Shown here: piece by piece, positions 1-64,000 of the stretch | How the letters are laid out: every line of letters starts with the position of its first letter | How positions within the stretch are numbered: the first letter of the stretch is position 1 | From: Blautia parvula | GTDB taxonomy: Bacteria; Bacillota; Clostridia; Lachnospirales; Lachnospiraceae | Assembly (NCBI RefSeq): GCF_020215665.1 | Contig: NZ_CP084061.1 | Span: 6,050,501-6,114,500, forward strand | Length of the DNA stretch: 64,000 nt | Reading direction: 5' to 3' | Position numbers and translations under genes: made by a program | The notes under the pieces: model-generated | What the model saw: the letters and a program-made list of their open reading frames with translations, nothing else | The model's database searches: none | Told to the model about the DNA's origin: nothing

Positions 1-1012
1 CCGCTGCTTTGCTGTCCCAGACACCATTGTCTTTCAGGAAATAAGCCTTGCCGTCAACCGTGATCCATCCGGTAGCCATACTGCCGTCTTTGTTCAGATA
101 GTACCAGTCTTTTCCAATCTGGAGCCATCCGGTCTTGGCAGTACCGTCACTCTTCAGGTAGTACCATTTTCCGTCATCTTTGATCCAGCCTTTTCCTGCC
201 AGAGTACCGTCATCTTTCAGATAATACCTCTTGCCGTCCACAGTTACCCATCCGGTCTGAGGCTTGCCGTCATCACCCAGGTAATACTTTTTGCCGTCTT
301 TTTCTTCCCAGGAGTTGGTGACCATTTTGCCCTCGCTGTCCAGTAAGAAATTCGTGCCGTCAGAGGTGATCCAGCCAATCATCATGGCGCCGTCCTCATC
401 ACGGAAGTAATACCAGGAATCCTCGATTTCCTTCCACCCGGTACTTATGGTTCCGCTGCTGTCCAGATAATAGCGGTTGCCGTCACGCTCCACCCATCCG
501 GAGGCCATGGAACCGTCATCCTGCAGATAATAGCTCTTACCATCCACGTCTATCCATCCGGTAGCCATGGTTCCGTCATCCTTCAGATAGTACCACTTTT
601 CGTCATTTTTGACCCAGCCCGTTGTGGGAACTCCGCTTTCATCCAGATAATACCAGGATTCACCTTCCGGCTGTACCCAGCCGGATGCGGGAGTGCCGTT
701 TTCCTTCAGGTAATACCGCTTACCCTTGTCGGTAACCCATCCGGTTTTTACATACCCTTCATCATCGAAATAGTAGCGGGTTCCGCCCACTTCACGCCAG
801 GTGTTCTTGATAACAACACCGTCGTGGTAGACGAATTTCCTGCCGGAGTCATTATAGACCCAGTGGTCTTCCTTCATGGCTTCCTTCTTGTTGCTGTAGG
901 TATCCATGCTGGTCTTGACCGCAGAAAAAATATACTTAGGCACAAAAATCAGCACGGCACCCAGAATACAGGTCAGCAGAAGGATGCCCGCGGTTTTCTT
1001 TTTGTTTTTCAT
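1..1012 (-). CDS. Cell-wall-binding repeat protein, membrane anchored (C-terminus off the window)
   Basis: Reading the minus strand from an ATG at 1012 gives an open frame that runs off the left edge. An AAAGGGG ribosome site precedes the ATG. Residues ~6-30 form one hydrophobic segment after a lysine-rich N-terminus, so the protein is probably anchored in the membrane or carries an uncleaved signal. The rest is about 13-14 tandem ~20-residue repeats of the form GWxxxxGxxYYLxxDGxxxTG, the choline/glucan-binding (CW_binding_1) repeat. No catalytic domain is visible. The last repeat ends in a less regular NGVWDS motif often seen near the end of such proteins, so little is probably missing. Likely role: surface binding to teichoic acid or polysaccharide. 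The family call is secure; ligand and function are unknown. Confidence 0.85.
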   Translation of the reverse strand, partial: MKNKKKTAGILLLTCILGAVLIFVPKYIFSAVKTSMDTYSNKKEAMKEDHWVYNDSGRKFVYHDGVVIKNTWREVGGTRYYFDDEGYVKTGWVTDKGKRYYLKENGTPASGWVQPEGESWYYLDESGVPTTGWVKNDEKWYYLKDDGTMATGWIDVDGKSYYLQDDGSMASGWVERDGNRYYLDSSGTISTGWKEIEDSWYYFRDEDGAMMIGWITSDGTNFLLDSEGKMVTNSWEEKDGKKYYLGDDGKPQTGWVTVDGKRYYLKDDGTLAGKGWIKDDGKWYYLKSDGTAKTGWLQIGKDWYYLNKDGSMATGWITVDGKAYFLKDNGVWDSKAA

Positions 1013-1178
1013 TACATTAACCCCTTTGTAATTGATATGTCCGGTCATATCTGACCGGGCACATTCATAAGTACACGTTATCATTATACTATCGCAGTGG
1101 AAGGATTGGCAAGGCGCAAACCGAAAAAATGTCGAAATAACTGCTTAAGATATCTTAAAGGCATGGGAAAGCGAGCGC

Positions 1179-1208
1179 TTTACTTGCGGGCAGAACTTGT
1201 GATATACT
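1179..1208 (+). promoter_or_regulatory. Possible sigma-A promoter of rluF-ligA-cls
   Basis: TTTACT (1179-1184) and TATACT (1203-1208) are separated by 18 nt, 34 nt upstream of the rluF start. The -35 match is modest. The divergent cell-wall protein must use the other strand of the same ~230-nt gap. Confidence 0.35.
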
Positions 1209-1241
1209 CTTTATCATAATACGTAAAGGAGCGCACAAAAC

Positions 1242-1979
1242 ATGCGTTTAAATAAATATCTGAGTGACGCCGGCGTCTGTTCCAGGCGGGAAGCGGACCG
1301 TCTTGTGCAGGACGGTAAAGTTACGGTGGACGGGAAAACGGCTGTTCTCGGCATGCAGATCGAGGAGGGACAGGAGATTTGGGTGAACGGAAAAGAGGTT
1401 CGCCGTGAAGAAAAAAAGGTCCTTCTTCTCTTTCACAAGCCAAGAGGAATTGAATGTACAGCCAATCCAAAAATAAAAAATAATGTAATCTCTTATATAG
1501 ATTACCCAATTCGGATATATTATATAGGCAGGCTTGATAAAGATTCAGAAGGACTTCTGCTTCTGACGAACCAGGGTGAACTGGTCAATAAAATGATGCG
1601 GGCCGGCAATTGTCATGAGAAAGAGTATCTGGTGACTGTGGATAAGCCTGTGACAGATGATTTCATCAGAAAAATGTCATGCGGTGTCCCGATTTTGGGA
1701 ACGGTGACGAGAAAATGCCATGTGGAAAAGACAGGTGAAAAGTCATTCTGCATTATACTGACCCAGGGTCTGAACCGTCAGATCCGGCGGATGTGTGAAT
1801 ATCTGGGATATAGAGTAAAACGTCTGAAACGGGTTCGCGTCATGAACCTGGAGCTGGGCAGCCTGCCGGCAGGACAGTACCGGGAGGCTACAAAAAAGGA
1901 ACTGGAGGAGCTGAAAAGTCTCATCCGGGATTCTTCGGAGACAACTGTCATAAGGAAAAATGAACGGAGGAAAAGGTAA
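1242..1979 (+). CDS. rluF: 23S rRNA pseudouridine synthase, RluF type
   Basis: 245 aa. An S4 RNA-binding domain occupies about residues 1-60 (MRLNKYLSDAGVCSRREADR), followed by the RsuA/RluB/E/F catalytic domain with the signature GRLDKDSEGLLLLTN, whose aspartate is the family nucleophile. The segments HEKEYLVTVDKP and QGLNRQIRRMC match RluF (U2604 of 23S rRNA in E. coli) better than RluB or RsuA as far as can be judged by eye. The start follows GGAGCGC with good spacing. The stop lies immediately before ligA, so the two are probably co-transcribed. The exact target uridine is inferred from resemblance only. Confidence 0.85.
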   Translation: MRLNKYLSDAGVCSRREADRLVQDGKVTVDGKTAVLGMQIEEGQEIWVNGKEVRREEKKVLLLFHKPRGIECTANPKIKNNVISYIDYPIRIYYIGRLDKDSEGLLLLTNQGELVNKMMRAGNCHEKEYLVTVDKPVTDDFIRKMSCGVPILGTVTRKCHVEKTGEKSFCIILTQGLNRQIRRMCEYLGYRVKRLKRVRVMNLELGSLPAGQYREATKKELEELKSLIRDSSETTVIRKNERRKR

Positions 1980-1980
1980 C

Positions 1981-3936
1981 ATGGACAAGACAGCGAGGAT
2001 GAAAGAACTGATTCCTCTTCTAAATGAGGCGGCTAAGGCATATTACCAGGAGGACAGGGAGATTATGAGTAATTTCGATTACGATAAGCTCTATGATGAA
2101 CTGGTTTTGCTGGAGCGTGAGACGGGGATCACTCTGACAGGAAGCCCAACGGCCATGGTGGGATATGAAGCATTGGACGAACTGCAGAAGGAAGCCCATG
2201 AAAGTCCCATGCTCTCCCTGGACAAGACAAAGGATGTGGAAACCCTGCGGGAGTTTATCGGGGACCAGAAGACTCTGCTCTCCTGGAAACTGGACGGACT
2301 TACCATTGTACTTACTTACCGGGACGGCAGTCTTTCAAAGGCAGTTACCAGGGGAAACGGTGTGGTGGGTGAAGTTATCACCAACAACGCCAGGGTTTTC
2401 AAGAACATTCCCCTTCAAATCGCCCACAAAGGTGAGCTGATCCTTCGCGGGGAGGCCATTATCACCTATTCTGACTTTGAAAAGATCAACGAACAGATCG
2501 AGGATGTGGATGCCCGTTACAAAAATCCCAGGAACCTTTGCAGCGGTTCCGTGCGCCAGCTCAACAACGAGATCACAGCAAAACGGAATGTGCAGTTTTA
2601 CGCATTCTCCCTGGTCCGGGCAGAGGGCGTGGATTTTGAGAACTCCAGGCAGAAACAATTTGAATGGCTGGCAGGCCAGGGATTTGATGTGGTGGAATAC
2701 AGGATGGTGACAGCGGATACCCTGGATGATGCCATTGCCTATTTTTCAGACAAGATCACCCGCAATGATTTTCCCTCAGACGGTCTGGTAGCCCTCTATG
2801 ACGATATCGCTTACGGTGATTCTCTGGGCAGCACTGCAAAATTTCCCAGGAATGCATTTGCCTTCAAATGGAAGGATGAGATCCGGGAGACTACTTTGAA
2901 AGAAATAGAGTGGAGCCCGTCAAGGACCGGACTGATCAATCCTGTGGCAGTCTTTGAGCCGGTGGAACTGGAAGGAACTACCGTGAGCAGAGCCAGTGTG
3001 CATAATATCAGTATCTTAAAAGAGCTGGAGCTGGGAATCGGAGATAAGATCCAGGTTTATAAAGCCAATATGATCATTCCCCAGATTGCGGAGAATCTCA
3101 CAAGGAGCGGAGATCTGGAGATTCCCCATGTCTGTCCCGTCTGCGGGCAGGAAGCCAGGGTGGTCAAAACCAATGATGTGGAATCCCTGTACTGCATGAA
3201 CACAGAATGTCAGGCAAAGAGAATAAAATCTTTCACCCTGTTTGTCAGCAGGGATGCCATGAATATAGACGGCCTGTCAGAGGCAACCCTGGAAAAATTC
3301 ATATTAAAAGGGTTTATCAAGGACTTCGGCGATATTTTTGAGATCGAGAAGTACAGAGATGAGATTGTTTCCATGGAAGGGTTTGGACAGAAATCCTATG
3401 ACAATCTGATCGCCAGCATAGAAAAGGCGTCCCACACCACCCTTCCGAGACTCCTATACAGCCTGGGAATCTCTAATGTGGGGATTGCCAATGCGAAGAT
3501 GATCTGCAAAGAGTTCCGCTATGACCTGGGGAAGATCATACATGCCACACCGGAGGAAATCAGCAACATTGAGGGAATCGGACCGGTGATCGCGGGAACC
3601 TTTACGGAATATTTTGCGGATGAGGACAATATGAAAAGGCTGGAGCACCTGCTGTCCCACCTGACCTTTGAGGAGGTAAAGACAGAGAGCACCCAGAGCC
3701 TGGAGGGAAAACAGTTTGTTATCACCGGAAGCGTGGAGCATTTTGCAAACAGATCGCAGTTAAAAGAATATATAGAGGAAAGAGGCGGAAAGGTTACGGG
3801 AAGTGTAACTTCCAAGACCGATTACCTGATCAACAATGATACCACATCCTCCTCCTCTAAGAATAAGAAGGCCAAGGATTTGGGGATCCCCATTTTATCA
3901 GAGGAGGATTTCCTGAAGCTTTCAGGGGAAGGATGA
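1981..3936 (+). CDS. ligA: NAD+-dependent DNA ligase LigA
   Basis: 651 aa from ATG 1981, preceded by GGAGG at the end of rluF; an in-frame ATG at 1960 overlaps rluF and lacks a ribosome site. It seals nicks during replication and repair using NAD+. Domains in order: Ia helices (1-70), adenylation domain with the KLDG motif (K103 the predicted adenylated lysine), OB fold, zinc finger (CPVC...CMNTEC), helix-hairpin-helix repeats (LGISNVG, IEGIGP) and a C-terminal BRCT domain (ends LSEEDFLKL). The motif reads SWKLDGLTIVLTY, whereas canonical LigA usually has an EPKIDGLA-type sequence, so this may be a divergent or second ligase. It is followed after 17 nt by cls. Confidence 0.9.
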   Translation: MDKTARMKELIPLLNEAAKAYYQEDREIMSNFDYDKLYDELVLLERETGITLTGSPTAMVGYEALDELQKEAHESPMLSLDKTKDVETLREFIGDQKTLLSWKLDGLTIVLTYRDGSLSKAVTRGNGVVGEVITNNARVFKNIPLQIAHKGELILRGEAIITYSDFEKINEQIEDVDARYKNPRNLCSGSVRQLNNEITAKRNVQFYAFSLVRAEGVDFENSRQKQFEWLAGQGFDVVEYRMVTADTLDDAIAYFSDKITRNDFPSDGLVALYDDIAYGDSLGSTAKFPRNAFAFKWKDEIRETTLKEIEWSPSRTGLINPVAVFEPVELEGTTVSRASVHNISILKELELGIGDKIQVYKANMIIPQIAENLTRSGDLEIPHVCPVCGQEARVVKTNDVESLYCMNTECQAKRIKSFTLFVSRDAMNIDGLSEATLEKFILKGFIKDFGDIFEIEKYRDEIVSMEGFGQKSYDNLIASIEKASHTTLPRLLYSLGISNVGIANAKMICKEFRYDLGKIIHATPEEISNIEGIGPVIAGTFTEYFADEDNMKRLEHLLSHLTFEEVKTESTQSLEGKQFVITGSVEHFANRSQLKEYIEERGGKVTGSVTSKTDYLINNDTTSSSSKNKKAKDLGIPILSEEDFLKLSGEG

Positions 3937-3953
3937 CAGAAAGAAGGTAGGAA

Positions 3954-5513
3954 ATGCAGTCCGAAGAGATGAAGAAGAAAGGGCTGAAGGGCGTTAAGAC
4001 TATTATTTTCGGCAGGACCCTGATTGTGGTCTTTGCCTTCCTGGTCCAGTTTGCCCTGATCATCGCCAGTTTTATCTGGCTGAGGGATTACAGCTTTTAT
4101 ATTTATGCCGGATTTGTAGTTTTGGGAGTTCTGGTACTGCTGCATCTGTTCAACAGCAGAGGAAATCCGGATTTTAAGCTGGTCTGGATGATTCCGGTAA
4201 CGGTGGTACCCGTATTCGGAGCGCTGTTTTATCTCTATATCAACAGCCAGCCGGGAACCAGGATGATCTACCAGAGACTTCAGTATCTGGGAAAATTCAC
4301 AAAACAGTATGTGACCCAGAAGGAAAAAGTGAAAAAAGATCTGGAACAGAAAAGCCCCCAGATGGGGCATCTGGCCTCTTATCTAATGGAGTACGGCACC
4401 TGTCCGGTCTATGAGCATACCCTTGTGACTTATTTTCCGCTGGGTGATGAGCAGTTTCCGGCCATGTTAAAGGAATTGGAGAAGGCCGAGAAATTTATCT
4501 TTATGGAATATTTCATCCTGGAAGAGGGGTATATGTGGAATACGGTGCTGGAACTTTTGAAAAAGAAGGTCAGAGAAGGCGTAGAAGTCAGGGTCATGTA
4601 TGACGGAATGTGTGTGCTGGCGCTGCTCCCCTCCTTTTATCCGAAAATCTTGGAGAAAGAGGGAATCCAGTGCAAAATGTTTGCCCCCATCAAACCGTTT
4701 TTCTCACCCCATTACAATAACAGGGACCACAGAAAGATACTTGTGATTGACGGCAGGGTGGCGTTTACCGGAGGAACGAACCTGGCAGATGAGTATATTA
4801 ATAAGAAGGAACGTTTTGGCCACTGGAAGGACACGGCAGTCATGCTGAAGGGCGAGGCAGTGGAACGCTTTACCTTCATGTTTCTGGAAATGTGGGGTGT
4901 GTCAGAGCGTGGAGATCTGGAATATGAGCCATACCGGACGCCAAAGGATATGCAGATGCCAAATGACGGATATGTGATTCCCTATGATGTGATGCCTTAT
5001 GGATATGAGCGCACAGGGAAACAGGTATATCTGGATATATTAAATACCGCACAGCGTTATGTACATATTATGACGCCGTATTTGATTCTGGACCATGAGA
5101 TGATCATGGCACTGACTTATGCGGCAAAGCGCGGTGTGGAGATCTGCATCATCATGCCGCATATTCCGGATAAAAAGACTGCCTTTGCCCTTGCGAAGAC
5201 GTACTACAATGAATTGCTGGAGGCAGGTGTGGAAATCTATGAGTATACACCCGGATTTGTCCATGCGAAAGTATTTACCTCAGATGATGAAAAGGCCATT
5301 GTAGGTACTGTGAATATGGATTACAGGAGTTTTTACCATCATTTTGAAGATGGGGTACTCTTTTACCGGAATTCCCAGATTTCCCATGTGGAGCGGGATT
5401 TCCAGGCTACGAAAAAAAAATGTGTGAAAATATCAGTGGCAGATTACAAGCGGCTCAGCATTTTTAACAGAATAATGGGTAAAGTGCTCCGTATATTTGC
5501 GCCGCTGATGTAA
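3954..5513 (+). CDS. cls: Cardiolipin synthase (two HKD/PLD domains)
   Basis: 519 aa membrane enzyme that joins two phosphatidylglycerols (or PG plus another head group) into cardiolipin. Two hydrophobic segments near residues 20-70 anchor it. The two phospholipase D motifs are visible: HRKILVID in the middle and HAKVFTSD near the C-terminus, each with the HxKx4D core followed by the usual G-S/N box. Length fits ClsA-type enzymes (~480-520 aa). It ends just before a ~200-nt gap holding a structured repeat. Confidence 0.92.
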   Translation: MQSEEMKKKGLKGVKTIIFGRTLIVVFAFLVQFALIIASFIWLRDYSFYIYAGFVVLGVLVLLHLFNSRGNPDFKLVWMIPVTVVPVFGALFYLYINSQPGTRMIYQRLQYLGKFTKQYVTQKEKVKKDLEQKSPQMGHLASYLMEYGTCPVYEHTLVTYFPLGDEQFPAMLKELEKAEKFIFMEYFILEEGYMWNTVLELLKKKVREGVEVRVMYDGMCVLALLPSFYPKILEKEGIQCKMFAPIKPFFSPHYNNRDHRKILVIDGRVAFTGGTNLADEYINKKERFGHWKDTAVMLKGEAVERFTFMFLEMWGVSERGDLEYEPYRTPKDMQMPNDGYVIPYDVMPYGYERTGKQVYLDILNTAQRYVHIMTPYLILDHEMIMALTYAAKRGVEICIIMPHIPDKKTAFALAKTYYNELLEAGVEIYEYTPGFVHAKVFTSDDEKAIVGTVNMDYRSFYHHFEDGVLFYRNSQISHVERDFQATKKKCVKISVADYKRLSIFNRIMGKVLRIFAPLM

Positions 5514-5555
5514 AAATAAAGCAGCGGTTTGGTCTGCCAAATAGCTGCAAAAACA

Positions 5556-5689
5556 GTAACTGTTCAGTCAGGTCTGCGCATTTACTGCGCTGACCGTGCA
5601 AAAGAGTAGTGGCGGCAGGTATTCGCCCCATCGCGAAGCGATTTTTAATGGGCGAATACCCGTAACTATTTAGCTGGCTGAATAGTTAC
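5556..5689 (+). repeat. Structured dispersed repeat, copy 1
   Basis: About 134 nt between cls and metA, bounded by GTAACTGTTCAG and CTGAATAGTTAC. It folds into three hairpins: GGTCtGCGC...GCGCtGACC; GGTATTCGCCC...GGGCGAATACC; and a near-perfect terminal palindrome GTAACTATTTAGC/GCTGAATAGTTAC. A second copy lies inverted at 14964-15096. The first hairpin is identical in both, while arms of the other two differ by paired changes that keep the stems. No coding potential. Confidence 0.8.
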
Positions 5690-5723
5690 CAAAAACAATA
5701 CATAAGGAAAGAAGGAATAGTAC

Positions 5724-6644
5724 ATGCCGATTAAAATACAAAGTGACCTGCCTGTTAAGGAAATACTGGAAAAAGAAAATATATTTGTCATGGATGAGGG
5801 GCGTGCGGTCCATCAGGATATCCGGCCGATCCGTATCCTGATCCTGAATCTTATGCCGCTCAAAGAAGAGACAGAGCTGCAGCTTCTGCGCTCACTGTCC
5901 AATACTCCTCTGCAGGTGGATGTATCTTTCATGATGGTTGCGACCCACGAGTCAAAAAATACGGCGACCAGCCATTTGAACAAATTCTATGAGACCTTTG
6001 ACCAGGTAAAAGCCCATAAGTATGACGGAATGATCATTACAGGCGCACCGGTGGAGCAGATGGAATTTGAGGAAGTGGATTACTGGGAAGAGTTAAAGGA
6101 GATCATGGAGTGGACAAAGACAAATGTGACCTCCACCATTTACCTGTGCTGGGCTGCCCAGGCGGGGCTTTACTATCACTATGGCCTGAAGAAGAAAATG
6201 ATGGACCACAAGGTGTTCGGCCTCTTCCGCCACAGGGTAAAAAACCGCAGGGTGCCCCTTGTGCGCGGATTCGACGATGAATTTTTAGCGCCCCATTCCC
6301 GTCATACAGAGGTAGCAGCAGAGGACATCCATGCCTGTGATGCGCTGACGATCCTGGCGGAATCAGAGGAAGCCGGAGTATTTTTATGCATGGCTATGGA
6401 CGGCCGCCAGATCTTTGTCATGGGACATCCGGAGTATGATCGTGTGACTTTGGACGGAGAGTATAAGAGAGATAAAGGGAAAGGGCTGGATATAAAGCTT
6501 CCCGAGAATTACTATCCTGAGGATGATCCGGATAATAAGCCGCTTCTGCTGTGGAGGGCACATGCGAATAATCTGTATACGAACTGGCTCAATTATTACG
6601 TTTATCAGGCTACTCCTTATGATTTGGATGGGACACCGTTCTAA
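5724..6644 (+). CDS. metA: Homoserine O-acetyltransferase (MetA family)
   Basis: 306 aa. It acylates L-homoserine in methionine synthesis. The catalytic cysteine is C142 (YLCWAAQ), with H235 and E237 in the MGHPEYD motif. Position 111 is Glu (GAPVE), the residue reported to make Bacillus-type MetA use acetyl-CoA; succinyl-CoA enzymes have Gly there, so an acetyltransferase is predicted. The protein is complete and ends DLDGTPF. A diverged second copy of the last ~53 nt sits 30 kb downstream at 36779-36832, which suggests that an element integrated into this 3' end. The gene has its own ribosome site (AAGGAA) after the structured repeat. Confidence 0.95.
6592..6644 (+). other. Putative attL: metA 3' end
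   Basis: The last ~53 nt of metA match 36779-36832 at roughly three quarters of positions, by hand count. The best core is GATTTGGAYGGGACACCRTT, followed by CT (6621-6642 and 36809-36830, two differences). Both copies encode YVYQ(A/I)[10 protein letters not shown] and a stop. Most differences are silent, which suggests that one copy came with the element from another metA allele. Confidence 0.75.
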
Positions 6645-6721
6645 GGCGCATTTTAAGCGGTATTCGGAGGAATAAGAAGTCTCATAAAGTATCGTAAAAT
6701 ATCGCCGATTATCGTATAGAA

Positions 6722-6765
6722 TGGAGTGGATTTGGAGTAAATACAGTACTCGTGTGGAGTAAATA
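6722..6765 (+). repeat. Putative integrase arm-site array, left end
   Basis: TGGAGT occurs at 6722, 6733 and 6755, spacings 11 and 22; the last two extend to TGGAGTAAATA. The array starts ~80 nt inside the left att core. A matching array of TGGTGTCA with spacings 11 and 21 lies ~92 nt inside the right core, so these look like recombinase arm-binding sites. Confidence 0.55.
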
Positions 6766-6820
6766 ATTTAAAATTCAGGCGGTATGACGAAGCTATCTTT
6801 ATCGAAATATTTGTATGTTT

Positions 6821-7012
6821 AAGCCCCGGCATATGCTGGGGCTTGTACTATTGTTTGATATTTGTAATTCTGTTTCATAAAATGAATCGTCCGGCATCTC
6901 TGTGTTGAGGTGCTTTTTTGTATGTTTGAATACAAAGAGCATGCGAAAAAGATAATTAAAAAATGGTAAACAGAGTCTATATTTACATAAATAATCACAG
7001 ATACAGATTGGC
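6821..7012 (+). pseudogene. Degenerate copy of the rtcB leader and first rtcB codons
   Basis: The hairpin AAGCCCCGGC/GCTGGGGCTT (6821-6844) matches the one at 31414-31437. From 6853 the sequence then follows 31714-31875 closely: the shared CCGGCATCTCTG(T) block, the GCATCTC/GAGGTGC terminator (6894-6919) and the rtcB beginning (GTCTATA...AATCACAGATACA versus GTCTATACTTCTGC...CACAGATACA). The ~280 nt between hairpin and leader at the right copy is absent here. Reading frame is lost by indels and no gene product is expected. Confidence 0.7.
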
Positions 7013-7281
7013 TTGCCAGGATAATACAAAAAAATATCCCTGCGGGATGCCACATCAGAAAGAAGTGGAGCCATATAATAAATTCACCCATTGACAAGCG
7101 GGGATTTTAAGCTCTTAATAGAGTTCTGATTGAGCTTTACATATGTAGATGAAATATTGTACCTTGAGAAAGGTTATATAGCTAGTCGCTTATAATATGA
7201 TAAAAAGTATAAATTGGACATGATTTTTATTTGGCTTTATAATAAATAATGTAAAAGTCGGAATGAATTTTATTGTCAGTG
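7013..7281. other. AT-rich non-coding stretch
   Basis: Together with the features on either side this fills the gap between metA and the activator gene. I see no convincing gene or RNA in 7013-7281; the short open frames on both strands lack ribosome sites and family resemblance. Confidence 0.5.
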
Positions 7282-7322
7282 TACAGGGAATTACGAGGGT
7301 AAACGTAGTTCCCTGTATTATT
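7282..7322 (+). terminator. Hairpin TACAGGGAA/TTCCCTGTA
   Basis: A 9-bp perfect stem (7282-7290 with 7309-7317), extended by TTAC/GTAG in the loop, followed by TTATTT. It is terminator-like and separates the left end of the element from the promoter of the activator gene. Confidence 0.5.
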
Positions 7323-7352
7323 TACAAGTTACATTATTAGTTCTGAAAAATG

Positions 7353-7381
7353 TTGTTTAGTATATTGTCTTATTTTATATA
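7353..7381 (+). promoter_or_regulatory. Possible promoter of the corrinoid-activator gene
   Basis: TTGTTT (7353-7358), 17-nt spacer, TATATA (7376-7381), about 50 nt before the ATG at 7429. Confidence 0.4.
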
Positions 7382-7428
7382 GGTGCGATAAGGACAGTTT
7401 TTCTAGGAAAATAGATGGAGAATGAAAT

Positions 7429-9189
7429 ATGGGTTACATATCTATTTATTTTGTATTACAGGGGATAGAATTATCAGTGAAAAAGGGAATAATGTTGTCA
7501 GATGCAGTCCGTATGGCCGGATTTCATTTTGATTTTCCATGCGGAGGACATGGGAGCTGCAGGAAATGTGAGCTGGTTATCGCTGATGGTGAAACAAAAA
7601 AGACAGTATTGGCCTGCCAATTTCGTGTAGTATGTTCTTTAAAAGTGTGGGTATCGGAGTACAGGGATGCACAGCTTTTAACAGCGGCAGAACAGGGTGA
7701 AAACCATTGGAGACCGTATTGCAGGGGAATTCGGATAGATGTGCCAGGGGGATTTTCAAATCAATATTGTTCTGATACGCAGGAAATGGCACGATTGGCT
7801 GAGATAAAGGCAGAATTAAAAAAAGGCAGCCTTATCTTTGATAAAGATGCTGCAGCGGAATTAGAACTGCTGATAGAGCAGGGATATAGGAATGTGACAC
7901 TTGTCCGATTCCATGATCGAATCATTTCTGTCTGTGAACAAGATCAGAAAATGGCATTGGCTGCTTTTGACATTGGGACAACATCGTTGGCGGGATATCT
8001 TCTGGACAGTGATGATGGGCATGTTCTTGCGGTGGCAAGCAGGTTTAATCCGCAGAGGTCATACGGAGCGGATGTGATCAGCCGTGCTGTTCATGAAGTG
8101 GAGACACATGATGGAGAACTTGGAAGACTTGTTCATAGAGCAGTGAATGAAATGATTGGAGAATTGACGGCACAGGCGGGCTTAAAACGTGCACAGGTTT
8201 GGCAGATCATGCTGACGGGAAATGTTTGTATGCATCATCTGTTTTTGGGTATATCACCACGTGCGCTTTTGCACGTTCCGTATCACGCAGCAATTACTGA
8301 TGCTTACGAAGGTGAAGCCCGCGTATATGATCTGGATGCGTCTCCGGCAGCGAGGATACAGTTTTTGCCGAATCTGGCAGGGTTTGTGGGAGCCGACACG
8401 GTGGGATGTCTGCTGGCGACAAATTTTACCCGGGAAGAGAAAAAAACTTTGATGATTGATATTGGAACCAATGGTGAACTGGTCATGGGAACCAAGGTGA
8501 AAGCATACACTTGTTCCACAGCAGCAGGTCCGGCTTTAGAAGGTGCAAAAATATCCTGTGGAATGTGTGGTGTTCCGGGAGCTATCCAGCATCTTAATAT
8601 AGAAGATGGTGAACTGAAGATTTCCGTGATAGGAAATGGGAGATCGTTAGGAATTTGCGGTTCTGGTCTGATCGATGCGATTGCGATTCTATATAAGGAG
8701 GGCATGATCGAGCCTCGTGGCAGAATTCAGAAAAAGGATAAGTTAAAAACAGAGTTTTCAAAAAAGAATGCATGGAGGGTCAGGCGTGAAAATGGAAAGA
8801 GCAGTATTTTATTGACAGATAAAGTGTCTCTCACGCAACAGGATATCAGGGAAGTGCAGCTGGCAAAAAGTGCCATTGCGGCGGGGATTCAGATTTTGTG
8901 CCGTAGGCTCGGATGGAAACCAAAGGATTTGGAGCAAATTCTGATTGCCGGTGCATTCGGTAATTATATGAATCCGGAGAGTGCATGTGATATCGGGCTT
9001 TTACCAGAAGAATGCCGTGGTAGGATACGCGGAATCGGTAATGCCGCCGGTGAAGGGGCTAAGCTGGCAATGTCGGATGAAGAGTATTGGATGCAGGCAA
9101 TGCAGATTCAGAAGCATGTCGAATTTGTGGAGTTGGCCTCAGAAAAGGATTTTCAGGAAAGGTTTGTGAGAAACCTGGATTTTGGATAA
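7429..9189 (+). CDS. RACo-type reductive activator of corrinoid protein (2Fe-2S + ASKHA ATPase, DUF4445)
   Basis: 586 aa. It reactivates the corrinoid protein when Co(I) is accidentally oxidised to Co(II), using ATP and electrons from its own [2Fe-2S] cluster. The N-terminus (to ~70) is a plant-type ferredoxin domain with PCGGHGSCRKC (Cx5Cx2C) and a later LACQ cysteine. From ~180 the sequence is an ASKHA-fold ATPase (DIGTTSLAGYLLD, LMIDIGTNGEL, GAFGNYMNPE), as in RACo of the acetyl-CoA pathway and MtoD/AE proteins of O-demethylases. It has its own promoter and terminator just before the methyltransferase genes, which fits a helper made separately. The family call is strong. That it serves the nearby corrinoid protein at 10330 rather than the CODH/ACS corrinoid protein is inferred from position. 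Confidence 0.88.
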   Translation: MGYISIYFVLQGIELSVKKGIMLSDAVRMAGFHFDFPCGGHGSCRKCELVIADGETKKTVLACQFRVVCSLKVWVSEYRDAQLLTAAEQGENHWRPYCRGIRIDVPGGFSNQYCSDTQEMARLAEIKAELKKGSLIFDKDAAAELELLIEQGYRNVTLVRFHDRIISVCEQDQKMALAAFDIGTTSLAGYLLDSDDGHVLAVASRFNPQRSYGADVISRAVHEVETHDGELGRLVHRAVNEMIGELTAQAGLKRAQVWQIMLTGNVCMHHLFLGISPRALLHVPYHAAITDAYEGEARVYDLDASPAARIQFLPNLAGFVGADTVGCLLATNFTREEKKTLMIDIGTNGELVMGTKVKAYTCSTAAGPALEGAKISCGMCGVPGAIQHLNIEDGELKISVIGNGRSLGICGSGLIDAIAILYKEGMIEPRGRIQKKDKLKTEFSKKNAWRVRRENGKSSILLTDKVSLTQQDIREVQLAKSAIAAGIQILCRRLGWKPKDLEQILIAGAFGNYMNPESACDIGLLPEECRGRIRGIGNAAGEGAKLAMSDEEYWMQAMQIQKHVEFVELASEKDFQERFVRNLDFG

Positions 9190-9193
9190 GAAT

Positions 9194-9222
9194 GACAGCT
9201 CTCCTTTTGGGGAGCTGTTTTT
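9194..9222 (+). terminator. Intrinsic terminator after the activator gene
   Basis: ACAGCTCTCC TTTT GGGGAGCTGT followed by TTTT, 5 nt after the stop codon. Confidence 0.75.
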
Positions 9223-9390
9223 GGTGAAGAATACCTTGTATAGAAATATCTTATGTTCTTATTTGGTTTGTATTATAAGGCGTTCCAAACTATGTGAAAA
9301 ACTTATAAATTCTGGAAGATAAAATTGTGAAATTAGCTGAAAAAATCGACAACCATAAATGATTCTTATTACAATATTTATAAAGTAAAA

Positions 9391-9419
9391 TTTATTGTTC
9401 TAAGATACTTTGTTATAAT
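9391..9419 (+). promoter_or_regulatory. Promoter of the methyltransferase operon
   Basis: A perfect -10 TATAAT (9414-9419) stands 17 nt after TTTATT (9391-9396), in an AT-rich gap about 50 nt before the start of the methyltransferase gene. Confidence 0.5.
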
Positions 9420-9467
9420 TCAACCATACAGAAACTAAATAAAGTTATGAGTAAGGAGAAAAGCATC

Positions 9468-10280
9468 ATGATTCTTATTGGGGAAAAGATCAACGGAGCA
9501 ATTCCGAGTGTAGGAAATGCCATTGCGAACAGAGATGAAGCATGGATTATTGACCTGGTACAGCGTCAGGAAGCAGCTGGGGCTGACTATCTGGATGTCT
9601 GTGCAGGAACCACGCCAGAATTGGAGTATGATACGCTTTGCTGGCTGATTGATGTGGTACAAAGTGTTGCGAATAAACCAATCTGTATAGACAGTCCGGA
9701 TCCGCACATGCTGCTGAGGGTATTTCCGAAGCTGACTAAGCCGGGACTGGTCAATTCCATTTCTATGGAGGGAGAAAAATGCGATGTGCTTCTTCCGCTT
9801 TTGAAAGAAAATCCGGAATGGGGAGTGGTTGCTCTTTGCTGTGACCCGAAGGGGATTGCAGAGAAAGCAGAGGACAAGTTTGCACTTGCGGTCCAACTGG
9901 TAGAGAAAGCAGCAGCTTATGGTATCACACCAGATAGAATTCATATAGATCCATTGGTACTTGCGCTTTCCGCAGTAGATAATTCAGCACTTGAATTTTG
10001 CAAAGCCATCAGAATGATCAAAGAAAAATATCCTAGTATCAATGTAACTGCCGCACTGTCCAATATTTCTTATGGAATGCCGGCACGTAAAGTTGTCAAC
10101 ATCAGTTTCCTGGTCATGGCCATAGAGTCCGGTCTGGATTCTATGATCGCGGATCCGCTGAATAGAGATTCGATGGGAGTGATGTATGCCACAGAGGCAC
10201 TGATGCAGAAAGATAAGTATTGCAGAAAGTATAATAAAGCCTACCGAAAAGGGATTTTTGGAGTGAAGAAGACAAAATAA
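9468..10280 (+). CDS. Methyltetrahydrofolate:corrinoid methyltransferase (MeTr/DHPS-like, MtvA/MtoA type)
   Basis: 270 aa from the ATG at 9468, which has AAGGAG upstream; an ATG at 9447 in the same frame has none. The start MILIGEKINGAIPSV and the blocks GADYLDVCAG, CIDSPDP, NSISMEG and NVTAALSNISYGMPAR are those of the pterin-binding TIM barrel family (AcsE, MtvA). Expected reaction: transfer of the methyl group from methyl-Co(III) on the partner corrinoid protein to tetrahydrofolate, feeding the Wood-Ljungdahl methyl branch. It precedes the corrinoid protein and a UroD-type methyltransferase with short gaps, so the three form one operon. The pterin acceptor is inferred from the family. Confidence 0.9.
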   Translation: MILIGEKINGAIPSVGNAIANRDEAWIIDLVQRQEAAGADYLDVCAGTTPELEYDTLCWLIDVVQSVANKPICIDSPDPHMLLRVFPKLTKPGLVNSISMEGEKCDVLLPLLKENPEWGVVALCCDPKGIAEKAEDKFALAVQLVEKAAAYGITPDRIHIDPLVLALSAVDNSALEFCKAIRMIKEKYPSINVTAALSNISYGMPARKVVNISFLVMAIESGLDSMIADPLNRDSMGVMYATEALMQKDKYCRKYNKAYRKGIFGVKKTK

Positions 10281-10329
10281 AGATTTTTAGTAACAGAGTA
10301 TCAAGAACAGATAAAAAGGAGGATGTAAT

Positions 10330-10974
10330 ATGGTAAGCATGGAAGCACTCGCTGAGGCTATGGGGGAACTGGAGGAAGATACAGTAGTAGAGCTTTTAGA
10401 GCAGGTAATGGAAGAGGGGGGTAAACAGGCACAGGAGGCTATGGACGCATGTCAGAAAGGCATGGATATCGTCGGAAGCTATTTTGAAGAGGGCGAATAT
10501 TTTGTGAGTGACCTGATTTTTGCCGGGGATCTGATGAGCCAAGCTGTAGGTATTTTGAAAGATGCTCTGATTTCTGGTGACGGTAAAGAAGGTCCTCAGA
10601 CCTCGCTGATTCTGTGTACAGTACAGAATGACCTTCATGACATTGGAAAGAATATTGTTCGTTCTATGTTGGAAGCAGGTGGTTTTCATGTCATCGATCT
10701 CGGCATTGATGTAGCTCCCGGAACGATTGTAGATAAGGTTAAAGAGACGGATGTAAAAATCGTATTGTTAAGCGGTGTATTGACTTTAGCAATCAATTCT
10801 ATGAAAGCAACAGTAGAAGCCTTAAAGGAGGCGGGATTAAGAGATTACTGCCATGTTCTGATCGGCGGTGCACCAGTAAGTGCGGAATATTGTGAGGTTG
10901 TCGGCGCAGATGCCTGGGCGCATAATCCGCAGACAACGGTACAATACTGCAAAGAGTGGGCAGCCGTGTCATAA
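10330..10974 (+). CDS. Corrinoid (B12-binding) methyl-carrier protein, MtvC/MtoC type
   Basis: 214 aa. A helical cap domain (residues ~1-85) is followed by the Rossmann-like cobalamin domain with DLHDIGKNIV, the DxHxxG signature in which His replaces the lower axial ligand of cobalt. Later VVLLSGVLTLAINSM and VLIGGAPVS correspond to the SxL and GG motifs. The protein shuttles a methyl group between the substrate methyltransferase (11040) and the folate methyltransferase (9468). Ribosome site AGGAGG is close to the ATG. Family call is very safe. Confidence 0.95.
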   Translation: MVSMEALAEAMGELEEDTVVELLEQVMEEGGKQAQEAMDACQKGMDIVGSYFEEGEYFVSDLIFAGDLMSQAVGILKDALISGDGKEGPQTSLILCTVQNDLHDIGKNIVRSMLEAGGFHVIDLGIDVAPGTIVDKVKETDVKIVLLSGVLTLAINSMKATVEALKEAGLRDYCHVLIGGAPVSAEYCEVVGADAWAHNPQTTVQYCKEWAAVS

Positions 10975-11039
10975 TAAGATATCAGCGGCTTCTGATCAGT
11001 TTAGATTATGAAAGCCGTCAGAATACAGGAGGGTAAGCA

Positions 11040-12206
11040 ATGAATTTAAGTCAGGAGTACCATGACAATCTTCAGCGTGTCCGTGACTGTACGAATTTTA
11101 AACATGTAGATAGAATTATTCATTTGAGTAACTTTTATACATGGAAGATTCTTGATTCGGACAGACATGTAAAATTGAGCGAGGCAATGACCAGTTATGA
11201 GACACTGGAACTGATTCAGAGAGAATTTCAGGAGAAATACAAATTCGATGTTCATATGGATCTGAATACGCGCAACCTGATCCTTCCATCTCAGGCGATG
11301 GGGACTGGCAGCCATATCATGATTGATGATGTAAATGAGTCTATAAACTTTTATGATCATGTACTTATGGGGCAGGATGAATATCCGGACTATAAGAATC
11401 ACCGTGCCGAAATGAATTGGAAGATGTTCAATCGTAAATACCCTAATTTGGATAAGAGACATTTTCTGGATGCATTTATCAAACAGCAGGAAGCGAGTGC
11501 GTTTTCAGGTTACATGGGGCGTATGATGGTAGAAGATTATGCCTGTCTTGGGGTATATGATACTGATGTTGCAGGCGGATCTGTGCAGGTACCGTTTGAG
11601 AGATTTCCAAAATATTATCGTGGTATAAAGGAAATTTCGTTTGACATGCGAAGAAAAAAGTCTGACATGCTGGATTGTTTGGATTATATTCAGGAGAATG
11701 AAATTATCCCGGGATTGAAGAAGACGCTTGCCGAGATGGAGGGAAAGGAACAGTTATACATGGCGGATTTTATGATCGCTATGCTGGCTCATGGAACGAT
11801 TAGTCAGAAGCAGTGGGACATCTTCTATTGGCCATATTTAAAGGAATATTTGGATCTGATCGTGGCGGCGGGCAAGACGGTTGTTATCTATTTGGAGAAC
11901 AGTATCATGCGTTTTGCAGAGTATTTTCAGGATTACCCTAAGGGCCATATTATCATGATTCTGGAACTAGATGATTTAGTAGAACTGCGTAAAAAACTGC
12001 CGAATATCTGTTTTGCAGGTGGTATGACTGCAGCTTTGTTAGGAAACGGAACACCGGAACAGTGCGTTGATCGTGTGAAATATCTTGCAAATGAGCTTGG
12101 TGATGGTTTTATCTTAAGTCAGGATAAGATGATGGCATTCCGAAATGACTGTCGTCGTGAAAATCTGGAAGCTGTCTGTGAATATGTAAATAATTTCCGT
12201 TGGTGA
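11040..12206 (+). CDS. UroD-fold substrate:corrinoid methyltransferase (MtoB/MtvB-like demethylase)
   Basis: 388 aa, of uroporphyrinogen-decarboxylase fold by the C-terminal blocks AGKTVVIYLEN, LPNICFAGGMTAALLGNGTPEQC and GFILSQDKM. In such operons this is methyltransferase I, which takes the methyl group from the growth substrate and puts it on Co(I). Proteins of this fold demethylate methoxylated aromatics in Mtv/Mto systems; others act on methanol-derived CoM or methylamines. Where many MtaA/MtbA relatives have an HxC zinc motif, this protein reads YLE, so zinc binding may be altered or absent. The substrate is not readable. It is directly downstream of the corrinoid protein (65-nt gap, AGGAGG). 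Confidence 0.82.
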   Translation: MNLSQEYHDNLQRVRDCTNFKHVDRIIHLSNFYTWKILDSDRHVKLSEAMTSYETLELIQREFQEKYKFDVHMDLNTRNLILPSQAMGTGSHIMIDDVNESINFYDHVLMGQDEYPDYKNHRAEMNWKMFNRKYPNLDKRHFLDAFIKQQEASAFSGYMGRMMVEDYACLGVYDTDVAGGSVQVPFERFPKYYRGIKEISFDMRRKKSDMLDCLDYIQENEIIPGLKKTLAEMEGKEQLYMADFMIAMLAHGTISQKQWDIFYWPYLKEYLDLIVAAGKTVVIYLENSIMRFAEYFQDYPKGHIIMILELDDLVELRKKLPNICFAGGMTAALLGNGTPEQCVDRVKYLANELGDGFILSQDKMMAFRNDCRRENLEAVCEYVNNFRW

Positions 12207-12233
12207 TGAACACATCGGACAAGGAGGTATATC

Positions 12234-12434
12234 ATGGGTTTATTTGATTATGGTACACTCACCCAGGAGCGTCAGGCGGAGGCTGCAAAGATTCCGGAAG
12301 AGGTACTTGCTGAGACTATAAATCTAAATATTCCGGAAGGTGTAGAAGAGTTGGCTGCTCTGCTCACTTTTATTCCGGAAGAGAAGAGGGCTGCTGCTAT
12401 TCAAGGTTTTATTGGCTCTATGCTGGTGACCTGA
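12234..12434 (+). CDS. Small acidic protein of the methyltransferase operon
   Basis: 66 aa, with a strong AAGGAGG ribosome site and 27 nt after the UroD-type gene. It is rich in Glu and Ala, mostly predicted helical, with no cysteines, no membrane segment and no motif I recognise. Key stretches are LFDYGTLTQERQ and FIPEEKRAAAIQGFIGSM. Its place between methyltransferase I and a transporter suggests a partner or stabiliser of the demethylase, but that is inference. The good ribosome site and tight spacing make it a real gene. Confidence 0.7.
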   Translation: MGLFDYGTLTQERQAEAAKIPEEVLAETINLNIPEGVEELAALLTFIPEEKRAAAIQGFIGSMLVT

Positions 12435-12494
12435 AAATTGTTACGGGAAAAAGGGGAATGAGCGTAAATACTGATAAGAAAAAGGAGAAACTTT

Positions 12495-13841
12495 ATGGAA
12501 CTAGGTGTTTGGGGAATTATCAAAGAGTATCCGTCCTTGATTGGACTGATTCCAATGGTTCTTTACATTATTTTGGCTTTCAAAAAGGGAATTGATCCGG
12601 TTATCCCACTTTTGATTTCTATTGTGATTGGCTGGCTTTTGACCGGAAATGGCGCAACTGTATTTGGTCAGGAGGTGGGAACTTCTCTTTCCAGTGTTTT
12701 GGGTCAGGTAGGATTCCTATCCATGGAAGGTGCGGGTTTGGGTATTGTATTAAAGGAGGCAGGTGTCAGTGCAACGCTATGTAAGCTGATTGCCAATAAG
12801 CTGGGGGTCAAGACGCAGAAACAGGCACTGATCACGCTTATGGTTTGTCAGTTTATCCTGGCTACCTGCGTTGGGTCTGGTGTATCTGCGGCCGCTATTG
12901 TTATGCCGGTGCTGCTTCCGATGCTGGCTTTGACTGGTGTTACACCGGTTGCTGCAACAGTTGCTTTTATCCTTAGCGGACTTGCAGGCATGCTGTTAGC
13001 TCCGTTTGCTGCTCCGAATATTATGGCAATGAGCCTGACTGGGTTAAGTTATCCACAGTATTTGTTGTGGGGAGCAGGTCCGTATCTTATTGTTATGCTG
13101 ATCACTGCGGTGATTTTAAGTTTTTGGATTGACAAGAAAGCAAAGAAGGATCCAAATGGAGAAAAATATGAGTTGAGTGATGCAGAAAAGGATATGACTG
13201 CTAAACCGACTCAGAAAGAAAAAATCACTACGATAGCTTTTATTGTAACCTTTGCACTTTGTATTGCTTACGCAATTGCATTCCGTCAGGGCATGGCATT
13301 TGTTATCTTTGTTCTTCCGTTTTTGGCAGTTGTTGTGGCAGTGTTTTCAAGAATGGGTGTTAACAAAGCCTGTGATGCTTTTTATACCGGCTGTAAGAAC
13401 ACGATATCGGTATTTATTATCTGCGTACTGTATCAACTTCTGGTTGATGTGGTAAACGTAGCAGGCGGTTTTGAAGCACTGAGTAATCTGTTTGTTGGTC
13501 TGGTTGGCAGCAGCCCGTCGAAATCAACGGTTATGTTAATGGGGACCTTTGTAGGTGCATTTGGTGTTAACGGCGGCGCGGCTGCCCAGATGCAGATTAT
13601 CCATGAGCTGTTCCTTCCAATGATTCAGCAAAATGGCTTGGGTATGGGATTGTGGTCTATTGTTCTGGTTGCAGGATCTTATGTGACTTCTATTATCTAC
13701 CCTAACGCAACAGTCCTCGCTCCCATGGGTATTGCACGAAGTAAAGATTTCAAAAATATGATGATTTGTATGTGGATATCCAGTGCGATTATCATGGCAT
13801 TCTGTGTACTGTATTGTTTTATTATGCCGATGATTTTTTAA
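12495..13841 (+). CDS. Ion-transporter-superfamily anion permease (GntP/CitMHS-like)
   Basis: 448 aa with about 11-12 hydrophobic segments and inner repeats around GSGVSAAAIVMPVLLPML and FGVNGGAAAQMQIIHELFLPMI, which resemble the paired re-entrant loops of the ion-transporter superfamily (gluconate, citrate or dicarboxylate carriers). It probably brings in the organic anion whose methyl group the operon removes. It is the last gene of the operon and is followed by a two-way terminator. Exact family and substrate are uncertain. Confidence 0.65.
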   Translation: MELGVWGIIKEYPSLIGLIPMVLYIILAFKKGIDPVIPLLISIVIGWLLTGNGATVFGQEVGTSLSSVLGQVGFLSMEGAGLGIVLKEAGVSATLCKLIANKLGVKTQKQALITLMVCQFILATCVGSGVSAAAIVMPVLLPMLALTGVTPVAATVAFILSGLAGMLLAPFAAPNIMAMSLTGLSYPQYLLWGAGPYLIVMLITAVILSFWIDKKAKKDPNGEKYELSDAEKDMTAKPTQKEKITTIAFIVTFALCIAYAIAFRQGMAFVIFVLPFLAVVVAVFSRMGVNKACDAFYTGCKNTISVFIICVLYQLLVDVVNVAGGFEALSNLFVGLVGSSPSKSTVMLMGTFVGAFGVNGGAAAQMQIIHELFLPMIQQNGLGMGLWSIVLVAGSYVTSIIYPNATVLAPMGIARSKDFKNMMICMWISSAIIMAFCVLYCFIMPMIF

Positions 13842-13884
13842 TATGTGATAAATGAATAGTATTTCCCCTTTTTGTTGTGCATAA

Positions 13885-13918
13885 AAATGGCGGCTGGAGG
13901 ATATTCCGGCCGCTATTT
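13885..13918. terminator. Bidirectional terminator between convergent genes
   Basis: AAATGGCGGCTGGA/TTCCGGCCGCTATTT hairpin between the transporter (plus) and the LysR gene (minus). Confidence 0.65.
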
Positions 13919-13936
13919 CCGATTGGTCTATAAAAA

Positions 13937-14878
13937 TTAATGAATAGAAAACATTTCGCCTGAAAATTGCTGGTGATGTTTTCGCTGAGATTGAATTTCC
14001 TGGATGATGTAATCAAATAGCTCTTTATGTTCCAGATTATATTTCTTTTCTGTCAGCCAGGAAATAGCAGTTCGGCGAATCATGGTATCGTCAGAGAATG
14101 GAATAGCTACGTATCCGTTTCCATAGGTTTTTTCAAAAAAACTTTCAGGAATCAGATTGGCAAAGTGGTCCGTGTAGGCACATTCCTTTATTGCAGCATA
14201 GTAATCAGGATAGTCAAGTTCATGTGCATAGACTGGGGTAAAATGATATTCCTGAAACATTTGGTCATTATGAAGGCGTGTTGGCTGATAACGGTTTAAT
14301 CCGGTTAATTCAATATTCTTGAGATCTGCAATGGAGATGCTTTTACGGGAAGCAAACGGATGACCAGAGGAAACCACTAAGATATACTGTTCTGAAAACA
14401 GGATTTGGTTTGTGACTTGATCATCAATGATTGGAGGGCAAGTTACTGCAAAGTCAATCATGCCATTTTTTAGAATAGCCAAAACCTGTTCTTCATCACC
14501 AAATAGTTTCTTTATGCCAACAGATTGAAAGGAATCAAAATTTCCGGTTATGGAGAGTGCAGAAAAAAATAATGTGCTGACAGAAAAACCGATGGTAATA
14601 AAGCTGTTTCCTTCATTTTGACGAAATTCTGCAGCCGCCTGGGTGAGGCGGTCATGTGCGTCTTTTAGTTCTTTAAAGTAATGATACAGATGTTCTCCGG
14701 CAGGCGAAATGATCAGCTTTTTTCCTTCACGGTAAAAAAGCTGTACATCCAGTTCACTTTCCAGACGGCCAAGTGCAAGGCTTAAGGCCGGCTGGGAAAT
14801 ATATAATTCCTCGGCTGCTTTGCTAAGATTCATATGTTTAACGATTGTAAGATATTGTTTGACTTGCTGGTAATTCAT
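13937..14878 (-). CDS. LysR-family transcriptional regulator 1
   Basis: 313 aa. The N-terminal winged HTH is typical (AAEELYISQPALSLALGRLESEL), followed by a periplasmic-binding-like effector domain (FAVTCPPI, VVSSGHPF). It lies divergent to the MFS gene at 15132 and convergent to the methyltransferase operon, so it probably controls one or both in response to a small ligand. Its HTH and overall layout resemble the regulator at 26760, so the two are probably paralogues. A copy of the structured repeat sits in its upstream region. Confidence 0.92.
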   Translation of the reverse strand: MNYQQVKQYLTIVKHMNLSKAAEELYISQPALSLALGRLESELDVQLFYREGKKLIISPAGEHLYHYFKELKDAHDRLTQAAAEFRQNEGNSFITIGFSVSTLFFSALSITGNFDSFQSVGIKKLFGDEEQVLAILKNGMIDFAVTCPPIIDDQVTNQILFSEQYILVVSSGHPFASRKSISIADLKNIELTGLNRYQPTRLHNDQMFQEYHFTPVYAHELDYPDYYAAIKECAYTDHFANLIPESFFEKTYGNGYVAIPFSDDTMIRRTAISWLTEKKYNLEHKELFDYIIQEIQSQRKHHQQFSGEMFSIH

Positions 14879-14963
14879 AGATACATCCCACCCCTCTGAC
14901 GTTTTAAGTTACCAATAAGTCTATCATTTTTATAAATAAAATACAAGAAACAGATATTATTTT

Positions 14964-15096
14964 GTAACAGTTCAGACAAGCTGAACTGTTACGCATCCAG
15001 CCATTAAGAATCCCTTTGCGATGGGCTGGATGCCTGTCTTCGGTACGTTTTCATACGGTCAGCGCAGTAAATGCGCAGACCTGTCTGAACTGTTAC
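14964..15096 (-). repeat. Structured dispersed repeat, copy 2 (inverted relative to copy 1)
   Basis: 133 nt between GTAACAGTTCAG and CTGAACTGTTAC. Read on the minus strand it aligns end to end with 5556-5689. The hairpin GGTCTGCGC...GCGCTGACC is identical. The second stem is GCATCCAGCC/GGCTGGATGC here and GGTATTCGCC/GGCGAATACC in copy 1. The last palindrome changes in both arms. It lies between the divergent LysR and MFS genes, inside the putative integrated element. Confidence 0.8.
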
Positions 15097-15131
15097 ATTA
15101 TTTTACAAGATTGTATGACTGGAGGAGAATT

Positions 15132-16349
15132 GTGCGTAGAAAGATATATCCCTGGATCATATGTCTGATGAGTACGCTTCTGATTTCCTGCTGCATGGGA
15201 ATCACGAATGGGACGTTTTCCGTGTTCCAGCCCTATCTGGTAGAAAGCGGTCTGACGAATACGCAGGCATCCATGATTCTTACCGTAAGGAACATATTTG
15301 GCTGTCTTGCGATTGCGTTTAGTTCTCAGTATTACGAACATATGGGACTGCGCAGGGGTATGACATGGAATGTCTGTATTGGAATGATCGCTTTTGTCAT
15401 CTACAGTGCCGCAAGAATATATCCGGTATTCATGATTGGGGCGGCAATGTCCGGAATCTGTTATGGATGGGGCGGTATCCTGCCTGCTTCTATGCTCATC
15501 CGGCGTTGGTTTAAAAAGAACCGCACACTGGCTTTAGGAATCAGCGGCAGCGGCAGCGGTGTGGCAATGCTGATTTTACCAGTGCTCCTGACATCTGTTA
15601 TCGAAAATAAAGATATGTATGCAGCTTTTAGATTAGATGCCCTTCTGATGGCCATAACTGCAGTTCTGCTTTATCTGACGATCAGAGAGTCTCCGGAGGA
15701 GGCAGGACTTATGCCCTGGGGTTATGAGGAAGAAAATGAGAAAAGGAAAGTTGTAAATGAAGGAGCCGGACTTACCTCCGGAGAATATGCAATGCTGCTT
15801 GTGTCCATGCTTTTCATGGGAATCAGTACCCAGCCGGAAGTCAATCATATATCGGTATATTTTCATGAACTGTCATTCGATCCTATGCTTGCCCCCAGGA
15901 CAATATCCGTGATTGGATTTTTCCTGATCATCGGAAAGTGCGTGTATGGATATCTGGTTGATATCTTCCAGGCTTTTTATGTGAATCTGGTGTATTTTCT
16001 GGGAATTATTGCCGGACTGTTTTTTCTTGTTCTTTGCAAAAGTGGCAATACGGTGTTTGCATATATGGCGAGCGTGACACTGGGGTACGGGACGTCTCTT
16101 GCAACGGTGGGGATGATGTCCATTGCCGGAGATTTGGAAACTCCCGAAAAATACATGCGGACCGGAAAATATTTTCAATTGATATATCTTGGAGCAGTTC
16201 TGGTGTTCAGTGCGGTTCCCGGAATTGTAGCGGATGCAGCAGGAAGCTATCTGCCAGTATATATCTTGGCCCCGTGTCTGATGATCATAGGTATGATATT
16301 GGTGCAGACAGTATATATCCGGCATGGAAAAGGATTTATTCATAAGTAA
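15132..16349 (+). CDS. MFS transporter (OFA/monocarboxylate-like)
   Basis: 405 aa from a GTG at 15132, which has GGAGG six bases upstream; an in-frame ATG at 15021 would put 37 codons inside the repeat element, so it is rejected. Twelve hydrophobic segments, and the loop RRGMTWN after segment 2 and the GxxYGWGGILPASMLIRRWFKKNR block are typical of MFS carriers for organic acids. Divergent from LysR 1, hence probably its target. Substrate unknown; a carboxylate fits the neighbouring CoA enzymes. Confidence 0.85.
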   Translation: MRRKIYPWIICLMSTLLISCCMGITNGTFSVFQPYLVESGLTNTQASMILTVRNIFGCLAIAFSSQYYEHMGLRRGMTWNVCIGMIAFVIYSAARIYPVFMIGAAMSGICYGWGGILPASMLIRRWFKKNRTLALGISGSGSGVAMLILPVLLTSVIENKDMYAAFRLDALLMAITAVLLYLTIRESPEEAGLMPWGYEEENEKRKVVNEGAGLTSGEYAMLLVSMLFMGISTQPEVNHISVYFHELSFDPMLAPRTISVIGFFLIIGKCVYGYLVDIFQAFYVNLVYFLGIIAGLFFLVLCKSGNTVFAYMASVTLGYGTSLATVGMMSIAGDLETPEKYMRTGKYFQLIYLGAVLVFSAVPGIVADAAGSYLPVYILAPCLMIIGMILVQTVYIRHGKGFIHK

Positions 16350-16455
16350 AGGTTATTACATACTTAATTTTATAAAATTTACAAAACGCAGGAATTTGGT
16401 AAAATTTATATTAGATAGAAAAAACATTGATGATAAAAAAGGAGCGGAATGATTT

Positions 16456-18021
16456 ATGGTTGAGTCGAACAAAGGCAAGCTGCTCGAACTTATTGAGAAG
16501 AAAAAAAAATGGATAAAAGGCGGCGGGGACGAAAAAATCAAAAGGCAGCATGACCGTGGAAAACTGACTGCGCGGGAGAGGCTGGGCCTGCTTTTCGACG
16601 AGGGGTCCTTTGTAGAGTATAATATGTTTGCCGGGCCGGATTGTAATCTGCATGGTTTGGATAAGGAATATGCACCGGGTGACGGTGTGGTGGTTGGGTA
16701 CGGAAAGGTAAATGGACGTCTCACCTATGCAGTATCCCAGGATTTCACCGTACTCGGCGGCACTATGGGACAAAATCACTGCAAGAAAATTAATCATGCC
16801 AGTGAGGAAGCGGCCAGGAACGGCTGTCCTTGTGTTTATTTCTGGGACAGTGGTGGGGGACGTATTCAGGAGGCTCATTTCCGCGATGTGATCAAGTGTA
16901 CCATGCTGGCAGCGAAAAACTCCGGATATATTCCCACTGTGTCAGTTATTATGGGAGCCTGTGCAGGTGGTTCTGCTTATGCCCCGATTTTGAATGACTA
17001 TATGATCTGCGTAGATAAAACCAGTAAATTTTTTCTCTGTGGACCGGATGTGATCAAGGCAGTTACCGGTGAAACAGTCAATGATGAGGAACTGGCCGGA
17101 GCCTGGACAGAGAATATGATTTCCGGAAATGCACAGCAGTGGGCAGCCAATGATGAGGAAGCTGTCTGGCATGTGAAGAAATATCTGAGCTATATGCCGC
17201 AAAACTGTAATGAGAAGACGACCATTTACCCTTACAAGGATGATATTGAACGCCGTATCATGGAGTTGGACACTATCATTCCGGATGATTCTAAAAAGCC
17301 ATACAGCTGTCATAAAGTGATTGAACTTCTGGCCGACGAGAACAGTATTTATGAGTATCAGCCTTACTGGGCACGGAATATTGTCTGTTGTTTTGCGCGC
17401 GTGATGGGAGAGACGGTTGGTTTTATTGCTAACAACACAGAGGTGAAGGCAGGATGCTTTGACATGGATGCGTCCGATAAATTTGCCCGTTTTGTGGATA
17501 TTTTGGATTGCTACAACATCCCGATGATCACTCTTACGGATACACCCGGTTTTCTACCTGGAAAAAATCAGGAACATGGAGGCATCATCAGACATGGTGC
17601 AAAAACTTTGGAGGCCTGTTACCGTGCTACGATTCCGAAAATTCAGGTGGTCCTCAGGAAAAACGTTGGCGGTGCCTGTCTGCCTATGGGATATAACCTA
17701 TTCAATTTAGATGTAAACCTTTATTGGCCGACTTTCGACTATGGTATCATGAATCCAGAATCTGCATGCAGGATCATTATGAAAAACAAGATGAAGGCGG
17801 ACCCGCAACATGCGGATGAAATTTTGGCGGAAGCCGTCCATGAATTTACAGAGGCCAGGACACCGTATTCTATGTGTGCACACATGTGGGCGGATGATAT
17901 TATTGAACCGAATGAGACCAGAATGCGTTTGATCAAGGCGCTGGAATTTTTGAGAAATAAGAACCCGGAACTCATACCAATTCCGGAAAGAAAGAAGAAA
18001 CATTCCGTCTCTCCGAGATAG
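16456..18021 (+). CDS. Acyl-CoA carboxyltransferase subunit (propionyl/methylmalonyl-CoA type)
   Basis: 521 aa, the usual size of PccB/MmdA proteins. Two crotonase-fold halves are visible: RQHDRGKLTARERLGLLFDEGSFVEY at the start of the first, VIMGACAGGSAYAPILNDYMI with the oxyanion-hole glycines, and NIPMITLTDTPGFLPGKNQEHGGIIRHGAK in the second. Such proteins move CO2 between biotin and an acyl-CoA. No biotin carboxylase and no membrane beta subunit are nearby; the only carrier-like gene (19273) lacks the biotin lysine. It begins a run of closely spaced genes up to 24334. The acyl-CoA substrate is unknown. Confidence 0.85.
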   Translation: MVESNKGKLLELIEKKKKWIKGGGDEKIKRQHDRGKLTARERLGLLFDEGSFVEYNMFAGPDCNLHGLDKEYAPGDGVVVGYGKVNGRLTYAVSQDFTVLGGTMGQNHCKKINHASEEAARNGCPCVYFWDSGGGRIQEAHFRDVIKCTMLAAKNSGYIPTVSVIMGACAGGSAYAPILNDYMICVDKTSKFFLCGPDVIKAVTGETVNDEELAGAWTENMISGNAQQWAANDEEAVWHVKKYLSYMPQNCNEKTTIYPYKDDIERRIMELDTIIPDDSKKPYSCHKVIELLADENSIYEYQPYWARNIVCCFARVMGETVGFIANNTEVKAGCFDMDASDKFARFVDILDCYNIPMITLTDTPGFLPGKNQEHGGIIRHGAKTLEACYRATIPKIQVVLRKNVGGACLPMGYNLFNLDVNLYWPTFDYGIMNPESACRIIMKNKMKADPQHADEILAEAVHEFTEARTPYSMCAHMWADDIIEPNETRMRLIKALEFLRNKNPELIPIPERKKKHSVSPR

Positions 18022-18049
18022 GGAGACTGGAGGAAAGGGGAGTGAAAAG

Positions 18050-19255
18050 ATGGGAATTCGTCCATTAGAAGGTTACAGAGTATTTGATTTCACAGTGGCA
18101 AAGTCCGGGCCGTATTGTACAGCTATTTTGGCGGATTTTGGTGCGGAGGTAATACATATTGAGAATCCGGCACGTCCGGATCCGGTACGTGCAATGAAGC
18201 CAGGCTATGATGGGACATCCACAGAATATTTAAATATTCACCGTGGGAAAAAGTCTGTTCAAATAAATGCAAAGACGGAGGCAGGGCGTGAACTGGCCTA
18301 TAAGCTGCTCAAAAAGTGTGATGTGTTTGTGGAGAATGGTAAGCCTGGATCAGCGGAAAAGATGGGGCTTGGATATAAAACGGTAAAGGCGGTGAAGCCA
18401 GATATTGTCTATGCGTCAATCTCGGGCTTTGGGCAGGATGGACCTTATCGGGATCGTGCCGCATTTGACACTGTAGTCCAGGCTATGAGCGGATTTATGA
18501 GTCTGACCGGACCGCTGGGTGGTCCATTTACCAAGGCGGGGCCATCTATGTCAGATATGATCACCGGAATTATGACGGCTCTCGGTGTAGCTATGGGATT
18601 ACTCCGAAGAGAGAAGACAGGGGAGGGAACTTACCTGGATGCATCCATGTTTGATATATATACTTCCTTGATGGAAGCTGCAATTGCAGATTATGTCAAT
18701 GCCGGAGTTATCAGGAGACCTATTGGAAACCGCCATCCGTCTAACTCGATTGCAGAACCGGTAAGATGTAAGGACTCAGAATTTATTCTCCAGATGTTCG
18801 GCGATGAGATGCACAGACGTTTCTTTGCAGAGTTTGATATGCCGGATCTGACGAAAGATGAGCGCTTTAAGGATGGAGCATCCCGTGTGGCAAACAGAGA
18901 TGTCTTGATTGATGAATATGTGAATCCGGCGCTAGCAAATTATACTATGGCAGAATGCCGTGAAAAGCTGACCCGTGCAAAATGCCCATTTGGTGAAATG
19001 AATACCATCGAGCAGCTGGTAGAGGACCCGCAGTTCAGACATCGTGAATGTATGATTCCGGTTACGGATTCAAAGAATGGTACATATCAGATTTATGGAT
19101 CTCCGTTTAAGTTCAATAACTTTGACATGCCGAGGAAGACTTTTGCAGCACAAGCTGGTGAGCACAATGTAAGCGTACTCCGGGATGTGCTGGACATGAA
19201 GGATAATGAGATTAAAGACATTTTCGGCCGAATGGGTGTGAATGTGGATATTTAA
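18050..19255 (+). CDS. CoA-transferase family III (CaiB/BaiF type)
   Basis: 401 aa. The N-terminus GIRPLEGYRVFDFTVAKSGPYC and the ENGKPGSAEKMGLGY block match formyl-CoA/CaiB/BaiF transferases; GAEVIHIENP is the usual nucleotide-like loop. The aspartate expected as the acyl carrier lies in the TGIMTALGVAMGLLRR-preceding region (SMSDMI). These enzymes move CoA between carboxylic acids without ATP. Together with the ligase at 19755 it would load and recycle CoA on pathway acids. Ribosome site is GGGGAG; gap to the upstream gene is 28 nt. Confidence 0.9.
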   Translation: MGIRPLEGYRVFDFTVAKSGPYCTAILADFGAEVIHIENPARPDPVRAMKPGYDGTSTEYLNIHRGKKSVQINAKTEAGRELAYKLLKKCDVFVENGKPGSAEKMGLGYKTVKAVKPDIVYASISGFGQDGPYRDRAAFDTVVQAMSGFMSLTGPLGGPFTKAGPSMSDMITGIMTALGVAMGLLRREKTGEGTYLDASMFDIYTSLMEAAIADYVNAGVIRRPIGNRHPSNSIAEPVRCKDSEFILQMFGDEMHRRFFAEFDMPDLTKDERFKDGASRVANRDVLIDEYVNPALANYTMAECREKLTRAKCPFGEMNTIEQLVEDPQFRHRECMIPVTDSKNGTYQIYGSPFKFNNFDMPRKTFAAQAGEHNVSVLRDVLDMKDNEIKDIFGRMGVNVDI

Positions 19256-19272
19256 GGAAGGAGGAGTTCTTA

Positions 19273-19743
19273 ATGAACCAGGCGGTTGTACAGATTCCGC
19301 TGAATGGCCTGTTGGTATCAATAGCAGTCATTGTTTGCGTTATTATATATCTGAAATATAAATCATCCACACATGACAGGGGTGGAACTGCGCAGCAGGG
19401 ACCCGTTCCTTTTTCCGAACCAAGACCATTTGCAGAGCCGATTCCGCCGGTACGGATGCCGGCAGCTCCAGTCGTGCCGGTGGCTGACAGAAAAATACGG
19501 CCGAGCCGTTATGTCTATGACCAGCAGTATTTCGAGCGTCATTATGCAATGCTTGAAGGCAGTGTGGATGAAGTACCGGCCAAGGTAGGCAGTGAGGTGA
19601 AAAAAGGTGATATTATACTGAAAATCAGGCATCAAGGGATAGAATGCGACCTGCGTGCATCGGCAGAAGGACGGGTCCGCGAAATAAATTGTAAGGCAGG
19701 AAGTTCTTTTCGGAGAGATGAACTTTTATATGTCATCCAGTAG
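19273..19743 (+). CDS. Membrane-anchored biotinyl/lipoyl-like domain lacking the attachment lysine
   Basis: 156 aa. Residues ~8-29 form one membrane segment, then a Pro/Ala-rich linker (~40-75) and a C-terminal ~60-residue domain with the biotinyl/lipoyl fold pattern (AKVGSEVKKGDIIL...ASAEGRVREINCKAGSSF). In ordinary carriers this fold has Lys in an (E)AMKM or DKA turn; here the turn reads IRHQGIECD with Gly122 at the lysine position, so biotin or lipoate cannot be attached in the normal way. Layout (membrane anchor, linker, carrier) recalls the small subunits of sodium-pumping decarboxylases. It may scaffold the carboxyltransferase. A real gene by its ribosome site (GGAGGAG) and context. Confidence 0.75.
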   Translation: MNQAVVQIPLNGLLVSIAVIVCVIIYLKYKSSTHDRGGTAQQGPVPFSEPRPFAEPIPPVRMPAAPVVPVADRKIRPSRYVYDQQYFERHYAMLEGSVDEVPAKVGSEVKKGDIILKIRHQGIECDLRASAEGRVREINCKAGSSFRRDELLYVIQ

Positions 19744-19754
19744 GAGCGTATGTT

Positions 19755-21461
19755 ATGATCGGAACAACGAAAGAACGTTTGATGGAACTAGACCGATTGT
19801 ATCCGCATTGGGAAGAAGATACACTGTGGACCCGGTTTAAAAAAAATGCGATATATTTTCAAGACCATGTTTTTTTGATATACAAAGACCGTGAGTATAC
19901 TTATGCTGAGTCGCTTCAGGAGGTTAACCGGCTTGCAAAGAGTTGTTATGCATGTGGTATGAGCGGGCAGCATGTTGCAATTTTGCTTTATAATTCTCCG
20001 GAGTTTGTATTTCTAACTTTTGCACTTGCTAAAATTGGTGCAGTAAAAGTGCCAATCAATATGAAACTGTCCATGGAAGAGAAGGCATATATCATACGGC
20101 AGTCTGATTGTCACTATGTAATTGGTCATGCCATTGATAAAATTCCTTTTAAATCGCTCTCTTCATTTGTGAAGTGTATAGTAATCTGTCATGGAGAAGA
20201 GCCGGATACACAGACGGAAAACAAAATAATTGAATGGTCACATTTCTTTGGTATGGGACAGGAGTTAGTTGATTCTCAATGTTTTGCAGTGTCAACTCCC
20301 GAATGCCTGTCTGATATTCTGTATACATCCGGAAGTACAACATTTCCTAAAGGGGTCATGTTAACGCATGATATACTGCTTCGCTCTTCTTTTGGAACAT
20401 GCCGTACCAGGAGAATGGAGCTGGGGAGAAGGATATTCGTTCCGATTCCCTTATATCATATTTTTGCGTACAATGAGGGACTTTTGGCAGCCCTGTGGGT
20501 AGGTGGATGTATTGTTTTAGCCCATAAAAAGGCTGATGGTGAGTATATTTTAAATTTACTAGAGAGGAGCAGGGCTAACGATATTATCTGTGTACCAGTC
20601 ATCATGATCCATCTTCTGGAGGCACTTGGTGAACAAAATGCAGAGTTTCCTTTTTTACATGCCGGATATTGGGCATCAACCTGTCCTGACTGGGTGTGGA
20701 ATGCGGCCAAGGAAAAGCTGGGTATCAGCGATGTGACAACCGGTTATGGAATGACAGAGTGTGGTTCGACAACTACTATGTTTTCTCCAAATTGTACGAC
20801 AGAAGAATTGATAGGATATCAAGGGTATAGGAAAGACTGCGGCTGTGCCGGAGATGGAGCGCCTGACGGGAAACTTTTGGAGATGCAGATTCGGGATGCA
20901 GAGACAGGAAATGAGATTTTGGTGGGACATACCGGCGAATTATATTGCCGTGGACTCACTGTGACAAAGGGATATTATAAAAACGATGAAGCGAATCAAA
21001 AGAGTTTTGATAAAGATGGTTGGTTTGCAACGGGAGATATCGGTAAAATGGATCTACGGGGGCGATTTACTTTTCAGGGAAGAAAAGATCACATGTATAA
21101 AATTAATGGTGAGAATGTGTCACCGCAGCATCTGAATTATGTGATCGGCAGTTGCCGGCAGGTGAAAGCGGTTGAAACTGTTGGGATTGAGAGTATGAGA
21201 TATGGTGCGGTGGGCGTTGCCTTTATAGATTTGGAGAATGACACAAAAGAGTGCAGGAATGAAATTACTGACTATATTTTCAGACATCTGTCCAAGTTCC
21301 AGATACCAAAATACATTGTATGCGGAGACAGCAGTTCTTGGCCACGTACTTCTTGTGGAAAGATAGCACCTGGAGAATTGAAAAAAACAGCATTGATTTA
21401 TGTGGAATGTTATGAAAAAAAGCATATGAAAAAAGGAGGAAAGGCTATTATATGGATATAA
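19755..21461 (+). CDS. Acyl/aryl-CoA synthetase (adenylate-forming, AMP-binding)
   Basis: 568 aa. Motifs of class I adenylate-forming enzymes are present in order: phosphate loop LYTSGSTTFPKGVMLTHD, GYGMTECGSTT, ATGDIGKMD and KDHMYKINGENVSP; near the C-terminus the catalytic Lys is expected in PRTSCGKIAPGEL. It activates a carboxylic acid to its CoA thioester with ATP. The last 10 nt overlap the ferredoxin gene, which suggests coupled translation. Substrate cannot be told; an aromatic or phenylalkanoic acid fits the context. Confidence 0.9.
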   Translation: MIGTTKERLMELDRLYPHWEEDTLWTRFKKNAIYFQDHVFLIYKDREYTYAESLQEVNRLAKSCYACGMSGQHVAILLYNSPEFVFLTFALAKIGAVKVPINMKLSMEEKAYIIRQSDCHYVIGHAIDKIPFKSLSSFVKCIVICHGEEPDTQTENKIIEWSHFFGMGQELVDSQCFAVSTPECLSDILYTSGSTTFPKGVMLTHDILLRSSFGTCRTRRMELGRRIFVPIPLYHIFAYNEGLLAALWVGGCIVLAHKKADGEYILNLLERSRANDIICVPVIMIHLLEALGEQNAEFPFLHAGYWASTCPDWVWNAAKEKLGISDVTTGYGMTECGSTTTMFSPNCTTEELIGYQGYRKDCGCAGDGAPDGKLLEMQIRDAETGNEILVGHTGELYCRGLTVTKGYYKNDEANQKSFDKDGWFATGDIGKMDLRGRFTFQGRKDHMYKINGENVSPQHLNYVIGSCRQVKAVETVGIESMRYGAVGVAFIDLENDTKECRNEITDYIFRHLSKFQIPKYIVCGDSSSWPRTSCGKIAPGELKKTALIYVECYEKKHMKKGGKAIIWI

Positions 21462-21958
21462 AGCAAGAAAAACCGTTGACGGAGAAGACGGAAAAGCCGC
21501 ATCCTCTGAGCGCAATGCCAAAATCAAAGCATATTGTGGTAGATACAGAGGCATGCGGTGGATGCCTGACCTGTGAGTTTGCATGTTCTGCCCGGCATTT
21601 TGAGGGGGTATGCAATGCGGATTATTCCGCAATTCAGATTGGTGCGGATATGCTGGATTATCATTTTGATGCGGCTGTATGCCGGCAGTGCAGGTCTGCT
21701 TCTTGTGTGGCTGTATGTAAAAAAGGCGCTTTGAAATTTGATGAGCACACAGGGGCGAGATATGTGGATAAGGAATTATGCATAGGATGCGGACTTTGTG
21801 TAAAGGCCTGTCCGTTTTCAGATGAAAAAAATCCTTTGATCAGACGCGTGCGAATAGGAAAAAAGCAGGTGATTGTGAAATGTGATCTCTGTCATGGGTT
21901 TGAAGACGGTCCACTCTGTATCAAGATCTGTCCGAAACAGGCGGTTTCATTAAAATAG
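21452..21958 (+). CDS. Four-cluster-type ferredoxin subunit (HycB/BamC/DmsB-like)
   Basis: 168 aa. Four cysteine groups of the 4Fe-4S type are visible: CGGCLTCEFAC, CRQCRSASCVAVC, CIGCGLCVKAC and CDLCHGFEDGPLCIKIC. This is the arrangement of electron-transfer subunits that accompany molybdenum/tungsten oxidoreductases. It directly precedes the AOR-family gene (10-nt gap), so it is most likely its electron partner. Confidence 0.92.
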   Translation: MDIKQEKPLTEKTEKPHPLSAMPKSKHIVVDTEACGGCLTCEFACSARHFEGVCNADYSAIQIGADMLDYHFDAAVCRQCRSASCVAVCKKGALKFDEHTGARYVDKELCIGCGLCVKACPFSDEKNPLIRRVRIGKKQVIVKCDLCHGFEDGPLCIKICPKQAVSLK

Positions 21959-21968
21959 GAGGTTGGGT

Positions 21969-24047
21969 ATGAGCAGGAAATTGGAATATGGATGGAACGG
22001 AAAGATGTTGCTGATCGATGTGGCGGCTCAAACCTCTGAAGTGCTGGATATATCAGAGTTGTGTGATGAATATATCGGATGCCGTGGGATTGCGGCTAAA
22101 TTAGTTGAGGAATATGGACACCCGGGTGTAGGAGCTTATGATTATGACAATGATTTGATTTACATGGTCGGACCTTGCTGCGAGACTCCGGTGTTGGCCG
22201 GCAGCCGCGGATATTTCTTTGGTGTTGGACCGCAGTGCTACCCAGAACACTGGACACGCTCATCTATAGGCGGACGTGCAAATCTGGGTATGAAACAATG
22301 TGGGGTTGACGGTATTATCTTAAAACATAAATCAAAAGAACCTGTGGTGATTGAAGTTACGGATGACACGAAGGAACCGGTGCATTTTTATGATGGAACG
22401 CCTTACTGGGGAGCTCTTAGTGTGGATACCCAGAAGATGATGAAACAAAAATTTGGCCAGGAAACTGAGTCCTGTGTGATTGGGCCGGCAGGGGAGAACC
22501 TTGTGCGCTTTGCAGGTGTTTTCAGTGACCGCGATAACGCCGCAGCACAGGCAGGTTTTGGCGCGGTATTTGGAGACAAAAAGATTAAAGCAGTTGTATT
22601 TAACGGGCATCAGGGAACACGGGTACAAGATCTGGATACAATTCTGAAACTTAGGGAGGAATGCTTTGGATTGAAAGCTATTCCGAAGCAGAGGGATCCG
22701 CTTCCCGGCACGATGGGTATCGGTTCTGCTCCTACAGGAGCAAAAATAATAACGCAGGAGATTCTTGATAAAGGCGAGGCCTCTTATATTACCCAGAAGG
22801 GAAATGCCTGTGCTGGCTGTGGTATCCCATGCCATCTGGCCGGATATACCTTTGTACGCGGTTCAAAAGGCGCTTATCAGACGAACTGTGATACCACCAA
22901 TAGTTCCAAATGTGTTGCGAAATTTGTCTATGGATGGGCTGCCCTTTGCCCCATGGAACTGGAATGGCTGGAAAAAGGGCTTGGAAGGAATTACCGTTGG
23001 CCCATGGATTTCCGTCGTGGTGCAGAATGTGCTTATATGATCAACAACTATGGTTTGAATTCCTGGGAAGTCGTGTCCTTGTTCATGTGGCTGACTGAAC
23101 TGGAGTGTGCCGGTGTAGATATGGATAAATTGACAGGCGTGCATTGGGATGTGGACGATCCCACCTTGTTTCCTCGTATTATTGAAATGTATGTCTACAG
23201 ACGCGGATTCGGCAATCAATTGGCAGAAGGAATGGCCAGATGCGGCGAAGAGATGGGCGGCATCTATCGCAAGTACAGCGATCATGCAGTACAGGGTATG
23301 TGTAACCATTCTCTCGGAACCGGCGGCTGGTTTGCGCTGAAATATCCATACTGGATATCCTGTGCACTGATGGCAGCAGTAGGGACAAGGGATCCCATGT
23401 CTGATCAGGGTCACAAATATCCGGATTTTTGCGGAAGAAGAGAACCATTTTTACGTCTGCCGGAGTTGGCGAAGGAGTATTATGGTGCAGATGGAACGAT
23501 TGATCCGGACCCGGCATGGAAAGAGTCCATGGACGAGGAAACTTATCATGACATGGCTTATGCACAGAAAGAATATGTCTCCCGAACGATGGAGTTGTAC
23601 GGAATTATCTTAGGATCCGGAGTATTTTGTGATACGGTCTATCCTCAGACGCTCGCTCCGAAGAGAGAAGACCGTGGATATAAAGGTGACTGGGAGATGA
23701 TGGCGAAACTTCTTACTGCGGTCACTGGCGTGGAATACGATAATGAAAGTCTGTTTGCCCGTGCAGAGAAGATCTGGAACATGGAGCGCTGCTACAATGT
23801 TTTGGAAGTGGGAAGATGCAAGAAGGATGACATGCAGATCATCCATTGCCATGATGCAAGGGATGGAGATTGGACAACAGGGACCAAAATTGATCCGGTT
23901 CGTTTCGAAAAACTCCTTGACCGTTATTATAAGCTTGTAGGCTGGGATGAAAATGGAATCCCGACAAGAGAGAAATTATTAGAGTTAGGCCTTGATAAGT
24001 ATAATGAGCGTATCAAGGAGATTCGGGCCAGAGGAGGGCATGCGTGA
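21969..24047 (+). CDS. Aldehyde ferredoxin oxidoreductase family tungstoenzyme
   Basis: 692 aa from ATG 21969 with AGGAGG seven bases upstream (a TTG six bases earlier is less likely). N-terminal AOR fold (GCRGIAAKLVEE, GPCCETPVLAGSRGYFFGV, SSIGGRANLGMKQCGVDGIIL) binds the tungsten bis-pyranopterin. The [4Fe-4S] ligands are C281, C284 and C288 (CAGCGIPC) plus C554 (GVFCDTV), the CxxCxxxC...C spacing of the family. Members oxidise aldehydes, reduce acids or, as BamB, reduce benzoyl-CoA. With a ferredoxin subunit, a CoA ligase and a CoA-transferase next door, reduction of an acyl/aryl-CoA or acid is the likely role, but the branch of the family was not determined. Confidence 0.9.
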   Translation: MSRKLEYGWNGKMLLIDVAAQTSEVLDISELCDEYIGCRGIAAKLVEEYGHPGVGAYDYDNDLIYMVGPCCETPVLAGSRGYFFGVGPQCYPEHWTRSSIGGRANLGMKQCGVDGIILKHKSKEPVVIEVTDDTKEPVHFYDGTPYWGALSVDTQKMMKQKFGQETESCVIGPAGENLVRFAGVFSDRDNAAAQAGFGAVFGDKKIKAVVFNGHQGTRVQDLDTILKLREECFGLKAIPKQRDPLPGTMGIGSAPTGAKIITQEILDKGEASYITQKGNACAGCGIPCHLAGYTFVRGSKGAYQTNCDTTNSSKCVAKFVYGWAALCPMELEWLEKGLGRNYRWPMDFRRGAECAYMINNYGLNSWEVVSLFMWLTELECAGVDMDKLTGVHWDVDDPTLFPRIIEMYVYRRGFGNQLAEGMARCGEEMGGIYRKYSDHAVQGMCNHSLGTGGWFALKYPYWISCALMAAVGTRDPMSDQGHKYPDFCGRREPFLRLPELAKEYYGADGTIDPDPAWKESMDEETYHDMAYAQKEYVSRTMELYGIILGSGVFCDTVYPQTLAPKREDRGYKGDWEMMAKLLTAVTGVEYDNESLFARAEKIWNMERCYNVLEVGRCKKDDMQIIHCHDARDGDWTTGTKIDPVRFEKLLDRYYKLVGWDENGIPTREKLLELGLDKYNERIKEIRARGGHA

Positions 24048-24334
24048 TGAAAGAAAATATGGAGTTTTATGCCAGGTGCTCTTATTTCTGGCCAAAATTC
24101 CACGACGAGGGCGCAATCGTGTACAGCACGGTCGTGGAATGTGGATATAAGGAACCGTTAACCTGCAGAACCAGGGAAGAGGCAGATGCGATAATAAAAA
24201 AAATGAATGAAGATCGTCCTTGTCCTAAATGTCAAAAGATTCATAAATGGAAAGCTATGACGGAATTTGAAATTGGCCAGCAGGAAAATATGATTGCAAA
24301 TATTATGAATAAAGATATTTCCAAACAGAGATAA
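24047..24334 (+). CDS. Small CxxC protein coupled to the AOR gene
   Basis: 95 aa; its ATG overlaps the AOR stop (TGATG), so translation is probably coupled. There is one CPKC pair and two more cysteines (RCSYFW, VECGY), and aromatic residues at the N-terminus. I do not recognise the family. Placement argues for an accessory of the oxidoreductase, such as an assembly or electron-transfer partner. Confidence 0.65.
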   Translation: MKENMEFYARCSYFWPKFHDEGAIVYSTVVECGYKEPLTCRTREEADAIIKKMNEDRPCPKCQKIHKWKAMTEFEIGQQENMIANIMNKDISKQR

Positions 24335-24372
24335 AATTGTCAGATAGATAATATGTCAGGAGGAAAAGATAT

Positions 24373-25230
24373 ATGAGGACATGGTTGATCACAGGATGCT
24401 CCAGCGGAATGGGAGCAGGTATTGCAAAGGCTGTGCTCGCGAAGGGTGAGCAGGCGGTCATTACTGCGAGGAGCGCGGAAAAGATGAAAGAAATCTGTGA
24501 TAAATATCCGGAGACTGCTTTGGGGATTGCATTGGATGTGTGTAGTCAGGAAAGCATTGATGCAGCATTTGATGCGGCGGTTGCCAAATTTGGTAAGATT
24601 GATGTTTTGGTCAATAATGCAGGCTATGGGTACCGTTCATCTGTGGAAGAGGGCGATAAGGAGGCTGTCTATGAGCTGTTTGAGACCAACACATTCGGAC
24701 CTGTGGAATTGATAAAAAAAGTGCTTCCGGGAATGAGAGAAAGACGTAGTGGTGCGATAATTAACATCACTTCCATTGCAGCAGTACGTTCTGCAGTGGG
24801 CTCTGGCTATTATGCAGCAAGCAAGGCGGCTTTGGAGTATATCAGTGAGGGACTTTATAAAGAGGTAAGTCCACTTGGCATCAAGGTTATGATCGTGGAG
24901 CCGGGGGCTTTTAGGACCAGTTTTTATAAGGAGAACAACCTGAAGGGAAGTGAGCATAAGATCAGTGATTATGCAGAGACTGCATGGACAAGGGATCCGA
25001 AACTTGGATCACATAAGATTAACCAGCTTGGTGATCCGGATGCCATTGGTAACGTGTTAATAGAACTGCTTGACAGGGAGGATACTCCCCAGCGCTATGT
25101 GATGGGTTCTGATGCCTACAAAGCTGTAAGTGGTGCACTGAAAAATCGAATCATAGAGGTAGAGAAATATAAAGATTATAGTTTTCGTACTGATTTCAAG
25201 GAAGGAGAAGGCTCTACTCTAAATATCTAG
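24373..25230 (+). CDS. Short-chain dehydrogenase/reductase (SDR)
   Basis: 285 aa. Classical SDR motifs: TGCSSGMGAGIAK (TGxxxGxG cofactor loop), NNAGYG, catalytic Ser in NITSIAA and YYAASK (YxxxK). The Arg at the end of beta-2 (TARSAEK) suggests NADP(H). It would oxidise or reduce a hydroxyl/keto group of the pathway substrate. It has its own AGGAGG site, 38 nt after the previous gene; a hairpin follows it. Confidence 0.92.
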   Translation: MRTWLITGCSSGMGAGIAKAVLAKGEQAVITARSAEKMKEICDKYPETALGIALDVCSQESIDAAFDAAVAKFGKIDVLVNNAGYGYRSSVEEGDKEAVYELFETNTFGPVELIKKVLPGMRERRSGAIINITSIAAVRSAVGSGYYAASKAALEYISEGLYKEVSPLGIKVMIVEPGAFRTSFYKENNLKGSEHKISDYAETAWTRDPKLGSHKINQLGDPDAIGNVLIELLDREDTPQRYVMGSDAYKAVSGALKNRIIEVEKYKDYSFRTDFKEGEGSTLNI

Positions 25231-25262
25231 TCTTTTACAGTAACTTCATAATATACAGGGTG

Positions 25263-25296
25263 CGGCAGCAGGATAACAAGCTTGCTGCCGTTTCTC
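25263..25296 (+). terminator. Hairpin after the SDR gene
   Basis: CGGCAGCA/TGCTGCCG stem with a 12-nt loop followed by TTTCTC. The weak T-run suggests partial termination before the MFS gene. Confidence 0.5.
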
Positions 25297-25317
25297 AATA
25301 TAATAGGGGAAAATTTT

Positions 25318-26523
25318 ATGAAAAATGTATCTACAAGACGATATGTTTATCTGGTACTGAATTTTGTTATTTTGCTTCTATTGGGAATTGCCTACGCATG
25401 GTCAATATTTGTCGGTCCGTTGGAAAATGCTTATGGATGGACCAGAATGCAGACTTCACTGGCATTTACGATTCTCATGGTTGGTTTTTCCGGAGGAAGT
25501 CTCCTGGCAGGAATATTAGCGAAAAAAATCGGGTTTTCTAAAATATCCATGATTGCCTCCTTATTGGTTGGCGGAGGGCTTGTGGCAACTGCTTTTACCA
25601 GTAGTATTTCGGTGCTCTATGTGACCTATGGTGTGCTTGCAGGCCTTGGTATCGGTATGATCTATAACACTATTGTATCTGTAATTCCCCTATGGTTCCC
25701 GGATAAGAAAGGGATGGTCACGGGTCTTCTTCTGATGGGTTATGCGTTGTCCACTAGTATTTTAAGTCCCATATGCCAGTGGCTTCTGGTCTCTTTTGGA
25801 CCAAAGACGACGTTCTTGACTTTTGGAATTTTGGATTTTGTAGTATTTCTACTTGGCAGCTTTTTTATGAAAGAACCGAATACAGCGGAACTTGTTGAAC
25901 TGCCGGAGATACAGACGACAATTGCTGATCAGGAAATGAAAAATTATACTACCAGCGAAATGCTGCATTCTGTAAAATTTTATGTATATTTTCTGGGCGC
26001 GAATTTTTTGGTCATGTCTGCACTTGGATATTTGAATCATGTGGCTCCGGCTCTGCAAAGTGAGATGGGGATGTCAGCAGTGACGGCTGCTTATGTTGTA
26101 AGCGCTATGAGTTTATGTAACGGAGTTGCGAGACCTTTGGCCGGGCGGATGTTTGATAAGTTTAGTATCAGGTTTGTGCTTCGGGTTATTTGCCTTATTT
26201 ATGCAGTATCCGCATCTCTGGCAGTGTTTGCGCTGAACAGTCATGCGACATGGCTTTTGGTTGTTGCGTCATGTTTGCTTCTATTTGGATATGGTTTTCA
26301 GGGGGCATCACTTCCGTGTGTGATTCGGAGATTTTATGGGAATGAATACTTCTCTATGAATTATTCTATTGTCAGTCTGGTAAGTCTGACAGCATCCTTT
26401 TGTCCAAGTTTCGTAGGAAAAATGCAGGTTCTGTCCGGTTCCTACTCTTTGGGGTTTGCAGTGATGGCTGTTTGCTGCGTAGCCTCGATTCCGCTGATGT
26501 TTATAGCGGGGATAGAAAAATAA
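25318..26523 (+). CDS. MFS transporter, OFA (oxalate/formate antiporter) family-like
   Basis: 401 aa from ATG 25318 (AGGGG upstream; an upstream in-frame start at 25282 lacks a site and lies in the hairpin). Twelve hydrophobic segments; N-terminus NFVILLLLGIAYAWSIFVGPLE and GLGIGMIYNTIVSVIPLWFPDKKGMVTGLLLMG are OFA-family hallmarks. Third carrier of the cluster; an organic acid or its demethylated product is a plausible cargo. Confidence 0.85.
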   Translation: MKNVSTRRYVYLVLNFVILLLLGIAYAWSIFVGPLENAYGWTRMQTSLAFTILMVGFSGGSLLAGILAKKIGFSKISMIASLLVGGGLVATAFTSSISVLYVTYGVLAGLGIGMIYNTIVSVIPLWFPDKKGMVTGLLLMGYALSTSILSPICQWLLVSFGPKTTFLTFGILDFVVFLLGSFFMKEPNTAELVELPEIQTTIADQEMKNYTTSEMLHSVKFYVYFLGANFLVMSALGYLNHVAPALQSEMGMSAVTAAYVVSAMSLCNGVARPLAGRMFDKFSIRFVLRVICLIYAVSASLAVFALNSHATWLLVVASCLLLFGYGFQGASLPCVIRRFYGNEYFSMNYSIVSLVSLTASFCPSFVGKMQVLSGSYSLGFAVMAVCCVASIPLMFIAGIEK

Positions 26524-26531
26524 TATTATAA

Positions 26532-26566
26532 ATAAGCCATACGCTTGGCTGGAGTGCATGGCTTAT
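26532..26566 (+). terminator. Possible terminator hairpin after MFS 2
   Basis: ATAAGCCAT/ATGGCTTAT stem, 9 bp, within 10 nt of the stop. No T-run follows, so it may act as an mRNA-end stabiliser. Confidence 0.4.
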
Positions 26567-26759
26567 AGATAAGAAAAACGGGAGAACCTTTTCCCTTCTT
26601 ATATATTGCCATACAAATTAGAATGTGTCTAGTGCGATAGATTTATAGAGATATTAAAAAACTAATTATTCATGTATACTTCTGTGGTAAAATGATTAAA
26701 AAAAGAAAACCTTAATAGTGGAATAAATTTTTTAAATCGTTATAGGAGAGAAGGGACAT

Positions 26760-27719
26760 ATGGATTATAATCAGATTCAGCGTTTTTTAATGATTGTAAA
26801 GCATTCAAATCTAAGTGGGGCAGCAAAGGAACTGTATATTTCACAACCGGCGCTCAGCTTGTCATTGGCTAATATGGAAAAAGAGTTAGGTATGCCGCTT
26901 TTCTATCGGGTGAAAAATCGTCTGGTCCTGACACCAGAGGGAGAGACTCTGCTGGAGAACTTTGAACATGTAAAAGATGCATTCGACCAATTGGAGGAGA
27001 AGAAAAAGAGTCTTCAGAAAGTGGAGGAACGCAGTATTCGTTTAGGATGCCTTGGTAATTCACTATTTTACGCAACAATGTTTATGGATAACTTTTTACA
27101 AGCGGATGGAATCACTATTGAAACAGTATGTGCTGACACAGAGACTACGGTAGAGATGCTGAAAAACGGACAGTTGGATTTTGTTATTACCTCACCGCCG
27201 TTGGAGGGCCGCGCGATTGGCAACATTAACTTGTATCGGGAAAATATTGTACTTGTAACTTCGCAGAACCATAGGTTATCTGAAAAGAGTGGTCTAATGC
27301 TGAAAGATTTGGAGCATGAAAAATTATTCGGTTTGTCCAGGCAGCATTATTTCAGGAAGTTGTGTGATCGTCTGTGTCGGGAAAAGGGTTATATGCTGGA
27401 CTATCAGATGGAAATGAATATGCTGGACTATTATAGTGCAATAAAAAAACATCAGTATTTGGACGATTTTATTGCGTTTTGTGCAGAGGATAGTTTTGAA
27501 TCATTGTATGGGGAAGGGTATGTCAGCCATCCAATCCTGGATTCAGACTTTACACATATGACGGTACTGTCCTTCATGGCAGAGAGAAAATTACACTTTC
27601 AATATGAGGATTTTGTTAATCATCTGATTCAGCAATATCCGCAGCAGAGAAAGTTGTATGAAAAAATTTATCGGTATATTGTAGCTGGTTATATCAATGA
27701 AAGTGGAAAAGAAGAATGA
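26760..27719 (+). CDS. LysR-family transcriptional regulator 2
   Basis: 319 aa. HTH AAKELYISQPALSLSLANMEKEL is nearly the same as in LysR 1 (13937), and the effector domain (FVITSPPLEGRAI, VLVTSQNHRL) aligns too. Unlike most LysR genes it is not divergent but overlaps the downstream MmgE/PrpD gene by 4 nt (ATGA), so it is the first gene of its operon and may autoregulate. Confidence 0.92.
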   Translation: MDYNQIQRFLMIVKHSNLSGAAKELYISQPALSLSLANMEKELGMPLFYRVKNRLVLTPEGETLLENFEHVKDAFDQLEEKKKSLQKVEERSIRLGCLGNSLFYATMFMDNFLQADGITIETVCADTETTVEMLKNGQLDFVITSPPLEGRAIGNINLYRENIVLVTSQNHRLSEKSGLMLKDLEHEKLFGLSRQHYFRKLCDRLCREKGYMLDYQMEMNMLDYYSAIKKHQYLDDFIAFCAEDSFESLYGEGYVSHPILDSDFTHMTVLSFMAERKLHFQYEDFVNHLIQQYPQQRKLYEKIYRYIVAGYINESGKEE

Positions 27720-29077
27720 ATATCTTAACTTTATTTGGTGAACGGATAGCAGAATTTGCGGTTACTGTCCCATCAAAAGGTCATAAGAGATTTTATATTG
27801 ATGCGTTTCTGAATATCTATGGATGTTTATTGGGGGGAATAAAAAAGAATATCATAGATGTACTCGCGGGATTTTACAATCAGGATGCCGGAGGAACAGG
27901 AAGATATCATCCTATAGGGAGAAGAGAACGGATGTCCATTGCTTCCTGTGTGGCAGTGGATGCGTTGTCTATGGCAGATTTGGCATATGATGATATCCAG
28001 TATGGCACAACACTGCATCCCGCAGGTCCGGTGGCAGCGGCAATCTTGGGTTTGGCAAGAAGAATGCCGATAAGCGGCATACAGGCAATACAGGCGTTTC
28101 AAGTTGGAATGGAAGTTGAATGCAGGATGGCAGTCTGTATGCTGGGGGAGAAGGCAGGTGCTGAAAAGGGATGGTTTCCGACTGGCATCACGGGAGGAAT
28201 TGGTGCGGCTTCAGCATGTGGCTATTTGTTTGGTTTTAATAAGGAACAGATGCAGACGGCGCAAGCCTTGGCAGCTGTACGCGCATGCGGAAATAGGGGG
28301 ACCCACGGATCAAATGCGGCAATGTTAGTACATGCAATTGCTGCAGAATCTGGTTATACAGCTGCAGCATTGACAGCAAATGGATTTAACTGCAGCCCAA
28401 GTGCATTAACCGGGGAAAATGGTTTGATCCGGCAGCTTGCGCATACCCCAAATGTGGAAGAAGCGTTGGCAGGGCTGGGAGAAGTATATGTATGTGAGAG
28501 TACATCCTGCAAACCATATCAATATGGATTTATTGCCTTCGCGGTGATTGATTGTTGTGAGCAACTCAACAGGATTATTAGAGAGTGTGGGAGACAGCCT
28601 GCAAAGCTTACAGCATTTGTTTCCCCTGATGTATATTTGCTGGGAAGAGAGCCGGATCCGCAGGTTGTTGAGGCGGCAGCGGTTTCCCTGAAGTATCTTA
28701 TACAAATGGCGGTTCTGACCCCTGAATATATTTATCGAGAACTGGGTACACATTTTTATCCGCGTGAATACGCAAACGGTGGACTTGAAGTAGAATTGGT
28801 TCAGGACTTACAGATGACAGATGAACAGGCAAGATTATATATAGAGTTTACGGATACAAGCACCTGTGAAGTTTTCTGCAGTGAGGCGCCCGGCTCACCG
28901 AAAAATCCAATGAGCACTCAGATGGTTAAAGAAAAATTCCTACGTCTTGCGATGTCCAGACTGGAAGAAAGAGATGCAGTACGGCTTATGACCCGGTTGG
29001 AAAATATTGATGAGGAGAATACGATTAAGTTTCTGATTCAGAAATGGTCCAGTGGGAAATTTGATCACCATATATAA
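27716..29077 (+). CDS. MmgE/PrpD family protein
   Basis: 453 aa, the common size of the family (2-methylcitrate dehydratase, cis-aconitate decarboxylase and related iminodisuccinate epimerase). Blocks seen: YDDIQYGTTLHPAGPVAAAILGLARR (active-site His region), FQVGMEVECRMA, WFPTGITGGIGAASACGYLFG and KPYQYG. The family adds or removes water, decarboxylates or epimerises carboxylates. Its role here is probably a hydration/dehydration or isomerisation step, but the reaction cannot be read off. Confidence 0.85.
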   Translation: MNILTLFGERIAEFAVTVPSKGHKRFYIDAFLNIYGCLLGGIKKNIIDVLAGFYNQDAGGTGRYHPIGRRERMSIASCVAVDALSMADLAYDDIQYGTTLHPAGPVAAAILGLARRMPISGIQAIQAFQVGMEVECRMAVCMLGEKAGAEKGWFPTGITGGIGAASACGYLFGFNKEQMQTAQALAAVRACGNRGTHGSNAAMLVHAIAAESGYTAAALTANGFNCSPSALTGENGLIRQLAHTPNVEEALAGLGEVYVCESTSCKPYQYGFIAFAVIDCCEQLNRIIRECGRQPAKLTAFVSPDVYLLGREPDPQVVEAAAVSLKYLIQMAVLTPEYIYRELGTHFYPREYANGGLEVELVQDLQMTDEQARLYIEFTDTSTCEVFCSEAPGSPKNPMSTQMVKEKFLRLAMSRLEERDAVRLMTRLENIDEENTIKFLIQKWSSGKFDHHI

Positions 29078-29108
29078 CTCTCTTTGATATTCAGATAAAT
29101 ATAACAAA

Positions 29109-29138
29109 TTAGACAATGCAGCAGATACTTTTTATAAT
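29109..29138 (+). promoter_or_regulatory. Possible promoter of the MBL-MBL-DUF2284 genes
   Basis: TTAGAC (29109-29114), 18-nt spacer, TATAAT (29133-29138), ~40 nt before the first MBL gene. Confidence 0.5.
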
Positions 29139-29176
29139 TTAATTAAAAGTATTTTAAATAGGAAAGAGGTAAGAAT

Positions 29177-29968
29177 ATGAAGAAATATACAATTTATCCA
29201 CTTGCACTTTGTGAGCCCATGCCTGAGGCTGCTGCTGCTTTTTATTATAAGGATTACAAGGGTGCTCCAGTGATGTTTATTTATGGATGTTTTTGTCTGG
29301 AGGATAATGAGACAGGGGATTTGGTTATGGTAGATACCGGACTTGCATCACAGGAGGATATAACAAAATATAATTATCCGTTTCGTAGAATCGATGGAGC
29401 ACCGAACTTGAAGAGCGTGATGGATGCAAAGGGGTTGGAACCACAGAAAGTAAAACATATCTTCTTTACACATTTACATCAGGATCATTGCTTTAACCTG
29501 GAGCTGTTTCCAAATGCAGTGATGTATGTACAAAAGATAGAGCTTCAGCATGCGGTAACACCGAATCCCATTGAAGCCAAATCGTATCAAAAATTTAAAC
29601 TTCCCGGACTGCCTGCATGGGCAAAAGCATGGGGACAGATACAGACAATAGAAGGTGATAAAAAAGGTCTGGTCGATGGTATAGAGGTGATGTTTACGCC
29701 GGGACATACACCAGGAAGTATGTCCGTAATTGCCGATACTGAAACAGGAAAATACATTATGTGCGGAGATTTGTTTTATACAGTTGAACAATATGAAGAG
29801 GGAAGAATGAATGGAAACTTTACCAGCCTGGATGAATGGTATCACTCCAGAGATAAGGTGCTGAATTATGTAAAGGAGAACAATGCCCAAATTTTGATGG
29901 TCCATAATCCAGATACATATATGGTAGATGTTTACGGCAGCAGAAAAGGGGTACAATATGAATTATAA
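29177..29968 (+). CDS. MBL-fold metallo-hydrolase 1 (lactonase-like)
   Basis: 263 aa. Metallo-beta-lactamase fold with HLHQDH (zinc motif HxHxDH), the downstream FTPGHTPGSMSV His and CGDLFY Asp. Proteins of this shape include N-acyl-homoserine lactonases and other ester or thioester hydrolases. It overlaps the start of a second MBL gene of similar design, so the two are tandem relatives. Probable role: hydrolysis of a lactone, ester or thioester in the pathway. Confidence 0.88.
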   Translation: MKKYTIYPLALCEPMPEAAAAFYYKDYKGAPVMFIYGCFCLEDNETGDLVMVDTGLASQEDITKYNYPFRRIDGAPNLKSVMDAKGLEPQKVKHIFFTHLHQDHCFNLELFPNAVMYVQKIELQHAVTPNPIEAKSYQKFKLPGLPAWAKAWGQIQTIEGDKKGLVDGIEVMFTPGHTPGSMSVIADTETGKYIMCGDLFYTVEQYEEGRMNGNFTSLDEWYHSRDKVLNYVKENNAQILMVHNPDTYMVDVYGSRKGVQYEL

Positions 29969-30701
29969 AATTTACCCGATTAATCAGGGGACCAGAATTA
30001 TGGACATCCATGATGTAGTATATCGCCAGCCAGTAGGTGAAGACGTTTCTTTTGCATATGGTGCATTTTTACTGAAGGACGCCAAGGGAAAGTTGATTAT
30101 GGTAGACAGTGGAGCTCCAAGTCTTTCAGAAGTCAGAGAAAAGGGATACCCCTTGCGAACCCCGGATGAAGATATTGATATGGTGGAGGAAGTGCGGAAA
30201 CATGGTGTTGATCCGGCAGAAGTATCCATGATCATCTATACACATCTTCATTGGGATCATGCATGGAATACGAACAGTTTTCCAAATGCCACATTGATTG
30301 CACAGGCGGCGGAGATGGCAGCTGCTATCAACCCTATGAAAATTGGAAGAAAATCTTATGGGTTTATGGAGGAGAGCAATGGCCCAGAGTGGCTGCACTC
30401 GATTATGCGCTTTCAGGCTGTAAATGGAGATGTGGAAATACTTCCAGGTATTCGAGTCATAATGACACCCGGGCATACCATCGGAAGCCAGTCTGTACTG
30501 GTGGATACTGAAAAGGGTGTCTATATGCTGCCAGGTGATTGGATCATGTGTGACAGAAACCTGGATATGGAACTACCGGGAGGAAGCACGCCAGATGTTG
30601 CAGCTTGGTACCAGTCTTTGGAAAAGGTGAAAAAGCTGGAGTTTGCAGGAATTCTTCCTTGTCATGATCCAAAGACGTACACGGAAATGTATTATGGTTG
30701 A
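29958..30701 (+). CDS. MBL-fold metallo-hydrolase 2 (lactonase-like)
   Basis: 247 aa from ATG 29958 (AGGGG upstream), overlapping the previous gene by 11 nt. HLHWDH zinc motif, MTPGHTIGSQSV and PGDWIM complete the metal site. It is similar in order of motifs to MBL 1 but diverged in the middle, so the two may act on different substrates or as a heterodimer. Confidence 0.88.
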   Translation: MNYKIYPINQGTRIMDIHDVVYRQPVGEDVSFAYGAFLLKDAKGKLIMVDSGAPSLSEVREKGYPLRTPDEDIDMVEEVRKHGVDPAEVSMIIYTHLHWDHAWNTNSFPNATLIAQAAEMAAAINPMKIGRKSYGFMEESNGPEWLHSIMRFQAVNGDVEILPGIRVIMTPGHTIGSQSVLVDTEKGVYMLPGDWIMCDRNLDMELPGGSTPDVAAWYQSLEKVKKLEFAGILPCHDPKTYTEMYYG

Positions 30702-31239
30702 TAAGAAAAGAAATGTAGAGGACTGGGTTCGGTTGGCAAAAGAGATTGGTTTTTCCCATGCGGGCCCACTGGATCCAAAAACATTAAAAACTGAAAATTG
30801 GGTTCGTGAGACTTGTTCGTCAGATAAATGCCATGCGTACGGACATAATTGGACCTGTCCGCCTGCATGCGGGACTCTGGAGGAATGCGGGGGGCAGATG
30901 GAACAATATGAGTATGGAATCCTGCTTCAGACAGTGGGCATTTTATCCCGGTCTATAGATTACAAGGCTTATATGAAAACGGAAGAGGAGCATAAGGTCT
31001 GCTTTCTGAAGTTTATAGAGAAAATCAAATCAGTTTATCCAGAGGCTCTTTGTCTTGGGGCAGGAGGATGTAGGATATGCGTGCACTGCGCCTATCCGGG
31101 GCCATGCCGTTTTCCGCGAAAGGCATGTTCCTCCATGGAAGCTTATGGATTATTTGTGACCCAAGTATGCCGTGATAACCATATGGACTACTATTATGGT
31201 CCACAGACAATTACATACACTGCATGTGTATTATTTTGA
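30694..31239 (+). CDS. DUF2284 cysteine-rich metal-binding protein
   Basis: 181 aa from ATG 30694, overlapping the MBL 2 stop by 8 nt. Cysteine motifs include CHAYGHNWTCPPACG and GAGGCRICVHCAYPGPCRFPRKAC, the pattern of the predicted metal-binding DUF2284 family. In anaerobes this family often lies near corrinoid methyltransferase or redox genes; function is not established. Last gene of the catabolic cluster. Confidence 0.85.
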   Translation: MVDKKRNVEDWVRLAKEIGFSHAGPLDPKTLKTENWVRETCSSDKCHAYGHNWTCPPACGTLEECGGQMEQYEYGILLQTVGILSRSIDYKAYMKTEEEHKVCFLKFIEKIKSVYPEALCLGAGGCRICVHCAYPGPCRFPRKACSSMEAYGLFVTQVCRDNHMDYYYGPQTITYTACVLF

Positions 31240-31508
31240 ATGGTATGTTTTGGAACTCTTGTATGTTATAATACAGACAAGGGAAAAGAAATCAGAAAAC
31301 ACAGAAAATAATGTGTTGTATCAGGCAATATTATATATGCTGGGAGATGGAAGGTTGCCGAGTTATTACCTTTGTAGATTGATATTTTTTTACACCTAAA
31401 TATTCATATGGATAAGCCCTGGCACATGCTGGGGCTTCTACTTTATTCAAAGCCTTATTTGAATTATTATATATTTGCCTAAAATTGTAAAATTTTTTAT
31501 AGATACTA
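31240..31508. other. Non-coding junction between catabolic cluster and rtcB module
   Basis: It holds an extended -10-like TGTTATAAT (31264-31272) and the hairpin AAGCCCTGGC/GCTGGGGCTT (31414-31437), which also occurs at 6821-6844. I see no gene; the open frame crossing 31172-31399 is without family resemblance. Confidence 0.5.
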
Positions 31509-31537
31509 TTGACAGAAACAATTCTGACAGATATATT
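31509..31537 (+). promoter_or_regulatory. Strong sigma-A promoter of the rtcB module
   Basis: Perfect -35 TTGACA (31509-31514), 17-nt spacer and -10 TATATT (31532-31537). Transcription would start near 31545, giving a ~280-nt leader before rtcB. Confidence 0.75.
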
Positions 31538-31602
31538 ATGTTTATGGCAAAGTACAGCCACTTAGAAACCAGTTGACTTGAAAATAAGAAAGGAGGACAA
31601 CC

Positions 31603-31686
31603 ATGACACAGAAAAACTTAACTACAACAATATCAACAGTAAACTACAGAGAGCGGATTGTCCTTGTGACGGATTCTGAAGCATAA
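31603..31686 (+). CDS. 27-aa leader-size open frame upstream of rtcB
   Basis: ATG 31603 has a very strong AGGAGG site (AAGGAGGACAACC) and the frame ends at 31686. The peptide begins MTQKNLTTTISTVNYRER and has no recognised motif. It lies between the promoter and a terminator hairpin (31763-31787), so it could be a leader peptide. It could equally be the truncated start of a lost recombinase gene. Confidence 0.45.
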   Translation: MTQKNLTTTISTVNYRERIVLVTDSEA

Positions 31687-31762
31687 TTCAAAAAATCTAA
31701 AATATCATCTATCATTTGATATTTCTGGTTCTGTTTCAGTGTTTCATAAAGAAGATCATCCG

Positions 31763-31787
31763 GCATCTCTGTTTTGAGGTGCTTTTT
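31763..31787 (+). terminator. Terminator/attenuator in the rtcB leader
   Basis: GCATCTC/GAGGTGC stem, 6-nt loop, then TTTTT, 40 nt before the rtcB ATG and downstream of the promoter. Position suggests attenuation of rtcB. The same hairpin is kept in the degenerate copy at 6894-6919. Confidence 0.6.
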
Positions 31788-31826
31788 GTATGCCTAAATA
31801 CAAGGAGCATAAGAGAAAGGATTTTT

Positions 31827-32942
31827 ATGAAAACAGTAAGCGGAGTCTATACTTCTGCAAAAATATTCACAGATACAATAGAAGACTATGCTCTGGCGCA
31901 GATACAGATGCTTTGTGACAATGAAGCGTTCAAAGAATGCCGGGTCAGGGTTATGCCGGATGTACATCCGGGAAAAGCAGGGACCATTGGTTTTACATCT
32001 ACCATAGCAAAAAGGGTGCTCCCCAGTGTTGTTGGGATCGATATGGGATGCGGTATCACCATTGCCAGGCTGAAACAAAAAAAGGTGGAATTCCAAAGAC
32101 TGGATAAGGTCATCCGGGAGAATGTCCCTGCAGGATTCCATATCAGGAAAAAGCTTCATAGATTCCACGAGATGCTCACACTCGGGGAATTGAGATGCAG
32201 GCATCATGTAAATGAAAAGAAAGCGGTCCATAGTCTGGGAACCCTGGGCGGCGGAAACCATTTCATAGAGCTTGACAAAGACGAAGAGGACGGTCTCTAC
32301 GTTATCATCCATTCCGGCAGCCGGCACCTGGGGCAGGAGATCACAGAGCACTATCTGAGGACGGGACAGGAACAATTGAAAGAAAGAGGGCTGCAGGTTC
32401 CGTATGAGCTGACATGGCTGGAAGACACCCTTATGGAGGAATATATCGGTGATTTGTCAGTTGCAGTACAGTTTGCAGAGCTTAACCGGGCGGCGATCCT
32501 GGATGAACTGGTCAAAGGAATGAAATGGAAAGTGCTGGAAACATGGTCATCCGTTCATAACTATATTGACATATCCGGCGGGGAAAGGATCTTGAGAAAA
32601 GGTGCAGTATCCGCAAAGAGTGGAGAGAAAGTCGTGATCCCTGTCAATATGCGGGATGGGATCCTTTTGGGAACAGGACTGGGGAATGCAGACTGGAATG
32701 ACTCCGCACCGCATGGTGCAGGGCGCATTATGAAGAGGGAAGATGTAAAGCAGCGTTTCACAGTCTCACAGTTTAAATCCGAAATGAAAGGTATTTACTG
32801 TACCTGCATAGATAAAGGGACGCTTGACGAAGCGCCATTTGCTTACAGGGGAATGGATGAGATCACGGAACGAGTCACAGACACGGTACGGATAGAGAAA
32901 CTGATCCGGCCATTGTACTGCTATAAAGCAGGCAGTGAATGA
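31827..32942 (+). CDS. rtcB: RtcB-family RNA ligase
   Basis: 371 aa from ATG 31827 (AAGGA upstream); longer in-frame starts lie across the terminator and are rejected. RtcB joins RNA ends bearing 2',3'-cyclic phosphate or 3'-phosphate to 5'-OH, using GTP and Mn2+. Visible motifs: MPDVHPGKAGTIGFT, VGIDMGCG (metal Asp/Cys), TLGGGNHFIE, HSGSRHLG, VIPVNMRDG and APHGAGR, whose His is the GMP-accepting residue in the family. Catalytic residues appear intact, so it should be active. The protein is short compared with archaeal RtcB (~480 aa) but normal for bacterial RtcB2-type proteins. It heads an operon with a Cys-rich small protein, MoxR and a vWA protein. Confidence 0.93.
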   Translation: MKTVSGVYTSAKIFTDTIEDYALAQIQMLCDNEAFKECRVRVMPDVHPGKAGTIGFTSTIAKRVLPSVVGIDMGCGITIARLKQKKVEFQRLDKVIRENVPAGFHIRKKLHRFHEMLTLGELRCRHHVNEKKAVHSLGTLGGGNHFIELDKDEEDGLYVIIHSGSRHLGQEITEHYLRTGQEQLKERGLQVPYELTWLEDTLMEEYIGDLSVAVQFAELNRAAILDELVKGMKWKVLETWSSVHNYIDISGGERILRKGAVSAKSGEKVVIPVNMRDGILLGTGLGNADWNDSAPHGAGRIMKREDVKQRFTVSQFKSEMKGIYCTCIDKGTLDEAPFAYRGMDEITERVTDTVRIEKLIRPLYCYKAGSE

Positions 32943-32962
32943 CAAGAGAAGAGGTGATAAGA

Positions 32963-33148
32963 ATGGCAAAATACAGAGAAATGCCATGCAAATATTATAT
33001 TGCTTTAGGACAGTGTAAAAAGGGCAGGGAGGCCTGCCATAAGACCTACTGTCAGCACTGCGGGAAATATGAACCGAGGGCAAGAGCCAGGTCTGTCAAC
33101 AAAAAGAAACAATACAACGAAACACAGCGCAGTAAAATTTCTGCGTAA
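32963..33148 (+). CDS. Small Cys-rich, basic, zinc-finger-like protein
   Basis: 61 aa from ATG 32963 (AGAGGTGAT upstream), 20 nt after rtcB. Cysteines at about 9, 17, 24, 29 and 32 with nearby His (KYYIALGQCKKGREACHKTY...CQHC) resemble a CCCH-type or treble-clef zinc site. The tail is strongly basic (RARARSVNKKKQ). Zinc binding and RNA contact are plausible from composition and from its place beside an RNA ligase, but I do not recognise a named family. Confidence 0.7.
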   Translation: MAKYREMPCKYYIALGQCKKGREACHKTYCQHCGKYEPRARARSVNKKKQYNETQRSKISA

Positions 33149-33198
33149 CAGGGAGTCCTCTTCCATATGTGAATGACTCCTTTGGAAAGGACATATTT

Positions 33199-34260
33199 AT
33201 GAATTTACCGATCACAGTCACGCAGAGTGACTTATCAGAGATATTATTAAATATAGCACCTGTAAGGCCTGTCTTTATCTGGGGCGCACCCGGCATCGGC
33301 AAGTCAGCTTTGGTACAACAATTTGCTGAAGAAGTAGGCCTTACATGTGTTTCATTACTGGGAAGCCAGCTTGCGCCGGAAGATATCATTGGTATCCCAC
33401 AGATCCAGGAAGACGTGAGCACTTTTCTTCCTCCTAAAATGATCGCCAGAAAAGAACCTTATGTACTTTTTCTGGATGAACTAAACGCCTGCTCTCAGGA
33501 AGTGCAGAAAGCATTTTACAGCCTGATCCATGAAAAGAGGATCGGAGAATATCATCTTCCTGAAGGCAGCATTGTGATCGGAGCCGGAAACCGCACACAG
33601 GACTCTGCCATTGTGAAGACGGTGTCTTCTGCACTCATCAACAGAATGTTCCATGTACAGTTAAAAGCGGACCCCGCACAATGGCTGACCTGGGCGTATA
33701 CAAACGGGATCCATCCCTGGGTAACGGATTACCTTGCTCAAAGACCGGATCATTTGTTTTCCGAACCTCCTAAAACGGAAGAACCGTATTCTACACCCCG
33801 TTCCTGGCACATGCTGAGTGATGCGTTAAAAGAATATGATGCAGGAAAAAAAGCAATACCGGAAAATATGCTCCGCATGATCACATATGGATGTATTTCA
33901 GCAAGTCACGCAGGAATGTTTCTCGCATTTACGAAACAGTTGGGAAATCAGCATCTTCTTATGGATATCATCAAAGGGGAAGCCAAATGGCCTTCCAAAC
34001 CGGAGGAACGGGATGTATTATATTTCCTTGCACAGTCTTTTCGTGCAAAACTGCTTCATGAGCTTCCCGCCAATAAGCAGAATCTGGGAAAAGAAAAACA
34101 GTATTTTGCCCACAGGGCAAAGGCGCTCATAAAAGAACTCTCGTTGCTCAACCATGAGATCGCTCAGATGGTCGTATCCGCTGACGAAGGAAAAGTTCTT
34201 CCAGAATGGTTCATGATCGAGGTCATAAGAGACCTGCCAAGACTTATCGTGGATAAATAG
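33199..34260 (+). CDS. MoxR-type AAA+ ATPase
   Basis: 353 aa from ATG 33199 (GGAAAGGA upstream). Walker A is GAPGIGKSA, Walker B VLFLDELNA, sensor region GAGNRTQDSAIV and an arginine-finger-like NRMFHV. MoxR proteins work with vWA-domain partners as chaperone-like or activating machines; the partner here is the next gene. ATPase motifs appear complete. Confidence 0.92.
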   Translation: MNLPITVTQSDLSEILLNIAPVRPVFIWGAPGIGKSALVQQFAEEVGLTCVSLLGSQLAPEDIIGIPQIQEDVSTFLPPKMIARKEPYVLFLDELNACSQEVQKAFYSLIHEKRIGEYHLPEGSIVIGAGNRTQDSAIVKTVSSALINRMFHVQLKADPAQWLTWAYTNGIHPWVTDYLAQRPDHLFSEPPKTEEPYSTPRSWHMLSDALKEYDAGKKAIPENMLRMITYGCISASHAGMFLAFTKQLGNQHLLMDIIKGEAKWPSKPEERDVLYFLAQSFRAKLLHELPANKQNLGKEKQYFAHRAKALIKELSLLNHEIAQMVVSADEGKVLPEWFMIEVIRDLPRLIVDK

Positions 34261-34281
34261 CGGGAGCGGGGGTGATAATAA

Positions 34282-36156
34282 ATGTCTGATCCAAAGAAGA
34301 AAAAGAAAAGATCACAAAAAGAAATAAATCTTGAAAATTTAGAAGCCGGTATCAGGATCATCAGAGATCATACCCTCTTTGGCACATTGAGTTACAGGAT
34401 CCAATATATAAAAAGCCCCTTTTTAGGTAAAGGCTCTTATTGCTGCGTTGATTCACAAGAAAGGATTTATGTAAATGAAAAGGAGTATCTGCCGCCAAGA
34501 GGATGGGCATACGCCATCGCTCACTGTATCCTCCACCCGGCGTTCGGTCATTTTGATGCGGAGCACATGCCTGGATTTGATATGATCCAGCCTGACGGGA
34601 CTAAGATCAGGAAAGTGGAATGCATCCCTGAGCTATGGAATATGGCCTGTGATATCTATGTGACAAAATTTTTATATGATATCAAATTCAGTTCGCCCAT
34701 CCATGCCGACCCTCTTGCACATTTTCCCAGCGGGTTGAACGAAGAGATTAAAATATATCAGTATTTATTAGAAAATGATCCTGTTTCAAGGAAGAACATT
34801 TATAGTACGGCTTCCTTGGGAAAGATGGATATGGTCGGTCTGGAACGTCCTGTTACATATGACAAAAGTAAAAATGAATATAATGGATTTGCGGCGGCCT
34901 TTGCCTATGAGTTAGCACGGTCTGTATCAAAAGCAGTCAGCAGTGCCGGCGGTCATACGATCCTGGACCCGGGAGCATCTTCCCATGCCATGACTGCGGC
35001 AAAATGGTTTGTGGATCATTATCCCCTTCTGGGCGGGATTGCGGCACACTTTAAGATCATAGAAGATTACCGTTACTGCCAGAAAAATGAAATACAGATA
35101 GCCGCCATTGACGTATCCCTGGGGGAACTGTACGTGAATCCTACCATGCACTTTTCAACAGACGAATGGAAATTTATTCTGGCCCATGAGTATCTCCATG
35201 CCGGACTGCAGCATCATAGCCGCTGCCAGGGACGGAATCCCTACCTTTGGAATGTTGCCTGTGATTTTGTCATCAATGGATGGCTGCATGATATGCAGAT
35301 CGGTTCCATGCCCGCGGATGGATTGTTATATGATGAATCCTTAAATGGACTATCTGCAGAGACTGTCTATGACATGATCGTAAGGGATATGAAAAAATAT
35401 ACAAAGCTGAACACCTTCAGAGGATACGGCAAAGGCGATATGATCGGAAGCAGCCGCGCTAAACCCAGTGATACATCCTCTATGGATCTGGATGAATTCT
35501 GCAGGAGTGCCCTCCAACAAGGTCTTACTTATCAGGAAGAACATAACCGCGGATTTATCCCGGCAGGTCTGATCGAAGAAATACGTGCATTATCCATGCC
35601 GTCAATCCCGTGGGATGTGGAACTGGCTAACTGGTTTCAGGTATATTTTGCGCCTCTGGAAAAGTACCGCACGTATGCAAGACCAAGCAGACGCCAGGCA
35701 TCCACTCCTGCTATCCCGAGGCCGCGTTATCAGACGCATGATATTCCCACTGACAGCCGTACCTTCGGAGTGGTAGTTGATACTTCCGGTTCTATGTCCG
35801 CAAAACAGATCGGGATGGCATTGGGATCGATCGCGAGTTATTCGGCTGCTCATGATGTTCCCTTCGCAAGAGTAGTCTTCTGCGATGCCGCTGCCTATGA
35901 TGCCGGTTATCTGTCACCAGAAGATATTGCCGGGCGGATCCAGGTGAAAGGCAGAGGCGGGACTATATTGCAGCCGGGTATCAGCTTATTGGAAAATGCT
36001 CCTGATTTTCCAAAAGATGGGCCGATACTCATCATTACAGATGGACAGATTGAAAACAAAGTCACAATCACACACGAACACGCATGGCTCCTGCCGAAAG
36101 GCGGGTATGGGCTGCCGTTTCGCAGTAAAGCGCCTGTATTTCGTTTTACGGAATAA
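34282..36156 (+). CDS. DUF2201 putative metallopeptidase with C-terminal vWA-like domain
   Basis: 624 aa. The N-terminal half has two zincin-like helices: AIAHCILHPAFGHFD and, more clearly, LAHEYLHAGLQHHSR (HExxH-type HEYLH). Both are followed by similar WNMACD/WNVACD segments, suggesting an internal duplication. The C-terminal ~150 residues form a vWA-like fold with the metal site VVDTSGSMS and ILIITDGQ. It follows the MoxR gene by 21 nt, the usual MoxR-vWA pairing. The first site lacks the Glu and may be inactive. A terminator follows at 36218. Confidence 0.88.
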   Translation: MSDPKKKKKRSQKEINLENLEAGIRIIRDHTLFGTLSYRIQYIKSPFLGKGSYCCVDSQERIYVNEKEYLPPRGWAYAIAHCILHPAFGHFDAEHMPGFDMIQPDGTKIRKVECIPELWNMACDIYVTKFLYDIKFSSPIHADPLAHFPSGLNEEIKIYQYLLENDPVSRKNIYSTASLGKMDMVGLERPVTYDKSKNEYNGFAAAFAYELARSVSKAVSSAGGHTILDPGASSHAMTAAKWFVDHYPLLGGIAAHFKIIEDYRYCQKNEIQIAAIDVSLGELYVNPTMHFSTDEWKFILAHEYLHAGLQHHSRCQGRNPYLWNVACDFVINGWLHDMQIGSMPADGLLYDESLNGLSAETVYDMIVRDMKKYTKLNTFRGYGKGDMIGSSRAKPSDTSSMDLDEFCRSALQQGLTYQEEHNRGFIPAGLIEEIRALSMPSIPWDVELANWFQVYFAPLEKYRTYARPSRRQASTPAIPRPRYQTHDIPTDSRTFGVVVDTSGSMSAKQIGMALGSIASYSAAHDVPFARVVFCDAAAYDAGYLSPEDIAGRIQVKGRGGTILQPGISLLENAPDFPKDGPILIITDGQIENKVTITHEHAWLLPKGGYGLPFRSKAPVFRFTE

Positions 36157-36217
36157 AGAGGGAAGAATAGTTGGACAGTTAGGGTATTGTAAAGGTTTTG
36201 AATATGTTAAGGATAGT

Positions 36218-36250
36218 GGAGCAACGGTCAGGATCCGTTGCTCCTATTTT
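36218..36250 (+). terminator. Terminator of the rtcB-moxR-vWA operon
   Basis: GGAGCAACGG TCAGGAT CCGTTGCTCC, a 10-bp perfect stem, followed by TATTTT. Confidence 0.8.
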
Positions 36251-36254
36251 GAGA

Positions 36255-36677
36255 CTTTTCTTCATAGTCTCGTTTAAAGATTTTTTGTTTACAACAAAGT
36301 TTAATACACCTGTTATTGAACAAACTTTTATTGATGCCATAGACCGGATCATTGATGAGATTAATTCCGTTCGTGATATTTTTGATGAATTTGAACGTAT
36401 CACACCACATTGCTTTAGGCATACATTCGTCACAAGATGTATAGAAAGTGGCATGAAACCTAAAGTGTTGCAAAAAATTTGGGGACACGCTACTTTACAG
36501 ATGACAATGGATTTATACGCTCATGTTTTACCACAAATGGAAATTGACAAAATTGAACTACTAGAAAATGAAATGAAAAAAATGGATGACATGGACATGC
36601 AAATCGCTAATGAGCGTTACGAAGCCAGAAGAAAACAAAAAGGCAAAGTCATAGAACTTTCAACGATAACGGGATAA
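36255..36677 (+). pseudogene. Tyrosine integrase, C-terminal fragment
   Basis: About 140 residues matching the catalytic C-terminus of Tn916/ICE-type tyrosine integrases: HCFRHTF (HxxR box), WGHATLQMTMDLYAHV (His/Trp and nucleophile Tyr). The N-terminal arm-binding domain, core-binding domain and first catalytic Arg are gone, so it cannot recombine. It stops 1 nt before the right arm-site array and ~130 nt before the metA-like att copy, as expected for the integrase of the element. Confidence 0.85.
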
Positions 36678-36717
36678 TGGTGTCAGATTGGTGTCAAATT
36701 CTGTTTTATTGGTGTCA
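36678..36717 (+). repeat. Putative integrase arm-site array, right end
   Basis: TGGTGTCA occurs at 36678, 36689 and 36710 (spacings 11 and 21), directly after the integrase remnant. Compare TGGAGTAAAT at 6722/6733/6755 at the other end. Confidence 0.6.
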
Positions 36718-36778
36718 CAAAGGCATAAAACCCAATAGAATCAAGGGGGTGTAGACAATCAATTGTGGGAAATGATAT

Positions 36779-36832
36779 TATTATTACGTGTACCAGATCA
36801 CACCGTACGATTTGGACGGGACACCATTCTGA
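36779..36832 (+). other. Putative attR: diverged copy of metA 3' end
   Basis: In frame it encodes [16 protein letters not shown] and a TGA stop, the same C-terminus as MetA (5724-6644) apart from A to I. No start or rest of metA is present. Most nucleotide changes are silent. Confidence 0.8.
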
Positions 36833-36862
36833 TTATGCGAATGCCATTTTGAAAGGAGAAGT

Positions 36863-38581
36863 ATGCCAGAGTTTGAATTTTATTTGACCGGCAGTCTGGA
36901 AAAAATATTTCCGGATACTGAGCCAAAGGCAATGGGCGAGGCACACAGAATCTCAATTCTGAGAGGAGAAGTGCCTGCGGTACAGATTGCCTACAGGAGA
37001 AAATGCGGTGGGGAGAACCTTCCATATAAATACCGTTTTCAATGTAAAGTGACAGGAATACCGGCTAGCGCGCGTTTCCGTGATGTGGAGTTGGTACCAT
37101 CCGCCTTTCCCTGTTATGAGGTTACGGATGAGAATTATCTGACAACCCGGCCGGGGCTGTTTCCGGACCTGCTGAAACCCAAAAAAGAGAATATTATCAC
37201 GCCAATGCCCGGGCAGTTTCGGGCATTGTGGATTGATTTTCCGGATACAAAAACGCTGGATGCCGGGGTATATCAGGCGGCGGTTGAGCTGACCATGCTG
37301 CCGGAAGTATACATGGGAGATGGTACACTTAAAAAGCCGGAACACATGGAATGTGAAAGAGCGGTGTTTCCTTTTGAGCTGGAAGTGGCGGAGGCGCAGT
37401 GGAGACCGCAGTCTCTCATACATACAGAGTGGTTTCATGCTGACTGCCTGGCAGATTTCTATCGGACGGAAGTATTCAGCGAAATGCACTGGAAAGTCAT
37501 AGAAAAGCAGATTGCCCTTGCAGGGAGAGAGCTGGGGGTCAATATGATCTTGACGCCTGTGTTTACACCGCCCCTGGACACTGCGATTGGAGGAGAGCGC
37601 ACAACGGTTCAATTGGTTGAGGCAGAATTGAAAGAGGACGGTTATCTTTTTGATTTTACAAAGCTGAAAAGGTGGTGTGATATCTGCAGACGGTCAGGGA
37701 TTGAGAATCTTGAGATTGCCCATCTCTTCACCCAGTGGGGGGCAAAGGCGACGCCGAAGATATATGTCACAGAGAATGGCCTTAAGACACAGAAATTCGG
37801 GTGGCATGTACCGGCTGTGAGCAGAGAATACAGAAGATTTCTGGAAGCCTTTCTTCCGGCGCTTCAGGAGAATCTGGAAGCGTTTGGGTTTGACAGAGAG
37901 CATGTTTATTTTCATATCTCTGACGAACCGTCAAGGGAGAATCTGGACAGTTATATACAGGCTAAGGCAGCAGTGGAGGACCTGTTGAAAGGGTGGAAGG
38001 TGATGGATGCCCTGAGTGATTACGTGTTCTATGAAAAAGGGATCGTGGAAAATCCAATTCCCTCCAATGACCATATCCAGGCTTTTATAGATCACGGGGT
38101 GGAGCACCTCTGGGTATATTACTGCTGTGCGCAGAATAATAAAGTGCCAAACCGCTTTTTTGCCATGCCAAGTGCCAGAAACCGGATTATGGGTGTGCTG
38201 ATGTATCTGTATAGGATAGAGGGTTTTTTGCACTGGGGATATAACTTTTATAATTCTATGTTTTCCATAGAGCATATCGATCCCTTTTTTGACACGCATG
38301 CAGGTTTTGCGTTTCCATCCGGAGACCCATTTCTGGTGTATCCCGGCGCGGACGGGGAACCATGGTCTTCCATCCGGGCAGAGGTACAGCGGGAGGGACT
38401 TGACGATATGCGTGCTTTGGAGGAACTGGAAAAAAGAGTTGGCAGGGAGAGGGTAGTGGAAATTATATATGAGGGTGTAGAAGGAAAGATCACGTTTGAG
38501 AACTATCCGCAGGATGCGGAGTATCTTTACAGACTGAGGAATAAAGTGGCAGCAGAGATGAAAAGGGCTGTGGGAAAATAA
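36863..38581 (+). CDS. DUF4091 protein, GH123-like glycoside hydrolase
   Basis: 572 aa, no signal peptide, so probably cytoplasmic. An N-terminal beta-rich part (~1-190) precedes a TIM-barrel-like region (VNMILTPVFTPPLDT, VYFHISDEPSRENL with adjacent Asp/Glu) and the C-terminal DUF4091 signature (FLHWGYNFYN...GDPFLVYPGADGEPWSSIRAEVQREGLDD). GH123 enzymes release N-acetylgalactosamine with substrate-assisted catalysis by a D-E pair; the DE in SDEP may be that pair. It stands alone between the att site and a strong terminator, and may be backbone displaced from metA. Confidence 0.8.
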   Translation: MPEFEFYLTGSLEKIFPDTEPKAMGEAHRISILRGEVPAVQIAYRRKCGGENLPYKYRFQCKVTGIPASARFRDVELVPSAFPCYEVTDENYLTTRPGLFPDLLKPKKENIITPMPGQFRALWIDFPDTKTLDAGVYQAAVELTMLPEVYMGDGTLKKPEHMECERAVFPFELEVAEAQWRPQSLIHTEWFHADCLADFYRTEVFSEMHWKVIEKQIALAGRELGVNMILTPVFTPPLDTAIGGERTTVQLVEAELKEDGYLFDFTKLKRWCDICRRSGIENLEIAHLFTQWGAKATPKIYVTENGLKTQKFGWHVPAVSREYRRFLEAFLPALQENLEAFGFDREHVYFHISDEPSRENLDSYIQAKAAVEDLLKGWKVMDALSDYVFYEKGIVENPIPSNDHIQAFIDHGVEHLWVYYCCAQNNKVPNRFFAMPSARNRIMGVLMYLYRIEGFLHWGYNFYNSMFSIEHIDPFFDTHAGFAFPSGDPFLVYPGADGEPWSSIRAEVQREGLDDMRALEELEKRVGRERVVEIIYEGVEGKITFENYPQDAEYLYRLRNKVAAEMKRAVGK

Positions 38582-38588
38582 AGAGATG

Positions 38589-38621
38589 GGCTTCCGGGGA
38601 AATCGACCCGGGAGCCTTTTT
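38589..38621 (+). terminator. Terminator of the DUF4091 gene
   Basis: GGCTTCCGGG/CCCGGGAGCC stem followed by TTTTT. Confidence 0.85.
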
Positions 38622-39080
38622 ACATATCACAAAACAGAAAGATGGCAGCTGGCAGGGTAGAACATTCTCCTCAAATGCGCTATAATATATATACAAAGAT
38701 AAAAACACAACGTGCGGCAGGGCCATACAGACCCGGTAGGTAGTCCGGGCGCAGACCGGATGTGCAGATATTCCGGTCTGTAAGTAACCTTCCTCCTTAG
38801 GTCGTCCCTTCTTTGCAGGACATGTGCAGTGGTATTCGGATGGATAACCCTCACAGTCCATAAAAACATTTCAAGGAGGAACGATTATGGACAGGATCTC
38901 GATAACGGTGAAGGTGTTTTTTCAGGACCCTTTTTGGATTGGCCTGTGTGAGAGAACGGACAGAAGAGGATGTTCCGTGTGCAAGATCACATTCGGACCG
39001 GAGCCAAAAGAGTATGAGGTACAGGAATTTATCAGTCAGTACTGGTATCGTCTGAGTTTCAGTCCGGCTGTTGCTGAAAC
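38619..39080 (+). repeat. ~460-bp direct repeat, left copy (yjdF leader and gene start)
   Basis: Near-identical to 57865-58326, over 90% by eye. It includes the promoter, riboswitch and first ~65 codons of yjdF. The two copies flank ~18.8 kb of accessory DNA in the same orientation. Confidence 0.85.
38701..38860 (+). ncRNA. yjdF RNA (azaaromatic riboswitch), left copy
   Basis: A structured leader between TATAAT (38681-38686) and the yjdF ribosome site. Strong helices are GACCCGG..CCGGGCG and CAGACCGG..CCGGTCTG, and conserved-looking loops GTAAGTAACCTTCCTCC and GGATAACCCTCACAGTCC. Known yjdF RNAs precede DUF2992 genes and bind azaaromatic compounds; here the downstream gene is DUF2992, which supports the call. 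Boundaries approximate. Confidence 0.8.
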
Positions 39081-39099
39081 TGAAATGAGGTGTAAGTAG
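38887..39099 (+). pseudogene. yjdF (DUF2992), truncated
   Basis: The first ~65 residues equal those of the intact yjdF at 58132 (two or three differences), then the frame runs into foreign sequence (ETEMRCK) and stops at 70 residues instead of 139. The basic C-terminal half is missing. Truncation point ~39080 is the edge of the direct repeat and hence an insertion or recombination junction. Confidence 0.85.
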
Positions 39100-39100
39100 C

Positions 39101-39240
39101 TTGTTAGAAGAGGAGTATATTGTAAATCGTATAAAAGTTCTCTGTGAGAAGAAGGAGATGTCTATGTATGCTTTATCGAAAAAACGGATATAAGCCAGTC
39201 ATCTTTATCTAACCTGATAGACAGGAGTAGTACACCTACT
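39101..39240 (+). pseudogene. XRE-type HTH regulator fragment, frameshifted
   Basis: From TTG 39101 (GAGGTG upstream) the frame reads LLEEEYIVNRIKVLCEKKEM and on to a stop at 39191; a one-base shift in the A-run near 39180 restores DISQSSLSNLIDRSSTPTF, the rest of a Cro/CI helix-turn-helix. The C-terminus is lost. Confidence 0.75.
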
Positions 39241-39268
39241 TTTTGTGTATTGTTGGAAAGGCAAGGAA

Positions 39269-39460
39269 ATGAAGAAGGGCGTTATATTTTTATTTGTATT
39301 TATGCTTGCGGGCTGTTCGCCATATCATAACGAAAATAATTTGATAGAGGATGGGGCTGTACTGGAGGAGCAGACCGAATTAGCTGTCGGTAATTTCTTA
39401 AACCGTAATCGGGATGGTCTGGAGTTTGATGTTTTCTGCATGTTAGAGGATGACCATTGA
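39269..39460 (+). CDS. Short lipoprotein, possibly truncated
   Basis: 63 aa starting MKKGVIFLFVFMLAGCS: a lysine-led hydrophobic stretch and LAGC lipobox typical of a lipoprotein signal. The remaining ~47 residues are acidic with no motif I know. It may be the start of a longer, decayed protein, as neighbours on both sides are broken. Confidence 0.5.
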   Translation: MKKGVIFLFVFMLAGCSPYHNENNLIEDGAVLEEQTELAVGNFLNRNRDGLEFDVFCMLEDDH

Positions 39461-39563
39461 AGTAATAGTGGACGGGCGGGAACTGGTTTGATTTGAAGGG
39501 AGGGTGATTCTGATATGGAATTACCTTATTGTTTGTCATTAAAAAAGAATAGGGGGATTGGAA

Positions 39564-40373
39564 ATGGATGAATATAACAAAAATAAATTGCACCAAAATA
39601 TTATAATAGCAATTATAGGAGGATTGTTATTAGCAATAGCATATTTTAATAAAGGTAAAGTAACCAATAGGGAGTTTTTTTACGAAGTATTGTTAAACAT
39701 TTCATTTATTCTCTTAACATTAGTTGTTGTAAATGTTATATGGGGAGTGCTTGGCGGAGAGCCAACTGAAAAAATGATTAATACATTGGTGAATTTTAAT
39801 CCACTGATTAAGCATAGTAAAGAAGCTGGGTTGACTGATTTTTATTCTACGACTGGAAAAGTGCCCCAGGAAGAACAAATTAATTTTCTTAAAAGTGCCA
39901 AACGAAATGTAGATATAATGGGCTATTGTTTAGGTTTGATTATATTGGCTCATAGCTATGAAAATACTTTGGAATATTTACTGAAAAAGGGAATAAATAT
40001 ACGTATTCTATTTATGGATGAAAATCATAAAAATTTAGAAGCTATTGTTGATACAAATATAAAAAATCATAGTTATGAAAGTATAAGAAGTGACATAAGG
40101 ACCAATGAACAATTATATATTTCATTGCAAAAAAAGGCGGAGAAGAATAACTATAAAGGAAAATTACAATATGTAAAGGTTACTAAAGGGATGATATTGA
40201 GCCATATTGATAGAGTCGATAATAAAATGATGGTAACACCATATATGTATACATATAATTCACAAGATGATCCATTACTCAAAATTAATGGAAAAGACAC
40301 ACCATTATTTAAAATGTATGAGCATGAATTTACAGAATTGTGGAATGAAAATTGCAATAATATAAGGGGGTGA
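39564..40373 (+). CDS. Two-membrane-segment protein with PLD-like (DUF5919-like) C-terminal domain
   Basis: 269 aa from ATG 39564 (AGGGGG upstream). Two hydrophobic segments (~10-27 and ~42-65) are followed by a cytosolic domain with AKRNVDIMGYCLG, LLKKGINIRILFMD and MYEHEFTELW, resembling the PLD-superfamily sensor/effector domain found behind HTH domains in actinobacteria. No HKD catalytic pair is visible. The gene is markedly AT-rich compared with its neighbours, so it was probably acquired separately. Membrane-PLD arrangements occur in stress or immunity proteins; no function is assigned. Confidence 0.55.
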   Translation: MDEYNKNKLHQNIIIAIIGGLLLAIAYFNKGKVTNREFFYEVLLNISFILLTLVVVNVIWGVLGGEPTEKMINTLVNFNPLIKHSKEAGLTDFYSTTGKVPQEEQINFLKSAKRNVDIMGYCLGLIILAHSYENTLEYLLKKGINIRILFMDENHKNLEAIVDTNIKNHSYESIRSDIRTNEQLYISLQKKAEKNNYKGKLQYVKVTKGMILSHIDRVDNKMMVTPYMYTYNSQDDPLLKINGKDTPLFKMYEHEFTELWNENCNNIRG

Positions 40374-40624
40374 AATCCCATAGAGTTTCTGGTTTGATGA
40401 TTTGAAGGATTGAACTGACCTGTGGATATATCACCTAGGAGTTTTTGGGACAGCATCGCCTTCAAAGATAATGTAAACACCCCGGGGTACATCTGTCAGG
40501 TGTTTGGACATCACCTTTTTGGTCAAAAGGAAATCATATTTCCGGAGACAGAAATCATCGCTTAAATTCCTTATAATGATGGTATGCATTAAAAATGTAA
40601 ATTCATTGTAAGGAGGCCACGACT
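40374..40624. other. Non-coding stretch left of the IS21 remnant
   Basis: No gene recognised. The last ~50 nt resemble an IS21-type end leading into the istA ribosome site (AAGGAGG). Confidence 0.4.
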
Positions 40625-40775
40625 ATGACAAAATATCGTGAAATCCTAAGGCTCACAGCACTAGGATTATCCCAGCGAAACATCATCCAAAGTATTGGTG
40701 TTTCTAAGAAAGCAATTGTTAAGGTTTAACATAGAGCACAGGAATTGAAGCTTGCCTGGCCATTGAATGAGTTGA
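40625..40775 (+). pseudogene. IS21-family transposase (istA) 5' fragment
   Basis: MTKYREILRLTALGLSQRNI... is the usual IstA N-terminal HTH. A TTA-to-TAA-type stop after 34 codons interrupts the same frame, which continues as HRAQELKLAWPLNE until the end of the inserted IS256 element at ~40778. The rest is missing. Confidence 0.8.
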
Positions 40776-40777
40776 TA

Positions 40778-42110
40778 GTGTCAATTATTTTTTCGCAAAT
40801 TAATTTTTACCGTCTGGTTGCCGGGATTTATCCGGCTACGATATCAGACCCTTCCTGGATATCCATTTCATACAGATGATCCATATTCATATAGCGTTTT
40901 ACACCCCACTGGGTACCTGCTGCATGACGGAGTCTGGCACATACGAGCATTAAAGCACTCTGCCCATTCGGGAAGGCACAGATTGCTTTTGTTCGTCTCT
41001 TGATTTCACGGTTGAGACGCTCAATTGTATTATTGGTACGGATTCGACTCCAGTGCTGGCTGGGGAAATCCATATATGTAAGTGTTTCATCAATACCGTC
41101 TTCCAGTCTCTTGGCAGCGGAGGAAATCTTCCTTTCACGGAGTTTTTGGGCTGCCTGAGCTGCTTTTTCACGGGCAGCTGATTTACATTCCTGTGAATGA
41201 ATTGCCTTTAACATCATGGCTACTTCCTTCATACATTTGCGTGGTGTTGCAGAGAAGATGTTGCGGTAGAAATGTACAGTACAACGCTGATATTTTGCAT
41301 CAGGAAACACTTCGGGTATTGTTTCAAGCATACCAAAGCATTTATCACCTATGATGAGGCGTACACCATATAAACCACGCTATTTGAGCCAGATAAAGAA
41401 GGAATGCCAACTCTCTTTATCTTCCTTCATTCCCTCGACTGCGCCAATAATTTCACGTCAACCGTCCTGATTAACGCCCATTGCAACAAGGATGGAGACG
41501 TTTTGAACCTCACCGCCCCAGCTGCGTTTCAGGTATACACCATCCACATAAACATAGGGATATTCCCCTGTCAGAGGTCTTGTACGCCAAGTTTCAATGT
41601 GTTTATAGGCCTTTTTGTCAAGGTTACTGATGGTTCCGGGAGACACTTTGGTTCCCCACAGCGAACAGAAACACCGGCAAGGTACATCTCGATAAGGGCT
41701 TCTTCAACAGAGCATTCTCTGCGGCGATACCATTCGATAATAGCAGTTTCAAACTGAACACCTTTTAGTTTAGGAATTTTTAGGGTGACATCCCCAGCAG
41801 TGGTCTGGAAGTTACGGTTGTAATGGCCGGAATGATACCCCTTACGATTACCAGAACGCTCATTCTTCTCAGTATTTACTAATTCTTCTGCTTCATGATC
41901 AAGCAGGGCATTGAGAGCTTCCTCAACACTGGAGCGGACTAAATCTCGTAAATCGTGCTTTATTAAATCCTTGTTGAGTTGTATAATGTTATCAGACATG
42001 TTTTATAGCCTCCTTTGTGAGATTTTTGTGCGGTAACTTAATTCTACCAAACGGCTATAGAACATGTCTATTTTTATAAAATTGAATTTGCGAAATTAAT
42101 TATACGTCAT
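40778..42110 (-). mobile_element. IS256-family insertion sequence, degenerate
   Basis: About 1.33 kb. Ends carry imperfect inverted repeats sharing TTTCGCAAATT (near 40789-40800 and 42084-42096). It interrupts the istA remnant, so it is the later arrival. The transposase inside is broken. Confidence 0.75.
40828..41999 (-). pseudogene. IS256-family transposase, frameshifted
   Basis: On the minus strand, from ATG 41999, three frames must be joined. The N-terminal part has NRKGYHSGHYNRNFQTTAGDV, the middle YPYVYVDGVYLKRSWGGEV (first DDE Asp), and the C-terminal part CTVHFYRNIFSATPR and NTIERLNREIKRRTK (last Glu). At least two frameshifts and a TAG near 41380 make it inactive. Confidence 0.85.
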
Positions 42111-42114
42111 CAAA

Positions 42115-42545
42115 ATGGAATCAGGTCCGTTGTATCTGTAGGCTGAGGTTCCATAGTAAGCTATGTAATATATTCTGAATCTACTCTGTGCTGAAGATTA
42201 TAAGCCGGTTTTAACTGTCCGTTTCCCATGGCATCTTCTTTCATACGCATAAAGGTCACATCATGGTCCATTTTGGAATAGCTGTTTCGTTCCACGCAGA
42301 GGTGTATATTTTCATTCTAGATAGGTAATCTTCCAATGTTTCGATGCTTTTTGAAGTGCTTTTTCTGTTCCATGGACAAAGACTACATTTTCTCTTTTCT
42401 TCAAGACATAAAGTTTTCTATGCAGCTTTTACATATTTCATCTTTACCATATCCCTATACACAATCTTCATATCTATTGCCTCCATAGACTGACTTAGTA
42501 ACCGCATAGAATTTCTACGGGGATGATTGTTTCGATATTTAGCGG
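42115..42545 (-). pseudogene. IS1182-family transposase remnant
   Basis: Minus-strand translation in shifting frames gives [20 protein letters not shown] followed by [12 protein letters not shown], the IS1182 core, and upstream SMRLLSQSMEAIDMKIVYRDM, resembling its N-terminus. Stops, frameshifts and an internal deletion are present. Confidence 0.7.
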
Positions 42546-42626
42546 TATTTTAATGGATATCCGCTCTGGTCTAGACTATAATCTTTCTGTAAGCTAATGT
42601 GTTTGGTCATACATTAGTCTTACACC

Positions 42627-42665
42627 AACTGCCGGAATCTTTCGAGGTCTGGCAGTTATTTTTTT
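42627..42665 (+). terminator. Terminator hairpin in mobile-element debris
   Basis: AACTGCC/GGCAGTT stem followed by ATTTTTTT. Confidence 0.6.
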
Positions 42666-42729
42666 ACGGAAAAGGAGTTGCGTACTAATTGATTAGTGCG
42701 ACGGCCCCGTGTTAGTCAGTCAATTTGAA

Positions 42730-42795
42730 TTAGAGTTCTATTCTTGTTTTCGATAACTTATCTTCACAATAAATAACTTTAATTGTCTTTTCCAT
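42730..42795 (-). pseudogene. Possible serine-recombinase N-terminal remnant
   Basis: A 21-residue frame MEKTIKVIYCEDKLSKTRIE... with a GGAG site upstream resembles the beginning of large serine recombinases (MEKTIKVI...). The catalytic domain is absent. Low confidence. Confidence 0.3.
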
Positions 42796-42844
42796 ACTTT
42801 TTACTCCATAACATGATAGAAAGCGCTCTATAGCGATGAAAAAA

Positions 42845-42902
42845 GCGGCAGGATTCCCCGGTTTTTGCGAAACAGCGGAGGATAGATACTGCCGCTCTTT
42901 TT
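42845..42902. terminator. Hairpin GCGGCAG/CTGCCGC with T-run
   Basis: A 7-bp stem (42845-42851 with 42889-42895) flanked by A- and T-runs; may work on both strands and insulates the sugar locus. Confidence 0.5.
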
Positions 42903-42919
42903 GTATTTCTTTTATTATA

Positions 42920-42948
42920 TTAAAAAACAATTAAAAAGAAAGTATAAT
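42920..42948 (+). promoter_or_regulatory. Promoter of the ulaE operon with candidate DeoR operator
   Basis: TTAAAA (42920-42925), 17-nt spacer, TATAAT (42943-42948). The spacer contains AAACAATTAAAAA (42925-42937), repeated exactly at 47988-48000 upstream of the DeoR gene and ABC operon. This suggests a common operator that blocks RNA polymerase. Confidence 0.5.
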
Positions 42949-43068
42949 GTTAAATAAAGAAAGAAAAAATATGAAAAGAAAGAAAAATAGATTGAAAAAG
43001 ATAAAAAGTTAATGTAAGATAAGAATAAAATAAAAATTGTTTTGTGTGATGGAGGGAGAAAAGCAGAG

Positions 43069-43920
43069 ATGAAAGCATATGAACTAGGCCTGTATGAAAA
43101 GGCGATGCCTTCCGCTTTGACCTGGAAAGAAAAACTGACTGCGGCGAAAGAAGCGGGGTTTGACTATGTGGAAATGAGTATTGACGCGACGGAGGAAAAG
43201 ATTTCGCGCGTCGATATGGGACGGGAGGAAAAATTTTCACTAATTCGGGATATGTACGACTGCAACATTCCAGTAAGGACGATGTGCGTGAGTGCGCTAA
43301 CAAAGTATTCTCTAGGAAATCCGGATGATAAGGTGGCGTGTCGGGGTGTTGAGATTGCGGAAAAATCAATACAGATGGCTTCGGATATCGGCGTGCGGGT
43401 GGTGATGATTCCGGGATACGACGTCTATTATGAGCCATCGGATGAGAGCACTAAAAAAAGATATTTAGCTAACCTGAAAAAAGTTGTAGCTTTTGCGGAA
43501 AAGGTAGGAGTGCAGCTGGGGCTGGAAACCATGGAAAATGATTTTATGAACACGGTGGAGAAGGCGATGAAATATGTGGTGCTCTGTCGGTCGAATTATC
43601 TGAAAATTTATCCGGATATCGGAAATATCACTAATGCGGCCAAGCTGTATAAAATGGATGTACTGGAGGATCTGCAGCTGGGGGAGGGAAATATCATCTC
43701 GATGCATTTGAAGGAGACGTTTCCGGGTAAGTTCAGGGAAGTGCCCTACGGAGAGGGACAGGTGGATTTTGAGGCGGCAATCCGCAAGGCCTGGGAGATG
43801 GGTGTGCGCAGATATGTGGCGGAATTCTGGTATATGGGGCAGCAAAACTGGAGAGAGGAGCTGAAAAAAGCTTACGATAAAATGTCTACAATTTTAAATC
43901 AACAGGAGGGTATCTTATGA
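43069..43920 (+). CDS. ulaE: L-ribulose/L-xylulose-5-phosphate 3-epimerase (UlaE family)
   Basis: 283 aa from ATG 43069 (GAGGGAG upstream). It interconverts L-xylulose-5-P and L-ribulose-5-P in ascorbate breakdown. LGLYEKAMP, GFDYVEMSIDATEEKISR, RVVMIPGYDVYYEPSDEST, YPDIGNITN and VPYGEGQVDF align along nearly the whole length with E. coli UlaE/SgbU as recalled, and the metal-binding Glu/Asp/His residues (LETME, PDIGN, SMHLKET, AEFW) are in place. Overlaps the next gene by 4 nt. Confidence 0.88.
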   Translation: MKAYELGLYEKAMPSALTWKEKLTAAKEAGFDYVEMSIDATEEKISRVDMGREEKFSLIRDMYDCNIPVRTMCVSALTKYSLGNPDDKVACRGVEIAEKSIQMASDIGVRVVMIPGYDVYYEPSDESTKKRYLANLKKVVAFAEKVGVQLGLETMENDFMNTVEKAMKYVVLCRSNYLKIYPDIGNITNAAKLYKMDVLEDLQLGEGNIISMHLKETFPGKFREVPYGEGQVDFEAAIRKAWEMGVRRYVAEFWYMGQQNWREELKKAYDKMSTILNQQEGIL

Positions 43921-44969
43921 GAGTCGAAAAAAAGGTGATTTCCAATCTGACAAAGTGCTATTCGATTGCACCGCTGGAATATCATGGGAATCGTCATCTG
44001 CTGGTGGCGGCGGAGAAAGTGGACCGGTGTCTGCTGTTTGATGAGGATGGAAATCAGGAGGATGTGGTGTGGGAGGAGCCGGGCGGAGTCATGACCATGG
44101 TTCAGGTTCCGGGAACGGACGGACAGTTTCTGGCAACGCAGAAATTTTATTCCCCTAATGATTCTAGAGAGGCGAAAATTGTAATTGTAACGCCGAAGGA
44201 GAAAGGGGATTGGGAAGTACAGACCCTGGTTGAGCTTCCGTTTGTACACCGGTTTGATATTTTGACTAGAAACGGTGTGCGTTATTTGATTGCCTGCGTG
44301 CTGAAATCGGATCATGAATACAAGGATGACTGGAGGTTCCCAGGTAAAGTGTACTCAGCAGTGCTGCCAGAAAATCTAAGTGGGTTTGATGACAAACATC
44401 AGCTGCAGTTGGAGGTATTAATGGATGGAATGTTGAAAAACCATGGTTATTATCGGGTGGAAGAGAAGGATGTTATGACAAGCGTAATTTCCTGCGACGG
44501 AGGTGTATATCAGTTTTATCCGCCAAAAGAAGCGGGAGAGTCCTGGAATATCGAAAAACTGATTGACGATGCGGCCAGCGACGCGGTACTGGTGGATTTT
44601 GACGGAGACGGAGAAAAAGAATTGGCGGTGATTGCAGCGTTTCATGGAGATAAGGTTCGCTTTTATAAGAAAAAAGACGAAAAATTCCAGCTGGAATACG
44701 AATTTGGGGAGAGCCGGAAATTTCTTCACGCTATTTACGGCGGTATGCTGTGTGGCAGGCCGGCGCTGATTACGGGCCATCGGAAAGGGGAAAGAGATTT
44801 GATGGTATTTACCTATGATCAGCAGGAGAAAACCTACAAAATGGACTATATTGACCGGGACTGCGGCTCCGCTAATGTGTACCATTTTCAAAAGGACGGG
44901 TATGACAAGCTGATATCCACAAATAGAGAGATTAACGAAGTGGCTCTCTACACGATTTATGAAGATTGA
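43917..44969 (+). CDS. FG-GAP-like beta-propeller protein, cytoplasmic
   Basis: 350 aa without signal peptide. Repeating WD/FG-GAP-like blades (LLVAAEKVDRCLLFDEDGN, AVLVDFDGDGEKELAVIAAF, ALITGHRKGERDLMVFTYD, DKLISTNREINEVALYTI) suggest a propeller with one calcium loop of type DFDGDGEKE. It is translationally coupled to ulaE (ATGA). I do not know a function; a sugar-acid lactonase- or aldolactone-binding-type propeller is possible given the context. Confidence 0.6.
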   Translation: MRVEKKVISNLTKCYSIAPLEYHGNRHLLVAAEKVDRCLLFDEDGNQEDVVWEEPGGVMTMVQVPGTDGQFLATQKFYSPNDSREAKIVIVTPKEKGDWEVQTLVELPFVHRFDILTRNGVRYLIACVLKSDHEYKDDWRFPGKVYSAVLPENLSGFDDKHQLQLEVLMDGMLKNHGYYRVEEKDVMTSVISCDGGVYQFYPPKEAGESWNIEKLIDDAASDAVLVDFDGDGEKELAVIAAFHGDKVRFYKKKDEKFQLEYEFGESRKFLHAIYGGMLCGRPALITGHRKGERDLMVFTYDQQEKTYKMDYIDRDCGSANVYHFQKDGYDKLISTNREINEVALYTIYED

Positions 44970-44995
44970 CGGAAGCAGGAGATGTTGGAGAAGAA

Positions 44996-46456
44996 ATGAA
45001 GATACTTGTTTTGGACGTTGGAACATCGAGTATGAGGGGAATTTTATATAACTGCGGCGGGACAAAGCTTTTGGAGGAGGCAAGTCCCTATTGTGCGAAG
45101 TATCTGCCGGGGGGACAGGTGCAGCAGGATGTCGCTGAGTGGGAAAATGCCATGTGGCAAATTTTGAGAAGTGCTGCGGAGAGGGCAAAAGCCAATGGAT
45201 GGACAATTGATGCGGTTTCCATGACGGCGCAGAGATCCTCTGTGATTGCGGCAGATGAAAAAATGCATCCGCTGCAACCGGCGATTATGTGGCAGGACAA
45301 GCGGACAACGGAGATTTGCAGCCGACTGGAACAGGAAAATGAGTGGGTCTTTTCCCGTTGCGGTTCCAGAATCAACCCGGTGTTTGCCGCTTCAAAAATG
45401 ACGTGGATTCGGGAAAATCAGCCTGGGATTTATGAGCGGACACACAAATTTCTGGTGATCTCGGATTATCTTTTATACCTTTTGACGGGGGAGTGCAAAA
45501 CGGATTATACTTATGGGAGCAGGACGCTGCTGATGGATCTTCGGAATAGGAGATGGGACGATCAGCTGCTGGAGCTGTTTGCGGTTGAGCGAGAAAAACT
45601 GTGTGAACTTACGGAGCCTGGGACGATTTTCGGAGTGCTGACGAAGGACGCCGCTGAGAGGACAGGACTGTTTCCAGGAACGCCTGTCATTTCAGCTGGA
45701 GGAGATCAGCAATGTGGAGCAATCGGACAGGGAGTGTTTTCTCAGGGGCGGACATCTATCACAGCGGGAACGGGGGGCTATATCATTACCGCGTCGGACG
45801 GGGTACCTTCGAATTTGGCTGCTGACATTACCTGTAATTGTTCTTCACTTCCGAATCAATATATTCTGGAAGCGGGAATGCTGACCTGCTGCTCCGCCTT
45901 TGACTGGTTTCGCAGGAATTTCTGTAAGGATTGGGATATTGAAAAAATAAGTGCGGCAGTGGAGGAAGTACCTCCGGGGGCGGAGGGCTTGATTTGCCTG
46001 CCGCTTTTTTCGGGGCGGGGCAATCCGGACTGGAACAACGCGGCGAGAGGGGTGTTTGGTAATGTTTCGCTGAATCACGAAAAGCGGCATTTTTTAAGGG
46101 CGCTTCTGGAAGGGGTCTGTTATGAATTCGCCAATGGACTTGGTGTGATACGGCGGTATGTAAAGGTGGCTGATGTTGCTTTAAACGGAGGGCTGTCCAA
46201 CAGCCGGGTGTTTGACCAGATGCTGTGCGACGTGCTGGGTATTCCTGTTGTCAAAAGGGGCGGGGCGGACGCTACTGCTCTGGGGGCACTGATTGTAGCG
46301 GCGCACGCGTTAGATCCTTCCTGCGAGCCGGAACAAATTTTTAACGAAGTACACAAAAAATCGGTCATTGCGCGGTTTGAGCCGGATGATAAGAACGAAA
46401 AGATCTATCGGGAAGGTCTTTTGAGAATGAACGACTGGTATCAAAAGATATATTGA
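44996..46456 (+). CDS. FGGY-family sugar kinase
   Basis: 486 aa from ATG 44996 (GGAGAAGAA upstream). ATP loop LDVGTSSMRGILYN, AGGDQQCGAIGQG and the C-terminal LNGGLSNSRVFDQMLCDVLG are FGGY hallmarks (xylulokinase, gluconokinase, fucokinase group). Since transport here is ABC-type and not PTS, this kinase is the candidate to phosphorylate the imported sugar or ascorbate-like lactone before UlaG. Exact substrate unknown. Confidence 0.92.
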   Translation: MKILVLDVGTSSMRGILYNCGGTKLLEEASPYCAKYLPGGQVQQDVAEWENAMWQILRSAAERAKANGWTIDAVSMTAQRSSVIAADEKMHPLQPAIMWQDKRTTEICSRLEQENEWVFSRCGSRINPVFAASKMTWIRENQPGIYERTHKFLVISDYLLYLLTGECKTDYTYGSRTLLMDLRNRRWDDQLLELFAVEREKLCELTEPGTIFGVLTKDAAERTGLFPGTPVISAGGDQQCGAIGQGVFSQGRTSITAGTGGYIITASDGVPSNLAADITCNCSSLPNQYILEAGMLTCCSAFDWFRRNFCKDWDIEKISAAVEEVPPGAEGLICLPLFSGRGNPDWNNAARGVFGNVSLNHEKRHFLRALLEGVCYEFANGLGVIRRYVKVADVALNGGLSNSRVFDQMLCDVLGIPVVKRGGADATALGALIVAAHALDPSCEPEQIFNEVHKKSVIARFEPDDKNEKIYREGLLRMNDWYQKIY

Positions 46457-46471
46457 TTATGGAGAAAAACT

Positions 46472-47083
46472 ATGCTGGATTTGGAAGGAAAAACAATGAA
46501 AACGGTGGATAAGGCAGCGGATATCGTGATCATCAATTTGCTGTTTATTCTGACAAGTCTGCCGGTGGTGACCATCGGAGCCTCTGCGTCCGCGATGTGT
46601 TATGTCATGCAGAGACTTTCGAAAAATGAGGAGGGGTATACGGCAAAGGATTATTTCAAGGCGTTTTGGCAGAATTTAAAAAAAGGAACGCAGCTGTGGC
46701 TTCTGATGCTGCCGGTATTGGTTTTGATGGTGTGGAACATATGGGCGCTGATGGTGAATTATCGGCTGTTTCCAGGATGGATTGTGGGGCTTACCGGGAT
46801 GGGAAGCTTGATTGTTTTGATGGTTATGCTATATATTTTTCCGCTGCAGGCCCATTTCGAGAACAGCATAGGAAATACGATTAAAAATGCAGTGACAGTC
46901 ATGTTGCTGAATCTGCCGAGATCGCTCCTAATGCTGCTGGTATTTTTTGCGCCGGCCGCAGCGGTGGCCATATCGTATTCCTCCCTGGTGGCTGTCCTGT
47001 TCTGTGGCTTTTCGCTTCCGGCGTATATCAGTTGTTTCTTATATCGAAAGATGTTTGAGCGAATGTCTGAAAAAGAGGGGTAG
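46472..47083 (+). CDS. YesL-type membrane protein (DUF624)
   Basis: 203 aa with about five to six hydrophobic segments. N-terminus ADIVIINLLFILTSLPVVTIGASASAMCYV is the DUF624 signature. Such proteins accompany sugar ABC transporters of the MalFG type in Firmicutes; role unproven. Last gene of the ulaE operon; a two-way terminator follows. Confidence 0.88.
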   Translation: MLDLEGKTMKTVDKAADIVIINLLFILTSLPVVTIGASASAMCYVMQRLSKNEEGYTAKDYFKAFWQNLKKGTQLWLLMLPVLVLMVWNIWALMVNYRLFPGWIVGLTGMGSLIVLMVMLYIFPLQAHFENSIGNTIKNAVTVMLLNLPRSLLMLLVFFAPAAAVAISYSSLVAVLFCGFSLPAYISCFLYRKMFERMSEKEG

Positions 47084-47092
47084 ACCAGACTC

Positions 47093-47140
47093 CGGGGGCT
47101 GTATTTGCCTGTCTGAGGCAGGGAGTGAATACAGTCCCCC
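47093..47140. terminator. Bidirectional terminator
   Basis: GGGGGCTGTATT/AATACAGTCCCCC hairpin between the convergent YesL and DeoR genes. Confidence 0.75.
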
Positions 47141-47145
47141 AGTGT

Positions 47146-47937
47146 TTAGGAAAGTTCTGCTTTATAGGGGACGGTGATAACCCGGATCCCCATGTTTTCA
47201 ATTGTAATGCGGTCTTTATCTCTGATATGGCTGTCAGTCACCAGTATGTCCACCTTATCAAGACCGCAGATGTGGAAGCTGTCTTCTCTTCCAATTTTAT
47301 AACTGGCGGCTATGATGATGACGGAACCTGTGGTCTGTTCAATCATTGCCTGGTTGATGATGGATTCCTCCAAAAGAGGACTGGTGACTCCACCGGAAAA
47401 GCTAATCCCTCTGACGCCGATAATGCACTTGGAGGCATAATTGCGTCTGAGTATATCTACGGCGTAAGGACCGGAGAGGCTGCTGCGCCCCGGAAGGATT
47501 TGACCTCCAGTCATCAGCAGGATTGTGTTTGGATTGATATTTCTTGATAACAGGCGGGCGTTGTTGGATATGATAGTGACGGGAAGGTCATCTATGTACT
47601 CCACCACATAAGAAGCGGTGGTGGAGCTGTTGATTAGAACAACCTCGTCTTTTTTGATTAGGTCGGCTGCCGCTCTGGCCAGAGCCCTTTGGCGTGTGAT
47701 GGAGAGATTAGAAGCTGCTGTTCCGTCTACAGCCGGGGGATCATAGATTTTTTTCGCGCCGCCGAAGGTGCGTTCGATTCTTCCCTCCAGAGCCAGTGCA
47801 TCCAGATCTTTGCGGATGGTTACGCTGGTGACGTTTAATATTTTTGCCAGCTCATTGACGCTGATTGTTCGGTTGGTGTCAATAAGAGAAATAATCTGAT
47901 CGCGTCGTTCGTTTATCGCAGTAATTGTATTTTTCAT
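47146..47937 (-). CDS. DeoR/GlpR-family sugar-phosphate-responsive repressor
   Basis: 263 aa. N-terminal HTH RRDQIISLIDTNRTISVNELAKI and TIRKDLDALALEGRIERTFGGA, C-terminal DeoR sensor domain (INSSTTASYVVEYI, GVRGISFSGGVTSPLLEE). It sits divergent to the ABC operon and convergent to the ulaE operon; both promoters carry AAACAATTAAAAA, so it likely represses both until a sugar phosphate accumulates. Confidence 0.92.
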   Translation of the reverse strand: MKNTITAINERRDQIISLIDTNRTISVNELAKILNVTSVTIRKDLDALALEGRIERTFGGAKKIYDPPAVDGTAASNLSITRQRALARAAADLIKKDEVVLINSSTTASYVVEYIDDLPVTIISNNARLLSRNINPNTILLMTGGQILPGRSSLSGPYAVDILRRNYASKCIIGVRGISFSGGVTSPLLEESIINQAMIEQTTGSVIIIAASYKIGREDSFHICGLDKVDILVTDSHIRDKDRITIENMGIRVITVPYKAELS

Positions 47938-47987
47938 CGTTCTGATATCCTTTCCAAAATACTGTTTCTTTATTTTATTTTACCATA

Positions 47988-48012
47988 AAACAATTAAAAA
48001 ACAAGTAAAAAA
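47988..48012. promoter_or_regulatory. Candidate DeoR operator
   Basis: AAACAATTAAAAA directly followed by ACAAGTAAAAAA, two similar half-sites in tandem, as common for DeoR/GlpR operators. The first 13 nt recur exactly at 42925-42937. Confidence 0.45.
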
Positions 48013-48082
48013 TGAAAAACAAGAAAAATACACAAATAAACTGCGCATTGTTTGTGTAAAACTCTGAAAAAGAAAATAAAAA

Positions 48083-48111
48083 TTGAAAAAAGAAAAAAAA
48101 TATGGTATAAA
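48083..48111 (+). promoter_or_regulatory. Promoter of the ABC/GH3/ulaG operon
   Basis: TTGAAA (48083-48088), 17-nt spacer, TATAAA (48106-48111), ~77 nt before the binding-protein start. Confidence 0.6.
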
Positions 48112-48187
48112 AGAAACATAAAGCATTTGCAAATGATTATTAGAAAATTAAAAAAGAAACTAAAAGAGGCAAAAGGAGGGCTTTATT

Positions 48188-49459
48188 ATGAAAAAGAAAC
48201 TGGTATCTATTTTGATGGCATCGCTTATGGCATTTTCCCTTGCGGCATGCGGAGGAGGAGACGACAAAGACAAGGATTCTTCCGGTAAGACGACGCTGAG
48301 GCTGGCACTTTGGGATTATGATGTGGATAAGGATATGTATGATCCGATTATCGAGGCGTTTGAGAAAGAGAACCAGGATATTGAGATTGAGATTGTAAGC
48401 AGTCCGAATGCGGATTACGAGACAAAACTGACGACGATGCTGTCCGGCGGAGATGATATCGATGTATTTTTCGCGAAATCTAATACCGCACTTCCGGGGC
48501 TTCAGGCGAAAGGGTACTGCATGAATCTATCCAACCTGTTGGAAGAAAATAAGTTTGATACGTCCAGCTACGGAACAGTTTTGGAGCAGCAGATGACCTT
48601 TGACGACAATGTATATGCGCTTCCGTTCAGAACAAATGACTGGGTACTGTTCTACAACAAGAATTTGTTTGACAAGGCGGGAATCGCTTATCCTACAGAC
48701 CAGATGACTTGGCAGGATGTAGGAAAACTGGCGAAAGAAGTGACGGAAAAATCGGCAGATGGAGTGTATGGCTACAGCTTCCAGCCGAAGGTAGGATTTA
48801 TTTTTCCGATGCTGGCAGGAACGATGGACGGATTTGATATCACCACGTCAGATCTTTCCTGTACTACAACCGCGCTGGATTGGATTCTGGATATGCAGGA
48901 AAGTGGAGCAATGGAGGAATATTCCGAGTCGGTTTCCATGAACAAGGATCAGACATATTTTTATAACGGAGAGTGGGCAATGATGTGGAACGGTTCCTGG
49001 TTTGTACAGAGCCTGAATCTGCAGGAAAATCTGGGTTTCGAGTGGGGAATTGTGAAATCCCCGTATTGGGAAGGAACCGAGAAGAATGGTTTCGTTACCT
49101 CTACACCGCTTTGCATTAACGCTTCTACAAAGCATGCGGAGGAGGCTTATAAATTCCTTACTTTTTCCTGCGGTGAGGAGGGAGCTTCCCTGCTGGCAAA
49201 AAGCAACCTCGTTCCGGGTTATATGAACGATACCGTTTTGGATTCCTACAAAGAAAATGTCGGTCTGGACGAGAGTTCTCTGAATGCGCTGATGGATAAT
49301 ACCACTTATAGCTTTGGCGAGCCGAACAATGTGTTCAGCGAGATTATCAGCGCGGGACAGAAAGAGATGGAACTGGTGCTGACGGGCAACGAGACGCCGG
49401 AGGATTTCGTAAAGAACTTCACGGAACAGAGAAAAGAACTGATTGACAACGCAGAATAA
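48188..49459 (+). CDS. ABC sugar-binding lipoprotein (family 1 solute-binding protein)
   Basis: 423 aa. MKKKLVSILMASLMAFSLAAC is a lipoprotein signal; mature Cys at ~21 followed by a GGGDDKD linker. Then the periplasmic-binding fold of the MalE/UgpB class (TLRLALWDYD, PFRTNDWVLFYNKNLFDKAG, WAMMWNGSWF). It captures the substrate outside the membrane for the two permeases downstream. A long hairpin lies between it and the permease gene. Confidence 0.93.
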   Translation: MKKKLVSILMASLMAFSLAACGGGDDKDKDSSGKTTLRLALWDYDVDKDMYDPIIEAFEKENQDIEIEIVSSPNADYETKLTTMLSGGDDIDVFFAKSNTALPGLQAKGYCMNLSNLLEENKFDTSSYGTVLEQQMTFDDNVYALPFRTNDWVLFYNKNLFDKAGIAYPTDQMTWQDVGKLAKEVTEKSADGVYGYSFQPKVGFIFPMLAGTMDGFDITTSDLSCTTTALDWILDMQESGAMEEYSESVSMNKDQTYFYNGEWAMMWNGSWFVQSLNLQENLGFEWGIVKSPYWEGTEKNGFVTSTPLCINASTKHAEEAYKFLTFSCGEEGASLLAKSNLVPGYMNDTVLDSYKENVGLDESSLNALMDNTTYSFGEPNNVFSEIISAGQKEMELVLTGNETPEDFVKNFTEQRKELIDNAE

Positions 49460-49471
49460 AAGATGACCTTT

Positions 49472-49519
49472 TACAGTAAATGTTCTTTGCACGAATGAGT
49501 GCTTAGAACATTTACTGTA
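49472..49519 (+). promoter_or_regulatory. Long perfect hairpin between binding-protein and permease genes
   Basis: TACAGTAAATGTTCT pairs perfectly with AGAACATTTACTGTA (15 bp), continued by GCAC/GTGC after a TT/TT internal loop. No T-run, so it is more likely a 3'-end stabiliser or processing site that raises binding-protein expression over permeases than a full terminator. Confidence 0.65.
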
Positions 49520-49559
49520 TATGGCGCAGGTACTGTCAATCATGAAAACGGAGACGATT

Positions 49560-50462
49560 ATGGAAAAAACAACATTGCAAAAAAGAAGCGCCGCGATTAT
49601 CCGAAGAAACAGGAAAAAGGCTTATTTATTTTTGCTTCCAAACTTCCTAGGCTTTTTTGTGTTTACGCTGATACCGGTAATTACCGCGCTGGTTTACAGT
49701 CTGACGGACTATGATGGAAATAACAGGATGAATTTTGTGGGGCTGAAAAACTTTTTACAGCTGTTTTCGGACAGCAGCTTTGTATTTTCCCTGCAGAACA
49801 CCTTGATTTATACGATCGTTACTGTGCCGCTGATTATTCTTTTGTCTCTGCTGGTATCCGTACTGATGAACAACGGGGTTAAGGGTGCGCCCATATATCG
49901 GGCGATTATGCTGTTCCCGCATATTGCTTCGATCGTGGCGGTTACTGTAGTATGGCAGTTTTTGTATAATGCCAAAAGCGGCCCGATCAATCAGATTTTG
50001 CAGACGTTTGGAGTTGATAATCCCCCCGCGTGGCTGTCGAATCAGAAAACCGCACTGATCGCGGTAATGATTATGATCGTTTGGAAGGGAATTGGATATT
50101 ATATGATCATTTATCTGGCTGGACTGAGAGGAATTCCGGCGGATCAGTACGAGGCGGCTACTGTGGACGGAGCAAACGCCTGGGAAAAACTGCGCTATGT
50201 GACCATACCGAATCTGAGACCGGTTACGTTCTACGCGACGATTATGTGCATCATCAATTCTTTCCAGGTATTCACCCCAATCTATGTAATGACAAAAGGA
50301 GGACCGGGAAGAGCGACCAGTGTTCTGGTTCTGAAGATTTATGAGGACGCTTTTGTAAACTACAAGTTTGGCTATGCTTCGGCAGAGGCGATGATTCTGT
50401 TTCTTCTGATTTTGATTGTGACATTGATTCAGTTCTATCACAACAAGAAGATGGAAGCATAG
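49560..50462 (+). CDS. ABC sugar permease, MalF/UgpA type
   Basis: 300 aa from ATG 49560 (GGAG six bases upstream); earlier in-frame starts at 49521 and 49542 lie against the hairpin. Six hydrophobic segments, and the EAA loop EAATVDGANAWEKLRYVTIPNLRP that contacts the ATPase. No ATPase gene is near; a shared MsmX-type ATPase elsewhere is expected. Confidence 0.92.
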   Translation: MEKTTLQKRSAAIIRRNRKKAYLFLLPNFLGFFVFTLIPVITALVYSLTDYDGNNRMNFVGLKNFLQLFSDSSFVFSLQNTLIYTIVTVPLIILLSLLVSVLMNNGVKGAPIYRAIMLFPHIASIVAVTVVWQFLYNAKSGPINQILQTFGVDNPPAWLSNQKTALIAVMIMIVWKGIGYYMIIYLAGLRGIPADQYEAATVDGANAWEKLRYVTIPNLRPVTFYATIMCIINSFQVFTPIYVMTKGGPGRATSVLVLKIYEDAFVNYKFGYASAEAMILFLLILIVTLIQFYHNKKMEA

Positions 50463-50474
50463 TAAGGAGACATT

Positions 50475-51311
50475 ATGAAGAAGACAAGTGGAAAGAAAAT
50501 AATCTTTGTAGTCATAAAGTATGCTGTGGTACTGCTGATTACAATTTCAATGGTGGTACCGTTTATCTGGATGCTGTCGGCCTCTTTCAAGACGAATCTG
50601 GAAGTGTTTGAATTTCCGATTCGGTGGATTCCGGAGACGATCCACTTCGAAAATTACACAAATGTGTGGGACGTGGCCAACTATCCCCGGATGTTTTTAA
50701 ACACCGTGAAGCTGACAGTCATCATCACCGTTCTTCAAATTCTCACATCGACGCTGGCGGCTTATGCGTTCAGTAAAATCTATTTTCCGGAGAGAAACGT
50801 GCTGTTTCTGACGTATCTGGCGACACTGATGGTTCCCTATCAGGTGGTGATGATTCCGCAGTTTTCCATCATCCGTCAGATGGGACTGACGAATACGCAC
50901 CTGGCGCTGATCATGATTCAGGCGTTTACGCCGATGGGAGTATTTCTGATCAAGCAGTTTTTCGATGGAATACCGGATGAACTGATTGAGGCGGCCAGAA
51001 TTGATGGACTCAGTGAGTTTGGTATTTACAGCAAAATGATGCTGCCGCTGTCAAAATCGGCCATCGTTTCGCTGGCGATTCTGACGATTACCGCAACCTG
51101 GAACGACTTTCTGGCTCCGTTGATTTACATCAGTGATAAGAATCTTTACACGATTCAACTGGGACTTCGAAATCTTTGTTCAGAGTATACGACCGAGTAT
51201 GGACAAATCATGGCCGCATCCGTGATGTCAGTGATTCCAATCTTTATTCTGTACTGCTTCTGTCAAAGGTTTTTTGAGGAAGGCATGGTTTCTGGAGCGG
51301 TGAAAGGATAG
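50475..51311 (+). CDS. ABC sugar permease, MalG/UgpE type
   Basis: 278 aa with six hydrophobic segments; EAA loop EAARIDGLSEFGIYSKMMLPLSKSA. N-terminal KYAVVLLITISMVVPFIWMLSASFK is typical of MalG permeases. 12 nt after its partner and 11 nt before the first GH3 gene. Confidence 0.93.
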   Translation: MKKTSGKKIIFVVIKYAVVLLITISMVVPFIWMLSASFKTNLEVFEFPIRWIPETIHFENYTNVWDVANYPRMFLNTVKLTVIITVLQILTSTLAAYAFSKIYFPERNVLFLTYLATLMVPYQVVMIPQFSIIRQMGLTNTHLALIMIQAFTPMGVFLIKQFFDGIPDELIEAARIDGLSEFGIYSKMMLPLSKSAIVSLAILTITATWNDFLAPLIYISDKNLYTIQLGLRNLCSEYTTEYGQIMAASVMSVIPIFILYCFCQRFFEEGMVSGAVKG

Positions 51312-51322
51312 GAGGATAGAGA

Positions 51323-53716
51323 ATGTCTGTAAATTTAAGCAAGGATTGTGCCGAGGATATTCTTCGGGAAATGACCGTGGAGGAGAAAGCGGCACTGATA
51401 ACCGGCGGACTGCCCTATGGCACTGCGGCAAACGAACGTCTGGGAATTCCCAATGCGCTTTTGAATGATTCCATGGCGGGAATCAATTTCCGGCAGCTGT
51501 TTGCCGATTACTGCGCGATGGAAACGGGGGAGAATATTCTTGTTAGTCTGCGTAGATGCGAGAAGATTCTTCAGCAGCTGAGGGAAACCCATGAGATACA
51601 CCCCGAGGAGCTGGACGATACCGCCATGGTGGCGTACGAGGCCATCAAAAAGCATTTGAACGGGAATGTGGAACAGACCTACCAGGTGACCAGTTTTCCT
51701 GCCGGTAATCTGTTGGGCTCTACCTGGAATCCGCAGATGGTATTTCGCTGTGCGGAGGCACTGGCAAGGGAATTCGACGTGTTTGGAGTGGATGTGATAC
51801 TTACACCCAATGTGAATATTCAAAGGGACCCATTGGGAGGACGCCTTTTTGAGAGTTATTCGGAGGATCCATACCTGACTGCGGAGCTGGGAGCAGCGTT
51901 TGTAAGGGGAATTCAGGAGACCGGGATTCTGGCGGATCCCAAGCACTTTGCGGTGAACAACCATGAGAAGGAGCGTAAGGGAATCAATGTGCATGTGCAG
52001 GAGCGGGCGCTGAGGGAAATCTATTTCCCAGGATTTGAAGCCTGTGTAAAGCAGGGCGGCGCGAAAACCTTTATGAGTGCTTATAATAAAATTAACGGAA
52101 CCGCCTGCTCCGCAAACGGGGAGCTTCTGACGAAACTGCTCCGGGAAGAGTGGGGTTTTGATGGGATTGTAATCAGCGACTGGGGCGGTGTCTATGACTC
52201 GGTGGAAGCAATCAAGGCAGGGAATGATCTGGAGATGCCGCAGATTGACAACCGTAGCGAGGTGCTGAAGGCTCTGAAGGACTGCAGACTTTCTATGGAG
52301 GAACTGGATTTGACGGTTCTTCGTATCTTAAAGTGTTTGAAGGAGATGCCTTGTGTGAAAGGGCACAGGTATTATGAGATTGACACCCAGCATTCTCAGG
52401 AAGCTGCGTACCGGGCGATAGCAGAGGGAATTGTGCTTCTTAAGAATCAGGAACAGGTGCTGCCGTTGAAAATAGATGCGTCGGTAAATATGGTGGGAGA
52501 AGGCGTCCATACACTTCTGGAATGCGGAGGAGGTAGTGCAGAGGTACTTCGGAAACGTTCGGAAAGCCTGTATGAATGTATGCGGGCGAAGGCGGGTGTC
52601 TCTGCGATAGAAAACTGGGAGGAGATAGAGACGTCTGATGCAGACTATGTGGTTCTGGTGGGAAAATCACGAGGACAGGAAGGTGTTGACCGGGCAGCGA
52701 TGCTTTTGGACCAAGAGGATCAGGAATTTGTGGTTCATACCTTGAAGAAGGCAAAAGAGGAAGGGAAAAAGACGATATTGATTTTGAATATTGCGGGGCC
52801 GGTGGATATGAGGGAGTATGAGGCGTACGCGGATGCGGTTCTGTGTGTGTTTATTCCCGGATGTCAGGGGAACCGGGCGCTGGCGGACGTGATTTACGGA
52901 GATGTAAACCCATCAGGGAAACTGGCGATCACATTCCCGAAAAAATATGAGGACTGCCCGACTTTTGGCAATTTTCCGGGCTATAATGCCTCGGTATGGT
53001 ATGGGGAGGGGATTTATGTGGGATATCGTTATTACGATACTAAGCAGCTGGAGCCTGCGTATCCGTTTGGCTACGGACTATCCTATACCCGGTTTTCCAT
53101 ACATGACCTGAAGCTGGAAAAGAACATATTTGAGGAGGAAAACATCCGTTTTTCTGTAGATGTGACAAACGAGGGCGATAGGGATGGTAAAGAGGTAATT
53201 CAGGTCTATATACACCAGAACAGACCATTTTTACAGAAACCGCAGAAAGAATTGAAGGCTTTCAAAAAAATTGAGATACCGGCGAATGAGACGCGGACAG
53301 CTTTTTTTGAGTTGAGCCCGCGGCAGCTGGCAAGTTATGATGAAAAGTTGCAGGCGTTTGTGACGGAGCCGGGGATTTACACGATTCAGGTGGGGAATTC
53401 CAGCAGAAATATTCAAGTGGAGGCAGAAATTGCCTTCCGATGTGCGGATCCTTACGGTTATGGAGAGCAGACAAGGATAGCCACTATATGGTCGGATGAA
53501 CGTTGCCGGGAAATTTACCGAAAGTATTTTGAAGATAAATGCAGTATAGATATGTACAATGATCTGCTGGGCTATACGCCGGATTATCCGGTAGGAAAAG
53601 CGCTCAGAGAGCGGATTCCTGCGGAAGCGTACGCGTCACCGAGGGAAAAGGATGAAAACATCTCCGCGTTTTTCGATGAGTTAGCGAGAATTGATTTGGG
53701 AAAATTGGATTTCTGA
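51323..53716 (+). CDS. GH3 beta-glucosidase-type enzyme 1
   Basis: 797 aa, no signal peptide, so it acts inside the cell on imported glycosides. The N-terminal TIM barrel has DPLGGRLFESYSEDPYL, ADPKHFAVNNHEKERKG and the nucleophile motif VISDWGG; the alpha/beta sandwich and C-terminal fibronectin-III-like domain follow (FGYGLSYTRF, VTNEGDRDGKEVIQVY). Expected to cleave terminal beta-glycosides; which sugar is unknown. Confidence 0.92.
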   Translation: MSVNLSKDCAEDILREMTVEEKAALITGGLPYGTAANERLGIPNALLNDSMAGINFRQLFADYCAMETGENILVSLRRCEKILQQLRETHEIHPEELDDTAMVAYEAIKKHLNGNVEQTYQVTSFPAGNLLGSTWNPQMVFRCAEALAREFDVFGVDVILTPNVNIQRDPLGGRLFESYSEDPYLTAELGAAFVRGIQETGILADPKHFAVNNHEKERKGINVHVQERALREIYFPGFEACVKQGGAKTFMSAYNKINGTACSANGELLTKLLREEWGFDGIVISDWGGVYDSVEAIKAGNDLEMPQIDNRSEVLKALKDCRLSMEELDLTVLRILKCLKEMPCVKGHRYYEIDTQHSQEAAYRAIAEGIVLLKNQEQVLPLKIDASVNMVGEGVHTLLECGGGSAEVLRKRSESLYECMRAKAGVSAIENWEEIETSDADYVVLVGKSRGQEGVDRAAMLLDQEDQEFVVHTLKKAKEEGKKTILILNIAGPVDMREYEAYADAVLCVFIPGCQGNRALADVIYGDVNPSGKLAITFPKKYEDCPTFGNFPGYNASVWYGEGIYVGYRYYDTKQLEPAYPFGYGLSYTRFSIHDLKLEKNIFEEENIRFSVDVTNEGDRDGKEVIQVYIHQNRPFLQKPQKELKAFKKIEIPANETRTAFFELSPRQLASYDEKLQAFVTEPGIYTIQVGNSSRNIQVEAEIAFRCADPYGYGEQTRIATIWSDERCREIYRKYFEDKCSIDMYNDLLGYTPDYPVGKALRERIPAEAYASPREKDENISAFFDELARIDLGKLDF

Positions 53717-53782
53717 TAGCAACGCCAGCGCGCAGAGAAAGAATAACTGTCTTTGCGGGCCAATCTGGGAAATGAGGTATGT

Positions 53783-55525
53783 ATGGTAAATTTAAAAGAA
53801 GCGCCTTTTTTTCTCTCAGACACAGATATCGTTTGGGTGGAGGAAACCTTAAGCCATATGAGCGTGGAGGAGAAGATAGGACAGCTGTTTATCATGCTGG
53901 ATCGGACGAAGGATCGCGAAGAAGCAAGGAAACTGATTCAGGAGTATCATATCGGCGGATGCAGATATGAAAACGAACCGGCAGAACAGATTTATGAACA
54001 GAATAAATTTTATCAGGAATGCGCTAAAATACCGCTTCTGATTGCGTGCAACTGTGACAGCGGCGGCAATGGAGCCTGCTCGGATGGTACCTATGTGGCC
54101 AGCGCGGCGGCCTGCGGAGCGGCGGGGGACGACGTCACTGCAGAACATGTAGGGTATGTAGGGGCAACGGAAGCGGCCGCGGTGGGATGCAACTGGAATT
54201 TCGGGCCGGTGTGTGATATCAAAAAGAATTGGAGAAATACGGTGGTGAATACCAGAGCATTCAGTTCGGATACCGACCGTGTCATAAAAAATGCCCGGGC
54301 ATATGTTAGGGGGATGAGAAAAGCAGGCGTCGCTGTCACTGCGAAGCATTTTCCGGGAGACGGCGTAGATGAGCTTGATCAGCATCTGGTGATGGGAACC
54401 AATAATCTTTCCTGTGAGGAGTGGGATGAGAGCTTTGGTAGAGTTTATCGGACCATGATAGCGGACGGTGTGGAAGCCGTGATGGTGGGCCACATCGCCC
54501 TTCCTGCTTACGAGCGGAAATTTGTGCCGGAGATTTCGGATGTGAAAATTGTGCCGGCGACGTTGTCTGAAAATCTTTTGCAGAAGCTTTTGCGTGATCA
54601 GTTAGGCTTTAATGGTGTGATTGTCACTGATGCTACCCACATGGGAGGGTTTACCAGCTCTATGCCCCGGAAAAAACAGGTTCCGGGAGCGATTGCTGCG
54701 GGATGCGATATGTTTTTGTTTTTTAACGATGTGGGAGAAGATTTTTCCTACATGCTTCAGGGATATCGGGATGGAGTGATCACGCCTGGGCGTTTGGACG
54801 ATGCGGTGACGCGGATCTTGGGGCTGAAAGCGCATCTGAAACTGCATGAGAAGGCACGTGCTGGAGAGCTGATCGGTGCGCGGGAACAACTGGCTGTGAT
54901 AGGGTGTCAGGAACACAAAAGAATGGCGGAGAATGCAGCGGTAAAGAGTATTACATTGGTGAAAGATTCTCTGCACCAGCTTCCGGTCTCACCTAAAACA
55001 CACCGGCGGGTTTATGTGATTGTGGTCAGCAATCCGCCTATTACAAGGGAAAACCGGGAGGATCCGGTAAAGGAGCAGATTCGGTGCATCATGACCGAAT
55101 GCGGCTATGAGGTGACACTGCATGACAGTTATTATGATCTGACGGTTAAACATGGATTTTCGCGGGAAAACATGATGAAATCCGTGGTGATTGGGAGTGT
55201 GGAGAAATTTAAGCAAAAATATGACGCTGTGTTTATGTTTATCAACATTTCGGGATACGCACAGAAAAATATTGTGCGTCTGGAATGGGCTGTCAAGCAT
55301 TCTACCGAGATTCCCTGGTATGTGCATGAGCTACCCACAGTGATTATTTCTTTGAACTATACCAATCATTTGATTGATGTTCCCATGGCGAAATGCTTTA
55401 TCAACGCCTATGCGCCGACGGAGCAGGTACTGGAGCACCTGATGAGAAAGCTGGCGGGAAAGGAAGCGTTTGAGGGGCAGGCAGAAGCAAATGTATTCTG
55501 CGGACGCTGGGATACAAGAACCTAG
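53783..55525 (+). CDS. GH3 enzyme 2, NagZ-like
   Basis: 580 aa from ATG 53783 (GAGG upstream). MSVEEKIGQLFIM, AKHFPGDGVDELDQHLV (NagZ-like KHFPGxG with the His/Asp loop) and GVIVTDATHMGG (nucleophile Asp) place it with beta-N-acetylhexosaminidase/beta-glycosidase GH3 proteins. A C-terminal second domain (~370-580) lacks the fibronectin fold of enzyme 1. No signal peptide. Confidence 0.88.
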   Translation: MVNLKEAPFFLSDTDIVWVEETLSHMSVEEKIGQLFIMLDRTKDREEARKLIQEYHIGGCRYENEPAEQIYEQNKFYQECAKIPLLIACNCDSGGNGACSDGTYVASAAACGAAGDDVTAEHVGYVGATEAAAVGCNWNFGPVCDIKKNWRNTVVNTRAFSSDTDRVIKNARAYVRGMRKAGVAVTAKHFPGDGVDELDQHLVMGTNNLSCEEWDESFGRVYRTMIADGVEAVMVGHIALPAYERKFVPEISDVKIVPATLSENLLQKLLRDQLGFNGVIVTDATHMGGFTSSMPRKKQVPGAIAAGCDMFLFFNDVGEDFSYMLQGYRDGVITPGRLDDAVTRILGLKAHLKLHEKARAGELIGAREQLAVIGCQEHKRMAENAAVKSITLVKDSLHQLPVSPKTHRRVYVIVVSNPPITRENREDPVKEQIRCIMTECGYEVTLHDSYYDLTVKHGFSRENMMKSVVIGSVEKFKQKYDAVFMFINISGYAQKNIVRLEWAVKHSTEIPWYVHELPTVIISLNYTNHLIDVPMAKCFINAYAPTEQVLEHLMRKLAGKEAFEGQAEANVFCGRWDTRT

Positions 55526-55574
55526 AGCGAGCAGATTGTTACAATAAGTGTGTCAGAAGATAAGGAGGACAATT

Positions 55575-56678
55575 ATGAGCAAGATCAGCGAAATGACAAG
55601 AGAATCCTGGATCAGCAACACGTTTCCGGAGTGGGGAACCTGGTTGGTGGAGGACATCGAAAACGAGAAGGTGGCCTCGGGAAATGTGGCAATGTGGTGG
55701 CTGGGATGTACCGGTATCTGGATGAAAACGCCAAGCGATACCAATCTTACAATAGACCTGTGGTGCGGCAACGGAAAACGGACGCACGGGAATGGCAAGA
55801 TGGCGCCGGGGCATCAAATGGCAAATATGTGCGGGGCGCGAAAGATGCAGCCGAACCTGAGAAATGTTCCCTTTGTAATTGATCCTTTTGCGTTTAAGAC
55901 GGTGGATGCGGTTCTGGCGACACATTATCATCAGGATCATATGTCCGCGGAGTGGGCAGCGCATGTGATTAATTCGGGAATGACGACTACAGATGAGTCG
56001 GGAAAAAAGATTCCGGTTCCTTTTATCGGCCCCAAAAAATCGGTGGCAACTTGGGTGAAATGGGGCGTACCCAAGGAGCGGTGCATTACAGTAAAACCGG
56101 GAGATGTGATTCGGATAAAAGACATTGAGATTGTGGTTCTGGACAGCTTTGATCGAACCTGTATCGTGACGACGGATTCTACCGAGGAAGACCGGGAGGA
56201 GCTGACCGGTAAATGTCCTACAGATATGGACGATAAAGCAGTAAATTATCTTTTGAAAACGCCGGGGGGCAATATTTATCACTCTGGAGACTCTCATTTT
56301 TCCATTTATTTCGCGAAACATGGAAAAGATTACGATATCGATGTGGCATTCGGATCCTTTGGGGAGAACCCAATCGGTATGCACGATAAAATGACCTCGA
56401 TCGATGTCCTTCGGATGGCGGAGAATCTGCAGTGCAGGGTGGTGATTCCAATCCATTGGGATGTATGGACCAACTTCCAGGCAGACTGTGAGGAAATTAA
56501 GTTGCTTTATGATTTTAAGAAGGACCGTAACGAATATAGATTCCATCCGTTTTTCTGGCAGGTGGGAGGCAAATATACCTATCCGATGGATCAAGAGAAG
56601 ATTTACTATCATCATAGGAGAGGATTTGAGGATTGTTTTGAGGCTCCGCAGAACATCCCGTTCCGTTCCTGCCTGTAA
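55575..56678 (+). CDS. ulaG: L-ascorbate-6-phosphate lactonase
   Basis: 367 aa from ATG 55575 (AAGGAGG upstream). It opens the lactone of ascorbate-6-phosphate to 3-keto-L-gulonate-6-phosphate. The sequence follows E. coli UlaG from TRESWISNTFPEWGTWL through AMWWLGCTGIW, the metal motif THYHQDH, FIGPKKSVATWVKWGVPKERC, YHSGDSHFS and the C-terminus RRGFEDCFEAPQNIPF. The family is manganese dependent. The next gene starts 2 nt later. Confidence 0.93.
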   Translation: MSKISEMTRESWISNTFPEWGTWLVEDIENEKVASGNVAMWWLGCTGIWMKTPSDTNLTIDLWCGNGKRTHGNGKMAPGHQMANMCGARKMQPNLRNVPFVIDPFAFKTVDAVLATHYHQDHMSAEWAAHVINSGMTTTDESGKKIPVPFIGPKKSVATWVKWGVPKERCITVKPGDVIRIKDIEIVVLDSFDRTCIVTTDSTEEDREELTGKCPTDMDDKAVNYLLKTPGGNIYHSGDSHFSIYFAKHGKDYDIDVAFGSFGENPIGMHDKMTSIDVLRMAENLQCRVVIPIHWDVWTNFQADCEEIKLLYDFKKDRNEYRFHPFFWQVGGKYTYPMDQEKIYYHHRRGFEDCFEAPQNIPFRSCL

Positions 56679-56679
56679 G

Positions 56680-57513
56680 ATGATGGAAAAGAAACATGAT
56701 ATCCTGATATGTGTTGATTCTGACGGCTGCGCCATGGACACCATGAACATTAAGCATATGAAGTGCTTCGGACCATGTCTTGTGGAAGAATGGGGGCTTG
56801 AGCAGTGGAGAGAAGACATTCAAAAACGCTGGGATGAAATTAATCTGTATACGCGTAGCCGCGGCATCAACCGTTTTAAAGGGCTTGCGAAAATGCTTGA
56901 GGAAATAGACAGACAGTATACAAAAATCGAGGGCGTGCAGGCCCTGAAAGATTGGGCAGAGAACAGTCCGCGTTTATCAGAAGCAGCGCTGAAGCAGGAA
57001 TGGGGAAAAAATGAAAGAGATGCTGTCTGTCTAAAAAAGGCGTATGAGTGGTCCAGAGAAGTCAATCGGAGAATTGACCTACTGGAGGAGGCGGAAAAGC
57101 TTCCATTTGCAGGCGTGAAGGAAGCTCTTACCGCTGCGGGAAAAAATGCGGATATTGTGGTAGTATCGTCTGCAAACCGATCAGCAGTTCTGGAAGAATG
57201 GGAGCGGTGCGGCCTTTTGGACTGTGTTAACCAGGTGATGGCACAGGACACTGGAAACAAGGCGCACTGTATCCAGATACTTTTGGAGCAGGGATACAGA
57301 CCGGAGCGGATGCTGATGGCCGGAGACGCGCCGGGAGACTATGAGGCCGCGGTCAAAAATCATGTGTATTTTTATCCGATTTGTGTAGGGCATGAGGAAG
57401 AGTCCTGGAAAGAATTCACCGCGGAAGCGGTAAGTAGATTGGAACAGGGAACTTATGGCGGCAGTTATCAGAGCGGGCTGGTGGAACGTTTTTTTCAGAA
57501 TTTGGAAGGCTGA
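56680..57513 (+). CDS. HAD-superfamily hydrolase
   Basis: 277 aa, starting at ATG 56680 or 56683 right after ulaG without an obvious ribosome site, so probably coupled. DSDGCAMDT gives the nucleophile Asp and acid Asp, VSSAN motif II, MAGDAPGDYEAA motif IV; a helical cap lies at ~25-150. Probably a sugar-phosphate phosphatase of this pathway. Last gene of the operon. Confidence 0.82.
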   Translation: MMEKKHDILICVDSDGCAMDTMNIKHMKCFGPCLVEEWGLEQWREDIQKRWDEINLYTRSRGINRFKGLAKMLEEIDRQYTKIEGVQALKDWAENSPRLSEAALKQEWGKNERDAVCLKKAYEWSREVNRRIDLLEEAEKLPFAGVKEALTAAGKNADIVVVSSANRSAVLEEWERCGLLDCVNQVMAQDTGNKAHCIQILLEQGYRPERMLMAGDAPGDYEAAVKNHVYFYPICVGHEEESWKEFTAEAVSRLEQGTYGGSYQSGLVERFFQNLEG

Positions 57514-57596
57514 AAATTATATGGATTTTTCATTGGTTGATTGTATAATAAAATCTAATACTAAATTCCTATTATCTTTTAAATGTTTTAAATGCC

Positions 57597-57738
57597 ATTA
57601 AAGCCTTGTTCTATCGGTTTGTCTAGCATTTTCCATTACATACTGTAATGTATTTGGGGTCATTTCTTTCTTCGCCATATTCGTACAGAACGTATGTCTT
57701 ATTGGCACTGTTCGGCTACCGTTCTTTGTTTTAGGAGT
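57597..57738 (-). pseudogene. Tyrosine integrase remnant with internal deletion
   Basis: Minus-strand reading gives TPKTKNGSRTVPIR fused directly to HTFCTNMAKKEMTPNTLQYV and a stop. These are pieces of the catalytic domain of ICE-type integrases with the stretch between removed. It marks the right edge of the accessory region. Confidence 0.7.
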
Positions 57739-57864
57739 AGAAAATAATATCCGTGTTCATTATCTTTTAGCAGCTGGTGTTCCATACATATTGACTTGCT
57801 GTATGTTTTATCCTATTCCATTAATAATAACAAATTATGTTGATAAAAAAGAACTGTCAAACTC
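57739..57864 (+). pseudogene. Membrane-protein fragment
   Basis: Plus-strand frame reading VENNIRVHYLLAAGVPYILT then CCMFYPIPLIITNYVDKK has two hydrophobic runs but no start and runs into the repeat. Family not recognised. Confidence 0.3.
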
Positions 57865-58326
57865 TTACACATCACAAAACAAAAAGAAGGCAACAGGCCG
57901 GGTGGCACATTCTCCTCATATGCGCTATAATATATATGCAAAGATAAAAACACAACGTGCGGCAGGGCCACACAGACCCGGTAGGTAGTCCGGGCGCAGA
58001 CCGGATGTGCAGATATTCCGGTCTGTAAGTAACCTTCCTCCTTAGGTCGTCCCTTCTTTGCAGGACATGTGCAGTGGTATTCGGATGGATAACCCTCACA
58101 GTCCATAAAAACATTTCAAGGAGGAACGATTATGGACAGGATTTCGATAACAGTGAAGGTGTTTTTTCAGGACCCCTTTTGGATTGGCCTGTGTGAGAGA
58201 ACGGACAGCAGAGGATGTTCTGTGTGTAAGATCACATTCGGACCGGAGCCAAAAGAGTATGAGGTACAGGAATTTATCAGTCAGAACTGGTATCGTCTGA
58301 GTTTCAGTCCGGCTGTTGCTGAAGCT
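57865..58326 (+). repeat. ~460-bp direct repeat, right copy (yjdF leader and gene start)
   Basis: Partner of 38619-39080, same orientation. Recombination between the copies would remove ~19.2 kb and leave one intact yjdF. Confidence 0.85.
57946..58105 (+). ncRNA. yjdF RNA (azaaromatic riboswitch), right copy
   Basis: Same structured leader as at 38701-38860 with a TATAAT (57926-57931) just upstream; only a few bases differ. It precedes an intact DUF2992 gene. Confidence 0.85.
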
Positions 58327-58551
58327 GTGAGAAGAACAGAGCATAAAAATCCTAAAAGGATGCTGCGCCAGGTAAAAAAGCAGATGAACCGGACGGGCAT
58401 CGGCACGAAATCCCAGCAGGCTCTGAAGCTCCAGCATGAGGAAAATAAGGAAATGCGCAGATCCCTTTCCAAAGAGAAAAGGGAAGAGGAGGAGCAGAGA
58501 AAATTTGCCTTAAGGCAGCAGAAAAGAAAGGAAAAGCACAGAGGAAGATAG
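58132..58551 (+). CDS. yjdF: YjdF (DUF2992) protein
   Basis: 139 aa. N-terminal half is compact (VKVFFQDPFWIGLCERTD, FGPEPKEYEVQEFI); the C-terminal half is a highly charged helix (KNPKRMLRQVKKQMNR...QALKLQHEEN) ending RKEKHRGR, as in B. subtilis YjdF. Its expression is expected to rise when the upstream riboswitch binds azaaromatic compounds; the protein's function is not known. Confidence 0.92.
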   Translation: MDRISITVKVFFQDPFWIGLCERTDSRGCSVCKITFGPEPKEYEVQEFISQNWYRLSFSPAVAEAVRRTEHKNPKRMLRQVKKQMNRTGIGTKSQQALKLQHEENKEMRRSLSKEKREEEEQRKFALRQQKRKEKHRGR

Positions 58552-58573
58552 CCTCTGGGTATTACAAAAAGAC

Positions 58574-58604
58574 TCGGAATGTTCATTTGTTCCGGGTTTT
58601 TTTG
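58574..58604 (+). terminator. Terminator of yjdF
   Basis: CGGAA/TTCCG stem followed by GGTTTTTTT. Confidence 0.75.
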
Positions 58605-58731
58605 TAAGTTCTTAAGAAAGTATAAAGTATGCATAAAAACAAAAATAATTTTAGAAGAATGATGTATATTGTGCTGAATGATGATATGATAAAAAAAAGA
58701 TGATATGTGATATAGTCACAGAAAAATAAAT

Positions 58732-58746
58732 TTATATATGTTATAA
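58732..58746. promoter_or_regulatory. PerR-box-like operator upstream of catalase
   Basis: TTATATATGTTATAA agrees with the PerR consensus TTATAATNATTATAA at 11 of 14 fixed positions, about 105 nt before the catalase start. The surrounding DNA is very AT-rich, so chance is possible. Confidence 0.4.
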
Positions 58747-58851
58747 ATATATAAATAACATGCAGTAACTGGCGGCAGAATAAGAATATTTTCATGGAGC
58801 ACGAGTTACCTCATTTGTCACGGAGGTGTCTGAAAAAAAGGAGATTAAAGC

Positions 58852-60360
58852 ATGGAAGAAAACAAATGGAAACTTACGAATGAAGCCGGTGCACCTGTGG
58901 CAGAAAATGAACATTCCCTGACAGCAGGTCCGAGAGGCCCGGTACTCATGCAGGATGTGTGGCTGATGGAAAAACTGGCGCATTTTGACCGTGAAGTGAT
59001 ACCGGAGCGCAGAATGCATGCCAAAGGATGGGGAGCCTACGGAAAACTTACGGTTACCCATGATATTTCCCAATATACAAAAGCGAAGGTCCTGCAGCCC
59101 GGTGCAGAGACAGAGCTTTTTATCCGTTTCTCCACGGTTGCCGGGGAGCGGGGGGCCGCGGATGCGGAGCGTGATATCCGCGGTGTGGCTGTAAAATTTT
59201 ATACGGAAGAGGGAAACTGGGACCTGGTGGGAAATAACACGCCCACATTTTTCCTCCGCGATGTACATAATTTCCCGGATTTGAACCGGGCTGTAAAACG
59301 TGATCCAAGGACAGGCATGCGTTCCGCTCAGAACAACTGGGATTTCTGGACACTGCTTCCTGAGACCTTTCATCAGACCACCATTGTAATGTCAGACCGG
59401 GGAATACCGGCATCCTTCAGGAACATGCACTTCTATGGTGAACATACCTATTCATTTTATAATGAAAAGAATGAACGGTTCTGGTGTAAATTCCATTTCC
59501 ACACACAGCAGGGAATCAAAAATCTGACGGATGAGGAGGCAGAGAAAATATGCGGCATGGATCGGGAGAGCCATGGACGTGACCTTTTTGAATCCATTGA
59601 GCGGGGCGATTATCCCAAGTGGACCATGTATGTGCAGATCATGACAGAAGAACAGGCGAGAAACCATTATGAGAATCCGTTTGATATTACGAAAATTTGG
59701 AGACACAGAGAATATCCGCTGATAGAGGTGGGGGTGCTGGAACTGAACAGAAACCCCGAAAATTATTTTGCGGAGGTTGAACAGGCAGCATTTACACCTG
59801 CCCATGTAGTGCCGGGCATTGGATTTTCACCGGATAAGTTTCTGCAGGGCCGCTTGTTTGTATACGGAGATGCCCACAGATACCGTCTGGGAGTCAATTA
59901 CAATGAGATTCCGGTAAACAGGGCAAAATGCCAGGTCAGCGACTATCACCGGGACGGCGCTATGCGTGTGGATGGAAATTACGGGAGGGCGCCTTCCTAT
60001 TCACCAAACAGCGCAGGCGTATGGTCGTCACAGCCGGAGGTCATGGAGCCGCCTCTTGATCTGTCAGGTGCTATGTATGCCTATGATCCCACGGATGATC
60101 CTACGGATGACTGCTTCCGGGCAGGCGGAGATCTGTGGCGTATCCTTGAGGAGGACAAGAAGGTCCTTCTGATAGAAAATACGGCGAGAAATATTGCGCC
60201 GGTGACTGATAATATCAAGTATCGCCATGCAGTACACTGCTTCTGGGCAGACCCGGAATACGGAGAACGCATCACAGAGGCTATGCATTTGGACTTTGAC
60301 AGGGTAAAAGAACTTGCAAAAGGAGACCATAACAGCCTGATCCGAGCTACTTTAAAGTAA
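58852..60360 (+). CDS. katA: Monofunctional haem catalase
   Basis: 502 aa, cytosolic, decomposing H2O2. Start has GGAGATTAAAGC. The distal His lies in [12 protein letters not shown], the Asn in [14 protein letters not shown], and [12 protein letters not shown] precedes the NADPH/haem region; length fits small-subunit catalases. It stands alone between terminators; PerR-type control is suggested by the upstream site. Confidence 0.94.
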
Positions 60361-60388
60361 AAATAAAGGTTGCGGCAGCCAATCTTAT

Positions 60389-60430
60389 ACAGGAGGCAAA
60401 CAGAGAAATCTGTCTGTGCCTCCTGTTTTT
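60389..60430 (+). terminator. Terminator of catalase
   Basis: ACAGGAGGCA/TGCCTCCTGT, with CAGA/TCTG inside, then TTTTT. Confidence 0.85.
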
Positions 60431-60586
60431 ACGTGTATAAAAAGATTATTTTTTTCTTGCTTTTTCATTTTAAATAGAGTATAGTGGAAATAAATATTTT
60501 TGTCTTTCAGAAACAGACAAATGGCTTTAATAGAAAGACAAAACCGGAAACAAATCACGTTATGGTCAAAAAACAGGAGGAAAGGT

Positions 60587-63500
60587 ATGGAAAAAGAAAG
60601 GTGCGGCAAAAACTTTAAGAAAGTGATGGCAGCTAACAGGGGAGAGATCGCCATCCGTATTTTCAGGGCGTGCTGCGATTTGGGGCGCAGTACCGTTGCG
60701 ATTTATTCTAAGGAAGATGAGTACAACGTCTTTCGGACAAAAGCAGACGAGTCTTACATGATAGGAGAGAATAAGAGTCCTTTAGGTGCATATCTGGATA
60801 TCGGCATGATCATAGATATTGCCAAAAAGCATAAGGTGGATGCCATCCATCCGGGCTATGGTTTCCTTTCAGAGAATGCGGACTTTGCCAGGGCCTGTGA
60901 GGAGAGCGGCATTGCCTTTATCGGCCCGCCGTCCCATGTGCTGGAACAGATGGGGGATAAGCTGAGCGCAAAGGAAATTGCAAAGCGATGCGGTGTTCCC
61001 ACTGTTCCGGGGTCCACAGTGCCCATCCGTGATGCCCAAGAGGCGGTGGAGCTTGCAGTATCTTACGGTTTTCCGGTGATACTGAAGGCTTCTGCAGGAG
61101 GCGGCGGAAGAGGCATGCGGCGGTGTGCAGATGAACAGGAAGTGAGAGATACCTTCCCGCTGGTGCAGAGTGAAGCTTTAAAGGCTTTTGGATGCGGTGA
61201 TATTTTCATAGAAAAATTTTTAGAGGAGCCAAAGCATATTGAAGTACAGATATTGGCAGACCAGTACGGCAATATTGTCCATCTTTTTGAGAGAGACTGC
61301 TCTCTGCAGCGGCGTTATCAGAAGGTGGTGGAATTTACGCCTGCATTTGCCATTTCACAGGATATACGGGAAAAAATCTGTGAAGACGCAGTGAAAATTG
61401 CAAAAGAAGTTGGGTATGTAAATGCGGGGACGGTAGAGTTTCTGGTGGACCGGAAGGGCGGATATTATTTTATCGAGATGAATCCCAGGATCCAGGTGGA
61501 ACACACAGTCACAGAGATGGTCACAGACATTGATATTGTCCGTGCTCAGGTACTCATTGCTGAGGGAAAGACCTTGGCAGCTCCGGAGATCGGGATTGAA
61601 AAGCAGGAGGATGTAAAACGGCATGGATATGCCATCCAATGCCGGGTAACCACAGAGGACCCGCAGAACAATTTTGCCCCTGATACCGGAAAGGTGACCG
61701 CATATCGGACCGGAGGCGGATTCGGTGTACGTCTGGACGGCGGAAATACCTACGCAGGTGCAGAGATATCCCCCTACTATGACAGTCTTCTCGTAAAAGT
61801 TACCACACATGACAATACCTTTGAAGGTGCCTGCAACAAATCTCTCAGGGCTTTGAGCGAGACACGGGTGCGCGGTGTGAAGACCAATATCGGATTTATT
61901 GAAAATATCTTAATGCATCCCATGTTCCGCACAGGAAAATGCCATACAAAATTCATTGACGAGACACCGGAACTGTTCTCCATCAAGAGTTCCCAGGACC
62001 GGGCCACAAAAATGCTGAAATACATAGGCAACATTGTAGTCAATGACCCGACAGCCGGAAAATACCGCTATGAGCCGCCGCGTTTTCCAAAGGTAACGGG
62101 AACGAGGAAAGACGGTCTGAAACAGATCCTGGATGCTCGGGGACCCGAAGCGGTAAAGCAGTGGGTGCTGGATCAGAAAAAGCTGCTTATTACAGATACC
62201 ACTATGCGGGACGCACACCAGTCCCTTCTTGCCACCAGAGTGAGAACACGCGATATGGTAAAAGGCGCGGAGGGGACTGCAGAGATACTGGCAGATGCTT
62301 TTTCATTGGAAATGTGGGGCGGTGCCACCTTTGATGTGGCCTACCGTTTTCTGAAGGAATCTCCGTGGGAACGCCTTGACCTGCTCAGGGAAAAAATACC
62401 CAATATTCCCTTCCAGATGCTGCTGCGCGGTGCAAATGCGGTGGGATATACCAACTATCCCGACAACCTGATCCGGGAATTTGTAAAAGAGGCAGCAAGA
62501 AGCGGAATAGATGTATTCCGAATCTTTGACTCCCTGAACTGGATCCCGGGAATGGAAATCGCTATGGATGAAGTGCTGAACCAGAATAAGATCGCAGAGG
62601 CAACACTGTGTTATACAGGGGATGTCTCTGACCCGAAAGAGGATAAATACACATTGGGATACTATACGGAGATGGCAAAAGAACTGGAGCGGCGGGGTGC
62701 CCATATTCTCTGTATCAAGGATATGTCAGGACTTCTGAAGCCTTATGCTGCACATAAGCTGGTGAAAGCACTGAAAGAGGAGACGGGTCTCCCCATCCAT
62801 CTCCACACCCATGACACCAGCGGAAACCAGATCGCGGCGCTGCTCATGGCTGCGGAGGCCGGGGCGGACATTGTGGATACGGCTGTTTCCAGCATGTCAT
62901 CCCTCACCAGCCAGCCTTCCATGAATTCCCTGGTGGCAGCTCTTTGGGGTCAGGAAAGAGACACCGGCCTGTCTCTGGAACGTCTGCAGGAGCTGACCGA
63001 TTACTGGAGTGACGTGAGGGAGAGATACCGCTCCTTTGAAGGAGGAATCAAATATCCCGCAACAGATATTTACCGCTATGAAATACCCGGCGGCCAATAC
63101 ACCAATCTGAAACCACAGGTGGAGAGCCTTGGCCTGGGACACAGGTTTGAGGAAGTAAAAGAGATGTACCGCACGGTCAATGAGATGCTGGGAGGTCTTG
63201 TAAAAGTAACGCCGTCCTCAAAAATGGTAGGTGATATGGCAATTTTTATGGTCCAGAATGATCTGACACCGGAAAATATTGTGGAGCGCGGAGAAAACCT
63301 GACTTTCCCGGATTCTGCAGTGAGCTATTTCAAGGGAATGATGGGGCAGCCACGCTGGGGATTCCCAAAAGAACTGCAGAGAGTGGTTCTGAAGGGAGAG
63401 ACACCCATCACATGCCGTCCGGGTGAACTGCTTTTGCCCATGGATTTCGATGCGGCAAGAGAGAGACTGAAACAATTTGTTCCGAAACCGGACTGGAGAA

Positions 63501-64000
63501 TGGTCATAAGCTGGTGCTTTTATCCTAAGGTTGTAGAGGACTTTTTAAAGAGCCGCAGAGAATACGGTTATATCACCCGCCTGGGCAGCCATGTGTATTT
63601 TCACGGACTTGCCGAGGGGGAGACAAACCGTGTGGAGATAGAAGACGGAAAAACACTTGTCATAAAATATCTGGGCAAGAGCGAATTGAACCCGGACGGG
63701 ACCAGAAATGTATTCTTTGAACTGAACGGCATTCGCAGGGAAGTTTCCGTGCAGGATAAGAGCGCCAAGGTGACTGTGGAATCCATACCAATGGCTGACC
63801 CCAATAATCTGAGCCATGTGGGTGCTTCCATACCCGGACTTGTGAGTAAGATACTTGTAAAACCGGGAGAAAAAGTCAAAAGAAACCAGGTTCTGGCAGT
63901 AGTTGAGGCAATGAAAATGGAGACAAATGTAATCGCACTCATGGATGGAGAGATGGATCAAATCCTTGTAAAAGAGGGGAAAGAGATCAAGGCAGGAGAA
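60587..64000 (+). CDS. pyc: Pyruvate carboxylase (3' end off the window)
   Basis: At least 1138 codons without a stop, so it is cut by the right edge by probably only a few residues (family ~1145 aa). ATG 60587 follows AGGAGGAAAGGT. It carboxylates pyruvate to oxaloacetate with ATP and biotin. Order of domains: biotin carboxylase (MAANRGEIAIRIFRACCDLG, ASAGGGGRGMR, EMNPRIQVEHTVTE), carboxyltransferase (TTMRDAHQSLLATRVRT, GGATFDVAYRF, LHTHDTSGNQ) and biotinyl domain with VEAMKMETNV, biotin Lys encoded at 63914-63916. The frame is open throughout. Confidence 0.95.
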   Translation, partial: MEKERCGKNFKKVMAANRGEIAIRIFRACCDLGRSTVAIYSKEDEYNVFRTKADESYMIGENKSPLGAYLDIGMIIDIAKKHKVDAIHPGYGFLSENADFARACEESGIAFIGPPSHVLEQMGDKLSAKEIAKRCGVPTVPGSTVPIRDAQEAVELAVSYGFPVILKASAGGGGRGMRRCADEQEVRDTFPLVQSEALKAFGCGDIFIEKFLEEPKHIEVQILADQYGNIVHLFERDCSLQRRYQKVVEFTPAFAISQDIREKICEDAVKIAKEVGYVNAGTVEFLVDRKGGYYFIEMNPRIQVEHTVTEMVTDIDIVRAQVLIAEGKTLAAPEIGIEKQEDVKRHGYAIQCRVTTEDPQNNFAPDTGKVTAYRTGGGFGVRLDGGNTYAGAEISPYYDSLLVKVTTHDNTFEGACNKSLRALSETRVRGVKTNIGFIENILMHPMFRTGKCHTKFIDETPELFSIKSSQDRATKMLKYIGNIVVNDPTAGKYRYEPPRFPKVTGTRKDGLKQILDARGPEAVKQWVLDQKKLLITDTTMRDAHQSLLATRVRTRDMVKGAEGTAEILADAFSLEMWGGATFDVAYRFLKESPWERLDLLREKIPNIPFQMLLRGANAVGYTNYPDNLIREFVKEAARSGIDVFRIFDSLNWIPGMEIAMDEVLNQNKIAEATLCYTGDVSDPKEDKYTLGYYTEMAKELERRGAHILCIKDMSGLLKPYAAHKLVKALKEETGLPIHLHTHDTSGNQIAALLMAAEAGADIVDTAVSSMSSLTSQPSMNSLVAALWGQERDTGLSLERLQELTDYWSDVRERYRSFEGGIKYPATDIYRYEIPGGQYTNLKPQVESLGLGHRFEEVKEMYRTVNEMLGGLVKVTPSSKMVGDMAIFMVQNDLTPENIVERGENLTFPDSAVSYFKGMMGQPRWGFPKELQRVVLKGETPITCRPGELLLPMDFDAARERLKQFVPKPDWRMVISWCFYPKVVEDFLKSRREYGYITRLGSHVYFHGLAEGETNRVEIEDGKTLVIKYLGKSELNPDGTRNVFFELNGIRREVSVQDKSAKVTVESIPMADPNNLSHVGASIPGLVSKILVKPGEKVKRNQVLAVVEAMKMETNVIALMDGEMDQILVKEGKEIKAGE

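Follow-up and report, generated by a model that had tools for sequence, protein, structure and literature searches.

A candidate catabolic island of exchangeable modules with corrinoid demethylase, AOR-family and CoA genes in Blautia parvula

Several described enzyme systems share parts with the gene block treated here. The four-component corrinoid O-demethylases of acetogens, like the block, bring together RACo, MT-II, a corrinoid protein and a URO-D-like MT-I. The YdhV/YdhY enzymes, class V of the AOR family according to the available text of PMC13328260, likewise have an AOR-family large subunit adjoining a HydN-like ferredoxin. BamB of class II benzoyl-CoA reductase belongs to the same fold family as the AOR-family enzyme of the block, which also has a CoA ligase nearby. 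Biotin-dependent acyl-CoA (de)carboxylases (PCC, methylmalonyl-CoA decarboxylase) resemble the block in two respects: a carboxyltransferase that retains its core motifs, and a carrier-like domain whose N-terminus is hydrophobic. A precedent for carboxyltransferase-like decarboxylation without biotin is MdcD-MdcE malonate decarboxylase, biotin-independent according to the available part of PMC5534430. Our literature search found no description of the demethylase/AOR/CoA gene combination. The text of PMC10418091 makes no mention of MtrH, DUF1638, aldehyde, RACo, Sporomusa or small protein, and the words gene cluster and operon are absent from the available part of PMC12915777.

The window, a stretch of 64,000 nucleotides from Blautia parvula, contains 21 ORFs at 7429-31239, all of which were scanned against Pfam and NCBIfam. 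They comprise the genes named in an earlier note on this DNA, 19 of 19 being found there, together with a biotinyl-like protein (19273) and a 96-aa ORF (24044); a 66-aa gene behind MT-I had been overlooked. We distinguish module A (RACo, MT-II, corrinoid protein, MT-I and the 66-aa gene), module B (ferredoxin, AOR-family enzyme and 96-aa protein, with PrpD) and module C (carboxyltransferase, CaiB, biotinyl-like protein, CoA ligase, two MBL hydrolases and MFS). The features are as follows.

6808..7005, no strand: left end, with two short repeats whose second copies lie at the right end (35/42 and 110/139 identical)
7429..9189, +: RACo-type corrinoid reductive activator (A); PF14574, PF17651, weak Fer2
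9447..10280, +: MT-II, methyltetrahydrofolate:corrinoid methyltransferase type (A); PF00809, NF005719 over cut-off; 57% in Sporomusa
10330..10974, +: corrinoid protein (A); PF02310, PF02607; 68% in Sporomusa
11040..12206, +: MT-I, own branch (A); weak URO-D, CdmB 1.6e-9; 54% in Sporomusa
12234..12434, +: 66-aa micro-protein behind MT-I (A); same place in 8/8 examined loci of the MT-I branch
12495..13841, +: DcuC/DctM-like carboxylate carrier; PF03606, PF06808
13937..14878, -: LysR regulator 1; PF00126, PF03466
15132..16349, +: MFS carrier 1; PF07690; start moved from 15021 by sequence reading
16456..18021, +: PccB/MmdA-like carboxyltransferase (C); PF01039; nearest solved PccB 1vrg; 85% in G136
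18050..19255, +: CaiB-type CoA-transferase (C); PF02515; 80% in G136
19273..19743, +: biotinyl-like domain, hydrophobic N-terminus (C); PF00364, 28.4 bits
19755..21461, +: AMP-forming CoA ligase (C); PF00501; 60% in G136
21452..21958, +: 4Fe-4S ferredoxin subunit (B); Fer4 families; 67% in G136, 63% in Sporomusa
21963..24047, +: AOR-family enzyme, deep branch in tree (B); PF02730, PF01314; 76% in G136, 69-70% in Sporomusa
24044..24334, +: 96-aa protein (B); 57% in G136, 44% in Sporomusa, same place behind AOR in both
24373..25230, +: SDR oxidoreductase; PF00106
25282..26523, +: MFS carrier 2, lactate/oxalate-formate type (with module C in G136); PF07690, SfMCT below cut-off; 60% in G136
26760..27719, +: LysR regulator 2; PF00126, PF03466
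27716..29077, +: MmgE/PrpD protein (goes with A and B in Sporomusa); PF03972, PF19305; 47% in Sporomusa
29177..29968, +: MBL hydrolase 1 (C); PF00753; 60% in G136
29928..30701, +: MBL hydrolase 2 (C), true start probably 29958; PF00753; 42% in G136
30643..31239, +: DUF2284 protein, true start probably 30694; PF10050
31401..31877, no strand: right end, two short stretches as at the left end; single copy in G603

Judged from the sequence, MFS carrier 1 probably starts at GTG 15132, since a repeat with another copy near 5597 covers or adjoins the ATG further upstream. The two LysR regulators are 36% identical over 304 aa. In a pairwise operator search of ten intergenic regions at three lengths (135 tests, 60 shuffles), a shared LysR operator was rejected: apart from the 5597/15055 repeat, 7/135 tests reached the 5% level, about chance.

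In G603, a relative from the same genus, a short intergenic stretch stands at the position of about 24.5 kb of the window, and its flank is 89% identical to that of the window. The entire block is absent there at one site and is one presence/absence unit against G603; the absent part agrees with the single ~24-kb block delimited earlier. A 16-kb run of Sporomusa silvacetica carries MT-II, corrinoid protein, MT-I, micro-gene, MFS, PrpD, ferredoxin, AOR, 96-aa protein and RACo, in a gene order that differs from the window; RACo is only 35% alike between the two. No match to a module C gene (CoA ligase, CaiB, carboxyltransferase) was found in 50 kb around this locus. FdhD and two MoeA-type genes are present and fit a pterin cofactor. 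The Lachnospiraceae MAG G136 has, in one run, carboxyltransferase, CaiB, two MBL hydrolases, biotinyl-like protein, ligase, ferredoxin, AOR, 96-aa protein and MFS carrier 2; no MT-I match was found in this draft (380 contigs; the contig starts 65 bases before the carboxyltransferase). The AOR clade comprises these three loci in our analysis. A further candidate, G777, was dropped because its AOR is 25% identical and matches nearby were limited to a ferredoxin (30%) and an SDR (31%).

We regard the block as more than a chance assembly on two grounds: G603 is without it at a single site, and A and B are found together again in Sporomusa silvacetica. The comparison establishes that A is linked with B and the AOR core with C, that the whole block is present or absent as compared with G603, that a micro-protein follows MT-I and that the biotin lysine is lost. 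The suggestion that demethylase and AOR/ferredoxin genes belong together is thereby supported. The demethylase-AOR link is conserved and C is separable, because Sporomusa has A and B without a C gene in the 50 kb covered and the MAG has ferredoxin, AOR and 96-aa protein with C but without an MT-I match in its draft.

The strongest alternative is that an O-demethylase operon for a methoxylated aromatic adjoins an unrelated AOR/CoA cluster, with the integration site as the only thing in common. No AOR or ferredoxin match was found in 5-20 kb around the six nearest other loci of the MT-I branch, so that demethylation needs no AOR; together with the AOR core and C standing without MT-I in G136, the lack of a common promoter motif and the low RACo similarity, this counts against a single pathway. 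However, the nearest relatives of A and B are paired independently in Sporomusa, in another gene order, and we hold such a mere neighbourhood to be rather unlikely. The demethylase, AOR and CoA genes probably make up a single catabolic pathway, so far undescribed, whose modules can be exchanged, and we lean towards reading the block as an acquired catabolic island of three such modules that demethylates a methylated carboxylate, followed by AOR-family oxidation and, here, CoA chemistry.

On this reading of an acquired island, the substrate would be a carboxylic acid bearing a methyl group, most likely a methyl ether, and would be taken up by one of three carriers, which belong by family to carboxylate types. 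As their families suggest, MT-I would transfer the methyl group to the corrinoid protein and MT-II from there to tetrahydrofolate, RACo repairing oxidised cobalamin. The demethylated alcohol would pass to a dehydrogenase, for which the window has the SDR and the loci of Sporomusa and the MAG have aldo-keto reductases, and to the AOR-family enzyme, which probably oxidises the demethylated product and reduces its own ferredoxin subunit, the direction being likewise presumptive. PrpD may provide a lyase, dehydratase or epimerase step. In the window genome, the ligase and CaiB would then activate the product with CoA, and the carboxyltransferase would add or remove a carboxyl group; the MBL hydrolases, 36% identical to each other, may cleave a lactone or thioester. 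In Sporomusa the pathway would end before the CoA stage, or this stage would be run by genes elsewhere.

In the AOR-family enzyme, AFOR_N and AFOR_C domains were found, and the cluster cysteines C281, C284, C288 and C554 are conserved in the three AOR members, in line with a molybdenum- or tungsten-type enzyme of the AOR/WOR family. It forms a deep branch of the family tree, grouping with rows that we labelled YdhV-like. The 96-aa protein behind it reaches no Pfam or NCBIfam family above cut-off. Searching a plasmid collection with this AOR gave 54 records, all below 60% identity, with ydhV of E. coli at 24% in a full-length match. The stretches GPEYE and RGGCH have an active-site role in aldehyde oxidoreductases. 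They were not seen in the three members, in a region where alignment and AF2 model are weak (pLDDT <50 at 287-318 and 475-514) and some other rows deviate too; the branch may lack these signatures. The 28-row alignment used for AF2 combined the three members and L046 with 24 of 25 proteins recovered by script from 31 loci, L056 being omitted by our choice; it raised pLDDT from a useless 32 with three sequences to 70.9. The resulting model resembled nine chains from solved AOR-family structures to about the same degree (TMq 0.65-0.70), so that the fold is not decisive.

The earlier note had proposed demethylation of a methoxylated acid followed by low-potential reduction of the CoA ester; for an aromatic acid, the AOR-family enzyme would then act in the manner of class II benzoyl-CoA reductase. 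CoA ligase adjoins ferredoxin and AOR in both window and G136, and BamB, of the same family, leads in query TM-score by a small margin (0.70 vs 0.65-0.67 for the other solved chains). By profile bits, though, BamB is not the closest solved structure: its 144 bits lie below four AOR/FOR chains (165-181) and above three other AOR-family proteins (four chains, 92-134), which is not decisive. Apart from the ferredoxin, Pfam detected no further Bam subunit among the 21 ORFs, and the Sporomusa AOR locus shows no ligase match in the 50 kb covered. Reduction of a CoA ester is not supported by these results, and we consider this reading improbable.

The carboxyltransferase of module C (PF01039, 465.7 bits) keeps its core motifs in an alignment with four carrier-linked carboxyltransferases, all of which (4/4) have a biotin lysine motif within about 1.1 kb downstream. 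At the biotinyl-like locus of the window and its G136 counterpart the motif [EDQ][AST]MK is absent. Three PF00364 loci with EAMK occur elsewhere in the window genome (G000), so that a carrier could be used in trans.

All components of the predicted activator/MT-II/corrinoid/MT-I set were recovered by Pfam/NCBIfam, MT-I by its CdmB match and a URO-D score of 22.2 bits, slightly under the curated cut-off of 23.9. Among solved structures, MT-I is matched best by CdmB of Acetobacterium malicum subsp. dehalogenans, an O-demethylating organism. The only close relative among 29 other MT-I matches in six genomes is that of the Sporomusa locus (54%); the other 28 are at most 34% identical, and a methoxylated aromatic substrate stays unproven. 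The MT-I zinc motif E-x14-E-x20-H occurred in 0/28 scanned MT-I sequences and has no discriminating power. Plasmid records gave one partial match only to MT-I. The micro-protein stands directly behind MT-I in all examined loci of the branch and is matched by no Pfam or NCBIfam model; PADLOC gave no match for three small or uncharacterised proteins of this study. That MT-I acts on an N- or S-methyl compound, the remainder being as in the island reading, would suit its remoteness from the other MT-I matches compared and the methyl-sulfur or methyl-selenide proposal made, in the available text of PMC10418091, for gene clusters that contain homologues of soluble coenzyme M methyltransferases, but is very unlikely given the CdmB match.

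If our reading is true, corrinoid demethylation is the entry step of a complete catabolic route that is passed between anaerobes, and the AOR-family branch grouping with the YdhV-like rows would receive a testable substrate class. The demethylase branch gains a conserved micro-protein, and the question is posed of an acyl-CoA carboxyltransferase working beside a carrier incapable of biotinylation. Going further, one might see a new anaerobic route from corrinoid demethylation to a non-aldehyde Mo/W enzyme of the AOR family, with a carboxyltransferase lacking a biotinylated partner and the micro-protein as fifth demethylase component; this we regard as doubtful.

Compared with the known systems, the block differs in each case. 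Unlike MdcD-MdcE, its carboxyltransferase is of the one-chain PccB/MmdA type (TIGR03133 69.6 vs cut-off 278), and in contrast to biotin-dependent (de)carboxylases its carrier-like domain lacks the biotin lysine and no membrane beta subunit is among its ORFs. From class II benzoyl-CoA reductase it is set apart by the missing Bam-like subunits and the BamB profile score. The window AOR has only about 25% identity to YdhV/YdhY and is linked to demethylase and CoA genes in place of membrane subunits. What separates the block from the four-component O-demethylases of acetogens is an MT-I that forms a branch of its own and is followed by a micro-protein, together with the linkage to an AOR/ferredoxin core.

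On a genome of 6.25 Mb in a single contig, the window occupies 6.05-6.11 Mb. The earlier note had described a block at 7429-31239 in which a corrinoid demethylase stands together with CoA-active, carboxyl-transferring and AOR-family enzymes; all 19 genes it named were found as Pfam/NCBIfam families, a 66-aa gene (12234-12434) was added and the start of MFS1 was re-set to 15132. We distinguish three modules, all present in the window: A (RACo, MT-II, corrinoid protein, MT-I and the 66-aa micro-gene), B (ferredoxin, AOR-family enzyme and a 96-aa protein, with PrpD) and C (carboxyltransferase, CaiB, biotinyl-like protein, CoA ligase, two MBL hydrolases and MFS). Comparison of the intergenic regions revealed no regulator motif common to the block. 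An intergenic repeat occurs near 5597 (-) and 15055 (+), on opposite strands with 29/30 bases identical, the second copy directly preceding MFS1. The sole Rfam match within 5000-40000 is an azaaromatic (yjdF) riboswitch at 38689-38825 (+, 68.5 bits).

G603, a same-genus relative, matches the window at 1-5521 (89%) and 5677-6844 (84%). Since 67 bases beyond this left match its alignment picks up again at window 31673-31792 (85%), and none of the 21 block proteins was matched in the 20 kb read at that site, approximately 24.5 kb are present in the window genome and missing from G603, in agreement with the previously drawn limits 7429-31239. The block ends, 6808-7005 and 31401-31877, share two short stretches of 42 columns (83%) and 139 columns (79%), which G603 carries once. 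Gain of the island is more likely than loss, because the AOR is found in only one of 20 same-genus genomes (a subset of 145 relatives). Right of the block, the 20 kb read at the G603 site contain GH123 and no match to the following features:

31716-36153, RtcB-like, AAA ATPase and DUF2201 genes
36198-36674, short phage-integrase-family ORF between DUF2201 and GH123 (PF00589, part of the profile)

In the samples, which overlap, the AOR was matched in 4/200 family genomes at E<=1e-30 (two of them N-terminal matches of 37-40%), 1/398 of the phylum (the own genome), 1/145 relatives, 2/391 of the class (the second a 25% relative) and 1/28 within the Sporomusa order. A pattern-based scan of one genome per species (84,980), which would miss relatives differing at both patterns, yielded two loci, in Sporomusa silvacetica and in G136, a Lachnospiraceae draft MAG. 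The Sporomusa locus reads MT-II, corrinoid protein, MT-I, micro-gene, MFS, PrpD, ferredoxin, AOR, 96-aa protein, aldo-keto reductase, FdhD, two MoeA-type genes and RACo (35% identical to the window's), preceded upstream by DUF1638, a second corrinoid protein, a GntR regulator and an SLH-domain protein. An SDR of 51% sits about 18 kb upstream of MT-II; module C proteins had no match in the 50 kb read, and elsewhere in this genome there are two carboxyltransferases of 43-46%, both followed downstream by a biotin carrier motif. G136 presents a single run, beginning 65 bases after the contig start, of carboxyltransferase, CaiB, two MBL hydrolases, biotinyl-like protein, ligase, ferredoxin, AOR, 96-aa protein and MFS2, followed by an Fe-S aldo-keto reductase and a PepX-like hydrolase; PrpD and SDR were not matched within the 20 kb read. 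The proposed co-occurrence of demethylase and AOR core thus recurs in Sporomusa, but in the G136 draft the AOR core accompanies module C and no MT-I match was found. Judged by gene arrangement, B is the hub of the linkage pattern, because it occurs together with A in Sporomusa and the window, and with C in the window and G136.

Six genomes contain 30 MT-I matches, one of them the window's own; the Sporomusa copy next to the AOR shares 54% with it, and none of the remaining 28 exceeds 34%. A profile built from two MT-I sequences matched 13/398 phylum genomes, the own one included, with 15 places outside the own genome; the context analysis covers the six nearest of these and two remote ones in G380. 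Corrinoid genes adjoin MT-I at all six nearest loci; five of them show MT-II, and at four a GntR-type gene was recognised by reading next to a corrinoid gene; neither AOR nor ferredoxin was matched in 5-20 kb around each. In other genomes of the phylum (L093-L098), MT-I/corrinoid modules with the micro-protein stand alone. At these six loci, in Sporomusa and in the window (8/8), a micro-ORF of 41-66 aa begins 12-27 nt 3' of the MT-I stop, and the sequences share a consensus around TYPEGWNExLAALDFLPEExREAFL. An eight-sequence profile detected no additional copy in 36 sequences, which include G380 and 28 loci with more distant MT-I matches, some of which coincide; no family was found in Pfam (window copy) or NCBIfam (window and one other copy). 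We propose the micro-protein as a putative fifth demethylase component.

The carboxyltransferase keeps its core motifs when aligned with four carrier-linked enzymes. The carrier-like protein linked to it has a PF00364 domain (28.4 bits), and the biotin lysine motif is absent from it and from its G136 counterpart. Malonate decarboxylase is a precedent for a biotin-free reaction (PMC5534430); biotin supplied in trans is the plain alternative, since the three further PF00364 loci of the window's genome all carry EAMK. A methylated carboxylic acid is favoured as substrate because the carriers of the block belong to carboxylate types; this substrate, like the order and direction of the reactions, is inferred. 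Low-potential reduction of the CoA ester after demethylation, as suggested in the earlier note, is not supported. No description of the module combination was found in the open-access literature searched, including parts of PMC13328260 and PMC12915777.

The three AOR members (window, Sporomusa, G136) form one clade (support 100/100), joined on long branches (100/99) to the G777 and G021 rows, putatively YdhV-like. Among plasmid-borne proteins matching the window AOR over its full length is E. coli ydhV (24%). In G777, a different cluster (L046 8745-12235) combines SDR, ferredoxin and an AOR that shares 25% identity with that of the window, beside transketolase-like genes (by reading). The cluster cysteines are retained. 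Neither the GPEYE nor the RGGCH stretch of aldehyde oxidoreductases was seen in the three members, but in just these regions both the alignment and the model are weak, and several other alignment rows deviate as well. These stretches, the profile scores and the TM-scores therefore assign the enzyme neither to aldehyde oxidases nor to benzoyl-CoA reductases: BamB, a class II benzoyl-CoA reductase, gives the highest query TM-score (0.70 vs 0.65-0.67), whereas its profile score of 144 bits lies under those of four AOR/FOR chains (165-181 bits) and above those of four further chains (92-134 bits).
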